From assembly GCA_947381435.1 (NCBI GenBank), contig CANCVE010000021.1, positions 1 to 48,778 on the forward strand: 48,778 nucleotides of DNA, written 5' to 3'. The position numbers were made by a program, and so were the translations under genes. Every line of letters starts with the position of its first letter. The stretch's first letter is position 1. The DNA comes from Chitinophagaceae bacterium. GTDB lineage: Bacteria > Bacteroidota > Bacteroidia > Chitinophagales > Chitinophagaceae. Of the stretch, positions 1 to 48,778 are shown in pieces. The notes beneath the pieces were generated by a model, which did no database searches, was not told where the DNA came from, and saw only the letters and a program-made list of their open reading frames with translations.

Positions 1-71
1 AGAACATAACCTGTCATTGCAACAAAACGAATTGGGTTTCTTGACCAATTTTCGTACTTACCTAATTCCAT
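1..71 (-). CDS. 5' end of a leftward gene, transposase-like (partial)
   Basis: An open frame starts at an ATG complementary to 69-71 and runs off the left edge of the window. The visible 23 residues begin MELGKYENW and include a segment R-F-V-A-M-T-G-Y. A short basic lead-in followed by a 'RFxxxTG' helix resembles the N-terminus of several IS5-type DDE transposases, so an insertion sequence lying mostly left of the window is my guess. The fragment is too short to be sure. No matching terminal inverted repeat could be identified to its right. Confidence 0.35.
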   Translation of the reverse strand, partial: MELGKYENWSRNPIRFVAMTGYV

Positions 72-501
72 GCTAATTTAAACGATTCATTAGCCAAATT
101 ATTTCGCATGTGAGTATAATATTTCTAATTGATATAAACTCTAATGAAAATTATATTACTACTAACACAAGTAAAGAGGTTAGATTTTTAGTTGTCCCTC
201 ATTGGACAATATTTCTAATCGAATAATCAAGGGTATTGTTTGAACTAAAGTCATTTTAATATAAGCAGAAAATAATTTCCTTCCTACTCAATTACAATGC
301 CTACGTGAGGCATCAATAGCCAAAGAACCGATGATTACAGTAAGGATTATTTTAGAAATGATTAGAAAAGTTAAAAAGAACACATATGATATTTGAGAAT
401 AATTATGTTTACAATATTGTAAAAACATCTCGGGGAATATACCTTTAAAACAACTCTTTATTAACTTTTCTATCTTTTTGTCCACATTGTGGATAACCGC
501 C
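72..501. other. gene-free stretch left of smc
   Basis: About 430 bp of AT-rich sequence without a convincing gene. It contains a perfect 6-bp inverted repeat (TTGTCC at 192-197, GGACAA at 204-209, 6-nt loop) and two copies of AATATTTCTAAT, near 117 and 208. A 65-codon leftward frame at 288-485 uses a GTG start and encodes a hydrophobic segment, but nothing supports it as a gene. The stretch probably combines the upstream region of the left-edge gene with the 5' region of smc. Confidence 0.5.
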
Positions 502-532
502 TTTGTGGTGAGTAACTATTGCCTTATGTTCG
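502..532 (+). promoter_or_regulatory. putative Bacteroidota-type promoter for smc
   Basis: TTTG at 502-505, a 19-bp spacer and TATGTTCG at 525-532 match the Bacteroidota sigma consensus (-33 TTTG, -7 TAnnTTTG) with one mismatch in the -7 box. Transcription would begin about 10 bp before the smc ATG at 553, giving a very short leader. Confidence 0.45.
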
Positions 533-552
533 CAGACACTTAAAGAATTGGT

Positions 553-3500
553 ATGCGGTTAAAGAGTCTGGAAATAAAGGGTTTTAAAAGCTTCGCTGAT
601 AAGACATTGCTCAGTTTCGACGAGGGTATCACGGGCATTATTGGCCCTAACGGCTGTGGCAAGAGCAATATTATTGATAGTATCCGTTGGGTAATTGGTG
701 AACAAAAGATAAGTGCATTGCGCAGCGAAAACCAAAGTGCCTTGGTTTTTAATGGCTCTAAAAACAGAAGTGCTAGCGGTTTGGCCGAAGTGAGCCTTAC
801 TTTTGAAAATACTAGAAACCTACTCCCTACCGAATTTAGTACCGTTACCGTTACCCGTCGTTTCTTTAAAAATGGAGATAGCGAATATCGCTTGAACGAT
901 GTAAGCTGCCGATTGAAAGACATTCATAACCTTTTTTTAGATACGGGTATCAGCACCGATAGTTATGCCATCATCGAACTAGGAATGGTAGATGACATTA
1001 TCCGTGATAAGGAAAATAGCCGTAGAAGAATGCTGGAACAAGCGGCTGGCATCACCATTTATAAAACAAGAAAAAAGGAAGCGAAAAGTAAACTAGATGC
1101 TACCGAGCAGGATTTGGCGCGCATAGAAGATTTATTGTTTGAAATAAATAATCAATTAAAAACACTCGAAAACCAAGCAAAAAAAGCGGAGAAATACCTT
1201 GAACTAAAGAAAGAATATAAGGAAGTTGCCGTAGAATTGGCAAAAGCAGCCTTGGAAGGATTCAACATTACCTACAAGGAATTAAATGAACAGCAAGAAA
1301 CCGAGGTAGATAAAAAGATTAGACTTGAGGCGGAAATTGCCAACGAAGAAGCATCCATTGAGCAAGAAAAGCTTGGTTTTATTGAGCAGGAAAGAGCTTT
1401 GCACAGCAAACAAACGGCATTTAATGAGTTGCTACAATCGCTAAGGGGTAAGGAAAATGAAAAGAACCTAGCAGCTCAGAAATTAAAATACCTCAAGGAA
1501 AAAGAGACTGGACTGAAAGACTTTTTGGCTAAAGCCGAAGGTCAGTTGAAGAACTTGGGAGACAGTATTCAGTTTACGCAAGTGCAGGTTAATACGGAAA
1601 GCACAGTACTTCAGGAGTTGCAGTTTACGGTGGCAGCTTCGAAGCAAGCTATAGATGAAAAAAGAGAAATATTTGATGAGAAAAGAAGCGGATTAGATGC
1701 GTTAAGGGGCGAATACCAAAGTATTCAGCGTAATCAGTTTGATGCTGAAAAGCGTGTGGCCGTTGCCGATACTTCTATCAACAACATACAGCGCTCTTCC
1801 GTTCAGTTGCAGGATGAGCAGCAAAACAGAAGTGCGACCCTAAAGCAATTGGAGGCAGAACTTAAGGACAAAGAAGAATTGCAGGCCGAAAAGCGTGATG
1901 AATTGCAGGAACTGCAAACGGCGCATGAAACTGCCAAGCAAAATATATTTAATTCGCAGCAAGAGCTAGAAGTTTTTAGAAATAAACTAGCCGAAGAAAC
2001 AAGAAAACTAGATAGCAAGCGCAATGAATATGCGTTGTTGAAGAGTTTGGTGGACTCGATGGAAGGTTATCCGGAGAGTATCAAATTCTTGCATAAAAAC
2101 CCTAATTGGAATCATACTGCGCCAATACTATCGGATATTATTTACGTTAATGAAAGCTACCGCACTGCCGTAGAGCAAGTGTTGGAGCCTTACCTAAACT
2201 ATTATGTGGTAAATAATTTGGCAGAAGGAATGCAAGCCATTCAACTGCTAGATACCAATAAAAAAGGAAAGGCAAACTTCTTTTTATTAGATAAGATTGT
2301 GGCAGTTTCCAACTCATCTACCCAACCAAAGCACACCATCAAGGCTTTGGATGTGATAGAAGTGGATGAACAGTTTAAAAACTTGGCTGCACATCTATTA
2401 GGCAATGTGTTTATTGCTGAAAACGAAGAAGCTTTTGCACAAGAAAATACCAATGCCATCATTCTTGAAAAATCTGGAAAGTATGTTCAAGGTCAATACA
2501 CCCTTACAGGCGGCAGTGTAGGATTATTTGAAGGTAAAAAGATTGGCCGTGCTAAAAACTTAGAAAAACTGAGTGAGGAAATTGCTCAGCAAGATGCCAT
2601 TGTTGTTGCTTTAAAAACAGAGATTAAAACATTACATGAACAAGTGCTTGTGTTTAATCAACAGTTGAAAGAGAATGCAATAAAGCAAACGGAGAACGAG
2701 ATAAATCAATTAACCAATCAGGTTTTTGCGGCTAAGAATAAGATAGAAAATACGTTGGCTGCACAAACCACTGCACAACAACGTTTGGAAGACTTGCAGC
2801 AACGGCTGGAAGATGAGCAGGAAGCCATTGCCACCACGAGGGAAAGTTTGGAAAGCCTTAATAAAAAGTTACAACAGACATCTACAGATTTGCAATTGGT
2901 AGAAGGTGATTATAAGTTGGCAGAAAGGGATTATCAAGCTGCGTCTGCACAATATAATGAGAACAATTTACAGTTGACGCGTCAACAAAGCAAGATAAAT
3001 GCATTGCAACAGGAGCTTACGTTTAAGCAAAAGCAACTAAGCGAATTGCATATCCAAATAGATTCCAACACATCTCAATTGGGTGAAGCTGCTGGAAATA
3101 TCTTAGAAGGAGAAAAGGGGTTATTGGCAAGCGAAGAAGCCTTACTTCAATTATTGAAAAGCAAGGAAGAAGAAGAAAAGAAACTGAATGAGGCCGATCA
3201 AGCTTATTATAATCTTAGGAATGCTTTACAAACAAAAGAAAGTGAACTGCGTACCAAGATTAAGAGTAAGGAAATGTTGGACGGCGTACTGAATGCGCTG
3301 AAAGACAAGCTTAACGAACTTAAACTTCAACTGGCAGGCATGAAAGAACGCTTGCATGTGGAGTTTAAGATAGATTTAGATAAGGTATTGCAGGAACAAC
3401 GCATAACAGATTCTCCATTAGAAGACCTTCACGCTAGTAGCGATAGGTTGAAAAGGCGTATGGAAAACATGGGCGAAATAAACCCTACCGCCATTGAAGC

Positions 3501-4074
3501 TTATACCGAAATGAAGAAGCGTTACGACTTTATCCTTGAGCAAAAGAATGATCTGGTGACGGCGAAAGATAGCCTGATGCAAACTATTCAAGAAGTGGAA
3601 GCAACTGCTAACCAACAGTTTTTGGATACGTTTAATGCGGTGCGTGAAAACTTCCAAAAAGTGTTTAAAGCTTTGTTTACCGAAGAGGATACGGCTGACA
3701 TGGTGTTGGTAAACCCAGAAAACTTAGCAGAAACAGGGATAGAAATCATTGCAAAACCTAAAGGCAAGCGTCCTTCTTCCATCACACAGTTGAGCGGTGG
3801 TGAGAAAACGTTGACTGCCACGGCTTTGTTGTTTGCTATCTACCTAATAAAACCTGCCCCATTCTGTATTCTTGATGAGGTTGATGCCCCACTAGATGAT
3901 GCCAACGTGGGTAAGTTTACACAGATGATAAAGAAATTCAGCGACAACTCTCAGTTTATCATTGTTACACACAACAAACAAACCATGAGTGCAGTGGATG
4001 TGATTTATGGAGTAACCATGCAGGAAGCAGGGGTAAGTAAACTAGTGCCGGTAGATTTCAGAAGTTTGAATTAA
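553..4074 (+). CDS. smc: chromosome segregation protein SMC
   Basis: Structural maintenance of chromosomes ATPase, the core of the bacterial condensin that compacts and segregates sister chromosomes. At 1173 residues it has normal full length. The N-terminal head has Walker A GPNGCGKSN (31-39). Two long Glu/Lys/Gln-rich coiled-coil arms flank a globular hinge (roughly 500-660, from the MEGYPESIKFL region to a Gly-rich TGGSVG segment). The C-terminal head has the ABC signature LSGGEK (1080-1085) and Walker B FCILDEVD with D1108 and E1109. The ATG at 553 gives the canonical MRLKSLEIKGFKSF start. It stands alone: ScpA and ScpB partners are not adjacent, and the next gene downstream is a remnant. 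Confidence is very high. Confidence 0.98.
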   Translation: MRLKSLEIKGFKSFADKTLLSFDEGITGIIGPNGCGKSNIIDSIRWVIGEQKISALRSENQSALVFNGSKNRSASGLAEVSLTFENTRNLLPTEFSTVTVTRRFFKNGDSEYRLNDVSCRLKDIHNLFLDTGISTDSYAIIELGMVDDIIRDKENSRRRMLEQAAGITIYKTRKKEAKSKLDATEQDLARIEDLLFEINNQLKTLENQAKKAEKYLELKKEYKEVAVELAKAALEGFNITYKELNEQQETEVDKKIRLEAEIANEEASIEQEKLGFIEQERALHSKQTAFNELLQSLRGKENEKNLAAQKLKYLKEKETGLKDFLAKAEGQLKNLGDSIQFTQVQVNTESTVLQELQFTVAASKQAIDEKREIFDEKRSGLDALRGEYQSIQRNQFDAEKRVAVADTSINNIQRSSVQLQDEQQNRSATLKQLEAELKDKEELQAEKRDELQELQTAHETAKQNIFNSQQELEVFRNKLAEETRKLDSKRNEYALLKSLVDSMEGYPESIKFLHKNPNWNHTAPILSDIIYVNESYRTAVEQVLEPYLNYYVVNNLAEGMQAIQLLDTNKKGKANFFLLDKIVAVSNSSTQPKHTIKALDVIEVDEQFKNLAAHLLGNVFIAENEEAFAQENTNAIILEKSGKYVQGQYTLTGGSVGLFEGKKIGRAKNLEKLSEEIAQQDAIVVALKTEIKTLHEQVLVFNQQLKENAIKQTENEINQLTNQVFAAKNKIENTLAAQTTAQQRLEDLQQRLEDEQEAIATTRESLESLNKKLQQTSTDLQLVEGDYKLAERDYQAASAQYNENNLQLTRQQSKINALQQELTFKQKQLSELHIQIDSNTSQLGEAAGNILEGEKGLLASEEALLQLLKSKEEEEKKLNEADQAYYNLRNALQTKESELRTKIKSKEMLDGVLNALKDKLNELKLQLAGMKERLHVEFKIDLDKVLQEQRITDSPLEDLHASSDRLKRRMENMGEINPTAIEAYTEMKKRYDFILEQKNDLVTAKDSLMQTIQEVEATANQQFLDTFNAVRENFQKVFKALFTEEDTADMVLVNPENLAETGIEIIAKPKGKRPSSITQLSGGEKTLTATALLFAIYLIKPAPFCILDEVDAPLDDANVGKFTQMIKKFSDNSQFIIVTHNKQTMSAVDVIYGVTMQEAGVSKLVPVDFRSLN

Positions 4075-4104
4075 TAGTGGTTAGTTATTAGTGATTAGTG
4101 AGAG
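4075..4104 (+). repeat. TAGTGGTTAGT-type interspersed repeat
   Basis: Directly after the smc stop codon lies a run built from TAGTGGTTAG and TTATTAGTGATTAGTG. The same family appears inverted at 40000-40034, directly before the bioD start codon. These short low-complexity repeats behave as a dispersed family in this genome and here form the 3' end of the smc transcript. Confidence 0.6.
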
Positions 4105-4117
4105 ATTAAGTAAAGTG

Positions 4118-4151
4118 TTGAGTACAGCAGATAAATAAGATTATATTTTTG
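4118..4151 (+). promoter_or_regulatory. promoter in front of the ATPase remnant
   Basis: TTG at 4118-4120, a 23-bp spacer and a perfect TAnnTTTG box (TATTTTTG, 4144-4151). The box ends only 3 bp before the ATG of the truncated gene at 4155, so any transcript would be practically leaderless. The same TTG-N23-TAnnTTTG geometry is found before cysH (4468-4501) and before the thioesterase (34963-34996). Confidence 0.45.
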
Positions 4152-4154
4152 CCC

Positions 4155-4271
4155 ATGCGGATTAAGAAATTACATATACTGAATTTTAAATCTTTGGTTG
4201 ATTTTTCAAATGGAAGAAATGCAGAACGAGGTTTAAGTATAAAAAATCGGGGATACGAATCTTGCCTTTAA
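4155..4271 (+). pseudogene. 5' remnant of an AAA/RecF-like ATPase gene
   Basis: A 38-codon frame begins MRIKKLHILNFKSL and then loses resemblance to anything before a TAA at 4269-4271. That opening is typical of AAA15/RecF/OLD-like ATPases, whose first strand is M-x-I-K-x-L-x-I-x-N-F-K-S-L and which go on to a Walker A loop about 30 residues in. Here the sequence ends before any P-loop. I read it as the surviving start of a deleted gene, with its promoter still in place. The rest may have been lost by recombination or element insertion. Its opening also resembles that of smc just upstream, but the two are not near-identical copies. Confidence 0.6.
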
Positions 4272-4467
4272 ATTACCTACTTTAGACCTCTCTATTTAAG
4301 GATCCGCTTCACACCCCAATTGCCTTTGTTCAAAATATTTTATAGACAAACTCTTACAACTGTCTATTATAACAGCTCTTTAATATAAATATTGCATTAT
4401 TAACTTTTCTAGAATTCTAAATACATTTTGTTTTTTTTTGTTTCTTTTTTAGAAGTTAAATCTACTA
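4272..4467. other. gene-free stretch between the ATPase remnant and the cysH promoter
   Basis: AT-rich spacer without a gene. The only structure seen is a 7-bp inverted repeat, ATAGACA (4342-4348) and TGTCTAT (4361-4367), with a 12-nt loop and no strong T-run. It could be a weak terminator or a leftover of the deleted ATPase locus. Confidence 0.4.
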
Positions 4468-4501
4468 TTGCCTAAACTTAAACAATAAGTAATTACTTTT
4501 G
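4468..4501 (+). promoter_or_regulatory. promoter of the cys block
   Basis: TTG at 4468-4470, a 23-bp spacer and TACTTTTG at 4494-4501, a perfect match to TAnnTTTG. Transcription would begin near 4508, leaving a leader of nearly 100 nt before cysH at 4605. This is the best promoter candidate for cysH-cysD-cysN. Confidence 0.6.
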
Positions 4502-4529
4502 CCGCCCAATAAGATAGACTTTCAATGTG

Positions 4530-4547
4530 TGACATTTGAAAATGTCA
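4530..4547. promoter_or_regulatory. palindrome in the cysH leader, possible operator
   Basis: Perfect dyad TGACATT (4530-4536), TGAA, AATGTCA (4541-4547). It begins about 20 bp downstream of the predicted transcription start, where a dimeric repressor could block elongation or an RNA hairpin could form. Sulfur assimilation operons are normally regulated by cysteine or sulfide status, so an operator here would make sense. No regulator gene is visible nearby. Confidence 0.4.
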
Positions 4548-4604
4548 AATAATCTAAGGGTATCGGAGTACTTAAAGTGAATATTTTTTAATTTAACTAT
4601 ACAA

Positions 4605-5318
4605 ATGGCATCCAATCATAAAGAAACAAATACAGAACTACTTTCAAAGACCAATGGTTTAAGTATCAAGGATTCTTTGGTGTTACTATCTGAATTGTTT
4701 CCAAATGCAGTTACTTTTTCCTCTAGTTTTAGCTTTGAAGATCAACTGATTTCTCACGAAATCCTACACAATAATCTTCCAATCAGTATTTTTACTTTAG
4801 ATACAGGAAGGATGTTTTCTGAAACTTATAGTGTTTGGGTAAGTACCAATGAACGTTATAATACACATATTGTTCCTTACTATCCTCAGGCGGAAGCACT
4901 GGGTAAGTTTGTTGCTGAAAAGGGACCTAACTCGTTTTATGAAAGCATTGAAAATAGAAAATCTTGTTGCTTTATTCGTAAAGTTGAACCGCTGAAAAGA
5001 GCTTTGAATGGTAATAAAGTTTGGGTTACAGGTTTACGTGCAGAACATTCTCCCGACAGACAAGGGCTTGAAATGTTGGAATGGGATGAGAGTAACAACA
5101 TCATAAAGTTCCATCCGCTGTTGCATTACACCACCGAACAAGTAAAAGATGAAATTGTGAAAAACAATATACCCTACAATCCATTGCACGATAGAGGTTT
5201 TATTAGCATAGGTTGCCAGCCTTGCACACGTGCCATCAAGCCGGGTGAAGATTTCAGAGCTGGAAGATGGTGGTGGGAAGAGGCAGACAAAAAGGAATGT
5301 GGGCTGCATGAGCATTAA
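4605..5318 (+). CDS. cysH: adenylyl-sulfate (APS) reductase, CysH family
   Basis: Cytoplasmic reductase that converts activated sulfate to sulfite with electrons from thioredoxin. 237 residues, a PP-loop ATPase fold with the substrate-binding region around SSSFSFEDQ (39-47). It has both cysteine pairs expected of iron-sulfur APS reductases, C121-C122 and C204-x-x-C207, plus the C-terminal catalytic motif KKECGLH with C232. PAPS-type enzymes lack the two pairs, so APS is the likely substrate. This agrees with the missing CysC (APS kinase) domain in the neighbouring CysN. It is the first gene of the sulfur block, with its own promoter and a palindrome in the leader. Confidence 0.95.
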   Translation: MASNHKETNTELLSKTNGLSIKDSLVLLSELFPNAVTFSSSFSFEDQLISHEILHNNLPISIFTLDTGRMFSETYSVWVSTNERYNTHIVPYYPQAEALGKFVAEKGPNSFYESIENRKSCCFIRKVEPLKRALNGNKVWVTGLRAEHSPDRQGLEMLEWDESNNIIKFHPLLHYTTEQVKDEIVKNNIPYNPLHDRGFISIGCQPCTRAIKPGEDFRAGRWWWEEADKKECGLHEH

Positions 5319-5464
5319 CCCCTATCCCCTGAAGGGGGAAACAATGTGGTTCTGATTGTGAGTGCAAATTAATAGAAAATAGATTTAGAAATAAACATGA
5401 TGATTAATAACGAGATAAAGAATAGTGAAGGTATTTCAAATCCCCCTTTAGGGGCTAGGGGTTT
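5319..5464. repeat. paired inverted ACCCCTAnCCCCTAAAGGGG repeat, cysH-cysD junction
   Basis: One copy of a G/C-rich element lies directly after the cysH stop (5319-5342) and an inverted copy at 5439-5464, inside the cysD coding sequence. Each copy is itself partly palindromic (CCCCT...AGGGG). A second inverted pair of the same family sits at 6358-6452, at the cysD-cysN junction. The elements are islands of high G+C in AT-rich DNA, so they stand out by composition as well as by repetition. They look like a dispersed palindromic repeat family, possibly mobilised in trans. Confidence 0.7.
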
Positions 5465-6356
5465 AGATTATTTGGATCAGTTAGAGTCGGAATCCATACA
5501 TATTATGCGTGAAGTAGCAGGGCAGTTTGAACGTCCTGCTTTGTTGTTTTCGGGCGGTAAAGACTCAATTGTACTGGTGCATTTGGCGTTAAAGGCATTT
5601 CGTCCAGGAAAATTTCCTTTTCCTTTAGTGCATATAGATACGGGGCATAACTTTCAGGAAGCACTAGATTACCGAGATAATCTTGCAGCCGAAATAGGGG
5701 AGAAGCTAATTGTTAGAAATGTAGGTGATACCATAAAAGCAAAAAATCTTACTGAACCAAAGGGCAAGTTTGCGAGTAGAAATGCTTTGCAGACTTATAC
5801 GTTATTAGATACAATAGAAGAATTTAAGTTTGATGCTTGCATAGGTGGTGCAAGGCGCGATGAGGAAAAAGCAAGGGCTAAGGAGAGGATTTTTTCGGTA
5901 CGAGATGAATTTGGACAATGGAATCCGAAGCTACAACGCCCAGAGTTGTGGAGTATTTATAATGGTAAGATTGATAAAGGAGAAAACGTGCGTGTTTTCC
6001 CGATAAGCAACTGGACAGAGCTAGATATTTGGAACTATATACGCAGAGAAAATATTGCATTGCCGTCAATTTATTTTGCACATAATAGAGAAGTGATAGA
6101 ATATCAAGGTCAGTTTGTGGCAATGTCTAAGTTTGTTGAACTGGAACCTACTGATAAAATATCTGTAAAAAAAGTAAGGTATAGAACCGTTGGTGATATG
6201 ACTTGTACAGCCGCAGTGGAAAGTGATGCTACGGGAATTGATGACATCATCAATGAAATTATTGCAACTAAAACCAGTGAACGTGGCGAAACAAGAATTG
6301 ATGACAAGGTGAGTGAAGCTGCAATGGAAGACAGGAAAAAGAACGGTTATTTTTAG
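5397..6356 (+). CDS. cysD: sulfate adenylyltransferase subunit 2 (small subunit)
   Basis: ATP sulfurylase catalytic subunit: with the GTPase CysN it makes APS from sulfate and ATP. 319 residues, with PP-loop SGGKDS (52-57) and the conserved lead-in of the family (Y-L-D-Q-L-E-S-E-S-I-H-I-M-R-E-V). The only plausible ATG starts are 5397 and 5400. The protein therefore begins with about 23 extra residues, of which roughly 15-23 (NPPLGARGL) are encoded by an interspersed repeat copy. Without that segment the length would match the family closely. A TTG at residue 26 is a weaker alternative start. It is in one transcription unit with cysH and cysN. Confidence 0.96.
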   Translation: MMINNEIKNSEGISNPPLGARGLDYLDQLESESIHIMREVAGQFERPALLFSGGKDSIVLVHLALKAFRPGKFPFPLVHIDTGHNFQEALDYRDNLAAEIGEKLIVRNVGDTIKAKNLTEPKGKFASRNALQTYTLLDTIEEFKFDACIGGARRDEEKARAKERIFSVRDEFGQWNPKLQRPELWSIYNGKIDKGENVRVFPISNWTELDIWNYIRRENIALPSIYFAHNREVIEYQGQFVAMSKFVELEPTDKISVKKVRYRTVGDMTCTAAVESDATGIDDIINEIIATKTSERGETRIDDKVSEAAMEDRKKNGYF

Positions 6357-6357
6357 C

Positions 6358-6452
6358 ACCTCTACCCCCTAAAGGGTAACTTGGATGCTCAAATTTATGA
6401 GGTAAAACAATTTTTAAACAACAAAACATATCTCCCTTTAGGGGATAGGGGT
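6358..6452. repeat. paired inverted ACCCCTAnCCCCTAAAGGGG repeat, cysD-cysN junction
   Basis: A copy at 6358-6380 follows the cysD stop by one base. An inverted copy lies at 6431-6452, ten bases before the preferred cysN ATG. This is the same family and arrangement as 5319-5464, so both junctions of this operon carry a pair of inverted copies. The transcript could fold into a stem bringing the gene ends together, which might influence translation coupling or RNA processing between cysD and cysN. Confidence 0.7.
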
Positions 6453-6461
6453 AAAAAGATA

Positions 6462-7703
6462 ATGGATATACTAAGATTTATTACAGCAGGTAGTGTTGAT
6501 GATGGTAAAAGTACCTTGATAGGAAGATTATTGTATGATAGTAAAAGCATCATGATTGACCATTTGGAAGCTATTGAAAAGCAAACTAAAAACCGTGAAG
6601 ATGGGGAAATAGATTTGGCATTATTGACTGATGGTTTGCGTGCAGAAAGAGAACAAGGCATCACAATAGATGTTGCATACAAATACTTTTCTACTCCAAA
6701 AAGAAAATTCATCATTGCAGATGCACCTGGGCATATTCAGTACACCAGAAACATGGTTACTGGTGCTTCAAACTCTGAACTGATTATCATTTTGATTGAT
6801 GCAAGACATGGAGTAATTGAGCAAACAAGAAGGCACTCAATTATTGCTTCCTTGTTGAACATTCCTCATGTTGTTGTGGCTGTAAACAAGATGGATTTAG
6901 TAGAATATTCTGAAGATGTTTACAATAATATCTTGATTGATTATGATGTAATGGCCAAACAATTAGGCATCAAGCACATTACTTACATACCAATCTCAGC
7001 TTTGAATGGTGATAATATTGTAGATCCCTCACAGCATCTTCCTTGGTATAAAGGTGATACGCTGTTGAATTTCTTGGAAAACGTTTCTATTGAAAATGAC
7101 ATAAATCTTACCAATAGTCGTTTCCCTGTTCAGTATGTAATCCGTCCTCAAACTGAAGAGTTACATGATTACCGTGGATATGCAGGTAAAGTAATCAGTG
7201 GAATTTATAAAGTAGGGGATGCCATTACTGTACTACCTTCTGGTGTAAAAAGCAAAATAAGCTTGATAGAGTTGGGTGGCAAGCCGGTAGAAGAAGCCTT
7301 TGCACCGCAGAGTGTAATCCTTCATTTAGAAGATGATGTTGATGTTAGCCGTGGCGATGTATTGGTACGTGACGAAGATTTACCTCAGGTAGAACAACAA
7401 TTGGAAGTATTAATCTGCTGGATGGATAGTAAACCATTGGTTGCGGGCAACAAATATCTTTTCCAAATTAATAGTACTCGTGTTAGAAGTATATTGAAAT
7501 CTATTGATTACAAATTAGATGTCAATACCCTAGAAAAAGATTATTCACCACAGAATGTTGGCTTGAATGATATAGTTAGGGCTACCATCAAGACTGCACA
7601 ACCCATTGCTTTCGACAGCTATCAAAGTCTACGTGTAAATGGAGGCGCAATTTTAATTGATGAAACAAGTAATGTTACCGTTGGGGCTTGTATGATTCAG
7701 TAA
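6462..7703 (+). CDS. cysN: sulfate adenylyltransferase subunit 1 (GTPase)
   Basis: Translation-factor-type GTPase that couples GTP hydrolysis to APS formation by CysD. Starting from the ATG at 6462 it has 413 residues and opens MDILRFITAGSVDDGKST, with the P-loop at 10-18. Switch motif DAPGH and the NKMD guanine-specificity motif follow, then the beta-barrel domains. The frame stays open upstream to a TTG at 6381, but that extension is encoded by interspersed repeat DNA and is not family sequence, so I prefer 6462. No C-terminal APS kinase (CysC) domain is fused, which fits direct APS reduction by CysH. Confidence 0.95.
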   Translation: MDILRFITAGSVDDGKSTLIGRLLYDSKSIMIDHLEAIEKQTKNREDGEIDLALLTDGLRAEREQGITIDVAYKYFSTPKRKFIIADAPGHIQYTRNMVTGASNSELIIILIDARHGVIEQTRRHSIIASLLNIPHVVVAVNKMDLVEYSEDVYNNILIDYDVMAKQLGIKHITYIPISALNGDNIVDPSQHLPWYKGDTLLNFLENVSIENDINLTNSRFPVQYVIRPQTEELHDYRGYAGKVISGIYKVGDAITVLPSGVKSKISLIELGGKPVEEAFAPQSVILHLEDDVDVSRGDVLVRDEDLPQVEQQLEVLICWMDSKPLVAGNKYLFQINSTRVRSILKSIDYKLDVNTLEKDYSPQNVGLNDIVRATIKTAQPIAFDSYQSLRVNGGAILIDETSNVTVGACMIQ

Positions 7704-7832
7704 TTTGATTGATTAAGGCTGTCAACTAGATTTTTATATTTATTTAGTCTATTTTATTTATAGGATAAAATAGAAACCATTATCTTTATTTTTTTATTTA
7801 TTCCCTTGGGGTTTATAAAGTAGCAATGGGTT

Positions 7833-8666
7833 ATGAACGAAGCAAGTTTTATTCAAGAGTTATTTAATAGAAACAGAAAATGTTATGGCAACTTTCCTGA
7901 TAAGGAATTGGCAGAAGGGTTTATGGATGGATTGTTCAATTTTCTATTTGCTTCCTATCAAGAAAAGTTTCAAACAGAAAAGGCTTTGTCCAACCACTAT
8001 ACAAACCTTAAGAATACTTTTTCTGCACTGATATTTGAGCTTTTGAAGAATGAAGAACAGGTAGTAGTAAACACCAAACTTTTCTTTGATTCACTTCCCT
8101 CGATTTACAAACAACTATTAAAAGATGCTGAAGCAACTTTGGCATTCGACCCTGCTGCAAAGTCTATAGAAGAAGTATTAATAGCATACCCTGGCTTTTA
8201 TGCCACGGCGGTTTATCGTATAGCACATCAATTGCACATTCAACAAATACAGACTTTACCTCGTTTGCTTTCTGAATATGCACACAGCAAAACTGGAATA
8301 GACATTCATCCGGGGGCAACTATTGGCGAGGCATTTACAATCGATCACGGAACAGGGATTGTAATAGGCGAAACAACTATTATTGGTAATAATGTAAAAC
8401 TCTATCAAGGGGTTACTTTGGGAGCATTGAATGTAGATAAGGCACATGCTTCTAGTAAACGACACCCTACTATTGAAGATAATGTGGTTATTTACAGTGG
8501 TGCAACCATACTGGGCGGCAAAACGGTGATTGGTAAGGATAGCATTATTGGTGGAAATGTTTGGCTAACCAATAGTGTAGAGTCATTTTCATTAGTATAC
8601 CACAAAAGTGAAGTAAAGGTTAGAGAGAAGGTTGTTTTTACAGATGTGTTGAACTTTGTGATATAG
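7833..8666 (+). CDS. cysE: serine O-acetyltransferase
   Basis: Makes O-acetylserine from serine and acetyl-CoA, the carbon acceptor for sulfide in cysteine synthesis. 277 residues: an alpha-helical N-terminal half, then a left-handed beta-helix of hexapeptide repeats starting near the GIDIHPGATIGE segment and including IDHGTGIVIGE, LYQGVTLGAL and the histidine-bearing loop before HPTIEDNV. The conserved H of IDHGTG and D of GIDIHPG are present. The start is ATG at 7833; an overlapping ATG at 7826 is out of frame. About 130 bp of AT-rich spacer separates it from cysN, so it may be read from the cys promoter or have its own. It lies directly before its pathway partner cysK. Confidence 0.94.
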   Translation: MNEASFIQELFNRNRKCYGNFPDKELAEGFMDGLFNFLFASYQEKFQTEKALSNHYTNLKNTFSALIFELLKNEEQVVVNTKLFFDSLPSIYKQLLKDAEATLAFDPAAKSIEEVLIAYPGFYATAVYRIAHQLHIQQIQTLPRLLSEYAHSKTGIDIHPGATIGEAFTIDHGTGIVIGETTIIGNNVKLYQGVTLGALNVDKAHASSKRHPTIEDNVVIYSGATILGGKTVIGKDSIIGGNVWLTNSVESFSLVYHKSEVKVREKVVFTDVLNFVI

Positions 8667-8735
8667 CTTTCCTAGAAACAACATTTAAAGACGGACACAG
8701 AAATATTATTAAACATTAATCAATAAACATTAATT

Positions 8736-9647
8736 ATGATAGCAAATAACATTTTAGGTACTATAGGCAATACGCCACATGTACGCATCAATAATCTTTT
8801 TGGCAATAAACACAATGTATTTATTAAGTTAGAAAGAACGAATCCTGGTTCTAGTATCAAGGATCGTATTGCTTTGGCTATGATTGAGGATGCAGAATTA
8901 AAAGGTATTCTCAAGAAAGATAGTGTTATTATTGAACCTACCTCAGGTAATACTGGTATTGGCTTATCGATGGTAGCTGCTGTAAAAGGTTATAAGATTA
9001 TCTTGGTAATGCCCGAAAGCATGAGTGTTGAACGCAGAAGATTGATGGCATTGTACGGTGCTGAATTCGTTTTAACTCCACGTGAAAAAGGGATGAAAGG
9101 TGCCATTGAAAAAGCTTGTGAATTGGTTGCTTCAACACCAAATGCTTGGATGCCGCAACAATTTGATAACCCTGCTAATACTGAAATTCATAGAAAGACT
9201 ACTGCCGTAGAAATACTGAATGATTTCCCTAATGGCATCGATTATATGATTACAGGTGTGGGTACTGGTGGTCACATTACTGGTGTTGCTGAAATATTGA
9301 AGGCAAAGTTTCCTAATCTTAAAGTATTTGCAGTAGAACCTGAATTATCCCCTGTTTTGAGTGGTGGGGCTCCGGGGCCACATCCATTGCAAGGTATTGG
9401 TGCTGGCTTTGTTCCTTCTATTTTAAATACAGCAATCTTGGATGGTGTAATAAAAGTAAGTAAAGATGCCGCTTTTACTTATGCGCAAAGAGTTGCTAAA
9501 GAGGAGGGAATGTTGGTGGGTGTTTCTACAGGTGCTTCTTTGGCAGCTGTTGCACAAAAATTAGAAGAGATTCCTGAAGGTGCAACTGTTCTTACGTTCA
9601 ACTATGATACTGGAGAACGTTATTTATCTATTGAAGGACTGTTTTAA
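8736..9647 (+). CDS. cysK: cysteine synthase (O-acetylserine sulfhydrylase)
   Basis: PLP enzyme that joins sulfide to O-acetylserine to give cysteine. 303 residues, normal family length. K42 in NPGSSIKDR is the PLP lysine, TSGNTG (69-74) binds the substrate carboxylate, GVGTGGH is the phosphate-binding loop and GVSTGAS is the conserved C-terminal Ser loop. It follows cysE by 69 bp, in which AAACATTAAT occurs twice. A hairpin 31 bp downstream of the stop probably ends the transcript. Confidence 0.96.
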
Positions 9648-9678
9648 ATCTGCGTAATAAGAAAAAATTTGAATAATA

Positions 9679-9711
9679 AAGGTCTGTTGAGTTAATTACT
9701 TGGCAGACCTT
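9679..9711 (+). terminator. hairpin after cysK
   Basis: AAGGTCTG (9679-9686) pairs perfectly with CAGACCTT (9704-9711) across a 17-nt loop, followed by ATTTACTTTTAT. The trailing T-run is modest. It ends 18 bp before the ATG of the next gene, so it could alternatively act as an attenuator for it. Confidence 0.55.
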
Positions 9712-9729
9712 ATTTACTTTTATCCCCTC

Positions 9730-10536
9730 ATGGAAAATACAAACGTCACAACTAAGAAAGGGAAGGTAATTATTGCAGGTGCTGGGCCTGGTGATGCAGA
9801 ATTAATTACCATCAAACTACAAAAACGATTGGCAGAAGCTGATGTGATTATTTGTGATAGATTAGTGAATCCAGATATCATTTCTTTGAATGCAAGAAAA
9901 GATGTGATAGTATTAAATGCAGGTAAGCAAGGATACAATGATGCCTCCATTCCACAAGAGGAAATTAATGAACTGATAGTTTCCCATGCTTTGCAAGGAC
10001 ATACTGTTCTTAGATTGAAAGGGGGGGATGTTGCTTTTTTTAGTAATGTGTTGGACGAATTATATGCCATTACTGCAAACGAAATCCCTTTCGAAATTAT
10101 TCCCGGTATCACTGCTGCTGCAGGTGCTTCAGCTTATACAGGCATTCCGTTAACGGCTCGTGGATTTTCGCAAGGTGTTCAATGGATTACTTTTAATCCT
10201 AGTGCCAATTATCGCCCAGAAAAATGGAAGTATTTAGCTGCAACTAATGATACCCTAGTGTTTTACATGGCATCTAAAAATGTGATTCATCTGGCAGAAT
10301 TACTTATAAGGTATATGGGCAAAAAAGATGTAGGACTAGCTATTGTAGAGCAGGCTACTACGCCTCATCAAAAAATAAATATTACTACATTGAAAAATTG
10401 TGCTGTCGATTTTAAAGACAAGCAATTTAGCTCGCCAAGTTTGGTTATTGTAGGAGATGTAGTTAGCCTTCACCATCAGTTTAAATGGTTTAATGCTGAG
10501 AATGACGGAAGCCTTTTTAAGGAATTGGAGAAGTAG
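9730..10536 (+). CDS. cobA: uroporphyrinogen-III C-methyltransferase (SUMT)
   Basis: Adds two SAM-derived methyl groups to uroporphyrinogen III to make precorrin-2, the first step to siroheme, cofactor of assimilatory sulfite reductase. From the ATG at 9730 it has 268 residues. It has the tetrapyrrole methylase signature GAGPGDAELITIKL near the N-terminus, VLRLKGGD in the middle and the PGITAA segment. An in-frame TTG at 9700 would add ten residues but lies inside the cysK hairpin. It is a stand-alone methyltransferase, without the CysG dehydrogenase/ferrochelatase part. Sulfite reductase itself is not in the window. Confidence 0.93.
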   Translation: MENTNVTTKKGKVIIAGAGPGDAELITIKLQKRLAEADVIICDRLVNPDIISLNARKDVIVLNAGKQGYNDASIPQEEINELIVSHALQGHTVLRLKGGDVAFFSNVLDELYAITANEIPFEIIPGITAAAGASAYTGIPLTARGFSQGVQWITFNPSANYRPEKWKYLAATNDTLVFYMASKNVIHLAELLIRYMGKKDVGLAIVEQATTPHQKINITTLKNCAVDFKDKQFSSPSLVIVGDVVSLHHQFKWFNAENDGSLFKELEK

Positions 10537-11150
10537 CAAGCAAGTTGTTTCTAAATTTAATTCAGGTTCTACTGATTAATAGTTCATTTCTTTTACAACT
10601 TAATCTAGCTTCTTCAAATCCATCAATAGTCTAATACTCCATAACTGTAATTGAAGCTATTGTATTCAATTACCATCAAATTATGCAATAAATTATTTTA
10701 TCGCCTTTATAAAGCTAACGTACTCATGGATAGTACATGCCTGTAAGCTCATTCTAAACAGAGTAATTCTGGACATTTTTATGTAATGTTTCCTTCATAC
10801 GAATGTTATCCTGACAATAAGGCTAAAATTTACTGTCTAATAAGGCCAAATTCAGATACCCAAGAATCTCTATTTTTATTGGTACATTCCAAATGGAAAT
10901 GCTAAACTTTAGTGTTCCTTGTTTTTTTCCTAGTGAACTTTGTCGTAAAGAACCAGCGTCATTACGAAGTTTATTCTTGAATTATTATTTATGATTTTTT
11001 ATAATATATAGATTATTGATGCTTTGATAGATAAATTGGGTGTCATTAATTCTAATTTTTATTTGTAGGAGTACAACTACAGTGGTTTAAGGGGTATTTT
11101 AATAGAAACAATTCAGTGAGTTTTGTCTTGTCAATTAAAACAATTGTACC
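10537..11150. other. 614-bp gene-free stretch
   Basis: AT-rich and without a credible reading frame on either strand. I see no recognisable RNA, insertion sequence end or tandem repeat. It must hold the promoter of the secreted protein gene at 11151, but no clean TTG/TAnnTTTG pair could be found. It separates the sulfur block from the secreted-protein region and may be a decayed locus. Confidence 0.5.
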
Positions 11151-13655
11151 ATGAAACAAATACTTACAAATTTCACTTTTACGATAGCCTTTTTGGTTTC
11201 CTCTCTATGCTCACTAGCTCAATTTCGTTATCAAGATACTTACAGATGGGATGCCGTACCTACAAATTTGGTTACGTCTGATGCTGATTGTAATCAAGCA
11301 TTTATCACTAAAATTGGACTTACATTACCAGAAAGCAGACCAGTTCCTATTTATAATCCTAGGTTATTGACCAATGGTAGACCTGAATCAATTTCCCTTT
11401 CTGCTGATGCTGATGTTTGGATTACGTTTGTAGATGAAGGTGCTTCCTATAGAAACGCCTTGGGATATTATACTTACAATACCAATACTCCACCAGTAAA
11501 AGCACCTTCCGAAAAAGATATTACTATCATATTTCCAAACGCTTCTAAACCAGGTTTTGGTGGAGGATTAAATATTGGAAGTAAAGTTTATCTAGGTAAA
11601 TTTTTAGCGCATACAACCATTGCATTTGCGTTGGTTGTAGATGGTTGGAATAATTCAAATGTAACCAATACAAAGGGAATTTTATACGCTAATGCTGCTT
11701 TCAATCCTGAGGCTGCTGATTCTTTAAAAAAGCATACTATCATGCTGAATGATGAGGCAACAGGGAAATTAATTATTGGTTTTGAAGATGTAAGAAGAGA
11801 TACTAAGCAATGCGATCAAGACTTTAATGATCTTCTATTTTACGCAACTGTAAACGATAGGACTTCCGTAGAAAATAGTGATAGTATCCCTAACCTAGTT
11901 ATTGATGGTAAGATTGTTTATTCTGGCAATTCTGGCGGCTTAGAAAGTAAAAGCCTTGGTGACATAATTGGAAAAAGATTAATAAATAAATACAAGTCTG
12001 GCGGAAACAATGAAATTAATTATAGTGTAATGCCAAAGTTGATTAATCAAAATAAATATGCAACTTTTGGAGTTTCTACTCCTACCAACATCAATAACCT
12101 TACTGTTGCGAGTATTATGCCACAACAAGTTTATGATAATGGGTACACTGCTTTCGTAACTTCTCCTTCAGATATTACAACCTTTACTAATGCTGTGGAT
12201 GTAAATGCCGTTGACTTTGTAAAGGACTCAGTTTGTAGAGCAGTAGCTTTTGCAACAAAATCTATCGGTTCAATTTATTCTCATACCAAACCAGTTTGTG
12301 ATAGGTTGAGAGGTGCACAAATAGTAAGTGTTGAGAACTTTACACTTCAAAATCTAACTTTTGTACGTTATGCAGTTAAGCGTCCATCGGGTAATATTGA
12401 ATACTCTACTAGCTTTAGTATTGGTACTGCTGCAGGAAGAAATTCTTTTTCTTTTCAATCCAATTGGTTAACTAAAGACTATTCAAATGATGAAACAATG
12501 TATAATTTCCAATTGTGGGCAACTGCTCCATATTTAGTTACAGATATGATGTTGGAAGTATTGAATAAACTAAAAGCAATCGCGCCAATAGAAACAATGG
12601 CTTCTTCGGCATCTCTGCCTGCTGCTTACATTACATCAGCGGTGAGAAACAATGGAGCATTGAAGTTCACTTTAAAAAACTTGTCTAGTGAAACTATTGG
12701 TAGTTTCGAAATAGATACAAAGGCAAATGAACAAGCTGATATTATCACCAAAGTATATCAATTTACAATGACTGCAAATGGTGTATCAGTAGCAAATATT
12801 GATGTTAATGATGCTTATGAGCACAACATAAGAATGGTAATTAATGGTAAAGTTCAGGATCTATTGTATATGAGTGATGGTAATTGGGCAATTGATTACG
12901 ATAAAAAAACAACATCTGTTAGTCGTTTTACTGTTAGTAATCAAAAGGCAACTAGTTATACCACGGATATGCCTCTGTATAGAAACGTACATATTGAAGC
13001 AACTACCTCTACTTATGTATCAGTCTATAAATTATTAAAGGGTGGAGCTGCAACACAAGATTTATCTGAATTTAAAAGCATTAACTTTTCTGCTAATGGT
13101 GGTAATAATTTAAGAATTACAATTTTAAAGAACTCAATTGCAAATTGGAATGATCAATACACCATCTCTATTCCGTTAGCAGATGAAAATAAAGATTATT
13201 CAATCAATCTTTCAGATTTTAAAAGTGCATTAAATACTACTTCTATTGATTTAACAGATGTAACGACCGTTATTTTCTCAATAGAAATTTCCTCTGGAGC
13301 AACAACAGCTATCAATTCAAATTTTAGTAACATTGGTTTTTCAAGAACTGCCAACACCACTATTGCTGCCCCAACTTCTACGGTTCAAGAAGTACAAGTT
13401 TATCCTAATCCAAGTAATGGTAAATTTAATGTAGCCTTTCAAGCTAGTGCTTCACGTTCTTATACTTTAATTGTTACAGATATTTCTACTGGAAAAGCAA
13501 TTTGTTCAAGAAAGGTTGATGCTGTAAAGGGCAGCAATATTGCTTCTATTGATGTTACAAATCAAGTATCTGCAAGTAGCATTTGCGTTTTGTCATTGGT
13601 AAATGAACAAGGTGTTTTCAACTTTAGCAATAAGAAAGTAATGATTAGAAAATAG
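11151..13655 (+). CDS. secreted DUF4114 protein with type IX secretion tail
   Basis: 834 residues. A signal peptide (cleavage expected after SLA, residue 23) is followed by a DUF4114-like domain (about 85-235) with the acidic motif GFEDVRRDTKQCDQDFNDLLF. That motif is typical of these calcium-site-bearing extracellular domains. The middle is beta-rich and unassigned. The last ~85 residues form a type A sorting domain beginning VQVYPNPSNGKF and ending FSNKKVMIRK, which directs export by the type IX system and attachment to the cell surface. The function is unknown; surface adhesion or a structural role is plausible. It is convergent with the pectin cluster across a tandem array. Confidence 0.88.
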   Translation: MKQILTNFTFTIAFLVSSLCSLAQFRYQDTYRWDAVPTNLVTSDADCNQAFITKIGLTLPESRPVPIYNPRLLTNGRPESISLSADADVWITFVDEGASYRNALGYYTYNTNTPPVKAPSEKDITIIFPNASKPGFGGGLNIGSKVYLGKFLAHTTIAFALVVDGWNNSNVTNTKGILYANAAFNPEAADSLKKHTIMLNDEATGKLIIGFEDVRRDTKQCDQDFNDLLFYATVNDRTSVENSDSIPNLVIDGKIVYSGNSGGLESKSLGDIIGKRLINKYKSGGNNEINYSVMPKLINQNKYATFGVSTPTNINNLTVASIMPQQVYDNGYTAFVTSPSDITTFTNAVDVNAVDFVKDSVCRAVAFATKSIGSIYSHTKPVCDRLRGAQIVSVENFTLQNLTFVRYAVKRPSGNIEYSTSFSIGTAAGRNSFSFQSNWLTKDYSNDETMYNFQLWATAPYLVTDMMLEVLNKLKAIAPIETMASSASLPAAYITSAVRNNGALKFTLKNLSSETIGSFEIDTKANEQADIITKVYQFTMTANGVSVANIDVNDAYEHNIRMVINGKVQDLLYMSDGNWAIDYDKKTTSVSRFTVSNQKATSYTTDMPLYRNVHIEATTSTYVSVYKLLKGGAATQDLSEFKSINFSANGGNNLRITILKNSIANWNDQYTISIPLADENKDYSINLSDFKSALNTTSIDLTDVTTVIFSIEISSGATTAINSNFSNIGFSRTANTTIAAPTSTVQEVQVYPNPSNGKFNVAFQASASRSYTLIVTDISTGKAICSRKVDAVKGSNIASIDVTNQVSASSICVLSLVNEQGVFNFSNKKVMIRK

Positions 13656-13791
13656 AAATTATTCTTAATCTACCTAGCTATTATTTCAATCAAATTAAAG
13701 GATTGAATACATCAAAGTAATATGCTTTCTAGACAAAAAATAACTAATCAACTAACATTATTTCATTCATTAAATTAAATTGATTCTACCT

Positions 13792-14049
13792 TACAATTTA
13801 ACGTACAACCTTGCCGCAAGTTGTCGGCAACCCAATCGTCCGGCGTGTAACCTTGAAGTGAAAGTGATTCTGTCCAATCGTTAGGTATGCAGGCTTGAAG
13901 TGAAAGTGATTCTGTCCAATCGTTAGGCATGCAACCTTGCCGCAAGTCGTCGGCAACCAAATCATCTGGCATGCAGGCTTGAAGTGAAAGTGATTCTGAC
14001 CAATCGTTAGGCATGCAACCTTGCCGCAAGTTATCGGCAAGGTTGCATG
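13792..14049. repeat. 42-bp tandem array, six units
   Basis: Units start at an AATCRT-type boundary at 13834, 13876, 13918, 13960 and 14002, exactly 42 bp apart, with a degenerate unit before them. Two alternative half-units are shuffled: one contains TTGCCG-n8-CGGCAA, a perfect dyad, and the other contains CTTGAAGTGAAAGTGATTCT. The array lies between two convergent genes. Both strands stay open through it (42 = 14 codons), giving leftward frames with a C-x-P-N-D-W-T-E-S-L-S-L-Q repeat. I do not think these are expressed proteins. Confidence 0.85.
14012..14049. terminator. 15-bp perfect hairpin at the end of the 42-bp array
   Basis: CATGCAACCTTGCCG (14012-14026) and its exact complement (14035-14049) form a long GC-rich stem with an 8-nt loop. 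It sits between convergent genes, 57 bp from the GH35 stop. It could end transcription in both directions, although the flanking T-runs are short. Confidence 0.45.
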
Positions 14050-14105
14050 TCGAATTTTCAATCAGAAAATGTCTTTTTATTATCTCTCAGTAAATTAACG
14101 CTTAA

Positions 14106-16568
14106 TTAAAACCCTGTAATCGTAGTGCTATATTGAGAAATAAACGTGATATTGTTGATTTGTGCTTTATCCTTACCAATCAAGGGTTCGCGAATGCCAT
14201 CCTCAAAGTATATTTTGCTAGCATCTTTTAATGAGGTAACCACTAAAGAAAGTGTTTTGCCACTAGCTGAATCTGGCAATTGATTTAATCCTATCGTCAT
14301 CGGAAAGCCGTCATAAAAATCATCTGCTACAAGTTTGCCATTAAGGTAAGCACCTTGTGTATCACCCTCATAATCTATTTTCAAGAACGCATTTCTCAAC
14401 CCTTGCAAACTATTTTTCGGAATATTAACTTTGTAATATTTAGCCGAAGCAATGGGCTGTAGAGTCGCCCCATATAGCGGATAAGACAATGGTTTAGATG
14501 TATCAGGGGTAATTGCCTTTGCCGCCTCATTAAGGGAAGCATCTTCTTTCCAATCTACGGATAGTTTCTTTGGGGTAAAGCTGAATTTATAAGAAGAGAA
14601 AATACCCTCTTGCTTTGTAACCACATTCTTCTGGTTGATAAATGCCAATCCATTATTTGAAGGAAAAACGGCAAGACTAACCGATGTATTATCCGTGCTT
14701 TGAAGTGAAATATTGTCGGTATTAATTACCATGTCTGCATTAGAAATTAATAGATAATCCTTACCTGCAATTGTTGCTTTCCAAGCATCTAAGGCTTGTT
14801 GGCTAGCTAATGTAATAATCCGAACCTTCTTCCCAGATTTTGTGGTAAATACTATACTGGAATTAGTGCCTGTCTGATTAATTTGTAGAAGAAGATGGTC
14901 ATTTAGCTTGATAGTTTTATACGCTGTACTTGCATTTATCAAAGTTTTACTATCAAAACAATAGGTTGGTTTCAAACCCTCAATTGCTGCAAATACATAC
15001 ACCGTTTCTTGATTAGCGTTTAAGGTACAAACAGGTTGTGTAGTGCTGTAGATTAGGTTTTCTCCTCCGATATTTAGGTTGAAAGGAATAACAAACTGCG
15101 CATCTTTTTTAATGGTAACAGGCTCCTCTGGAACATTTAATACACTTCCGTCGCTTTGTTTAATGGCAAATTGTACATTGGCAAAATCATGCAAAGGTAA
15201 CTGACGCTGAAAGTTATTTACAAAGATGAAACCGCTATTTTGTTTTGCCCTTACTGACCAACGTAGAGTTGAAGTATCACTGGGCTTTTTAGCTAATTGA
15301 TTAGGGAAGTAAGTATTACAAATAGCTAGCTTATCACCAAAGTAGTTTAGGAAGTAATGAAACAATTTATAACTCTTATAAGAAGGTTTCAGTTCTCCCC
15401 ATTCACTAATGGGGGCTTGAAAATCATAGTTGATAATGGGGTAATCATTTGGATATTTGGTGGCTTTGGATTCTTGCAAAGTAGATAGTTTACCTATGGA
15501 ATTACTTCCTCCATGAAACATATAATACCCCAACAAATTAGCTCCCGAACCAGCTTTTGCAATTGCCAAACCCAACACATCCTTTGGTGCAATAATAGGT
15601 CTGCGATGATAAGTTACTTGAATGCCAGCCCCCATTTCTGCCGTAGCATAAGGATAACGATAACCGCTAAAGTTGGTGGTATCTTTTGGTTGATTGCCTA
15701 ATAAGTCTGTGCCAATAGTTTGATCGATGCGAAGGGTACTGAAAAGATAGTTATCTCTCAAAGGCAACTTAGTTGTCTTTTTATCCCATGGTGCTTCAGG
15801 ATACCCACCCTGCACAGGAATTAATTCTACCTGATTTATGTCTGCACCCGGCCAGCCTGTAGCCGTATAATAAGGCACATCAATGCCAGCATCTATGGCC
15901 ATTTTCTTTAAGGTTAGCACATGCTGTAAGCCTCTTGGATTGTTAAATCGGAACTCATTTTCTATCTGAACACCTACCACAGGCCCGCCATCTTTAAAAT
16001 ATAATCCACTTAATTGTTGATGAATCTGTTCGAACAAAGGTTTCACATATCCCAAATAGTTTGCATCGTTAGAACGAACTTTTGCCTTAGTCAACAACCA
16101 ATCTGGGAAACCACCATTCCTAACTTCACCATGACACCAAGGACCAATCCGCACCAACACATTCATGTTGTGTTTGGCACAAAGGCTAGTAAAATAGTGC
16201 AAGTCACGATTGTCTTTCCAATCCCATAACCCTTCTTGTTCTTCGTGATATATCCAAAAAACATACGTGGCAATGATATCTATGCCACAAGCCTTCATCT
16301 TAAGGATGGAACTTTCCCATTCAGCCCTTGGAAATCGACTAAAATGAAACTCGCCCATCACAGGAAACCAAGGCTTCCCATTCTTTATGAAATAAAAACT
16401 ATTGGCATCAAAGCTTTCACCCTTAGCATTTGTATGTGTGCCTAGCTTTAGGTGATTGGAAATAATGGCCACATTATCTTTTGAAATGTCAACACTATAA
16501 TCACTTTGAGAATAGAGTGTACCAGACAATAGTAAGGCAGCAAAAAACAAGTAGTAAGATGATTTCAT
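14106..16568 (-). CDS. secreted beta-galactosidase, GH35 family
   Basis: 820 residues with an N-terminal signal peptide (MKSSYYLFFAALLLSGTLYS). The family-35 TIM barrel follows directly, with the substrate-pocket segments MGEFHFSR and RIGPWCHGE. E205 in QIENE is the expected acid/base and E311 in TAEMGAG the expected nucleophile. Beta-sandwich domains fill the C-terminal half. It probably removes beta-1,4- or beta-1,3-galactose from the side chains of rhamnogalacturonan I, given its neighbours. It is the last gene of the leftward GH cluster, three bases after GH2. No type IX tail is present, so a periplasmic location is likely. Confidence 0.9.
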   Translation of the reverse strand: MKSSYYLFFAALLLSGTLYSQSDYSVDISKDNVAIISNHLKLGTHTNAKGESFDANSFYFIKNGKPWFPVMGEFHFSRFPRAEWESSILKMKACGIDIIATYVFWIYHEEQEGLWDWKDNRDLHYFTSLCAKHNMNVLVRIGPWCHGEVRNGGFPDWLLTKAKVRSNDANYLGYVKPLFEQIHQQLSGLYFKDGGPVVGVQIENEFRFNNPRGLQHVLTLKKMAIDAGIDVPYYTATGWPGADINQVELIPVQGGYPEAPWDKKTTKLPLRDNYLFSTLRIDQTIGTDLLGNQPKDTTNFSGYRYPYATAEMGAGIQVTYHRRPIIAPKDVLGLAIAKAGSGANLLGYYMFHGGSNSIGKLSTLQESKATKYPNDYPIINYDFQAPISEWGELKPSYKSYKLFHYFLNYFGDKLAICNTYFPNQLAKKPSDTSTLRWSVRAKQNSGFIFVNNFQRQLPLHDFANVQFAIKQSDGSVLNVPEEPVTIKKDAQFVIPFNLNIGGENLIYSTTQPVCTLNANQETVYVFAAIEGLKPTYCFDSKTLINASTAYKTIKLNDHLLLQINQTGTNSSIVFTTKSGKKVRIITLASQQALDAWKATIAGKDYLLISNADMVINTDNISLQSTDNTSVSLAVFPSNNGLAFINQKNVVTKQEGIFSSYKFSFTPKKLSVDWKEDASLNEAAKAITPDTSKPLSYPLYGATLQPIASAKYYKVNIPKNSLQGLRNAFLKIDYEGDTQGAYLNGKLVADDFYDGFPMTIGLNQLPDSASGKTLSLVVTSLKDASKIYFEDGIREPLIGKDKAQINNITFISQYSTTITGF

Positions 16569-16571
16569 TTT

Positions 16572-19460
16572 CTAATTCTTTGGTGCAGTAATAGCCGATT
16601 TGGGTTTTAATTCATCTGGACTATCCTTAGTATATGCATTAAACACAAACTTAGATGGCGTGAGTGTTAAATCTTTAATCAATGCAATATCTATATTAGT
16701 TGTAGGGTTGAATTGAGCACTCAACATATACTTTTTAAGGCTATAAAACAATTGATTAGCAACTGGTTTATTGGGTGTATCACTACCTAAGTCTGCACTA
16801 CTCACTATTAGTTTTCCATTGCCCACCTTAGCTTCAAAAACCAATGCCAACCTCCTATTCATAAACCAAGTATCTATTGGTTGAATTAATGGACGGAACG
16901 TTTTAGGGAAATCTTCCAAGTGCATAGGTTGTGCTTTATGCACTATTTCCCACCATTGAATGTCACTATGATTAGCCGTAGGGAAGTCTGTAAAAGCAGG
17001 ATTCTTTTCATCCAATAAGATACCTAAAGTGTGTGGTGGTCTCATTTTAAACCATGAAGTATTCCAGAATACAGGCAAAAAGTGTTGAACCACTTCCTTT
17101 CCTTTTATAACTTTACCAGCAATATTCAAGAACACCTTTCCGCCTTTATTCAATACATCTTCTGCCTTGGCATCTAGTTCTTTTGTGTAATAGATTGAGG
17201 TATCGCTAACCGTTGGCGTTTGCGATGGATATACCCATAAGTTCCAATCGTTGCTATAGGTTGTGTTAGTAATACTTACCTCAAGCGTTAATTGTGTAGC
17301 TTGTTTAATGGATGATAAATCATATTCAATATTACCTACCACCGTGTTTTTTCCAGTTACAATATCTGTTGGTTTGAAAGCCCCATTTTTTACTAGCTTT
17401 CCTTTATTATCTATTAGTCGCCAATAAACTATGGCATTGGGCAATGTAGCTTTACCATAATGATATATTTCGATGGCGGCATTCAGTTGCTCATCATTCT
17501 TATAAACAAATTTATTTAATCGAGCCAATGGAACGGTGCTATTACAAAACCTTGAAAATCCTTTTGCATCCACATAACCTTTCTCATCCCAAAAGGCATC
17601 CAATACACCCACCAAAGCAGTACCTTGACCACTATAATCGTTCAAGCCTAATAATTGAAAGCCTCCATTATTCGGTGTTCTCAACGACTTTTCAATTTCA
17701 TTCTTATAACATAACACTTGCAGTTTACCTGTTGCGTTTAGGAACTTATCTGCTTCATCAAGCATACCATTGTCTTTCAAGTCCTCTTGAAATAATTCCA
17801 TGTTTTTGGCCTTATAAACGCCAGTATATTTCTTTATCTCCTTGAAGTTTGGAGATGAACACCATTGTCCCATTTCGTGTGCTAGATACGGCATCGTAAA
17901 CTTCTCAATGGCGGCAGTATAATCGCTCTTACTTTCTGGCATTTTATCCCAAGACAAGTTCCTAGCTCCTGACTTAATCATATATTCATTTTCAGGAACC
18001 AATGGCCAACTCATGGCAACGGATGCACCTGTGTATAAACGCCTGCTATCCCTTTTCTGCCAAAAATGAATAAACTTGGTTAAGTATTCAGCTTGTTTGC
18101 TACCCCTTGGTTCATTACCGTATGCCAACATACAGAAGGAAGGGTGATTGCCATATTGTTCCGTCATACGGATGGTTTCATCATAAATAAACTGGTCAAT
18201 TGGTTTACCATCACCCAATGATGAACCATGATTTGCCCAGCTAGGTCCTTCTGGTTGTAGGTAAAAACCAATTCTATCTGCCGCATCAAAAGCAGCTTCT
18301 GGCGGACAATAAGAATGGAAACGCATGTGGTTTAAACCATAAGATCTACAGATGCGAAACACTCTTTCCCAACTAGCTTCATCCATCGGCGCATAACCCG
18401 TTAATGGGAAAACGCAATTATCTACCGTGCCACGTAAGAAAGTAGTTTGTCCGTTAATGGTAAACTGAGTGCCTTTTGTTTTAAAACTGCGCATTCCAAA
18501 CTGAATTTGCTTTTCAGTTTTAGTGCCATTCTTCAATACAATGGTAGCCGTTAATTGATACAATGCAGGATCAAATTCACTCCACAAAGCAACATTATCA
18601 CCCATTGGCAAGGTTGCAGTTAGTGTATCATTATCCACCACAGGTTTGTTGATGGTTATGGGCGCAATAGTTTGTGGTTGTTGCCCAATGATGCGCTTTG
18701 CTGATATAATTACTTTTGCTACATCACCACCTTTTATCACCACTTTAACCTCTGCAGTCTTATCGCTAACATTTGGATACACCTGAACCGCACTAATGTA
18801 TGTAGCAGGTGTAGCAACTAATTCCATTTTACCAACTATACCATTCCAGTTTCCTTGGGTATGATCGGTTAAACTGTGGCTATCTGGACCAACATTTATT
18901 TCTTTAGTTCTATTATCAATCCTGATGGTAATGGTATGTTTTCCAGGAGATAAAACAGTAGATAAATCATATTGATGTGGTGCTACGAACGTCATCAGTG
19001 TGCCAACTTCCTTATCATCCACCCAAACAGTTGTTTCGGTATGGCAACGCTCTAAAAATAGATTGACATGCTGCTTTTTAAACGAAGCAGGAATAACTAC
19101 CTCTTTCTGATACCAAGCTGCACCAACATAGTATTTGGTAGGCGTTAACCAAAAGGGAAATTTCAAATCATCAGGCTGGCGATACTTTGCATAACGAGGA
19201 TTAAAATACCAGCTACTATCATAAATGCTACCTGTCCATTTTGTTTTCAATGTAACCTTATCGCCTTTATCGTTTTCCAACATTGAGCCTGGTAGTTTCA
19301 CATTATCTACCAAAAATCTAGAGAACCATTTCTCTTTGTCGCCTACATCATTTATATCCATTTCAAAACGCCAACTACCTGCTAAGGAAATACTGGTTTG
19401 CGCCGTTGCCGATACGCCCAATGCTATCAGCACTAAAAGAAAGTATTGCTTCATCTTCAT
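16572..19460 (-). CDS. secreted glycoside hydrolase, GH2 family
   Basis: 962 residues from the ATG at 19458-19460 (MKMKQYFLLVLIALG, a signal peptide). The frame stays open further upstream, but that part overlaps the BNR-4 gene and is not protein-like. N-terminal jelly-roll sugar-binding and immunoglobulin-like domains precede the TIM barrel, which starts near FLRGTVDNCVFPLTGY. E450 in YGNEP is the expected acid/base, and E529 in YLAHEMGQW the expected nucleophile. GH2 members in pectin loci act as beta-galactosidase, beta-glucuronidase or alpha-arabinosidase, so the exact specificity is open. It follows the BNR-4 gene by 4 bp and precedes GH35 by 3 bp, a tight operon. Confidence 0.88.
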   Translation of the reverse strand: MKMKQYFLLVLIALGVSATAQTSISLAGSWRFEMDINDVGDKEKWFSRFLVDNVKLPGSMLENDKGDKVTLKTKWTGSIYDSSWYFNPRYAKYRQPDDLKFPFWLTPTKYYVGAAWYQKEVVIPASFKKQHVNLFLERCHTETTVWVDDKEVGTLMTFVAPHQYDLSTVLSPGKHTITIRIDNRTKEINVGPDSHSLTDHTQGNWNGIVGKMELVATPATYISAVQVYPNVSDKTAEVKVVIKGGDVAKVIISAKRIIGQQPQTIAPITINKPVVDNDTLTATLPMGDNVALWSEFDPALYQLTATIVLKNGTKTEKQIQFGMRSFKTKGTQFTINGQTTFLRGTVDNCVFPLTGYAPMDEASWERVFRICRSYGLNHMRFHSYCPPEAAFDAADRIGFYLQPEGPSWANHGSSLGDGKPIDQFIYDETIRMTEQYGNHPSFCMLAYGNEPRGSKQAEYLTKFIHFWQKRDSRRLYTGASVAMSWPLVPENEYMIKSGARNLSWDKMPESKSDYTAAIEKFTMPYLAHEMGQWCSSPNFKEIKKYTGVYKAKNMELFQEDLKDNGMLDEADKFLNATGKLQVLCYKNEIEKSLRTPNNGGFQLLGLNDYSGQGTALVGVLDAFWDEKGYVDAKGFSRFCNSTVPLARLNKFVYKNDEQLNAAIEIYHYGKATLPNAIVYWRLIDNKGKLVKNGAFKPTDIVTGKNTVVGNIEYDLSSIKQATQLTLEVSITNTTYSNDWNLWVYPSQTPTVSDTSIYYTKELDAKAEDVLNKGGKVFLNIAGKVIKGKEVVQHFLPVFWNTSWFKMRPPHTLGILLDEKNPAFTDFPTANHSDIQWWEIVHKAQPMHLEDFPKTFRPLIQPIDTWFMNRRLALVFEAKVGNGKLIVSSADLGSDTPNKPVANQLFYSLKKYMLSAQFNPTTNIDIALIKDLTLTPSKFVFNAYTKDSPDELKPKSAITAPKN

Positions 19461-19464
19461 TATT

Positions 19465-20784
19465 TTAAGGTTTGTATTCAAGTATGTAAACTGGTTGTGG
19501 AGCAATGTTTTCCAGCTTTTCTCCATCACCCTGACCCGCTTTTTGGATAAAGATGTGTAGCTTTTTCGATTGTTTCCACAATTCAGTATCATACGAAGAT
19601 TCCCAATTATCCAAAGAAGTTGTTGTAATATTTTTGGTAGTCCATACATTAGTAGACAAGTCCTTACAGCTAGCCGCAGATGCCACACTTCCATTTTCTT
19701 CATCCCTATACAACATGATGGCACTAACCTTTCCATTGATTTTATTCACCACAATCTGTGGTCTAGAAATAGGTATTTTCTTTGTGCCACCTCCACTCAA
19801 ACTAAAGGCAGTCTTTCTATCCAAAACTTGTTTTACCTGCCAAGACTGTCCATCAAAATAAATTAATTGATACTGCGGAATAGCACTACCTCCTGTTCTG
19901 AAATAGGTGGCAATGTAGGGTTTCCCATCCTCGTCGGCAGTCATAGAGGTTTGGTTTATCAGTTCACTCTTTTGTGGAATTTTCACCACTATTTCAGCAG
20001 AAGCTTTGGTAATGGGTAGTTGATATTGTTCGCCATTACTCTTATGCCAAGTGATGCCACCATCATCCGAAGCTGCATAACACATATTATTATTACTAGA
20101 TACATCTCCACTTTCTCTCCAAACCCACGAAATGTGTATAGTGCCTTTTGCATCCACACAAGCTTGCCAGTAAGCATTTCGCTTACCTTCTCCATCAATC
20201 AACACATCTTGTAGTCGTTGCCATGTCTTGGTTGCAGTACTATATTTATTGATAATGAAATTGCCATTACCCGAACTCCCATCCCGATAAAAAAACAACA
20301 AATCGCCATTTGCCAATCTATAAAACTCTGGGTAAGTAACCTTTCCTTCCTTTGCGCCAGTCATGGGTAATTCCGGCGTTAGTTCTAAACCAAAAGGCGT
20401 TGTGCTTTTGCAATAATGCAATTTGTTTACATGATGATCCCAAGACAAATGCAGGTATCCATCGCCATCAATCATCATACTGATTATGTTATGTGCATCC
20501 TTCACATTGCCTTTATAATCTGTCCGTTTCACCTCCCATATGTTACTGTTAATCTTTCGTTTTGCAAGCACCACATAACCAACGCTATCATAGTAAGAAA
20601 CAAATTGAATCCCTTTATAAGATACTACCGAGTTTTTGCGGAAGATGGCGGTGTTTACAGCGTTCTTAGCCCAACCTAATCCAATGGTTGTTTGAGCGGT
20701 GGAAACCAATGCAGTGACTAGAAATAGAATGAATAAGATATAAGTTTTAGGCAAGTTGCAGTATTTCATTTTTGTACTCTTCAT
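19465..20784 (-). CDS. secreted BNR-4 repeat beta-propeller protein
   Basis: 439 residues with a signal peptide (TYILFILFLVTALVSTAQ). The start could be either the ATG at 20784 or the one at 20769. It carries the hallmark features of the BNR_4 family: DGDGYLHLSWDHH, YPEFYRLANGDLLFFYRDG-type blades and a later Asp-box segment SDDGGITWH. This fold includes polysaccharide lyases of the PL24/PL25 types and several uncharacterised proteins of pectin and gum loci. Placed with PL11, GH105 and CE12 genes, a lyase or hydrolase acting on uronic-acid-containing oligosaccharides is likely. I cannot assign the activity from sequence alone. Confidence 0.8.
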   Translation of the reverse strand: MKSTKMKYCNLPKTYILFILFLVTALVSTAQTTIGLGWAKNAVNTAIFRKNSVVSYKGIQFVSYYDSVGYVVLAKRKINSNIWEVKRTDYKGNVKDAHNIISMMIDGDGYLHLSWDHHVNKLHYCKSTTPFGLELTPELPMTGAKEGKVTYPEFYRLANGDLLFFYRDGSSGNGNFIINKYSTATKTWQRLQDVLIDGEGKRNAYWQACVDAKGTIHISWVWRESGDVSSNNNMCYAASDDGGITWHKSNGEQYQLPITKASAEIVVKIPQKSELINQTSMTADEDGKPYIATYFRTGGSAIPQYQLIYFDGQSWQVKQVLDRKTAFSLSGGGTKKIPISRPQIVVNKINGKVSAIMLYRDEENGSVASAASCKDLSTNVWTTKNITTTSLDNWESSYDTELWKQSKKLHIFIQKAGQGDGEKLENIAPQPVYILEYKP

Positions 20785-21304
20785 CGTTTTTGTGTCGTGT
20801 TGACATTTGTTGTATTAGATTGTTTAATTTGACATTACAATTTATTCATTATTTTATTAAAAATTACGATGGAGTTAATTATAATACACAAATGACTTCC
20901 TTAACACAAGAATTAATACTATCATATGAGTAATCAATAAAGATGCTATCTAATTCTATTGCAGTGGCAGTGGGGAGCAGTAAATATTCAACTAATGAAA
21001 TTGAGCGAATGCAATGTGTTTTACTCTGTGTTGTATCTAAAAAAAAGAAAAAGTTACTATCATCATTTTAAAGATTACGTTATCAAGCAAAAGTTGCTTA
21101 ATAATAAGAGCAAAACTATATATAACATACAAAAGATGGCAATCTGCACAAATAGCTACCTTTAGGAAAATTGACTTCATACTCAATAATTTGCCATTCT
21201 TACTGACCTTCGGTCAGATCTCGAAGATAATAATTTACATATTAATACTGATAAAAGGCTATGTCAGTAAAAAAACTTTTACATTTTTTAATCAATGACC
21301 AATT
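20785..21304. other. 520-bp gap within the pectin cluster
   Basis: No credible gene. It contains two direct copies of TGACATT at 20801 and 20830, 17 and 46 bp upstream of the BNR-4 ATG, which could be operator sites for the GH sub-operon. A 6-bp inverted repeat (CTGACC at 21203, GGTCAG at 21212) lies past the acetylesterase stop without a T-run. The gap suggests that BNR4-GH2-GH35 is a separate transcription unit from the acetylesterases upstream. Confidence 0.45.
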
Positions 21305-22093
21305 CTATTTTAGAAAAGCCGTAAGCGAGCAGTCTTTTAATCCTTTTAGGCCAGTAATAACCGAAGCTGCATTAATTTCTGCACCTTCTTTTCCTGTATG
21401 TGTATGTTCTTTTGGAAACAAAGGGGTAACCTTTTCTTGTCCCATCTCATCATATTTATCAGCAGTAATAGTATTCAAATCGATAAAGGCAATGCCAGTT
21501 TGTTTGGCTATTTGTGCACTCCATCCACCATAAGTATTACCACCATTACGGATTATTTTTCCATTCTTCCAATCGTTACGAGGAATGGGAGAACAGATGA
21601 TGGGGGTAGCACCCTTTGCCTTTACATCGTTGATAAACTTACGCATATACCATCCATAAGTATGTACCACTTCGTCTTTCTTGGTCAACATATTCACAAT
21701 GACTGAGCTATCCTCACTGATACCTTTCATAGTCCCCCTTGCCCTTGAAGAATCGTTTAGCGGACTACTGTCATTGTGACCAAACTGCATGATAACATAA
21801 TCTCCTGCTTTTACTTTTACCAACACCTTGTCCCACAATCCTTGCGTTTGAAAGGTACGGCTACTTGTGCCACCCATTGCGTCGTTTTCTATATTGATTT
21901 TATCATTGTCAAAATAGGGTTTAATGTAATCTGCCCAACCCCATAATCCACCATCTCCAATACCCTTACCATTTTTTACCGTGCTATCGCCAATGGCATA
22001 AAGGGTAGGTTTATGTTGATTACTGATGATGAAAGATGACAATACAATTACTGCTAGTAGCAGCCAATAATTACGGGAAATAAACTTTTTCAT
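21305..22093 (-). CDS. rhamnogalacturonan acetylesterase, CE12 family (copy 1)
   Basis: 262-residue exported SGNH hydrolase that removes acetyl groups from galacturonic acid of rhamnogalacturonan. The N-terminus is a membrane-type signal (NYWLLLAVIVLSSFIIS). S37 in AIGDST is the nucleophile, the block-II Gly lies in AMGGTSSRTF and N107 in FGHND completes the oxyanion hole. The triad segment reads K-E-H-T-H-T, so E229 occupies the position usually held by Asp, with H232 as the base. It lies 12 bp after a paralogue of similar length, in one unit with it. Confidence 0.9.
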   Translation of the reverse strand: MKKFISRNYWLLLAVIVLSSFIISNQHKPTLYAIGDSTVKNGKGIGDGGLWGWADYIKPYFDNDKINIENDAMGGTSSRTFQTQGLWDKVLVKVKAGDYVIMQFGHNDSSPLNDSSRARGTMKGISEDSSVIVNMLTKKDEVVHTYGWYMRKFINDVKAKGATPIICSPIPRNDWKNGKIIRNGGNTYGGWSAQIAKQTGIAFIDLNTITADKYDEMGQEKVTPLFPKEHTHTGKEGAEINAASVITGLKGLKDCSLTAFLK

Positions 22094-22105
22094 GTGTGCT
22101 AATAT

Positions 22106-22873
22106 TTAGTTTGTTGCTTTTAGATAGTTGTTTAGTGTACAATCGCTTAGTTTTTTTAGCCCCTCTACCACAGATTCTGCATTGATGGTAGCACCTTCTA
22201 CACTGGTATGTGTATGTTCTTTAGGGAATAATGGAGCCACTTTTTCTTGCCCCATCTTTTCGTATTTCAAGGCGGTAATGTCATTCAAATCGATAAAATA
22301 TATGCCTTCTTGCTTGGCAATTTCGGCTGCCCATTTGCCATGAGCTTTATCTGCACGCAATACTTTTCCATCTTTCCAGTCGTTACGAGGAATCATAGAA
22401 CAGATGATAGGAACGGCACCTTTTGCCTTTGCTTCCCTAACAAATTTGCGAAGATAGAACCCATAAGTATGAACGGTTTCGGGCTTTCCATCAGGCCATA
22501 CCAGATTTACGGAGTCTTCGCCAACACCATTCAATACTCCTCTGTAACCATTCTTGGATGTATCTGGTTTCGATCCTTCATTATGGCCAAACTGCATGAT
22601 TAGATAATCGCCTTTTTTGATACTAGAAATCACTTTATCCCATCTTCCTTCCTTGATAAAAGTACGTGTACTTCTTCCTGCCATCGCTTGGTTTGAAACA
22701 TCAATTTTAGTGGTATCGAAATAGTTACCAATGATTTCTCCCCAACCACACTGCGGCCTATTGGTGTTTCTTACTGTACTATCCCCAATCAGATAAAGGG
22801 TAGGTTTAACTTGCACTAAGGTAAAAGATAGCCCAACGGCTGCCAGAAGAATAAAAAGCTTAAACTGTTTCAT
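22106..22873 (-). CDS. rhamnogalacturonan acetylesterase, CE12 family (copy 2)
   Basis: 255 residues, signal peptide plus SGNH domain. S32 in LIGDST, the Gly of AMAGRSTRTF, N97 in FGHNE and H221 in K-E-H-T-H-T-S are the active-site positions, again with Glu (E218) where Asp is usual. It differs from copy 1 along its whole length, so this is an old duplication or two parallel recruits, not a recent repeat. The two copies may deacetylate different positions (O-2 and O-3) or different chain lengths. It is preceded by a palindromic interspersed element that separates it from the GH105 gene. Confidence 0.9.
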   Translation of the reverse strand: MKQFKLFILLAAVGLSFTLVQVKPTLYLIGDSTVRNTNRPQCGWGEIIGNYFDTTKIDVSNQAMAGRSTRTFIKEGRWDKVISSIKKGDYLIMQFGHNEGSKPDTSKNGYRGVLNGVGEDSVNLVWPDGKPETVHTYGFYLRKFVREAKAKGAVPIICSMIPRNDWKDGKVLRADKAHGKWAAEIAKQEGIYFIDLNDITALKYEKMGQEKVAPLFPKEHTHTSVEGATINAESVVEGLKKLSDCTLNNYLKATN

Positions 22874-22920
22874 TTTAATAAATATATAAGGGGTTAATGA
22901 AAAAATAGTTGGTTAATCTT

Positions 22921-23077
22921 ACCACATAGACACAATAGACACAAAGAAAAAAAAGGAGATTAAGAAACGTTGCACTTTAAGGTCACATAGGCTTGAATTA
23001 ACCCAAAGTGATCTTTTTTCTATGTTTTCTTATCTAAACTTAAAGCAAACACTTTGTGCTTATTGTGCCTATGTGTT
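22921..23077. repeat. 157-bp palindromic interspersed element (CACATAG/CTATGTG arms)
   Basis: The left arm (22921-22946) and right arm (23052-23077) are inverted copies matching at about 22 of 26 positions, both built from CACATAG, CACAAT and CACAAAG words. The centre holds further fragments of the same words (GTCACATAGG near 22982). The element is inserted between the GH105 and CE12 genes of the pectin cluster. Arrays of this 'accacatagacac' kind are, as far as I know, dispersed through many Bacteroidota genomes. It would form a long RNA hairpin within the operon transcript. Confidence 0.75.
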
Positions 23078-23096
23078 AAAAGTTTCATTTGCAATG

Positions 23097-24431
23097 TTAG
23101 TTGGTTAACTGTAATGCACTGTCATTCAAATCGAAAGAATGGTTGTTTAATAAGTTAATAATCTCTGAACCTGCAAGTAATACCGGACCATAACTATGTG
23201 CTGCATACACATTAACGGGTCTGTAATAATAGAAAGCTGGGTCGAAGGCCATTCCTGTACCTACGCAAGTACCTTCTACCTGACCCTTTGCAGTAACCTT
23301 GGTACTTACCGCATTCCAAGCAAGAATGGCAGTGGGAGAAAAGGCTTTTGCATTCAACCAACCTTTGTTAATGCCACGAGCATAACAATAAATATAGATG
23401 GCAGTAGCAGAAGTTTCGAGATAAGAATCTTCTTTGTCTAGCAACTGATGCCAGAAACCTTGCGCAGATTGGTAATGCATCAAGCCTTGGGCAAGTGCCT
23501 GATACTGATCTAAAACTGCTTTGTAATTAGGATGCGTAACAGGTAAAACATCTAACAATTCGGTCATTGCCAAGAAAGCCCAACCATTTGCACGTCCCCA
23601 ATGAAACTGAGGATGATAGTCCATATCGTTTACCCAACCGTGCATATAAACACCCCGTTCCTTATTGAACATGCGTGCAGAAAACTGAAGGATTTGCTTA
23701 GTGGCATCATCGTAATATTTTACATCGCCAGTTAGTTTACCCATTTGAGCCAAAGCTGGTACACTCATAAACAAATCATCCAACCAAATAGTATTCTTTA
23801 ATGGGCGGTTTCTTGCAAATGTTCCATCAGCAAAGCGGTATTCTTTATTTGCTATGTAATTGATGAAATTATCCGCTAATTGGCGAAGGTTGTTGTTGTC
23901 GCCATTTTGAATGGTTTTGATGGTAGCTGCACAAATAGCACCCGCATCATCCAATGCACGAGGTTGTATAACAGTGCGTAAAGGATTGGTTTGAGAAGCA
24001 TATTTATCGTATAATACCTTGCATTTTGGGTAAGCACCAGCTAAAAGTCCTAATCTTGTTTTGGTGTAATTGGCAAACTTCTCATCTTTAGTAGCCGTAC
24101 TTGCCGCCAACATACCCGAATAAGTAACGCCCCACTCATAGCTTGTAAGTCGATAATCGCCTTGCTTGATGATAGTATTGCTGTCAATTTCTGCAAAAGC
24201 AACTGGCTCATTGGTTTGCTTATTAATTAATTGGGCAGGGGTAACCCTATCCAAATAACTATAAACATTGTCTAACACTTTCTTTACGTCTTCTGTTTTA
24301 GGTGCACCATAAGGCACGGAATAATCAGGCTTTAAGGCATGCAACGGTGCATTGGCATCCGTTTGTTGAGCAGATACGTCCGTAATTAAGAATAGAATAG
24401 ATAATAGTAAAAATGAAGTTGTAATTCTCAT
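23097..24431 (-). CDS. unsaturated rhamnogalacturonyl hydrolase, GH105 family
   Basis: Removes the unsaturated galacturonic acid left at the non-reducing end of oligosaccharides after lyase action. 444 residues with a signal peptide (FLLLSILFLITDVSAQ). It has the (alpha/alpha)6 barrel of GH88/GH105, with the motifs W-L-D-D-L-F-M (217-222), which probably contains the general-acid Asp, and H-P-Q-F-H-W-G-R-A-N-G-W (273-284). It follows the PL11 lyase by 6 bp, the natural functional order: the lyase makes the substrate this enzyme trims. No type IX tail is present, so it is probably periplasmic. Confidence 0.92.
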   Translation of the reverse strand: MRITTSFLLLSILFLITDVSAQQTDANAPLHALKPDYSVPYGAPKTEDVKKVLDNVYSYLDRVTPAQLINKQTNEPVAFAEIDSNTIIKQGDYRLTSYEWGVTYSGMLAASTATKDEKFANYTKTRLGLLAGAYPKCKVLYDKYASQTNPLRTVIQPRALDDAGAICAATIKTIQNGDNNNLRQLADNFINYIANKEYRFADGTFARNRPLKNTIWLDDLFMSVPALAQMGKLTGDVKYYDDATKQILQFSARMFNKERGVYMHGWVNDMDYHPQFHWGRANGWAFLAMTELLDVLPVTHPNYKAVLDQYQALAQGLMHYQSAQGFWHQLLDKEDSYLETSATAIYIYCYARGINKGWLNAKAFSPTAILAWNAVSTKVTAKGQVEGTCVGTGMAFDPAFYYYRPVNVYAAHSYGPVLLAGSEIINLLNNHSFDLNDSALQLTN

Positions 24432-24437
24432 TTAGTA

Positions 24438-26330
24438 TTATTTTTTGGGTTGAATGATGGTAATGTTTGGTAGTGGAGGTTGCTTCATTCCATCACCAAA
24501 GAAATAGTCAACATAAGGCGGCTGGTTATAACCCACATTTTGCCAAGCAATACTCAAGCGATATTGTGGATTGTGCATCAAGGTATAAAAGCGAAAGTCG
24601 GTTGGTATAGTAGTGGAGAATATCCTTAACTCATTATTATCAGTTGTACGATAGATTACCTCCTCGCGCCAATCGCCCAAAATATCAGCACTCAATGCAG
24701 GGTTTGCTTTAGTACCATTGTTCGATACACAGTCAAAGTCTTTGGCATTAAATAAGGGCAATTGCTTATGGTTTATATAATCCCATTTGTCAATACGAGT
24801 GCCATCTAATAGCTCAGTCAATAAATCGCCATCCCACCAAATCCTAAAATTGGTACTACGAGGCGAACTGCCAATGGTATCTCCTTGTGCGGTATGCAAT
24901 CCTTGGCTACCGCCCCAACATTCATAGCCTGCGTAGCGAGGATCGATATCCGCACTCATTCCTCTGCCTACATCTTTGTCCATATCACCTTGCCATAGAA
25001 TTTTACCCGTTGCAGCATCGTACATGGCAAATCCGGGACCTTTTGTACCCTCTTCTATTTCATGAATACCAAATACTTCCAAGCCCGGATGAGATAAATC
25101 CATATCGGTTACATGCACTGCATCACCATGACGCAGACCTGTTGTGTACAATCCTTTACCATTATCATCCACACACATACTACCATAAACAATCTCATCC
25201 TTACCATCTCCATCCACATCGGCAACTGTTAGGTTATGATATCCTTGACCCGAAAAAGGATTATTCCCATCCTTACTATCAAACACCCATCGAGAAGTCA
25301 ATTTACCACCGCGCCAATCCCAAGCAGCCAAAACAGTTCTTCCATAATAACCCCTACACATTACTACACTAGGATGAACACCATCTAAATAGGCTACACA
25401 AGCCAAGAATCTATCTACCCTGTTGCCATAACTGTCATTTCCGCCGTTGCCTCCTTTACCACCCCAGCCACCAAGGTTTCCCCTGCTTGGTAAATAATTG
25501 GTTGTAGCCAATGCGGCTCCTGTCAATCCATCAAAAATGGTAAAGTATTCAGGACCATCCAATATGCGTCCTATTTTAGACCTATCTCCATCCCTTATTA
25601 CATAGTCTTTTGTGCTATCGCCAATTACCTTGCCCACACCATCAATGGTTCCGTCAGCGGTCTTCATGGCTATTTCTGCCTTACCATCACCATCCAAATC
25701 GTACACCATAAACTGCGTATAGTGTGCTCCTTCACGAATGTTTTTTCCTAGATTAATCTGCCATAACATGGTTCCATCAAGTTTGTAACATTGAAAGATG
25801 GGTGGATTTGTAATCCCTGCTTGCGAATTATCCCTCCCTCTACTTGTTTGATGTAGAATGATTTCATATTCACCATCGCCATCCACATCGCCAACAGAAA
25901 TGTCATTTGGAGTGTAACCTGGGGGAGTTTGCAATGGAATAGATAGATAAGGTTTACTGTTCGCCTTCAAAACAAATGGCTTACTGTTAGCTTCTTCTTT
26001 ATTATTTACAATCGCTTTAGCAGTATACGTATTATCCTTTGTAGCATCTACCAAACTGTCAACAAAGCAAGTGGCTTTTAACAAAGGCTGTTGGTTTAAC
26101 TTAACTGTTTTTGCACCCGTTGTCCTATATAGATTAAAGGCAACATCGCTACCTTCCGTACCCAACAAACGCCAACTGACAAACACTTTTGTATCTGTTT
26201 GTTTAATGGCAATAACGCCACGGTTTAAATATTCCATTTGCCGTTGGGCTGTAATAGTTTTAGTAAACACCAACAATGCAGCAATCAGTAATGATACCTT
26301 AACTGATTGTTTGAATATATTTTCTCTCAT
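24438..26330 (-). CDS. rhamnogalacturonan lyase, PL11 family
   Basis: Cleaves the rhamnogalacturonan I backbone by beta-elimination. 630 residues, close to the YesW/YesX enzymes. After the signal peptide come QRQMEYLNRGVIAI and the SWRLLGTE region, then an eight-bladed propeller with repeated calcium-binding D-x-D-G-D-G sites: VGDVDGDGEYEI, YDLDGDGKAEI and VADVDGDGKDEI. The C-terminal region includes DILGDWREEVIYRT. It is the key backbone-cutting enzyme of the cluster and identifies the substrate of the whole set. Confidence 0.95.
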   Translation of the reverse strand: MRENIFKQSVKVSLLIAALLVFTKTITAQRQMEYLNRGVIAIKQTDTKVFVSWRLLGTEGSDVAFNLYRTTGAKTVKLNQQPLLKATCFVDSLVDATKDNTYTAKAIVNNKEEANSKPFVLKANSKPYLSIPLQTPPGYTPNDISVGDVDGDGEYEIILHQTSRGRDNSQAGITNPPIFQCYKLDGTMLWQINLGKNIREGAHYTQFMVYDLDGDGKAEIAMKTADGTIDGVGKVIGDSTKDYVIRDGDRSKIGRILDGPEYFTIFDGLTGAALATTNYLPSRGNLGGWGGKGGNGGNDSYGNRVDRFLACVAYLDGVHPSVVMCRGYYGRTVLAAWDWRGGKLTSRWVFDSKDGNNPFSGQGYHNLTVADVDGDGKDEIVYGSMCVDDNGKGLYTTGLRHGDAVHVTDMDLSHPGLEVFGIHEIEEGTKGPGFAMYDAATGKILWQGDMDKDVGRGMSADIDPRYAGYECWGGSQGLHTAQGDTIGSSPRSTNFRIWWDGDLLTELLDGTRIDKWDYINHKQLPLFNAKDFDCVSNNGTKANPALSADILGDWREEVIYRTTDNNELRIFSTTIPTDFRFYTLMHNPQYRLSIAWQNVGYNQPPYVDYFFGDGMKQPPLPNITIIQPKK

Positions 26331-26485
26331 AATTAAATTTTTTTATTGACTAATGCTGATGTGTCAAGTTTAATATATTTACAAGTTAGCTACAGCAATT
26401 ACCGAAGAAGAATTGAATCAACTTGTAAAAAGCTCTTAGTACATCTTTTGAAACATAGTATCTAGCAACTAGACTCTAACCACTA

Positions 26486-28639
26486 TTAAGGCATCTTACT
26501 CAAGCCTTCCCATTGCACTTTCCATCTGCCATTGTTTGGAATACCAGGGTTTACTTTTTCTGTATCATCATACCCTGCACACATCATTGCTATGGCAGTA
26601 AGCAATCCTCCATTACTCGGCATATAAACGGGTAGTCTTTCATCTTTATAGTTATGGCCACTTACCAAATAGGTATTTGTTTTAATGTCCATAAACAACG
26701 CGTCAATTGCTTTTTCTGGTAAACCCAATCTAGTGGCAGACATGGCAGTCATCGGAAAATCCCAACCCCAGGTGTCTTCCCATTTCCAGTTATTCCATAC
26801 CCAGTTAAAGGTGTTTAGCATCACCTTTTTATCTACCAAATCCGTTTTAGGCAACATGCCTAAAGCCCCCAAAACAGAAGGATGATCGGTAGAATATCTT
26901 GGATTGGTATAAGAATCTGTTGCATTCTCTGTAAATAAATACTTATTATCTTTTACGGTCAATGGAGATAATTGTTGCATTACATCATCCCACTTTTTGT
27001 TGGGAGTCAAATGCAGTCTTTTGCGCCATTGCTGTGCAGTATTCAATGCCCAATGCCAATATGCCAATTCGTAAGCAGGGTTGTAGGTGTCTTCTGGTTT
27101 AAATCTTTCTTGTGCTGCAATAACCCCTTTGCCAAGGATATATTTTCCTTTAGATGAATCATAGTTTGCATAAGAAGCCATAAAGTCGGCAGTAGCAAAT
27201 ATCAAGTCTTTATAATGTTGAAGTGTTGCTTCGTTTTGTTTTTCACGATAGCACAACTCTGCAAAATAGATAATGTGGGGCTGCTGCCACAACAAAAAGG
27301 AGCCAACAGAAGAGGGAGTTTCTCTTCCTTCGTTGTCAGTCATTTTTTGCCAGCGTACACCTTCGTAGCCTTGCCTTTCTGCAATCTTTTTGGCAGTTTC
27401 TATTGACCTTGCATACCATGTTAAACTCTTTTCAAGCAAATCAATCCTTCCCCAAAGGGCAAAGTGTACGGCGTGCCACCAAATCATTTCCATGTGTGGG
27501 CGGCCATACCAACTATTAAATGTGAGGCCAGTTTCTTGTGGAGGATTGTTGCCTGCACACTGAATTTTAGTAAGGTATTGCGATAATACAATCCTTCTTT
27601 CCAATTCAAAAGCCCTGTCTTCGGTACTTCCTGTAAAATCTATTGCACCACCACTATGCCAGAAGCTCTTCCATTTACTGCTATTATTGGATGCAGTGGA
27701 AGAAAATGTCGGTACTGAAGTATTGGACTTTTGTTTACTAAACTGACAAGAAAACTCAAAGCTTTCAGCGTTTCCAGTTGGGCTAACGGTGAAATAATGT
27801 TTCCTTTTCTCCTTAAGTGTTGCCGTATTTGTCCAACCTAAAGCCGTATAGTATGTGGTGGTATCTAATACATGTTTTATAACCGCAAGATTGCTCGCAT
27901 TTTCTTCAATGGTAGTAGCATGTTTTCCCTCATTGTTCCAGTTATTGCCTACGTCTCTCCAGCCATCGGTAGGGTAGGGGTAATGAATTCTGATAGCTAG
28001 TCGGCCTGCTTTCAAAAGGGGAGAGGTAACTTTTACCGCAATGACATCTTTCTCTTGGTGACAATAGGTTATTACAGTAACAGGGATGTCTTCAACCGTA
28101 AAAGTTGATTTCAATTCCCCTGTCCAAGCATTTAATTTTTGAATAATGTTCTTTATATCTGAAATGGCAACGGCCGATCCATCTTTCTTAGTAATATCAA
28201 AACCTAGGTTGCCTAGCTGAAGTCTGTGCGGATTAAGTCGATAATAGTTTACTGCTTCCTTGTTTCTTTCTGGCTGTTTTATTTCTACGGCATATTGTAC
28301 ATCCCTTCCATTGAAATGATAAGTTTTTAAAACCTCATCATATTTATAGTCGTTTACATTCGGAAAACTATGCCATCCCCATTCAGATTCAGTTCCCAAC
28401 GGAACTCCTCCTGCATAATCCGCAGGAAAGGTTTGCAAGCCAGTAATATCGGCTGTAAAAGCAAAACCACCATTGCCTACAGAGAGGGATGATAAGGAAT
28501 CGAATTGGGTATTTACAACAATGTGTCTCTCTACCAATGCCTTTCGGTCGATAGTTCCTTTGTTTACTTGTTGAGCAAAAGAACCATTCCATGTTGAACA
28601 CAACACTAGTAGGATAATTAAATAGTTATATTTTTTCAT
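26486..28639 (-). CDS. secreted six-hairpin glycosidase-like protein
   Basis: 717 residues from the ATG at 28637-28639, which opens a clear signal peptide (KYNYLIILLVLCSTWNGSFAQ). A 13-residue upstream extension to another ATG is less likely. The N-terminal third is beta-rich. The second half is helix-rich like GH65/GH95 (alpha/alpha)6 barrels: HMEMIWWHAVHFALWGR, SVGSFLLWQQPHIIYFAE, PAYELAYWHWAL and EDTWGWDFPMTAM. I cannot name a family or the catalytic residues with confidence, although the Glu of YELAYW and the acidic pair of WEDTW are candidates. As first gene of the pectin cluster it probably cuts a side-chain sugar of rhamnogalacturonan. It has no type IX tail. Confidence 0.7.
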   Translation of the reverse strand: MKKYNYLIILLVLCSTWNGSFAQQVNKGTIDRKALVERHIVVNTQFDSLSSLSVGNGGFAFTADITGLQTFPADYAGGVPLGTESEWGWHSFPNVNDYKYDEVLKTYHFNGRDVQYAVEIKQPERNKEAVNYYRLNPHRLQLGNLGFDITKKDGSAVAISDIKNIIQKLNAWTGELKSTFTVEDIPVTVITYCHQEKDVIAVKVTSPLLKAGRLAIRIHYPYPTDGWRDVGNNWNNEGKHATTIEENASNLAVIKHVLDTTTYYTALGWTNTATLKEKRKHYFTVSPTGNAESFEFSCQFSKQKSNTSVPTFSSTASNNSSKWKSFWHSGGAIDFTGSTEDRAFELERRIVLSQYLTKIQCAGNNPPQETGLTFNSWYGRPHMEMIWWHAVHFALWGRIDLLEKSLTWYARSIETAKKIAERQGYEGVRWQKMTDNEGRETPSSVGSFLLWQQPHIIYFAELCYREKQNEATLQHYKDLIFATADFMASYANYDSSKGKYILGKGVIAAQERFKPEDTYNPAYELAYWHWALNTAQQWRKRLHLTPNKKWDDVMQQLSPLTVKDNKYLFTENATDSYTNPRYSTDHPSVLGALGMLPKTDLVDKKVMLNTFNWVWNNWKWEDTWGWDFPMTAMSATRLGLPEKAIDALFMDIKTNTYLVSGHNYKDERLPVYMPSNGGLLTAIAMMCAGYDDTEKVNPGIPNNGRWKVQWEGLSKMP

Positions 28640-28716
28640 GGCAAATAAAATGAGTACAGATTGAGAGATGTGTTGCAAGCAATATCATAAGTGCAAAGCT
28701 TCAAAATTATTGTGCG

Positions 28717-28724
28717 CAAATCTA
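28717..28724 (-). promoter_or_regulatory. -7 box upstream of the pectin cluster
   Basis: On the minus strand this reads TAGATTTG, a perfect TAnnTTTG. It lies about 80 bp before the first gene of the leftward cluster. A TTG complement exists at 28740-28742, but the spacing (15 bp) is shorter than usual, so only the -7 box is convincing. Confidence 0.3.
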
Positions 28725-28891
28725 ATGTTGATGCCTTTGCAACTGTTATATACTATCATGTTACTGCAAACAACTTTAGTGGTAAATAAGCATCTCGTAA
28801 TAGTTTATTATAATATAAACATTCTGTTTGAAAGATTATAATTAGGTATAAAGTATTTAGCTTACAATTGCAGTCTACTTAACTAACTTTT

Positions 28892-29887
28892 ATGAATAAG
28901 CGTACCAACTTTAGCTGGAGCGAACAATGCGAGCCACACAAACTAAGAACTAGTAAAATTATTAAAGACCATCCCGAAATAAGGCAGCTTATTGGTAGAA
29001 ACCCGTATACATTTTTAGTCATTCTTCTTTGTGTAGGCATTCAGTTGGCGCTTTCTTATTGGCTTGCCGATAAGAGTTGGTGGCTAGTGGTTGGTCTTGC
29101 CTATATAATTGGAGCTTTTAGTTGTCATACTTTGTTTGTTTGTATTCATGAATGTGCGCACAATTTGGTGTTTAAGAACAGGGCTTTGAATAAAATTGCT
29201 GCTATTATTGCCAATTTGCCAATGGGTTTACCTAGTGCTATCTCTTTCCAAAAGTACCATATAAAGCATCATTCGTTTCAAGGAGTTGAAGAGTTGGATG
29301 GTGATATGCCTTACCATTGGGAGGCAAAACTGATAGATAATTCTACCATCGGAAAAGCTTTGTGGTTATTGTTTTATCCTTTGTTTCAGATGCTTAGACC
29401 TGCAAGATTGAAAGAGATTTCTCTTTGGGATGCTTGGACTGTGGTAAACATAGTAGTAGAAGTTGCGTTTATGGGAGGCCTATTTTATCTGCTTGGCGTA
29501 AAAGCTTTGGTGTTCTTATTGGCAAGTTTTTTCTTCTCGGTAGGTTTACATCCTTTGGGCGCAAGATGGGTACAAGAGCATTATTTAACCCATGGCGACC
29601 AAGAAACCAAGAGTTATTACGGACCATTGAACGTGGTGAACTTAAATGTAGGTTACCATAATGAACACCATGATTTTCCTTCTATTCCTTGGAACAATTT
29701 GCCAAAACTAAATGCTCTAGGGGGTACTTATTATTCTTCACTTCACTATCATAAGTCCTATACATTATTACTTTTTAAATTTCTATTTGATAAGGAAATG
29801 TCTGTTTATTCTCGTATGGCTAGGTCAAACAGAGGAAAAACCAAGCTGGAAGAAAATGTCATTCAGGATGGGATTAGCTATAAATAA
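28892..29887 (+). CDS. DES1/DEGS1-like sphingolipid (dihydroceramide) delta-4 desaturase
   Basis: Membrane di-iron desaturase of 331 residues. Three histidine boxes are in place: H86-E-C-A-H90, H123-I-K-H-H127 and H256-N-E-H-H260. From memory it aligns with human DEGS1 along nearly its whole length. Shared features are the N-terminal lipid-DES signature (F-S-W, P-H, R, H-P-E-I-R-Q-L-I-G-R-N-P against F-E-W, P-H, R, Y-P-E-I-K-S-L), the ANLPxGxP...ISFxxYHxxHH block, and the GLHP...EHY...SYYGPLN...NVGYHNEHHDFPxIP block. Several hydrophobic spans flank the boxes. The closest eukaryotic enzymes put a 4,5-trans double bond into dihydroceramide. Bacteroidota make dihydroceramides, so a substrate is available. 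Ordinary acyl-lipid desaturases lack this combination. Confidence 0.85.
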   Translation: MNKRTNFSWSEQCEPHKLRTSKIIKDHPEIRQLIGRNPYTFLVILLCVGIQLALSYWLADKSWWLVVGLAYIIGAFSCHTLFVCIHECAHNLVFKNRALNKIAAIIANLPMGLPSAISFQKYHIKHHSFQGVEELDGDMPYHWEAKLIDNSTIGKALWLLFYPLFQMLRPARLKEISLWDAWTVVNIVVEVAFMGGLFYLLGVKALVFLLASFFFSVGLHPLGARWVQEHYLTHGDQETKSYYGPLNVVNLNVGYHNEHHDFPSIPWNNLPKLNALGGTYYSSLHYHKSYTLLLFKFLFDKEMSVYSRMARSNRGKTKLEENVIQDGISYK

Positions 29888-30030
29888 AAGGATATGTTTT
29901 TTGTTTAAATAGTATGATTTACAATTAATTAAGTTTTTTATTGGATAAAATCTAAAACCTAAACAAATTTGATTGATTCTGGAATATCTACACAAAGTGA
30001 TTCTAAGCATAAGGCCGCTTTTGACTTAAT

Positions 30031-30283
30031 TCACTGGGTTAAAATATAATCTCACTGGGTTGAAATATATTCTCACTGGGTTGAAATATATTCTCACTGG
30101 GTTAAAATATAATCTCACTGGGTTGAAATATAATCTCACTGGGTTGAAATATATTCTCACTGGGTTGAAATATATTCTCACTGGGTTGAAATATAATCTC
30201 ACTGGGTTAAAATATATTCTCACTGGGTTGAAATATAATCTCACTGGGTTAAAATATAATCTCACTGGGTTGAAATATATTCA
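30031..30283. repeat. 21-bp tandem array, 12 units
   Basis: CACTGGG recurs every 21 bp from 30032 to 30263, twelve times. The unit is TCACTGGGTTGAAATATATTC with two polymorphic positions (TTG/TTA and ATATATT/ATATAAT). In the commoner form AATATATT is an 8-bp dyad. The array is between the desaturase and cytochrome genes, both rightward. All frames stay open, giving Y-I-L-T-G-L-K heptads that I do not regard as a protein. The unit variants are mixed along the array, suggesting repeated slippage or gene conversion. Confidence 0.9.
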
Positions 30284-30482
30284 TTTAAATGGAAGGCAGA
30301 GGGGTACCTCTTTACTCTCCAGAAACACCAATCTTAGGCCTTAAAACTAAAATTAAACATCTACAGCCTACCAATTAAGCCGTTTTTATACATAACAGAT
30401 GTACAGGTATCTATCAACAAAAAAATAGTTCAATAATTTTTAACTGATACAATACTTTTACGGCGATTAAATAGTCTACCCC

Positions 30483-31118
30483 ATGCTCAATGAACCTGTA
30501 TTATTTCAGCAAACAAAACCTACTATTATCCGCATCTGGCATTGGCTAGTATTCTTGTTTTTTGCCGCATCAGTATCTACCGTAGTTGTACAATCTTTAT
30601 TCTTCAAGACAAGAGATAATGTACAAATGGTTCAAAATAAGGTAACAGAAAAAGGCGGACTGATAACACCCGATCAGGCTAAAAACGTTGCCCATGAATA
30701 CAGCGATAAACTTTGGGATTTACATAAATACATTGGTTTCGGAATAAGCTTTCTTTTCATTTGGCGCTTGGTAGCTGAGATTATTATCGCTAAAGAAAAA
30801 AAGATAAAGAGAAGAATTAATATCGCTCAAAACCTACCGGAAAGCAATAAAGACAAGAAACATTATTTGATGGTTCAGTATAGCTATCTCATCTTCTATC
30901 TATTATTTCTAATAATGGTTTCCACCGGATTAATCTTGGCTTTTGAGGATGTAGCCCTTTTAAAATCCCTCCATCGTACTGCAAAAAACATACATAGCCT
31001 GTGTCAGTGGGGGATGTACGGGTTTATGTTGTTTCATATTACGGGCGTAATCATTGCCGAATGTGGCGATTTTAATGGCATTGTCTCTAGAATGATAAAT
31101 GGAAAAGAGGCAAACTAA
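30483..31118 (+). CDS. cytochrome b561-like membrane protein
   Basis: 211 residues, four predicted membrane helices. The candidate haem ligands are H20 in R-I-W-H-W, H81 in D-L-H-K-Y, H164 or H171 in L-H-R-T-A-K-N-I-H, and H185 in L-F-H-I-T-G. The layout matches di-haem b-type cytochromes of the prokaryotic cytochrome b561 / hydrogenase b-subunit superfamily. Such proteins pass electrons between the quinone pool and a periplasmic partner. The partner is not evident here: the next gene is a large surface protein. A weak promoter-like TACTTTTA lies at 30453-30460. Confidence 0.8.
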   Translation: MLNEPVLFQQTKPTIIRIWHWLVFLFFAASVSTVVVQSLFFKTRDNVQMVQNKVTEKGGLITPDQAKNVAHEYSDKLWDLHKYIGFGISFLFIWRLVAEIIIAKEKKIKRRINIAQNLPESNKDKKHYLMVQYSYLIFYLLFLIMVSTGLILAFEDVALLKSLHRTAKNIHSLCQWGMYGFMLFHITGVIIAECGDFNGIVSRMINGKEAN

Positions 31119-31120
31119 AT

Positions 31121-31142
31121 AAATAGTATAATAGTACTATTT
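31121..31142 (+). terminator. hairpin after the cytochrome gene
   Basis: AAATAGTA (31121-31128) pairs with TACTATTT (31135-31142) across a 6-nt loop, followed by TTACGTTTTA. It starts 2 bp after the stop codon. The stem is AT-only, so it may be weak. It lies just 22 bp before the next ATG. Confidence 0.4.
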
Positions 31143-31163
31143 TTACGTTTTAGCATCATTACT

Positions 31164-34100
31164 ATGAAGTTTATAAAATACGCCCTACTTTCTATATTTA
31201 TTTTATTGGCTAGCATCCGTTCGTTTGCACAAAACGGATGCCCTGAGCTAGGACAAAATCCTGCAAGTGCATTTCCTGTTTGTGGTAGTAATGTATTTTC
31301 ACAAGGGGTAGTGAAGCATTGTAATGGCAGGGGCTTTGTTGTAACTCAATGCGTTAATGACGGCATCCCATACATTGATATTAACCCATACTGGTACAAG
31401 TTTACTTGTTTTAAAACTGGTACATTAAGTTTTTTAATTACACCTAATCGTTTATCAGACGACTATGATTGGCAGCTTTTTGATATTACCAATCGGCAGT
31501 TTGAAGATATTTATACAGACCCATCGCTGAGTGTAGCAAATAACTGGTCTGGAAATACCGGCGTGACAGGAGCAACGAATTCTGGTAAGGAGATTTTTAA
31601 TTGTGGAGGCGATCACCCTAAAATAAGTGCCATGCCCACCATCATTAAGGGGCACGATTACCTGTTAATGGTTAGTCACTTTACAGACTATAACCAATAC
31701 GGTTACCAACTATCTTTTAATACTGGTAGTAATGGCGGAACGGCCGTAATTTCTGATACACTTACACCTAGAATATCAGACGTAAAGCTGAAATGTTCGG
31801 GAGATAGAATTGGCATTAAACTAAATAAACTGATGCTATGTAGTACACTTTCTACAGATGGAAGTGGGTTTAGTTTGAGTAATAATCCAAAAATAGATTC
31901 CGTAGTTGGTAGGGGATGTAGGTGGGGATTCGATATGGATTCCATCACTATTTATTTGGCAGCTGCCTATACTCCCGGAAATTATACTTTAATAACCAAG
32001 CCGGATGCACTAGGAAAAACAATCAGTGATATTTGTGGAACGAGTATACCCACCGGAGATACTTTTCCTTTTTTTAAAGTAGTAGAACTTCCTACACTCA
32101 TGGATAGCATAACTACGCCATTGCCTTGTGCGCCGCAGCAACTTGAATTGGTTTTTAAAACACCATTGCAGTGTAGTTCTGTACTTGCCAATGGAAGCCA
32201 ATTCAGCATTTCTGGTCCGTCGCCAGTAACCATTGCAAGTGCAACTACAAATTGTGATACAAATGGATTGGCAACCAAAATTTACGTTAACCTTTCTGCC
32301 CCAATAACAACTGACGGTATCTACAAAATTCATTTAGAAAAGGGAACAAACTTTACCACTGTCATTAATGAGTGTAGTGTTCCTACCCCTTTAGATTCTT
32401 TGTCTTTCAAAGCAATAAATGGTGTTAGTGCTAACTATTCTTTCAATACGTTGGTAGGATGCAATCAGGATACCGTACAGGCTAAATATATTGGTATCGC
32501 TATTGGTAGTAATAATGTAACTAGTTGGCAATGGATGCTTAATGATTCCCTGATAAATACCAACAGTACTGCTAGTTTCATTTACAATACTTTCATAAAT
32601 AAGTCTCTTAAACTAATTGTTTCTAATGGGGTTTGCGTGGATAGTATTACGACGACTATCATACCCGAAAGCCATATCATTCAGGCAGGGTTCATCTCTC
32701 CCGATACTATTTGTGGTAATGTGCAAGCGGCTTTTCAAGATACTAGTTTAGGTAATACAGTTTCTTGGAAATGGTCATTTGGAGATGGGCAAACAGCGCT
32801 TACTCAGTCGCCACCTCCACATTCATACCCCATCAACGATTCTTTGCAATCATATATTGCCTCATTAATTATTACCAATAAAGTAGGCTGTATTGATTCT
32901 GCAAAGCATATTGTAATGGTGAAACCTTCTACACCGTCCTTTCCTGTTTCTGTAGATTCTGTGGCTTGTGCAGCCAATACTATTCGGCTACAAATGAGTA
33001 AGCCCATAGACTGTAATTCTGTTGCAGCAGATGGTAGCAATTTCATACTTACAGGTGCAGATAGCATCGGCATTATAGGCGCTAGTGTAATGTGCAATAA
33101 TGGGTTTGGAACTTCCATCAATCTATCTCTTTCTAAATTGCTTAAAGTAAATGGAGTTTATAAGTTGCAAATTATTGCTAGTAATGGTAAACGACTCACC
33201 GAAGCCTGTGGCATTGTTACACTAGATACTTCTGTTGTCTTTAAATCAATACATAATGTGGTTGCATCGTTTGATACAGTAACTATTATTGGGTGTAAAC
33301 AAGACTCTATAAAAGTGCACAATGATGGAAATAACAACATTAATGGTTGGTTGTGGACATTGGACAATGAGGTAAAAACTACTCAGTCCGCCATCTTTAT
33401 TGATTCAACCTTTATCCCTAAAACAATTAAACTGATAGCTACTAATGGCATCTGCACAGATTCGTCTACCAAGACTTTTTTTCCGATTAATCATTCAATA
33501 AAAGCAGGATTTATCTCTCCAGAAGATACTGTTTGTCCCACACAGCAAATAATATTTACAGACACAAGTTCTGGATTAATTAACAGTTGGAAATGGACTT
33601 TTGGCAATGGCAAAAGTAGTAGTTTGCAGAGCCCTCCGGCACAGGTATATCCTTTTTCAGTTACTGTAAAAAAATATCCTATATCATTGATTGTTAAAAA
33701 CATTGTTGGTTGTATAGATTCTTCCATTCATATAATTTCAGTACAGCAGGGGGTGGCATCAATTATAGATAGTATTACTCCATTAGATTGTTCTGCAACC
33801 CTTGTAAACCTGCACTTTAGCAATAAGTTACTATGTAGTTCCATTGCGCATAATGGTAGTAATTTTTTCATTACGGGTCCTTCGGCAGTTGCTATTGATA
33901 GTGCGTCAATAAATTGTACCAATGGCGCGGTAAGTAATGTGCAGTTGGCACTTTCGGCTCCCATAAATGTTACTGGAACTTATTTAGTAGGGATAAAAAA
34001 AGCAACAGACAATACACAGATTAATAATGTTTGCAACATTCTTACGCCAATTGGCATGTTCAAATATTTTTCTGCTTATGGTGCTGTGAGTGCTGCTTTT

Positions 34101-34907
34101 ACTACTACTATTAAAGAGGAGTGTAAACAAGCTATTATTACTTATAAAAACAAGGGAGCAAATGGTATTAACTACTGGTTATGGTCTTTTGCTGATAGTA
34201 CTTCTAGCTACCAATATGATAAAAAAGATACCACCATTACGTACACAGATTTATCTGATAAGCGCGTTAGTTTAAAAGTTGCCAACCAAGCCTGTGTAGA
34301 TTCATTTACATTACAAGCTGTTAAACTAACCAATTATAACGATACGGTAAAGGCTGGGTTTATTATAGAAAAAGATGATGTTGGCACCATTGAGCCAACT
34401 TATTTTATTTGTCCAACTGAGAAGGCGATATATAAGGATACAAGCATTGGAATCATTAAAAACTGGTTGTGGAAGTTTGGTAATGGATTAATCAGTACGT
34501 CCGAAACACCTGCTCCTCAAAGCTATCAGGCAAATGGTAGAAATGCCATCGACTATCCGGTTATTCTTATTGTAAAAGGAAATTTTTGTAGCGATACTAC
34601 CTCGAATTATATAAAGGTTATCCCTAACTGTTTGATAGATGTTCCTAGGGCGTTTACACCTAATGGAGATAATATAAACGATTATCTCTTCCCGCTGAAT
34701 GCTTATAAAGCTGATAATTTAGACTTTAGGGTGTTTAACCGTTTTGGACAACTAGTATTTGAGACAAGAGATTGGACGATAAAATGGGACGGAACAGTTA
34801 ATGGTGCTGCACCAATAGTAGGCACTTATATCTGGACACTTACTTACACCGATCATGATACAAAAGCAAACATATCTAGAAATGGAACAACTGTTTTGAT
34901 TAAATAA
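31164..34907 (+). CDS. large secreted PKD-repeat protein with type B (gliding CTD) tail
   Basis: 1247 residues with a signal peptide (YALLSIFILLASIRSFAQ). After an N-terminal region comes an alternating architecture. Four related ~90-residue beta modules each contain conserved Cys and a C-S-S-x-x-x-x-G-S-x-F pattern (QCSSVLANGSQF, DCNSVAADGSNF, LCSSIAHNGSNF and a divergent first copy). They alternate with PKD-like domains marked by SWKWSFGDG, SWKWTFGNG and NWLWKFGNG. The C-terminus is the gliding-motility-associated CTD: P-R-A-F-T-P-N-G-D-N-I-N-D, then FNRFGQLVFET and TYIWTLTYTD. This directs type IX export and surface attachment. A surface adhesin or matrix protein is likely. Confidence 0.9.
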   Translation: MKFIKYALLSIFILLASIRSFAQNGCPELGQNPASAFPVCGSNVFSQGVVKHCNGRGFVVTQCVNDGIPYIDINPYWYKFTCFKTGTLSFLITPNRLSDDYDWQLFDITNRQFEDIYTDPSLSVANNWSGNTGVTGATNSGKEIFNCGGDHPKISAMPTIIKGHDYLLMVSHFTDYNQYGYQLSFNTGSNGGTAVISDTLTPRISDVKLKCSGDRIGIKLNKLMLCSTLSTDGSGFSLSNNPKIDSVVGRGCRWGFDMDSITIYLAAAYTPGNYTLITKPDALGKTISDICGTSIPTGDTFPFFKVVELPTLMDSITTPLPCAPQQLELVFKTPLQCSSVLANGSQFSISGPSPVTIASATTNCDTNGLATKIYVNLSAPITTDGIYKIHLEKGTNFTTVINECSVPTPLDSLSFKAINGVSANYSFNTLVGCNQDTVQAKYIGIAIGSNNVTSWQWMLNDSLINTNSTASFIYNTFINKSLKLIVSNGVCVDSITTTIIPESHIIQAGFISPDTICGNVQAAFQDTSLGNTVSWKWSFGDGQTALTQSPPPHSYPINDSLQSYIASLIITNKVGCIDSAKHIVMVKPSTPSFPVSVDSVACAANTIRLQMSKPIDCNSVAADGSNFILTGADSIGIIGASVMCNNGFGTSINLSLSKLLKVNGVYKLQIIASNGKRLTEACGIVTLDTSVVFKSIHNVVASFDTVTIIGCKQDSIKVHNDGNNNINGWLWTLDNEVKTTQSAIFIDSTFIPKTIKLIATNGICTDSSTKTFFPINHSIKAGFISPEDTVCPTQQIIFTDTSSGLINSWKWTFGNGKSSSLQSPPAQVYPFSVTVKKYPISLIVKNIVGCIDSSIHIISVQQGVASIIDSITPLDCSATLVNLHFSNKLLCSSIAHNGSNFFITGPSAVAIDSASINCTNGAVSNVQLALSAPINVTGTYLVGIKKATDNTQINNVCNILTPIGMFKYFSAYGAVSAAFTTTIKEECKQAIITYKNKGANGINYWLWSFADSTSSYQYDKKDTTITYTDLSDKRVSLKVANQACVDSFTLQAVKLTNYNDTVKAGFIIEKDDVGTIEPTYFICPTEKAIYKDTSIGIIKNWLWKFGNGLISTSETPAPQSYQANGRNAIDYPVILIVKGNFCSDTTSNYIKVIPNCLIDVPRAFTPNGDNINDYLFPLNAYKADNLDFRVFNRFGQLVFETRDWTIKWDGTVNGAAPIVGTYIWTLTYTDHDTKANISRNGTTVLIK

Positions 34908-34962
34908 CTATACCAATATAGTTTCTTTTAAGCTTTCATGAATTCGCATAAATGTAATAATG

Positions 34963-34996
34963 TTGGATTTACAAAGGGATTGTGCACTTACTTTTG
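34963..34996 (+). promoter_or_regulatory. promoter of the thioesterase gene
   Basis: TTG at 34963-34965, a 23-bp spacer and a perfect TACTTTTG at 34989-34996. Expected start near 35003, leaving a leader of about 130 nt. The geometry is identical to the cysH promoter. Confidence 0.5.
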
Positions 34997-35135
34997 CCTT
35001 TCAGAAATCATTATAATATCATATTTGTAGATTCTATTTATTTTCGTATGATGGGAACATTGTTAAAATATACTTTTAATAATTAAAAAAGATTGTTTAA
35101 TAATAATTATTATTAATTATCAAATGATTAAAATT

Positions 35136-35570
35136 ATGGAACGAATAAAGATTAATTTACCAGATACATTTAGTTTCAGTACAAATATTTCTGTTAGAAT
35201 TACAGACTTAAACTATGGCGGACATGTAGGTAATGATGCGTTTTTGTCAATACTTCATGAAGCAAGGATACAGTTTTTACACCAGTTTGGTTACAGCGAA
35301 ATGAATGTAGAAGGAGTAGGACTTATCATGTGCGATGTAGGCATAGAATACAAAAGAGAACTTGCCTATGGTGATGTTGTTAAGATTTCAGTTGCAGCAA
35401 CTGGATTTGACAGACTAGGTTTCGATTTTTTTTATTTAATAGAATTAATAGGAGAGGGAGATAAAAATATCATTGCAGGAAAAGCTAAAACGGGAATGCT
35501 TTGTTTTGACTACACCAACAAGAAGAAAGCAAGTATACCCGCTATTGCAATAGAAAAAATGAGAAGCTAA
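35136..35570 (+). CDS. acyl-CoA thioesterase family (hotdog fold) protein
   Basis: 144 residues of the 4-hydroxybenzoyl-CoA thioesterase superfamily, marked by I-T-D-L-N-Y-G-G-H-V-G-N-D near the N-terminus, L-H-E-A-R-I-Q-F, and an I-x-Y-K-R-E-L-A-Y-G-D core. I chose the ATG at 35136 because MERIKINLPD matches the usual opening. An ATG at 35124 adds four residues. It probably hydrolyses acyl-CoA or aromatic acyl-CoA thioesters, with the physiological substrate unknown. It has its own promoter and is convergent with aroE. Confidence 0.82.
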   Translation: MERIKINLPDTFSFSTNISVRITDLNYGGHVGNDAFLSILHEARIQFLHQFGYSEMNVEGVGLIMCDVGIEYKRELAYGDVVKISVAATGFDRLGFDFFYLIELIGEGDKNIIAGKAKTGMLCFDYTNKKKASIPAIAIEKMRS

Positions 35571-35603
35571 TTGATAATTGTTAATTGACAATTATCAATT
35601 AAC
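35571..35603. repeat. TTGATAATTGT palindromic repeat between convergent genes
   Basis: TTGATAATTGT (35571-35581) and ACAATTATCAA (35588-35598) form an 11-bp perfect stem with a 6-nt loop, filling the 28-bp gap between the thioesterase and aroE stops. The aroE stop codon sits in the tail of the element. The same family occurs at 39962-39990 and, inside a gene, at 45150-45181. It may serve as a bidirectional terminator here. Confidence 0.7.
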
Positions 35604-36363
35604 TGTTCCAAATTTTCCAGTTTTCTTCTGCTTGCAGTACAAGCATTTCGTAACCGTTTTCTATGGTTGCTCCTTGTTCTTTACCCAAACGTAAAAATTT
35701 TGTTTCTGAAGGGTTATAAACCAAATCAAATAAATAATGATTAGATGTTAAAAGGTGGTAAGGTATATCTGCTGCAGCATCAACGTTAGGAAATGTACCA
35801 AGGGGTGTTGTATTAATTATAACTGTGTATTCTTTTATTATTTCAGGGGTAAGTTCATCATAAGTAAGGTTTGTATCTTCAGCATTTTTATTGCGAGATA
35901 CAAACTTATAATCTATATTAAGTTTTCTCAATACAAACTCTACTGCTGCAGCTGCCCCTCCACTACCCAATATTAATGCATTGGTATGATGAGCTTGAAG
36001 CTTCTTGATAAAAGACTTTTCAAAACCAATTACATCTGTATTATAGCCGCTTAGTTTGCCGTTTTCTATATGCACACAATTGCAAGCGCCCATTGTCTTT
36101 ACATCGTCTGTAAACTCATGTAAAAAAGGAAGAATAACTTTCTTATGAGGAATAGTAATGGCAAAGCCTTTAAAATTGGGTAGTGTCTTTATCAATGAAG
36201 TGATCACATTAATATCCTCAAAAGATAAAGACTTAAAGATGGCATCATCAATGCCTTCTTCCTTGAATTTATTGGTGAAGTATCGTTCAGAAAAAGAATG
36301 GGTTAACGGAAAACCAATCAGCGCATACAATCGCTTGTTATCCGTAATCTTATTTTTAGACAT
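35599..36363 (-). CDS. aroE: shikimate dehydrogenase
   Basis: NADPH-dependent reduction of 3-dehydroshikimate to shikimate in aromatic amino acid synthesis. 254 residues, slightly short but complete. It has the substrate site GFPLTHSFSERYF near residue 18, catalytic K74 in TIPHKK, D110 in GYNTD, and the cofactor loop GSGGAAAA (133-140). It lies 14 bp downstream of the ComA-like gene and is probably cotranscribed with it. Confidence 0.94.
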   Translation of the reverse strand: MSKNKITDNKRLYALIGFPLTHSFSERYFTNKFKEEGIDDAIFKSLSFEDINVITSLIKTLPNFKGFAITIPHKKVILPFLHEFTDDVKTMGACNCVHIENGKLSGYNTDVIGFEKSFIKKLQAHHTNALILGSGGAAAAVEFVLRKLNIDYKFVSRNKNAEDTNLTYDELTPEIIKEYTVIINTTPLGTFPNVDAAADIPYHLLTSNHYLFDLVYNPSETKFLRLGKEQGATIENGYEMLVLQAEENWKIWNS

Positions 36364-36377
36364 AAACTAATGGACTA

Positions 36378-37139
36378 TTATTTAGAGAGATAAAGATGAA
36401 AAGTATCACCACGCAAACCAATTCGCATTGCTTCCAATGGTATAACTTCATTTGGGGCAATGTTTCCTAGGTTTACATTGCAACCAATTAACTCTAAGAA
36501 ATAAAGCTGTTGTGCTTTTTGTGGAGCTTCCCAAAGTATCTTCTCTTCAGGTATTTGGGTCAATATTTCTTGTACTAATCCTTCTCTTACTTCTCCACTA
36601 CCACGATAAATGCCTACATTACCAGCTTCTCTAGCTTCTGCAATTACATAAGATGAACCTGCTTCTAGTTCTGCACGCATCAATTCAATCCATTTGTACG
36701 GAGGGATAATATGTTCGGCATCTTTACTGCCCACTTCGCTCAAAACAGTAAAGTGTTTGGTTAGCTTTTCTATGTAACCACATTTTTCCGCATGAGGAAT
36801 AGTAATAGAACCATCACTCACTTCAACGTGTGTTAGACCATAATCTTTACAAATAGCTATAAAATCATCGAACTGATTACGAATAAGGAAGGCTTCAAAG
36901 AGTGTTCCACCAAAGTAAACGGGGATATTATAAGATTGATATGCTTGAATCTTTTCTCTTAAATTGGGTGTTACAAATGAAGTCCCAAAACCCAATTTAA
37001 TAATGTCTGAATGTGGACCACCAACACTCATAAAGTCGTGCACTTCTCTAATGCTAAGACCTTTGTCCATTATCATTGTTACTCCATTATTTCTAGGCTG
37101 TATTGTGCGCTCGGGTATCTGAGAAAGATTAAAATTCAT
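36378..37139 (-). CDS. comA: phosphosulfolactate synthase (ComA family)
   Basis: Family that adds sulfite to phosphoenolpyruvate to make phosphosulfolactate, known from methanogen coenzyme M synthesis. 253 residues from the ATG at 37137-37139 (MNFNLSQIPERTI). An ATG nine codons upstream is less likely. It matches the family throughout: KLGFGTSF, YFGGTLFEAF, HVEVSDGS, EVGSKD, EAREAGNVGIY and NVNLGNIAPNEVIPLE. Bacteroidota do not make coenzyme M. The product here could feed sulfolactate or cysteate, possible precursors of sulfonolipid head groups, but that is inference. Followed by aroE. Confidence 0.85.
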   Translation of the reverse strand: MNFNLSQIPERTIQPRNNGVTMIMDKGLSIREVHDFMSVGGPHSDIIKLGFGTSFVTPNLREKIQAYQSYNIPVYFGGTLFEAFLIRNQFDDFIAICKDYGLTHVEVSDGSITIPHAEKCGYIEKLTKHFTVLSEVGSKDAEHIIPPYKWIELMRAELEAGSSYVIAEAREAGNVGIYRGSGEVREGLVQEILTQIPEEKILWEAPQKAQQLYFLELIGCNVNLGNIAPNEVIPLEAMRIGLRGDTFHLYLSK

Positions 37140-37257
37140 ATAAATCACATATTTAAGTAGGCGCAAAAGTAAGGATATGTGGGGTAAAGCATAAAAAGAC
37201 AGTTTTTGCTAGTCAAATTTTAACATCAATACAATTATTTGTAAAGTGATAATACTC

Positions 37258-37296
37258 AAAAAAAAAGCGTCGACACCTTTCGATGTCAACGCTTTT
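37258..37296 (-). terminator. rho-independent terminator of the Cys-rich protein gene
   Basis: GCGTCGACA (37267-37275) pairs with TGTCAACGC (37284-37292) with one G-T wobble and an 8-nt loop, flanked by eight A on the left (T on the minus strand) and four T on the right. It lies about 30 bp beyond the stop of the leftward gene at 37325 and may work from both sides. Confidence 0.8.
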
Positions 37297-37324
37297 AATT
37301 AGTTGCTTAGCAATGCAATAATCG

Positions 37325-37525
37325 TTATTTAGTTGCTGGAGCAGGTGTTGGAGCAGCAGGTTTTGCAACCTTAGTAGTAGCGCCTTTTTCTTTCTTGTCT
37401 TTGTCACAAGATTTCTTTGCACATTCTTTTTTACCTTTTTTACAACATGCTTTTTCACCATCTTGTGCCATAACAACGCTACTAACAGCTAATGCTAATG
37501 CAGCTAAAACCAATACTTTTTTCAT
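37325..37525 (-). CDS. small exported Cys/Lys-rich protein
   Basis: 66 residues. A clear signal peptide (MKKVLVLAALALAVSSVVMA) is followed by a short mature part with C-C, C and C in E-K-A-C-C-K-K-G-K-K-E-C-A-K-K-S-C and a Pro/Ala/Thr-rich tail. I do not recognise a family. The clustered Cys next to Lys suggests metal binding or redox-dependent disulfides in the periplasm. A strong terminator follows, which supports it as a real, independently transcribed gene. A longer frame overlapping it in another register is a shadow. Confidence 0.75.
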   Translation of the reverse strand: MKKVLVLAALALAVSSVVMAQDGEKACCKKGKKECAKKSCDKDKKEKGATTKVAKPAAPTPAPATK

Positions 37526-37651
37526 AATTACTTTTTTAAGTTTGTGAATAATATTTACTCTTTCAAAAATAATGCGGATTTATGATAAAACGTCTTTTGT
37601 AATGTTAAAATAAATAAGCCTAAATATTCTCTCAAGTAATTTTATGAAATG

Positions 37652-38311
37652 TTAACTCCAAGTTGCCAAAACTGTAACACCACCCTTTACAACTTCATTA
37701 AGTTCTACATTAATTTTTGTTCCTACAGGCAATAAAACATCCACACGGCTACCAAATTTAATGAATCCATATTCCTCAGTTTGTTTTACTTGTTGCCCTA
37801 CTTTGGTATAGTTGCAAATTCTCTTTGCCAAAGCCCCTGCAATCTGTTTGTAAAGAATAGTTCCTTTCTCATGTTTTACCGCAATACTCCATCTCTCGTT
37901 TTCGGTAGAACTTTTAGGGTGCCATGCCACCAAATATTTACCTTTATGGTATTGATTATAAACCACCTCGCCACTAATTGGGTTTCTGTTTACATGCACA
38001 TTTGCAGGACTCATAAACACACTCAATTGTATTCTCTTATCCTTAAAATATTCCTCATCAACTATTTCTTCTATAACCACAACTTTGCCATCCGCAGGGC
38101 TAATTATTTGATTATTGTTAATGGTAAGTGTACGGTTAGGGATTCTAAAAAAAGAAATAATGAATAATAGCAAGGCCAATGTTACCACAAATATGGTTAA
38201 TGCTAGCCAGCCTAATGTCTCGCCAAGAAATGTAAATGATAGCACGTTGATTACCCCAAAAATAAGTGCCGTAATACCAATTGTTCTAAAACCTTCTCTG
38301 TGTACAGTCAT
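37652..38311 (-). CDS. psd: phosphatidylserine decarboxylase
   Basis: Makes phosphatidylethanolamine from phosphatidylserine. 219 residues, the short archaetidylserine-decarboxylase-like form. Two N-terminal membrane segments (about 10-55) are followed by the conserved ISPADGKV and SVFMSPANVHVNRNP motifs. The C-terminal FGSRVD contains G187-S188, the self-cleavage site where Ser becomes the pyruvoyl cofactor. It is a stand-alone leftward gene; phosphatidylserine synthase is not adjacent. Confidence 0.94.
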   Translation of the reverse strand: MTVHREGFRTIGITALIFGVINVLSFTFLGETLGWLALTIFVVTLALLLFIISFFRIPNRTLTINNNQIISPADGKVVVIEEIVDEEYFKDKRIQLSVFMSPANVHVNRNPISGEVVYNQYHKGKYLVAWHPKSSTENERWSIAVKHEKGTILYKQIAGALAKRICNYTKVGQQVKQTEEYGFIKFGSRVDVLLPVGTKINVELNEVVKGGVTVLATWS

Positions 38312-38485
38312 GTAAATAATTTAGGGTGCAAATATAGAGGGATAGGAAAACCAATACTTACATGTGTAAAAACTTGCCATAAAACTTATAAACAACTACA
38401 ACTTGTAGTATTTGCAACAGTGTGGTTAAATACATCACTACAAATGATATATTTTTTTTATCATTGCAGATAATTATTTAATGTT

Positions 38486-39331
38486 ATGGCAAAGAAAGTG
38501 GTAAGTGTTTATGGGGATATTTCGATAAAATCACCTTTCAATAGCGACCAACTTATTATTGAGATTGGCAATCACCACATTGCCTGCCTTGTAAAGCTTT
38601 CTGTAAAAGGAGAACTTGCAGCCGTAGAAGTGTACAGTTTTAATAGTTTTGAGGATGATTGGTATGAGATATTTCAGGATATAAGGCAGAAATCAAAAAT
38701 ACTAAACAGGGGTTTTATTGATACTAGGGTCTATTTTAATTTGCCAGAATCTGTGCTTATCCCGAGTGATCTTTATTCGGAAGCTTCTGCTAATAAATAC
38801 CTCCAATTAATTCATGGCGACACTATTAATCAGGTAATAAAATCACAACATATTAATGTTGAGCCAAGCATTACAGTAGCAACTAAAATTAAAAGAGGAC
38901 TTATTGATGCCGTAAATAGTAATTTGATGATGATTACTACCCACAATACCTATGCTGTTTTTGTAGAAAATCTACTTTCTCCTAGCAGGGTCTATAACCA
39001 TATTTTACTAAAAGTTCAACTTTATTCTGGAGAGATGTTGGTGGGTTTGCTGTACAACAACAAGTTACAGATTGTGCAATTGTATAACCAGGAAACTCCT
39101 GAAGATATTTTGTATCATCTTTTAAATGTTTTAGAACAATACAACTTAAAGGCAGAGGAAACCACGCTTGAATTATCTGGATATATCGAGATTAAGACCC
39201 CTTTGTACGAGAATATTAAAAAGGTATTCCCACGAATTACCTTCGATATGCCTTCGGACGACATGATTAAACTGCATGATTTCACCAAATATCCTAAGCA
39301 TTATCTTACCCCTTTCTTGAATTTATCTTAA
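38486..39331 (+). CDS. DUF3822 family protein
   Basis: 281 residues, no signal peptide or membrane helix. It has the features of DUF3822, a Bacteroidota-specific family with a sugar-kinase/actin-like look (IIEIGNHHIACLV near the start, LLYNNKLQIVQLY, and ELSGYIEI toward the C-terminus). The gene characteristically lies directly before rsmD in this phylum, as here, but its function is not known to me. The actin-like fold with weak nucleotide motifs suggests a degenerate ATPase, possibly a partner in ribosome or envelope assembly. Confidence 0.8.
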   Translation: MAKKVVSVYGDISIKSPFNSDQLIIEIGNHHIACLVKLSVKGELAAVEVYSFNSFEDDWYEIFQDIRQKSKILNRGFIDTRVYFNLPESVLIPSDLYSEASANKYLQLIHGDTINQVIKSQHINVEPSITVATKIKRGLIDAVNSNLMMITTHNTYAVFVENLLSPSRVYNHILLKVQLYSGEMLVGLLYNNKLQIVQLYNQETPEDILYHLLNVLEQYNLKAEETTLELSGYIEIKTPLYENIKKVFPRITFDMPSDDMIKLHDFTKYPKHYLTPFLNLS

Positions 39332-39342
39332 GGGGTTATACT

Positions 39343-39382
39343 TTGTACGTTTTAAGTTTTACGTAAAACTTAAAACGTACAA
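39343..39382. repeat. 40-bp perfect palindrome between DUF3822 and rsmD
   Basis: Two exactly complementary 20-bp halves meet at 39362/39363 without a spacer, built from ACGTTTTAAG and CTTAAAACGT words. A partial further copy (ACGTAAAAC) follows. As RNA it would form a long AT-rich hairpin 11 bp after the DUF3822 stop, so it could terminate or process the transcript before rsmD. Confidence 0.8.
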
Positions 39383-39419
39383 CGTAAAACGGACAGTTTA
39401 CTACTTTTAATTGGTTTCT

Positions 39420-39962
39420 ATGCGAATTATTTCTGGCAAATATGGCGGTCGGCGCATCAATCCCCCAGCTTCCATGCCCCACACAAGACCTACCACGGAT
39501 ATTGCTAAAGAAGGGCTTTTTAATATTTTACAACATCGTTTAGACTTTGAAGATGCTAAGACCCTCGATTTATTTGGGGGGACGGGCTGCATCAGTTATG
39601 AATTGGCTTCAAGAGGGGCCGGTTCGTTGACTATCATAGAAAAAGACAGCATCATGCAAGCGTTTATCAAGAAGAATATTGAGATGCTCAAGATAGAAAA
39701 TGCCAAGGTTATACAGATGGATGTGTTTAGTTATATGAATACCTGCACCGAAAGTTTCGATTTTATTTTTGCGGGGCCTCCTTATGCATTGAATACCATT
39801 GATGAGATTCCGAAGATTATTATCAACAAAAATTTGATTGCCCCCGAAGGTTTCTTTGTGTTAGAACATACGCCTCGCAATAACTATGAATCTTATCCTG
39901 GTTTTAGCTTTCAGCGTAACTATGGCACAACAATATTCTCATTCTTCGAGCCAGTTGTTTAA
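39420..39962 (+). CDS. rsmD: 16S rRNA guanine-N2 methyltransferase RsmD
   Basis: SAM-dependent enzyme that methylates G966 (E. coli numbering) of 16S rRNA. From the ATG at 39420 it has 180 residues (MRIISGKYGGRRI), and a TTG at 39411 would add three. It has the usual opening T-R-P-T-T-D-I-A-K-E-G-L-F-N and SAM motif LDLFGGTG. The catalytic motif normally reads D-P-P-Y/F, but here it reads F-A-G-P-P-Y with G119 in place of the Asp. The rest of the fold appears intact. It follows DUF3822, the expected neighbour in this phylum. Confidence 0.9.
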   Translation: MRIISGKYGGRRINPPASMPHTRPTTDIAKEGLFNILQHRLDFEDAKTLDLFGGTGCISYELASRGAGSLTIIEKDSIMQAFIKKNIEMLKIENAKVIQMDVFSYMNTCTESFDFIFAGPPYALNTIDEIPKIIINKNLIAPEGFFVLEHTPRNNYESYPGFSFQRNYGTTIFSFFEPVV

Positions 39963-40034
39963 TTGATAATTTTCAATTGATAATTGATATGCTTTCTTTC
40001 ACTAACCACTAATAACTCACCACTAACCACTAAA
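39962..40034. repeat. two abutting interspersed repeats before bioD
   Basis: First a TTGATAATT-type segment (39964-39990, related to the palindromes at 35571 and 45150), then a run of CACTAACCACTAATAACTC words (40000-40034) inverted relative to the copy behind smc. The second ends directly at the bioD ATG, leaving no ordinary leader or ribosome-binding sequence. Confidence 0.65.
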
Positions 40035-40769
40035 ATGATTTTTATTACTGGAATAGGTACTGGCATTGGTAAAACGGTGGTAAGTGCCATCGTATCTGAG
40101 GCATTGGAAGCTGATTATTGGAAGCCTATTCAGGCGGGCTTCGAGGATGGAACCGACGCTTTACAAGTGAGTTCATTAATCTCCAATAAAAAAACAATCA
40201 TTCATCCCGAAGTTTATAAGTTGCAAATGCCCGCTTCTCCACACATTTCGGCAAGAAATGAAGGGGCGAGCATCAGCATAGAATCTATTGTTGACCGTTT
40301 ACCGTCAACCGATTACCGAAGCGGCGGACAGCGGTTAACGGTTAAAGGAGAACGGTCAACTGATTACTGTCAACCGTTAACCGAAGGAGAAGATGGCGGT
40401 CAACGGTCAACGATTAACAGTAAACCGCTAATAATAGAAGGTGCCGGCGGCATCCTAGTTCCCCTAAACGACAATGAATTTGTGATTGATTTAATTGAAC
40501 AATTGGGCGCAAAAGTGATATTGGTAAGCAGGAATTATTTGGGAAGCATCAATCATTCTTTGCTTACAGCTTCCATCTGCAAACAAAGGAATATTGATGT
40601 GATTGGGTGGATATTTAATGATCAATATTTGGCTTATGAGGAAGAAATCGTAAGATGGACGGGTTATCCAAAGATTGCTTCTATTCCATTGGCTGAAAAA
40701 ATAGATAAAGCATTTGTTTTGCAGCAGGCTGGGTTAGTTAGGGAAGCTCTTTTAAGACTCTATGTATAA
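40035..40769 (+). CDS. bioD: dethiobiotin synthetase with a repeat-encoded insert
   Basis: ATP-dependent ring closure giving dethiobiotin in biotin synthesis. From the ATG at 40035 it has 244 residues. It contains the P-loop GIGTGIGKT (6-14), substrate motif YWKPIQAG (29-35) and the later IIEGAGGILVPLN. Dethiobiotin synthetases of this type are about 205 residues. The difference is an insert at about 86-131, encoded by palindromic repeat DNA (40290-40427), which keeps the frame. An upstream TTG start at 39984 would add 17 residues from repeat sequence and is not used here. No other bio gene is adjacent. Confidence 0.9.
   Translation: MIFITGIGTGIGKTVVSAIVSEALEADYWKPIQAGFEDGTDALQVSSLISNKKTIIHPEVYKLQMPASPHISARNEGASISIESIVDRLPSTDYRSGGQRLTVKGERSTDYCQPLTEGEDGGQRSTINSKPLIIEGAGGILVPLNDNEFVIDLIEQLGAKVILVSRNYLGSINHSLLTASICKQRNIDVIGWIFNDQYLAYEEEIVRWTGYPKIASIPLAEKIDKAFVLQQAGLVREALLRLYV
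40290..40427 (+). repeat. palindromic repeat inserted in frame in bioD
   Basis: About 138 bp made of alternating ACCGTTAACCG- and CGGTTAACGGT-type words (examples: CCGTCAACCGATTACCG near 40301, CGGTTAACGG at 40332, CAACCGTTAACCG near 40371, GGTCAACGGTCAACG near 40398). The two ends are imperfect inverted copies, so the whole folds on itself. It is G+C richer than the gene, and its length is divisible by three. It encodes a hydrophilic Ser/Thr/Gly/Arg-rich segment foreign to the family. Confidence 0.75.
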
Positions 40770-40797
40770 TAAAACAAGTCAATAATTAAAATATAAG

Positions 40798-41016
40798 ACT
40801 AAACTTATGCGACGGAAGCTTGAACTTATACGACGGAAGTCTAAACTTATACGACGGAAATTTGAACTTATACGACGGAAGTTTGAACTTATACGACTAA
40901 AGTTTGAACTTATGCTACAGAAGTCTAAACTTATACGACGAAAGTTTGAACTTATGCGACGAAAGTTTGAACTTTTGTGACAAAAGCTAAAACTTATGCG
41001 ACGGAAGTTTGAACTT
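40798..41016. repeat. 21-bp tandem array, 10 units plus a partial
   Basis: AACTT recurs every 21 bp from 40802 to 41012. The unit is roughly AACTTATACGACGGAAGTTTG with scattered point changes. Each unit junction reads AAGTT-TG-AACTT, a dyad. It fills the space between bioD and the next gene, both rightward, and begins about 30 bp after the bioD stop. All frames stay open (N-F-R-R-I-S-S on the other strand), but I see no evidence of translation. Confidence 0.9.
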
Positions 41017-41045
41017 TTATTGAACACTTAATGGTAAATTAAATA

Positions 41046-41615
41046 ATGACTAAGAAAGAACTTAGACAGATTTATAAGCAGAAAAGGCTAGACATCTCCT
41101 CCAAAGAGAAGCTAAAGCTGGATGATTTACTGTTGTTACAATTGCAAACTTTCAACTTTGAAGGAGTGAAAACGGTGCTTACTTATTGGCCAATGGCAAA
41201 TATGGCTGAACCTAATACGCATCTTTTTTCTGGTTACCTGCGGTATTTTGTACCCGATTTGCAACTTGCTTATCCAGTTAGCAACTTTACGGATAATACA
41301 ATGAAGGCCATTTTGATAGATGAAGACACTGTTTATACCACCAATAACTTTGGCATAACAGAGCCAAAAGAAGGGAATGTGATTGAGCCAATTGAATTGG
41401 ATTTAGTTTTTGTGCCGAATTTAATCTGTGATAAAAAGGGTTTTAGGGTAGGATATGGCAAAGGATTTTACGATAAATACCTTTCTCAATGCAATGAAGA
41501 CGTCACTTTGATAGGATTCAATTACTTTGCACCAATTGAAACAATAACGGACAAGGATGATTTTGACATACCTTTAAATTATTGTATCACTCCCGATGAT
41601 GTGTTTGAGTTTTAG
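41046..41615 (+). CDS. 5-formyltetrahydrofolate cyclo-ligase
   Basis: Converts 5-formyl-THF to 5,10-methenyl-THF with ATP. 189 residues, the usual length. It opens M-T-K-K-E-L-R-Q-I-Y-K-Q-K-R and has the C-terminal signature GFRVGYGKGFYDKYL, whose Gly-rich loop binds ATP phosphate. Also known as fau/ygfA or MTHFS. It starts 30 bp after a tandem array and is followed by lpxK, 39 bp away. Confidence 0.93.
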   Translation: MTKKELRQIYKQKRLDISSKEKLKLDDLLLLQLQTFNFEGVKTVLTYWPMANMAEPNTHLFSGYLRYFVPDLQLAYPVSNFTDNTMKAILIDEDTVYTTNNFGITEPKEGNVIEPIELDLVFVPNLICDKKGFRVGYGKGFYDKYLSQCNEDVTLIGFNYFAPIETITDKDDFDIPLNYCITPDDVFEF

Positions 41616-41654
41616 TTTGGGCTCAATTAAATAGTTAGTTACAAGAATTTTTAC

Positions 41655-42740
41655 ATGAATCTTAATAATGTTTTTCTAAAGTCGTTCCGCATAGTGTTGC
41701 TTCCTTTTGCATTGCTTTATGGGCTGGCTGTTATGATTAGAAATTGGTTGTTCGATAAGAATTATCTAAAATCAATTCCCTTCAATTTTCCTTTAATTTG
41801 TGTTGGTAACATTGCAGTTGGTGGAACGGGAAAGTCGCCAATGGTTGAATATTTGATAGATTTATTGCATCCAGAATTCAAAATAGCTACGGTAAGCCGT
41901 GGCTATAAACGCAAAACAAAAGGCTATGTTTTGGCAAATGACAAATCGACTGCACTGGATATTGGTGACGAATCGATGCAGTTTCACCAAAAATACCCTG
42001 ACATTTCAGTAGCTGTAGGAGAGGAGCGCTTGGTGGCTATCCCACAATTATTGCACGATAATCCAGATTTGGATGCCATCATTTTGGACGATGCTTTTCA
42101 GCATAGAGATATAAAACCAGGGCTAAATATTGTGCTAACAGAATATAGTAACTTGTATGTGCATGATTTCTTTTTTCCAACTGGCGATTTAAGGGATCAA
42201 CATTCTTCGATGAAACGGGCGGAGATAATTGTAATTACTAAATGTCCAGCCGATTTATGGGAAGATAATAAACAGAAACTATTGCGTGCCATTAAGCCGT
42301 TGCCGCACCAAAAGGTTTTCTTTACAACCATTAATTATGGTATGCCTTATCATATTTTAAACAAAGATTTACGAGCAATAAAAACGACCGACGAAGTATT
42401 GTTGGTTTGTGGAATTGCAAATCCGAAGCCGATAAAAGAGTACTTGCATAAATATGCATACACATATTATCAGAAAAATTATAGCGATCACCACATATTT
42501 AGCATTGATGATTTGAGGGATATAAAAGAAAAATTTGAAGGCATTGATGCCAAAGAGAAATTTATATTGACCACAGAGAAAGATGCAGTACGTTTAGCAA
42601 AATTTACAGACGAATTGGCGCAATTGCCTATTTATGTATTACCCATCAAGCACAAATTCCTTTTTAATGAAGGAGAAGAGTTTAATAAGTTGGTAATATC
42701 TTTTATCAACAGCATTTCAAAACCCCTACAAAATGAGTAA
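41655..42740 (+). CDS. lpxK: tetraacyldisaccharide 4'-kinase
   Basis: Phosphorylates the 4' position of the lipid A precursor at the inner membrane. 361 residues, N-terminal membrane-associated helix, then Walker A VGNIAVGGTGKSPMVEYL (P-loop 51-61), ISRGYKR-like V-S-R-G-Y-K-R-K and the D-D-A-F-Q-H-R family motif. It shows that the organism makes lipid A. The last 8 bp overlap the rnr start, indicating translational coupling. Confidence 0.95.
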   Translation: MNLNNVFLKSFRIVLLPFALLYGLAVMIRNWLFDKNYLKSIPFNFPLICVGNIAVGGTGKSPMVEYLIDLLHPEFKIATVSRGYKRKTKGYVLANDKSTALDIGDESMQFHQKYPDISVAVGEERLVAIPQLLHDNPDLDAIILDDAFQHRDIKPGLNIVLTEYSNLYVHDFFFPTGDLRDQHSSMKRAEIIVITKCPADLWEDNKQKLLRAIKPLPHQKVFFTTINYGMPYHILNKDLRAIKTTDEVLLVCGIANPKPIKEYLHKYAYTYYQKNYSDHHIFSIDDLRDIKEKFEGIDAKEKFILTTEKDAVRLAKFTDELAQLPIYVLPIKHKFLFNEGEEFNKLVISFINSISKPLQNE

Positions 42741-44784
42741 GAGTAGCAGCAGCAAAAAGAAAAATAAAACCACAAAGCACACCCATAACCAGACTACCGT
42801 GAAGGGAACTCTCGAAATTACACGTAGCGGGATTGGCTATGTGCTGATAGAAGATAAAAGCGGCGATGTACTGGTAAGGCCAGGTGATTTTAATACAGCA
42901 CTGAATGGAGACACTGTTAGAGTGCGAATTGTGAAGGAAAACCTAGCAAGTAAAAAGAAGGAAGGACGCATTACCGAGGTGGTTACCCGCAAGCAGAATG
43001 AGTTTATTGGACATATTCAGCTATCTACAAACTTCGCTTTTTTTGTGCCAGACACCGATAAGCCAATGCCCGATTTGTTTATTCCATTAGATAAACTAAA
43101 AGGAGCAAAGCATAAGGATAAGGTGGTAGCACGCTTGGTAGAGTGGGGCAAGGACGATAAGAAACCCGTGGGAGAAGTGGTAAGCGTACTGCTAGCAGAA
43201 GATGAAAATGATGCAGCTATGAAGGAGCTATTGGCAGAAGCAGGTTTTCCGCTTTCTTTTAGTGATACCGTGATGGAAGAGGCTTTAAGATTGCCCGATG
43301 CCATTAGTTCTGCCGAGATAAAGAAGCGTAAGGATTGCAGGGAGATATTAACTTTTACCATTGATCCTGTTGATGCAAAAGACTTTGATGATGCATTGTC
43401 TATTCGGAAATTAAAGAATGGTAACTATGAAATAGGCGTTCACATTGCCGATGTTAGCCACTTTGTAGAGCCTGATACCGCCTTGGATGAAGAAGCCTAC
43501 AAACGTTCTACTTCTGTTTATTTGCCAGATAGGGTAAACCCGATGTTGCCAGAGCGTATCTCGAATGAGTTGTGCTCCCTACGCCCCAATGAAGATAAAT
43601 GTACTTTCTCGGCTATTTTTCAATTAACAACCAAGGGAGAAATTAAACAGTTTTGGTTAGGAAAAACGGTTATCCATTCTAAGCATAGGTTTACTTATGA
43701 AGATGTTCAGGAGATAATTGAAAAAGGGGAGGGGATTTATAAGGATGAGATTTTTATACTGAATGATATAGCGAAACGAATACGTAAACAACGTTTTGCA
43801 GAAGGAGCTATTAATTTCTCTTCACAAGAAGTTCGGTTTACGCTGGATGAAAAAGGTAAACCCATTGGTATAGTGGTTAAGGAAAGTAAGGAAGCCCATC
43901 AGTTGATTGAAGAGTTTATGTTATTAGCCAATAAAACGGTGGCTGAGACTGTATTTAAAACAGAGGTGAATCATAAGCCAATTCCATTTCCTTATCGTAT
44001 TCATGACCAACCAGACGAAAAGAAGTTGCAACCATTTATTGAATATGCAAAAAGATATGGGCATCAATTTAATACTTCTACACCCGAAAAGATTGCAGAA
44101 AGTTTTAACCAGATGTTAGCCGATGTGCAAGGAAAACCAGAGCAGCACGTATTGGAACAATTGGGTATCCGAACAATGGCAAAGGCGGCTTATGCAACAA
44201 AAGACATTGGGCATTATGGATTGGCATTTGAACATTATTGCCATTTCACTTCACCAATTAGAAGGTACCCTGATGTGTTGGTTCACAGGGTTTTGGAAAG
44301 TGTGTTGGCAGGTAAACCCATCATCGATAAGAAGATGGATGAGAAATGCAAGCAAACCAGCGAACGCGAACGTGCTGCAATGGAATGTGAACGAGCAGGA
44401 AATAAATACAAGCAGGTAGAATTTATGAAGTCTTATGTTGGTCAGGACTTTGAAGGGGTGATAAGTGGGGTGGCAAGCTTTGGCTTCTTTGTAGAAACAG
44501 TAGAACACAAGTGCGAGGGGATGGTAAGCATTATTAGCCTGAGCGATGTTGATGAATTTTTCTTGGTAGAAGGCGATTATAGCTTGATAGGAAGAAGAAG
44601 TGGACGTAAATTTAAGATGGGAGATAAGGTCTGGATAAAAGTAATTTCTGCCAATCTTGATAAACGTCAACTAGATTATGCTTGGGTAAATAAACCTACA
44701 GATTCAACTGCTGAAGTAGAAAATGTAAGGCCAGTAGAAAAGAAAGTGGCTAAGAAGCGCAATCCAAAGCCAAAGAAGGGCTAG
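42733..44784 (+). CDS. rnr: ribonuclease R
   Basis: Processive 3'-5' exoribonuclease that degrades structured RNA. 683 residues. After a basic N-terminus come cold-shock/OB domains, the RNB catalytic domain with the metal-binding acids D211, D217, D219 and D220 (D-P-V-D-A-K-D-F-D-D), and a C-terminal S1 domain (G-V-I-S-G-V-A-S-F-G-F-F-V). It ends in a Lys-rich tail that helps RNA binding. It overlaps lpxK by 8 bp (ATGAGTAA) and ends with a strong terminator. Confidence 0.96.
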   Translation: MSKSSSSKKKNKTTKHTHNQTTVKGTLEITRSGIGYVLIEDKSGDVLVRPGDFNTALNGDTVRVRIVKENLASKKKEGRITEVVTRKQNEFIGHIQLSTNFAFFVPDTDKPMPDLFIPLDKLKGAKHKDKVVARLVEWGKDDKKPVGEVVSVLLAEDENDAAMKELLAEAGFPLSFSDTVMEEALRLPDAISSAEIKKRKDCREILTFTIDPVDAKDFDDALSIRKLKNGNYEIGVHIADVSHFVEPDTALDEEAYKRSTSVYLPDRVNPMLPERISNELCSLRPNEDKCTFSAIFQLTTKGEIKQFWLGKTVIHSKHRFTYEDVQEIIEKGEGIYKDEIFILNDIAKRIRKQRFAEGAINFSSQEVRFTLDEKGKPIGIVVKESKEAHQLIEEFMLLANKTVAETVFKTEVNHKPIPFPYRIHDQPDEKKLQPFIEYAKRYGHQFNTSTPEKIAESFNQMLADVQGKPEQHVLEQLGIRTMAKAAYATKDIGHYGLAFEHYCHFTSPIRRYPDVLVHRVLESVLAGKPIIDKKMDEKCKQTSERERAAMECERAGNKYKQVEFMKSYVGQDFEGVISGVASFGFFVETVEHKCEGMVSIISLSDVDEFFLVEGDYSLIGRRSGRKFKMGDKVWIKVISANLDKRQLDYAWVNKPTDSTAEVENVRPVEKKVAKKRNPKPKKG

Positions 44785-44804
44785 GAAGTGATTGTAAGAA
44801 ATAC

Positions 44805-44847
44805 AAAAAAAGGAGAGCATAAAGAAATTTATACTCTCCTTTTTTTT
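44805..44847. terminator. rho-independent terminator after rnr
   Basis: Seven A, AGGAGAG, a loop containing a small ATAAA/TTTAT stem, CTCTCCT and eight T. It is perfectly symmetric in A and T tracts, so it can end rnr and also serve the convergent gene at 44934-47708. Confidence 0.9.
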
Positions 44848-44933
44848 ACTACCAAGGGTTTAATGGCAGACTTTAAATGTAATAGTGAAAACTAACTTGA
44901 TAAATATTTAAATTGTTGATAACCTTATGTTTC

Positions 44934-47708
44934 TTATTCCTTCACAAAACCTACCCCTCCTACCTTCCCATCGGTAGTTAGAATTCTTAGATGATACACT
45001 CCCACAGGCAAACCACCCACAGAAAGCGTTGGGTTGGTAGCATCTTTTAATGCTTGAGTCTTAATTACTCTTCCAAGATTATCCACCACTTGTACTGATA
45101 CAATGTGACTACCTCTGATAGTTACAGAACTTTTTGCCGGGTTTGGATAAATTGACAATTGATAATTATCAATTGTCAATTGTACTGAGACTATCTTACT
45201 GTAAGCAAAACTTCCATCTTTATCTACATTTTTTAAGCGGTAATAGTTGATGCCATTTGTTGGTTTGTTATCTGTAAACTGATACCCATTTGCACTTCTA
45301 CCTATTGCTTTTACAATACCTATGTCTGTAAAGGAACTGCCATCTGTACTGCGCTGAATGATGAAGTGGGAGGTATTAAGTTCGATAGCAGTTTGCCAGT
45401 TTACAGCTATAATGCCATTTTTATTTGCTGCAGACAAATTGGTAATCTTCAAAGGCAATGCCCCACACGAAGCTGGCAAATTTGCAATAAAATTATCAAT
45501 AGAGGTCGGATGCCATCCTAATGCAATTGTATCTGTTACATTATTTGTTGTAGTATTAATTACACTAATATCATTGCTCCCATAATTAGAAACATACAAT
45601 GTGCTGCCATCTGGTGTTACACTCACACCCCATGGGCTATTACCTACTGTAACCTTAGTTATTGTTGAATAGTTTGTAGCATTAATTACACTAACTGTAC
45701 GTTTATAAGGGCTTACAACATACAACTTACTCCCATCAGGACTCACACACATTCCTTCAGGAAATAAATCTACATTAAAAGTAGTTATTACTGCTTTAGT
45801 GAGGGTACTGATGACAGTTATTAGGCTATTTGCATCAGTGTTTATGTATAATTTTTTTCCATCAGGGCTAGTATACATTCGATAATTGCCAGATGGCAAT
45901 CCTTTAATTGTATCAATTACTTTGTAATTATAAGCATCGACAATTAATATTGAATTTGAATTGTAATCTTGGGCATATATTTTTTTACCATCAGGGCTTG
46001 AACATATACCACTAATTGAAATCCATTTGGGCGCTATACGTGTTATGAAAGTTCCATTATCAGCATTTAAAATATTTAATCCCCCGTTGGATACATATAT
46101 ATATTTACCATCAGGGCTACCACTTACACCTGTAATGGGGGCGTTAAGGATAACATCGGAAGCTAGTACTTTTTTTGTTTCAGTATTTATTATGTTGATG
46201 TTATTTTTTGATTGATTAATCACATAAACTTTACTTCCATCTGGACTACTAAAAATATCACCAGGACTTTGTATGTTATAAATAGTGTCAACAATCTCGT
46301 TTGTAGTTGTATTAACTACGCATACGTTATTACTATCATAATTTGTTATATAGGCATAGGCCTTTCTAATTCCAGTAAAAGTAAAAATGCTATCACTTGT
46401 GGTTACGCCATCAGGAGAAGTAATTACTATGTTTCCAGTATTCCCTTTACTTACATACGCCGTTATATTGAAAGAATCATTAACCGCAAAAGAATCTACC
46501 GCTGTTTTTCCAATAGATACTGCTTTTGCACCTGCTAAGTTTGTTCCTTTAATATGAACAGGTATGCTATTGCCAAAGCAAGTTAAATTTGGAGTGAATG
46601 AGTTAATAGTTGGTTGATTGAGTTTTTCAAAGGTAGCTACATAATGTTTTCCATTTTCATTCGTAAAATAGCCCCCAACATAGATATTTTTGGAAGTATC
46701 GGTAATTATAGATGTTACGCTACCATTAAAAATATTATTGCTCCCTAATGGAAGCCAACTACTACCGTTCCATCTGAAAAGAAATTGATTTGGAGAGCCG
46801 CCACTATATGAATTATAGCCAGAAGCATATATATTACCTTTTGTATCAGTTATAATCGTTTTGAAAAGAGTGTCACTCGAAGTATAACCCAAGCCACTCC
46901 AAATACTTCCATCCCATTTAAAAATATGATTGTTTGCTAAGTATATATTGCCTGCAATGTCTATTGAGATACTTCCATTATCAAAACCATATTGATAAAA
47001 AGTACTTGTATTTGCACCACCAACTTCATTCCAAGATTTACCATTCCACTTTGCTACGTAGCTATAATTTTTTATATTAGTAAAGTTACCAACCGCATAT
47101 ATATTACTCCCTTTATCAACTGTAATACTTTGAATTTGTCCATTAAAAGTAGAAGTGTTTGTGCCACCAAGTTCTGTCCAACTGCTCCCGTTCCATTCGG
47201 CTACATATTCTTTGCCATTGGTATTAGTAAAAGCCCCTGCAGCATACACATTGCCATTAACATCGGTAGTTAAACTAAAAATCCAATTATTAAAAGTAGA
47301 CTTGTTTTTACCACCCAATTCACTCCAACTTTTACCATCCCATTTAGCTATATAGTAATTTCCGTTGCCATTAGTGAAATATCCCGCAGCATATACATTC
47401 CCTTTAATGTCGGTGGTGATAGTCCAAATGTATTGATTAAAAGTTGTATCATTAATACCCCCTAACTCACTCCAACTCTTGCCATCCCATTTAGCTACAT
47501 ATTGTTTACCAATTCCATTAGTAAAATAACCACCCACATACACATTGCCTTTGGTATCTGTTGCAATAGTTTGAGTAATATTGTTAAAAGTAGAAGTATT
47601 CTTACCACCAAGCTCATTCCATTGTGCTTTGGTAACTTTTGTAGATAATAAGAGGTAGAAGATAATTGCAAAAGTTGATATTACATACTTTGGTCTCAAA
47701 AGTTTCAT
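44934..47708 (-). CDS. secreted beta-propeller/YVTN protein with type A sorting tail
   Basis: 924 residues with a signal peptide (ISTFAIIFYLLLSTKVTKAQ). The first ~370 residues hold tandem repeats of about 45 residues: W-N/S-E-L-G-G, then D-x-x-G-N-V-Y-x-x-G-x-F-T-N, then Y-V-A-K-W-D-G-K-S-W. An IPT/TIG-like domain follows (S-F-T-P-N-L...GTNLAGA), then a YVTN-type propeller with repeated S-P-D-G-S/K-K-x-Y-V. A fibronectin-like segment (VNWQTAIELNTSHFIIQRS) leads into the sorting domain IYPNPAKSSV. The link between the last two is encoded by a palindromic repeat (45150-45181). A surface-attached scaffold or adhesin seems likely. Confidence 0.85.
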   Translation of the reverse strand: MKLLRPKYVISTFAIIFYLLLSTKVTKAQWNELGGKNTSTFNNITQTIATDTKGNVYVGGYFTNGIGKQYVAKWDGKSWSELGGINDTTFNQYIWTITTDIKGNVYAAGYFTNGNGNYYIAKWDGKSWSELGGKNKSTFNNWIFSLTTDVNGNVYAAGAFTNTNGKEYVAEWNGSSWTELGGTNTSTFNGQIQSITVDKGSNIYAVGNFTNIKNYSYVAKWNGKSWNEVGGANTSTFYQYGFDNGSISIDIAGNIYLANNHIFKWDGSIWSGLGYTSSDTLFKTIITDTKGNIYASGYNSYSGGSPNQFLFRWNGSSWLPLGSNNIFNGSVTSIITDTSKNIYVGGYFTNENGKHYVATFEKLNQPTINSFTPNLTCFGNSIPVHIKGTNLAGAKAVSIGKTAVDSFAVNDSFNITAYVSKGNTGNIVITSPDGVTTSDSIFTFTGIRKAYAYITNYDSNNVCVVNTTTNEIVDTIYNIQSPGDIFSSPDGSKVYVINQSKNNINIINTETKKVLASDVILNAPITGVSGSPDGKYIYVSNGGLNILNADNGTFITRIAPKWISISGICSSPDGKKIYAQDYNSNSILIVDAYNYKVIDTIKGLPSGNYRMYTSPDGKKLYINTDANSLITVISTLTKAVITTFNVDLFPEGMCVSPDGSKLYVVSPYKRTVSVINATNYSTITKVTVGNSPWGVSVTPDGSTLYVSNYGSNDISVINTTTNNVTDTIALGWHPTSIDNFIANLPASCGALPLKITNLSAANKNGIIAVNWQTAIELNTSHFIIQRSTDGSSFTDIGIVKAIGRSANGYQFTDNKPTNGINYYRLKNVDKDGSFAYSKIVSVQLTIDNYQLSIYPNPAKSSVTIRGSHIVSVQVVDNLGRVIKTQALKDATNPTLSVGGLPVGVYHLRILTTDGKVGGVGFVKE
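45150..45181. repeat. TTGACAATTGATAATT palindrome inside a coding sequence
   Basis: A perfect 32-bp palindrome lying in frame in the secreted propeller gene, where on the minus strand it encodes T-I-D-N-Y-Q-L-S-I (about residues 844-852), right before the type IX sorting motif Y-P-N-P-A. Related copies at 35571 and 39964 lie in gaps. The gene frame runs through the element without a stop. Confidence 0.8.
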
Positions 47709-47829
47709 AAACGATAATTGTTATTTTGTTGTATAAATTGTTTTTGCAATAATAATTATTCCTCATTAATAAAAATTCTTTGTTTAATAATTTATTTTCT
47801 GCGTGTTAATTTGAAGATTGTTTCAGTTT

Positions 47830-48020
47830 GTCTGAATCAGAATTAAACTGATTCTAGGATATTTAAGATTGGGCGTATTAATCCTACTAATCCTTTAATA
47901 CTGATAATCCTGATTCAGACGATTTATTTGTCTGAATCAGGATTAGAATGATTGTAGGATATTTAAGATTGGGCGTATTAATCCAACTAATCCTTTAATC
48001 CTGAAAATCCTGATTCAGAC
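47830..48020. repeat. two tandem copies of a 91-bp GTCTGAATCAGGATT inverted-repeat element
   Basis: Copy A at 47830-47920 and copy B at 47930-48020 begin exactly 100 bp apart and are nearly identical in length and sequence. Each ends in perfect inverted repeats (GTCTGAATCAG/CTGATTCAGAC); in copy B the match extends to 15 bp. The interior shares GATATTTAAGATTGGGCGTATTAATCC-type sequence. From memory, elements of this kind are widely dispersed in Bacteroidota and other bacteria. No gene is inside them. Confidence 0.85.
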
Positions 48021-48328
48021 AATCCTCACCATAAAACGATGGTTCATTTTCGGTTAGATTTCTACGAAATGACAATTCGGGCAGGCTGCTTCTTTTTGAT
48101 AAATGCTCGATTGTTGAGACAAAAAGACAAGGAATCGTGTAAATAAAATCATGAATTGTATAACGAAGCTAGCGGCACCTGCTGCGACTTTTGCTCTATC
48201 AAAAAACGATGGCAATGAAAAAGTCTTTAAGCTCTCCAAACTCACTCACCTCCTCTAATACATCACTAATACTCATTTTTCACCCTTGTAAAGGCTTTAC
48301 TAGGGCTGGTTAACGCTTTTGGGGCTTG
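48021..48328. other. gene-free stretch
   Basis: No confident gene. A leftward frame from a GTG at about 48245 gives a 63-codon hydrophobic peptide ending C-P-N-C-H-F, and an ATG near 48276 opens only 25 codons in another frame. The pair might be a frameshifted relic, but I cannot name it. The sequence is less AT-biased than the flanks. Confidence 0.4.
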
Positions 48329-48516
48329 CTCCCGAGATGAAGGGAACACCTCCCGAGATGAAGGGAACACTTCCCGAGATTAAGGGAACACTTCCCGAGA
48401 TTAAGGGAACACTTCCCGAGATGAAGGGAGCACTTCCCGAGATTAAGGGAACTCTTCCCGAGATGAAGGGAACTCTTCCCGAGATGAAGGGAACTCTTCC
48501 CGAAATTGAGAGAGGT
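48329..48516. repeat. 21-bp tandem array, nine units
   Basis: CCCGAG recurs every 21 bp from 48331 to 48478, with a degenerate ninth copy (CCCGAA) at 48499. The unit is TTCCCGAGATGAAGGGAACAC, in which TTCCC and GGGAA form a dyad. Variation is confined to GATGA/GATTA, GGGAACAC/GGGAACTC and one GAGCAC. Both strands are open through it, but no start codon context suggests a gene. Confidence 0.9.
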
Positions 48517-48642
48517 ACTCTTGAAGCGTTGGGGAGTTGTAAAAAGATGTCGAATTTTATGTGAGCTCATTAAATGATTAAAAAGAATAGAAACCGTCTT
48601 TTTGCAAACAATAAATTTTTTAAATAAAATAAACTTACTATC

Positions 48643-48778
48643 ATGATAAATACACCACGTTTATACACAACAGATGCAGAAAACAATAGCTATATAAATT
48701 CTTCTGTTGAATACATAATTGTTCCTACCAATAAGTCTCGCTTAAAAATTACCGATGATTCAGAAACAAAAATGGTAG
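48643..48778 (+). CDS. start of an unidentified gene, cut by the right edge
   Basis: ATG at 48643 opens a frame with no stop before the end of the window: 45 residues, starting MINTPRLYTTDAENNSY and continuing INSSVEYIIVPTNKSRLK. There is no signal peptide. I recognise no family. It lies about 125 bp after a tandem array. Confidence 0.5.
   Translation, partial: MINTPRLYTTDAENNSYINSSVEYIIVPTNKSRLKITDDSETKMV

Follow-up and report, generated by a model that had tools for sequence, protein, structure and literature searches.

The window analysed here, the whole 48,778-nucleotide stretch of contig CANCVE010000021.1 from a Chitinophagaceae bacterium (assembly GCA_947381435.1, genome G000), carries four tandem arrays that share a repeat length and are not recognizably related in sequence. 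The arrays and the genes adjoining them are as follows.

13806..14040, no strand: array 1, a less regular 42/84-bp array in which 21-bp blocks are mixed, with convergent genes on either side
14106..16568, minus strand: flanking gene, glycosyl hydrolase family 35 (GH35; Pfam)
28892..29887, plus strand: flanking gene, fatty acid desaturase (Pfam)
30027..30279, no strand: array 2, period 21, 12.1 copies, 93% matches, no indels
30483..31118, plus strand: flanking gene, cytochrome b561 family (Pfam)
39984..40769, plus strand: flanking gene, AAA_26 protein (Pfam), which we take to be bioD-like
40800..41016, no strand: array 3, period 21, 10.2 copies and 81% matches over 40802–41016, in the gap between the bioD-like and 5-formyltetrahydrofolate cyclo-ligase genes
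41046..41615, plus strand: flanking gene, 5-formyltetrahydrofolate cyclo-ligase family (fthf; Pfam)
48330..48503, no strand: array 4, period 21, 8.3 copies, 94% matches, followed by one degenerate unit

A first-pass annotation of the window had placed four mutually unrelated arrays here, and both location and unrelatedness stand: blastn linked no pair among arrays 1–4. Its description of the period as exactly 21 or 42 bp suits arrays 2–4, all with period 21, but not array 1, in which a 42-bp period covers 13832–14023 with 71% matches and 7% indels, an 84-bp period covers 13887–14040 (1.8 copies, 95% matches), and degenerate units extend to about 13806. None of the four lies inside an open reading frame (ORF) of at least 100 aa, taking overlap by more than half as the criterion.

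The arrays belong to a class that is abundant in the genome. In a sample of 1.24 Mb (about a quarter of the 4.88-Mb genome), 92 of the 116 strong tandem arrays (TRF score of at least 100) have a smallest period of 20–22, 41–44 or 60–64 bp, the period class used throughout, while TRF found 0 arrays at that score once the same 1.237 Mb had been block-shuffled. Their density in the sampled part is about 74 per Mb, and autocorrelation of the sample has maxima at 21 bp and its multiples. Repeats of 7 bp are also common in this genome. The smallest periods among the 92 are 21 (40 arrays), 42 (30), 41 (13), 22 (3) and 20 (2), with 43, 60, 63 and 64 found once each; 71 arrays thus have a period of 21, 42 or 63, and because the other 21 deviate, chiefly to 41, “exact” is too strong a word sample-wide as well. 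The excess of 41 over 43 (8 versus 1 families, and 4 versus 0 arrays in a second sample) would fit a 10.4-bp helix, small as these numbers are; between 20 and 22 (1 versus 2 families) there is no lean to the shorter period. One congener has the same excess, with 33 of 36 arrays in the period class, and 19 other Chitinophagaceae genera gave one of six.

The claim that period, rather than sequence, is the common property is borne out by a period histogram with a large excess at 21/42 bp over the whole 1.24-Mb sample, mostly between genes. With ORFs of at least 100 aa standing in for genes in all coding and intergenic counts, 85 of the 92 arrays are intergenic and 7 overlap an ORF by more than half. 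The 74 arrays that could be classified by gap lie in 37 co-directional, 25 divergent and 12 convergent gaps, against 98, 45 and 31 kb of gap bases, respectively, and neither an orientation preference nor a link to terminators was found among them. Autocorrelation inside the arrays gave no sub-period signal at lags 7, 10, 11 or 14, which rules out that they are triplets of 7-bp repeats or a 10.5-bp repeat sequence.

By blastn, the 85 intergenic arrays fall into 58 families, with 33 related array pairs as opposed to 0 with reversed sequences. In 6 of 12 related pairs examined the main similarity is confined to the arrays, at sites otherwise unrelated, and 5 are plain segmental duplications. The array-only pairs include two from the window: array 4 with L048 (11674–12042, 94% identity), and array 2 with L059 on contig C73, whose flanks are unrelated; array 2 is also related to an array on contig C47 (L053), and array 1 to L039 (18317–18525). 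For most families no mutual similarity was found, so a common ancestor of all arrays is not demonstrated. Comparing 21-mers, 21 pairs reach 13/21 identities where 11.4 are expected, values below 15 otherwise resemble shuffled sequence, and the 11 pairs with at least 15 identities may simply be the known families; a single super-family of all 21-mers was rejected on this account.

Copy number is unimodal, with a peak at 8–10 units in arrays scoring at least 100, and the units are enriched in dyads. Counted over families, dyads occur in 50% versus 8% of the 41–44-bp units and in 19% versus 6% of the 20–22-bp units; the second sample gave 12/37 versus 5%, for arrays neither reduced to one per family nor filtered for coding sequence. 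The second dyad axis, 21 bp away in the 42-bp units, is not independent evidence, as the unit is palindromic overall. Among the four window arrays no dyad reaches p < 0.05 (0.07, 0.14, 0.77 and 0.78).

Comparison with twelve congeners, whose fragmented assemblies are split into between 130 and 710 contigs, shows the arrays returning in the same gaps. For the trp genes, ten of the twelve genomes with a trpC match were examined, G009 and G004 being left out for truncated matches. Seven of the ten have an array in the trpD–trpC gap, with periods of 21, 41, 42 or 63, and in the three others the gap is absent or the gene order different, so that all seven genomes with the gap have the array. The bioD–fthf gap, which holds array 3, has 21/42-bp arrays in most of the eight genomes that possess it, clear in six and weak in one. 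The unit sequences in these shared gaps differ among most congeners, those of G000, G005 and G006 being related; the same gap thus keeps the same period with changed units.

The two closest comparisons show how units are retained and replaced. In the bioD–fthf gap, 11 units stand in conserved order in G000 and G005, with 94% identity at the same rank as against 77% and 80% within the arrays. In the trp gap, one edge unit of G000 matches the consensus of G005 at 21/21 positions, identical to an inner unit of its relative, and the 42 bases of 3′ flank after it are also identical to G005, while the nine units preceding it carry a different variant. The sequence samples of G000 and G005 have little overlap, so nucleotide and gene synteny yielded no more than a handful of gaps to compare.

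Other arrays come and go. The one downstream of ruvC occurs in 1 of 12 genomes, the one downstream of an aminotransferase gene in 2 of 7 (the matches with at least 75% identity, remoter ones being left out) with a weak two-copy trace in a third, and no array lies beside the GH35 orthologue of G005. In several congeners the genes abut without an array. Since arrays are gained and lost, and genes abut array-free in congeners, single arrays are dispensable.

We believe that, taken as a whole, these patterns are probably best explained by a dispersed intergenic satellite that evolves in concert and has a putative architectural role. The inherited-satellite part is likely in its own right. Array material would move to new intergenic sites, and a settled array would hold about 8–10 units, of which the inner ones overwrite one another in register while those at the edges lag; in the trp gap, ancestral units would persist at the edge after the inner ones were replaced. 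As in-register exchange, presumably the process at work, keeps unit length, a period of about two helical turns would be inherited while the sequence turns over. Unit length may also be held near two turns (21 bp, with 41–42 bp as double units) for DNA architecture, a function that we propose tentatively: weak dyads at 21-bp intervals over a length of about 190 bp could form a docking strip, for example for an oligomeric DNA-bending or DNA-bridging protein of low sequence specificity. Counting against the explanation as a whole are the dispensability of single arrays, the lack of an orientation preference and of an excess of compensatory stem changes, the missing similarity between most families, the absence of a significant dyad in any of arrays 1–4, the 5 segmental duplications among the 12 pairs, and the 44 isolated 21-bp rows described below, which could be seeds. 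Slightly more doubtful than the architectural function is a bolder reading, a DNA element set by geometry rather than sequence, with weak dyads at each two turns over some 190 bp and units free to turn over, read by a low-specificity oligomer or as DNA structure.

The first-pass annotation had suggested either replication slippage as the shared generator or a function that needs its sites on one face of the DNA, the second of which may hold. In its full form the slippage account would be a replication or repair step, governed by the helical pitch or by the footprint of a protein, that repeatedly makes 21-bp duplications with neither function nor common descent, slippage being favoured by hairpin-forming units. 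The 58 families without detectable cross-similarity speak for it, dyad enrichment could flag hairpin-prone sites, and 41 does lie far above 43. Further support comes from 44 isolated, low-score and mostly degenerate rows at 21 bp, where 19, 20, 22 and 23 bp have 1, 3, 4 and 1, although these rows could be remnants of arrays as well as seeds. Slippage of unique DNA nevertheless fits poorly with a unimodal copy number and with the scarcity of clean two-copy 21-bp duplications outside arrays, of which there are only 2, both composed of 7-bp repeats; persistence in the same gaps, retention of the edge unit and array-only sharing between sites count further against it, and we regard a purely mutational origin as unlikely. 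A selfish mobile element, with the arrays as cargo or ends of a small gap-inserting element without host function, would account for array-only dispersal to unrelated sites and for gains in a single species, such as beside ruvC and near an IS5-family transposase gene. An unsystematic look at the 12 pairs, however, noticed neither ends in common nor terminal repeats or duplicated targets, and the arrays persist in the same gaps across the genus, which makes such an element very improbable.

The same dyads would be expected if the arrays acted as RNA, transcribed into rows of small hairpins with a role in binding proteins or regulators, or in protecting or terminating transcripts, and some arrays do sit in operon-like gaps such as trpD–trpC. 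Against this, compensatory stem changes in 40 arrays show no clear excess (14 of 220 changed cells, 6.4%, versus 5.0% in control column pairs), the lack of orientation preference includes 25 arrays in divergent gaps, and the window has no match in Rfam. Two turns of A-form helix would take 22 bp and not 21, which is weak evidence in the same direction. Transcription of 52-nt satellites is on record for Bacillus in the discussion of PMC8161180, a point in favour of an RNA role, which we find distinctly improbable overall. That the arrays are pieces of expressed proteins built on a seven-residue repeat, or errors of assembly, is hardly credible: a 21-bp unit does equal seven codons, and several arrays are open in one frame, yet the great majority lie outside ORFs, not all of the periods 20, 22, 41 and 43 can be divided by three, the unit order of the bioD gap is the same in the separately assembled G005, and periodicity shows at 1 of the 39 contig starts inspected. 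Judged by ORF overlap, the check for protein fragments came out in favour of non-coding arrays.

Among known systems, the iterons of plasmids are repeated directly at a spacing of about two helical turns, which places their sites on one face of the DNA, and in this they resemble the arrays; iterons, however, share one conserved sequence read by one Rep protein, where the G000 sample has 58 families. VNTR minisatellites, which arise by slippage, are likewise tandem and intergenic, but the arrays differ from them in a period fixed across families, a unimodal copy number and, in one gap, a unit order kept between two species. The 52-nt satellites of Bacillus and other Firmicutes (Subirana and Messeguer) also combine constant length with variable sequence, though at about five turns, and lag 52 is at background in the G000 sample.

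The nearest counterpart bears on the first-pass view that no described system matches. Subirana and Messeguer (PMC8161180) describe bacterial tandem repeats of constant length (20–23 nt) and variable sequence, remark on the two helical turns, and characterize the class as mostly non-coding, with several species-specific families of one repeat length per genome; for Bacillus they report that the repeats of a given species contain a short word typical of them (section 3.3), and the purpose of such repeats is called an open question. The G000 arrays agree in their dominant length, non-coding bias, several unrelated families and unconserved sequence, and so belong to an already described kind. That class was published for Bacillus and other groups, whereas G000 is one of the Bacteroidota, and its arrays also form higher-order periods of 41/42, 63 and 84 bp. 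The terms palindrom, hairpin, dyad and Bacteroid are absent from the main text of that paper, beyond which the present arrays add dyad enrichment in two samples and, from shared gaps, evidence of in-place unit turnover: same-period arrays with different units in congeners, survival of an edge unit, sharing at unrelated sites without shared flanks, and the peak at 8–10 units. The genus is a tractable case: arrays number in the dozens per Mb, there are twelve congeners, gaps next to conserved genes are shared, and intermediate stages of unit replacement can be seen. Inheritance of the period and selection on it can therefore be asked about separately, and dyad enrichment offers a first feature, independent of sequence, to test for in the repeats published from other bacteria.

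All four intergenic tandem arrays located by the first-pass annotation are present where it placed them, and the exact 21- or 42-bp period that it gave them holds for arrays 2, 3 and 4, which are clean 21-bp repeats, while array 1 is looser:

13806-14040, array 1, flanked by a GH35 gene: mixed 21-bp blocks at a looser 42/84-bp period
30027-30279, array 2, upstream of the cytochrome b561 gene: 21-bp period
40800-41016, array 3, in the gap (40770-41045) between a bioD-like gene and the 5-FTHF cyclo-ligase gene (fthf): 21-bp period
48330-48503, array 4: 21-bp period

The unit sequences do differ as described, with no blastn link between any of the four. The window also holds other repeats: a 147-bp repeat at 47142-47546, within the beta-propeller gene 44934-47708 (minus strand), which is an ordinary coding repeat; an intergenic 100-bp unit at 47827-48020 in 1.9 copies, whose ends look inverted (TTTGTCTGAATCAG ... 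CTGATTCAGAC) and which may be a small MITE-like element duplicated in tandem; and short 7-bp-unit arrays at 4071-4101, 35568-35600, 39361-39391, 40000-40033 and 45150-45183, a class distinct from the 21-bp arrays.

Among named records, relatives of RNase R come mostly from metagenome genomes of Chitinophagaceae and other Bacteroidetes, and isolate names that resemble sample labels suggest a freshwater origin.

The period excess extends genome-wide. In a sample of 60 stretches plus the window (1,237,136 bases, roughly one quarter of the 4.88-Mb, 231-contig genome G000, in which the window is the 48,778-bp contig C21), TRF found 116 arrays scoring at least 100, against none in a block-shuffled copy; 92 of them have periods of 20-22, 41-44 or 60-64 bp, and in 24 the smallest period lies outside these classes. 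That the arrays might be fragments of proteins, as the annotation had allowed, is at odds with the overlaps: only 7 of the 92 lie for more than half of their length in ORFs of 100 aa or longer, compared with 11 of the 24 other-period arrays. Inside the other 85, which fall below this overlap, mean autocorrelation peaks at 21, 41-42, 63 and 82-84, with small shoulders beside, and is at background at lags 7, 10, 11, 14, 31 and 52. In a 437-kb sample of the congener G005, which is 84% identical to G000 where alignments reach 400 bp or more, 33 of 36 arrays have class periods or multiples of these. A first sample of 12 congeners, 40 kb of it from G005, gave 19 arrays in 286 kb, seven at 21, 41, 42 or 63 and one at 44, and 19 other genera of the family gave six in 360 kb, one at 21; the excess is therefore proper to the genus and densest in G000 and G005.

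The 85 arrays, most commonly of 8-10 units (score at least 100), fall into 58 families, and give 33 related pairs, whereas reversing one side of the comparison leaves none. Of the window arrays, all but array 3 have related arrays on other sampled stretches: the array at 30027 on L059 and L053, that at 48330 on L048, and that at 13832 on L039. Among 12 related pairs whose flanks were compared, the main similarity is confined to the arrays in six (window 48330/L048, window 30027/L059, L009/L010, L030/L041, L038/L061, and L035/L036 near 14.5 kb), the first having one secondary alignment that runs about 43 bp beyond the window array into degenerate L048-side units. L013/L040 is borderline, with similarity 38 bp past the array, and five pairs are segmental duplications extending well beyond it. 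Array material can therefore turn up at unrelated sites. On L034, the units of two 21-bp arrays, both short and separated by about 50 bp (10238-10294 and 10344-10412), are near reverse complements of each other.

Comparison of the same gaps among congeners upholds the view that the period is kept while the units differ. The fthf gene is present in 12 of 13 genomes, and the gap between it and the bioD-like gene carries an array of period 21 or 42 in G000, G005, G002, G003, G006 and G001, and a weak one (3.2 copies) in G010; the roughly 400-bp gap of G007 has none, and the genes lie end to end in G004, G008, G011 and G012. By eye, the units of G002, G006 and G001 are alike, and unlike those of G000/G005 and of G003. 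On the far side of fthf, the next gene lies about 1.8 kb away in two relatives (L064 7060-8860, L066 7057-8857) versus about 40 bp in the window. The trpD-trpC gap, compared in 10 genomes, holds arrays of period 21, 41, 42 or 63 in seven: G000, G005, G006, G001 (3.4 copies), G010, G007 and G012. The two genes abut in G008, trpD was not found within 1.5 kb in the trpC region of G002, and its end lies about 1.1 kb upstream in that of G011. Arrays with other units, placed by distance from the gene, lie at most 500 bp upstream of cytochrome b561 in G001 and G007; none was found there in G005, G006 or G010. Other positions speak against such persistence: downstream of ruvC an array occurs in one of 12 genomes, downstream of the aminotransferase in two of the seven genomes compared (G009 has a weak trace of two copies), and the GH35 orthologue in G005 is without array 1. 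Some array positions are thus old and some young. At L040 7738-8805, the ruvC array (41 bp, 3' of the gene, G000 only) adjoins an IS5-family transposase gene.

Unit turnover can be followed within two gaps. In the trp gap, G000 and G005 agree fully over 42 bases of 3' flank beyond the last degenerate unit. One G000 unit beside that edge matches the G005 consensus at 21/21 positions, the nine units preceding it carrying another variant; G006 units diverge further, and the counts are 11, 12 and 9 units in the genomes compared (G000, G005, G006). In the bioD gap, G000 and G005 have the order of 11 units in common, with 94% identity at the same rank versus 77% and 80% within the arrays. Both gaps look like concerted evolution in place with copy number little changed, which explains how a period can be passed on while the sequence is lost.

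Outside the arrays there are two clean two-copy 21-bp duplications, both of 7-bp repeats, periods 7 and 14 being the commonest low-score rows in the G000 sample. TRF nevertheless reports 44 isolated 21-bp rows of low score, mostly degenerate and with 1.9 to 4.8 copies, compared with 1, 3, 4 and 1 at 19, 20, 22 and 23 bp, which count against a simple claim of "no seeds"; part of them are built from 7-bp repeats, and the remainder may be remnants or seeds.

The best inverted repeat of each unit (dyad) was compared with shuffles of that unit, one array per family, with pseudo-arrays of intergenic DNA as control. It reached p<0.05 in 19% of 20-22-bp units (n=27) versus 6% of pseudo-arrays (Mann-Whitney p 0.001) and in 50% of 41-44-bp units (n=30) versus 8% (p 8e-8); a second sample, from G005 and other congeners, gave 12/37 versus 5% (p 7e-5). 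None of the four window arrays is significant (p 0.07, 0.14, 0.77, 0.78). Compensatory changes within arrays show no clear excess (6.4% vs 5.0%), so the dyads may mark origin or mechanism and not selection.

These observations agree with a dispersed intergenic satellite in which evolution is concerted and unit length inherited. In the bioD-fthf and trpD-trpC gaps the units have been replaced and the periods are still 21, 42 or 63 except for a single clear case of 41; so small a drift of unit length despite unit turnover hints at constraint. We infer that an architectural role, with spaced dyads on one DNA face, would be the likeliest function.

The annotation's statement that no described system matches does not stand: PMC8161180 describes Bacillus repeats of constant 20-21 nt and variable sequence, reports 20-23-nt repeats in individual species across many groups, likens that length to two turns of the helix, and suggests nucleoid proteins or small RNAs as players. 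Among the papers that our literature searches listed, we met none on 21-bp arrays from Bacteroidota and none on dyads in repeats of this kind. The features described here are additions of which, in the literature surveyed, we met no test for other members of the kind, and it is under this known kind, the constant-length variable-sequence repeats, that the window arrays are filed.
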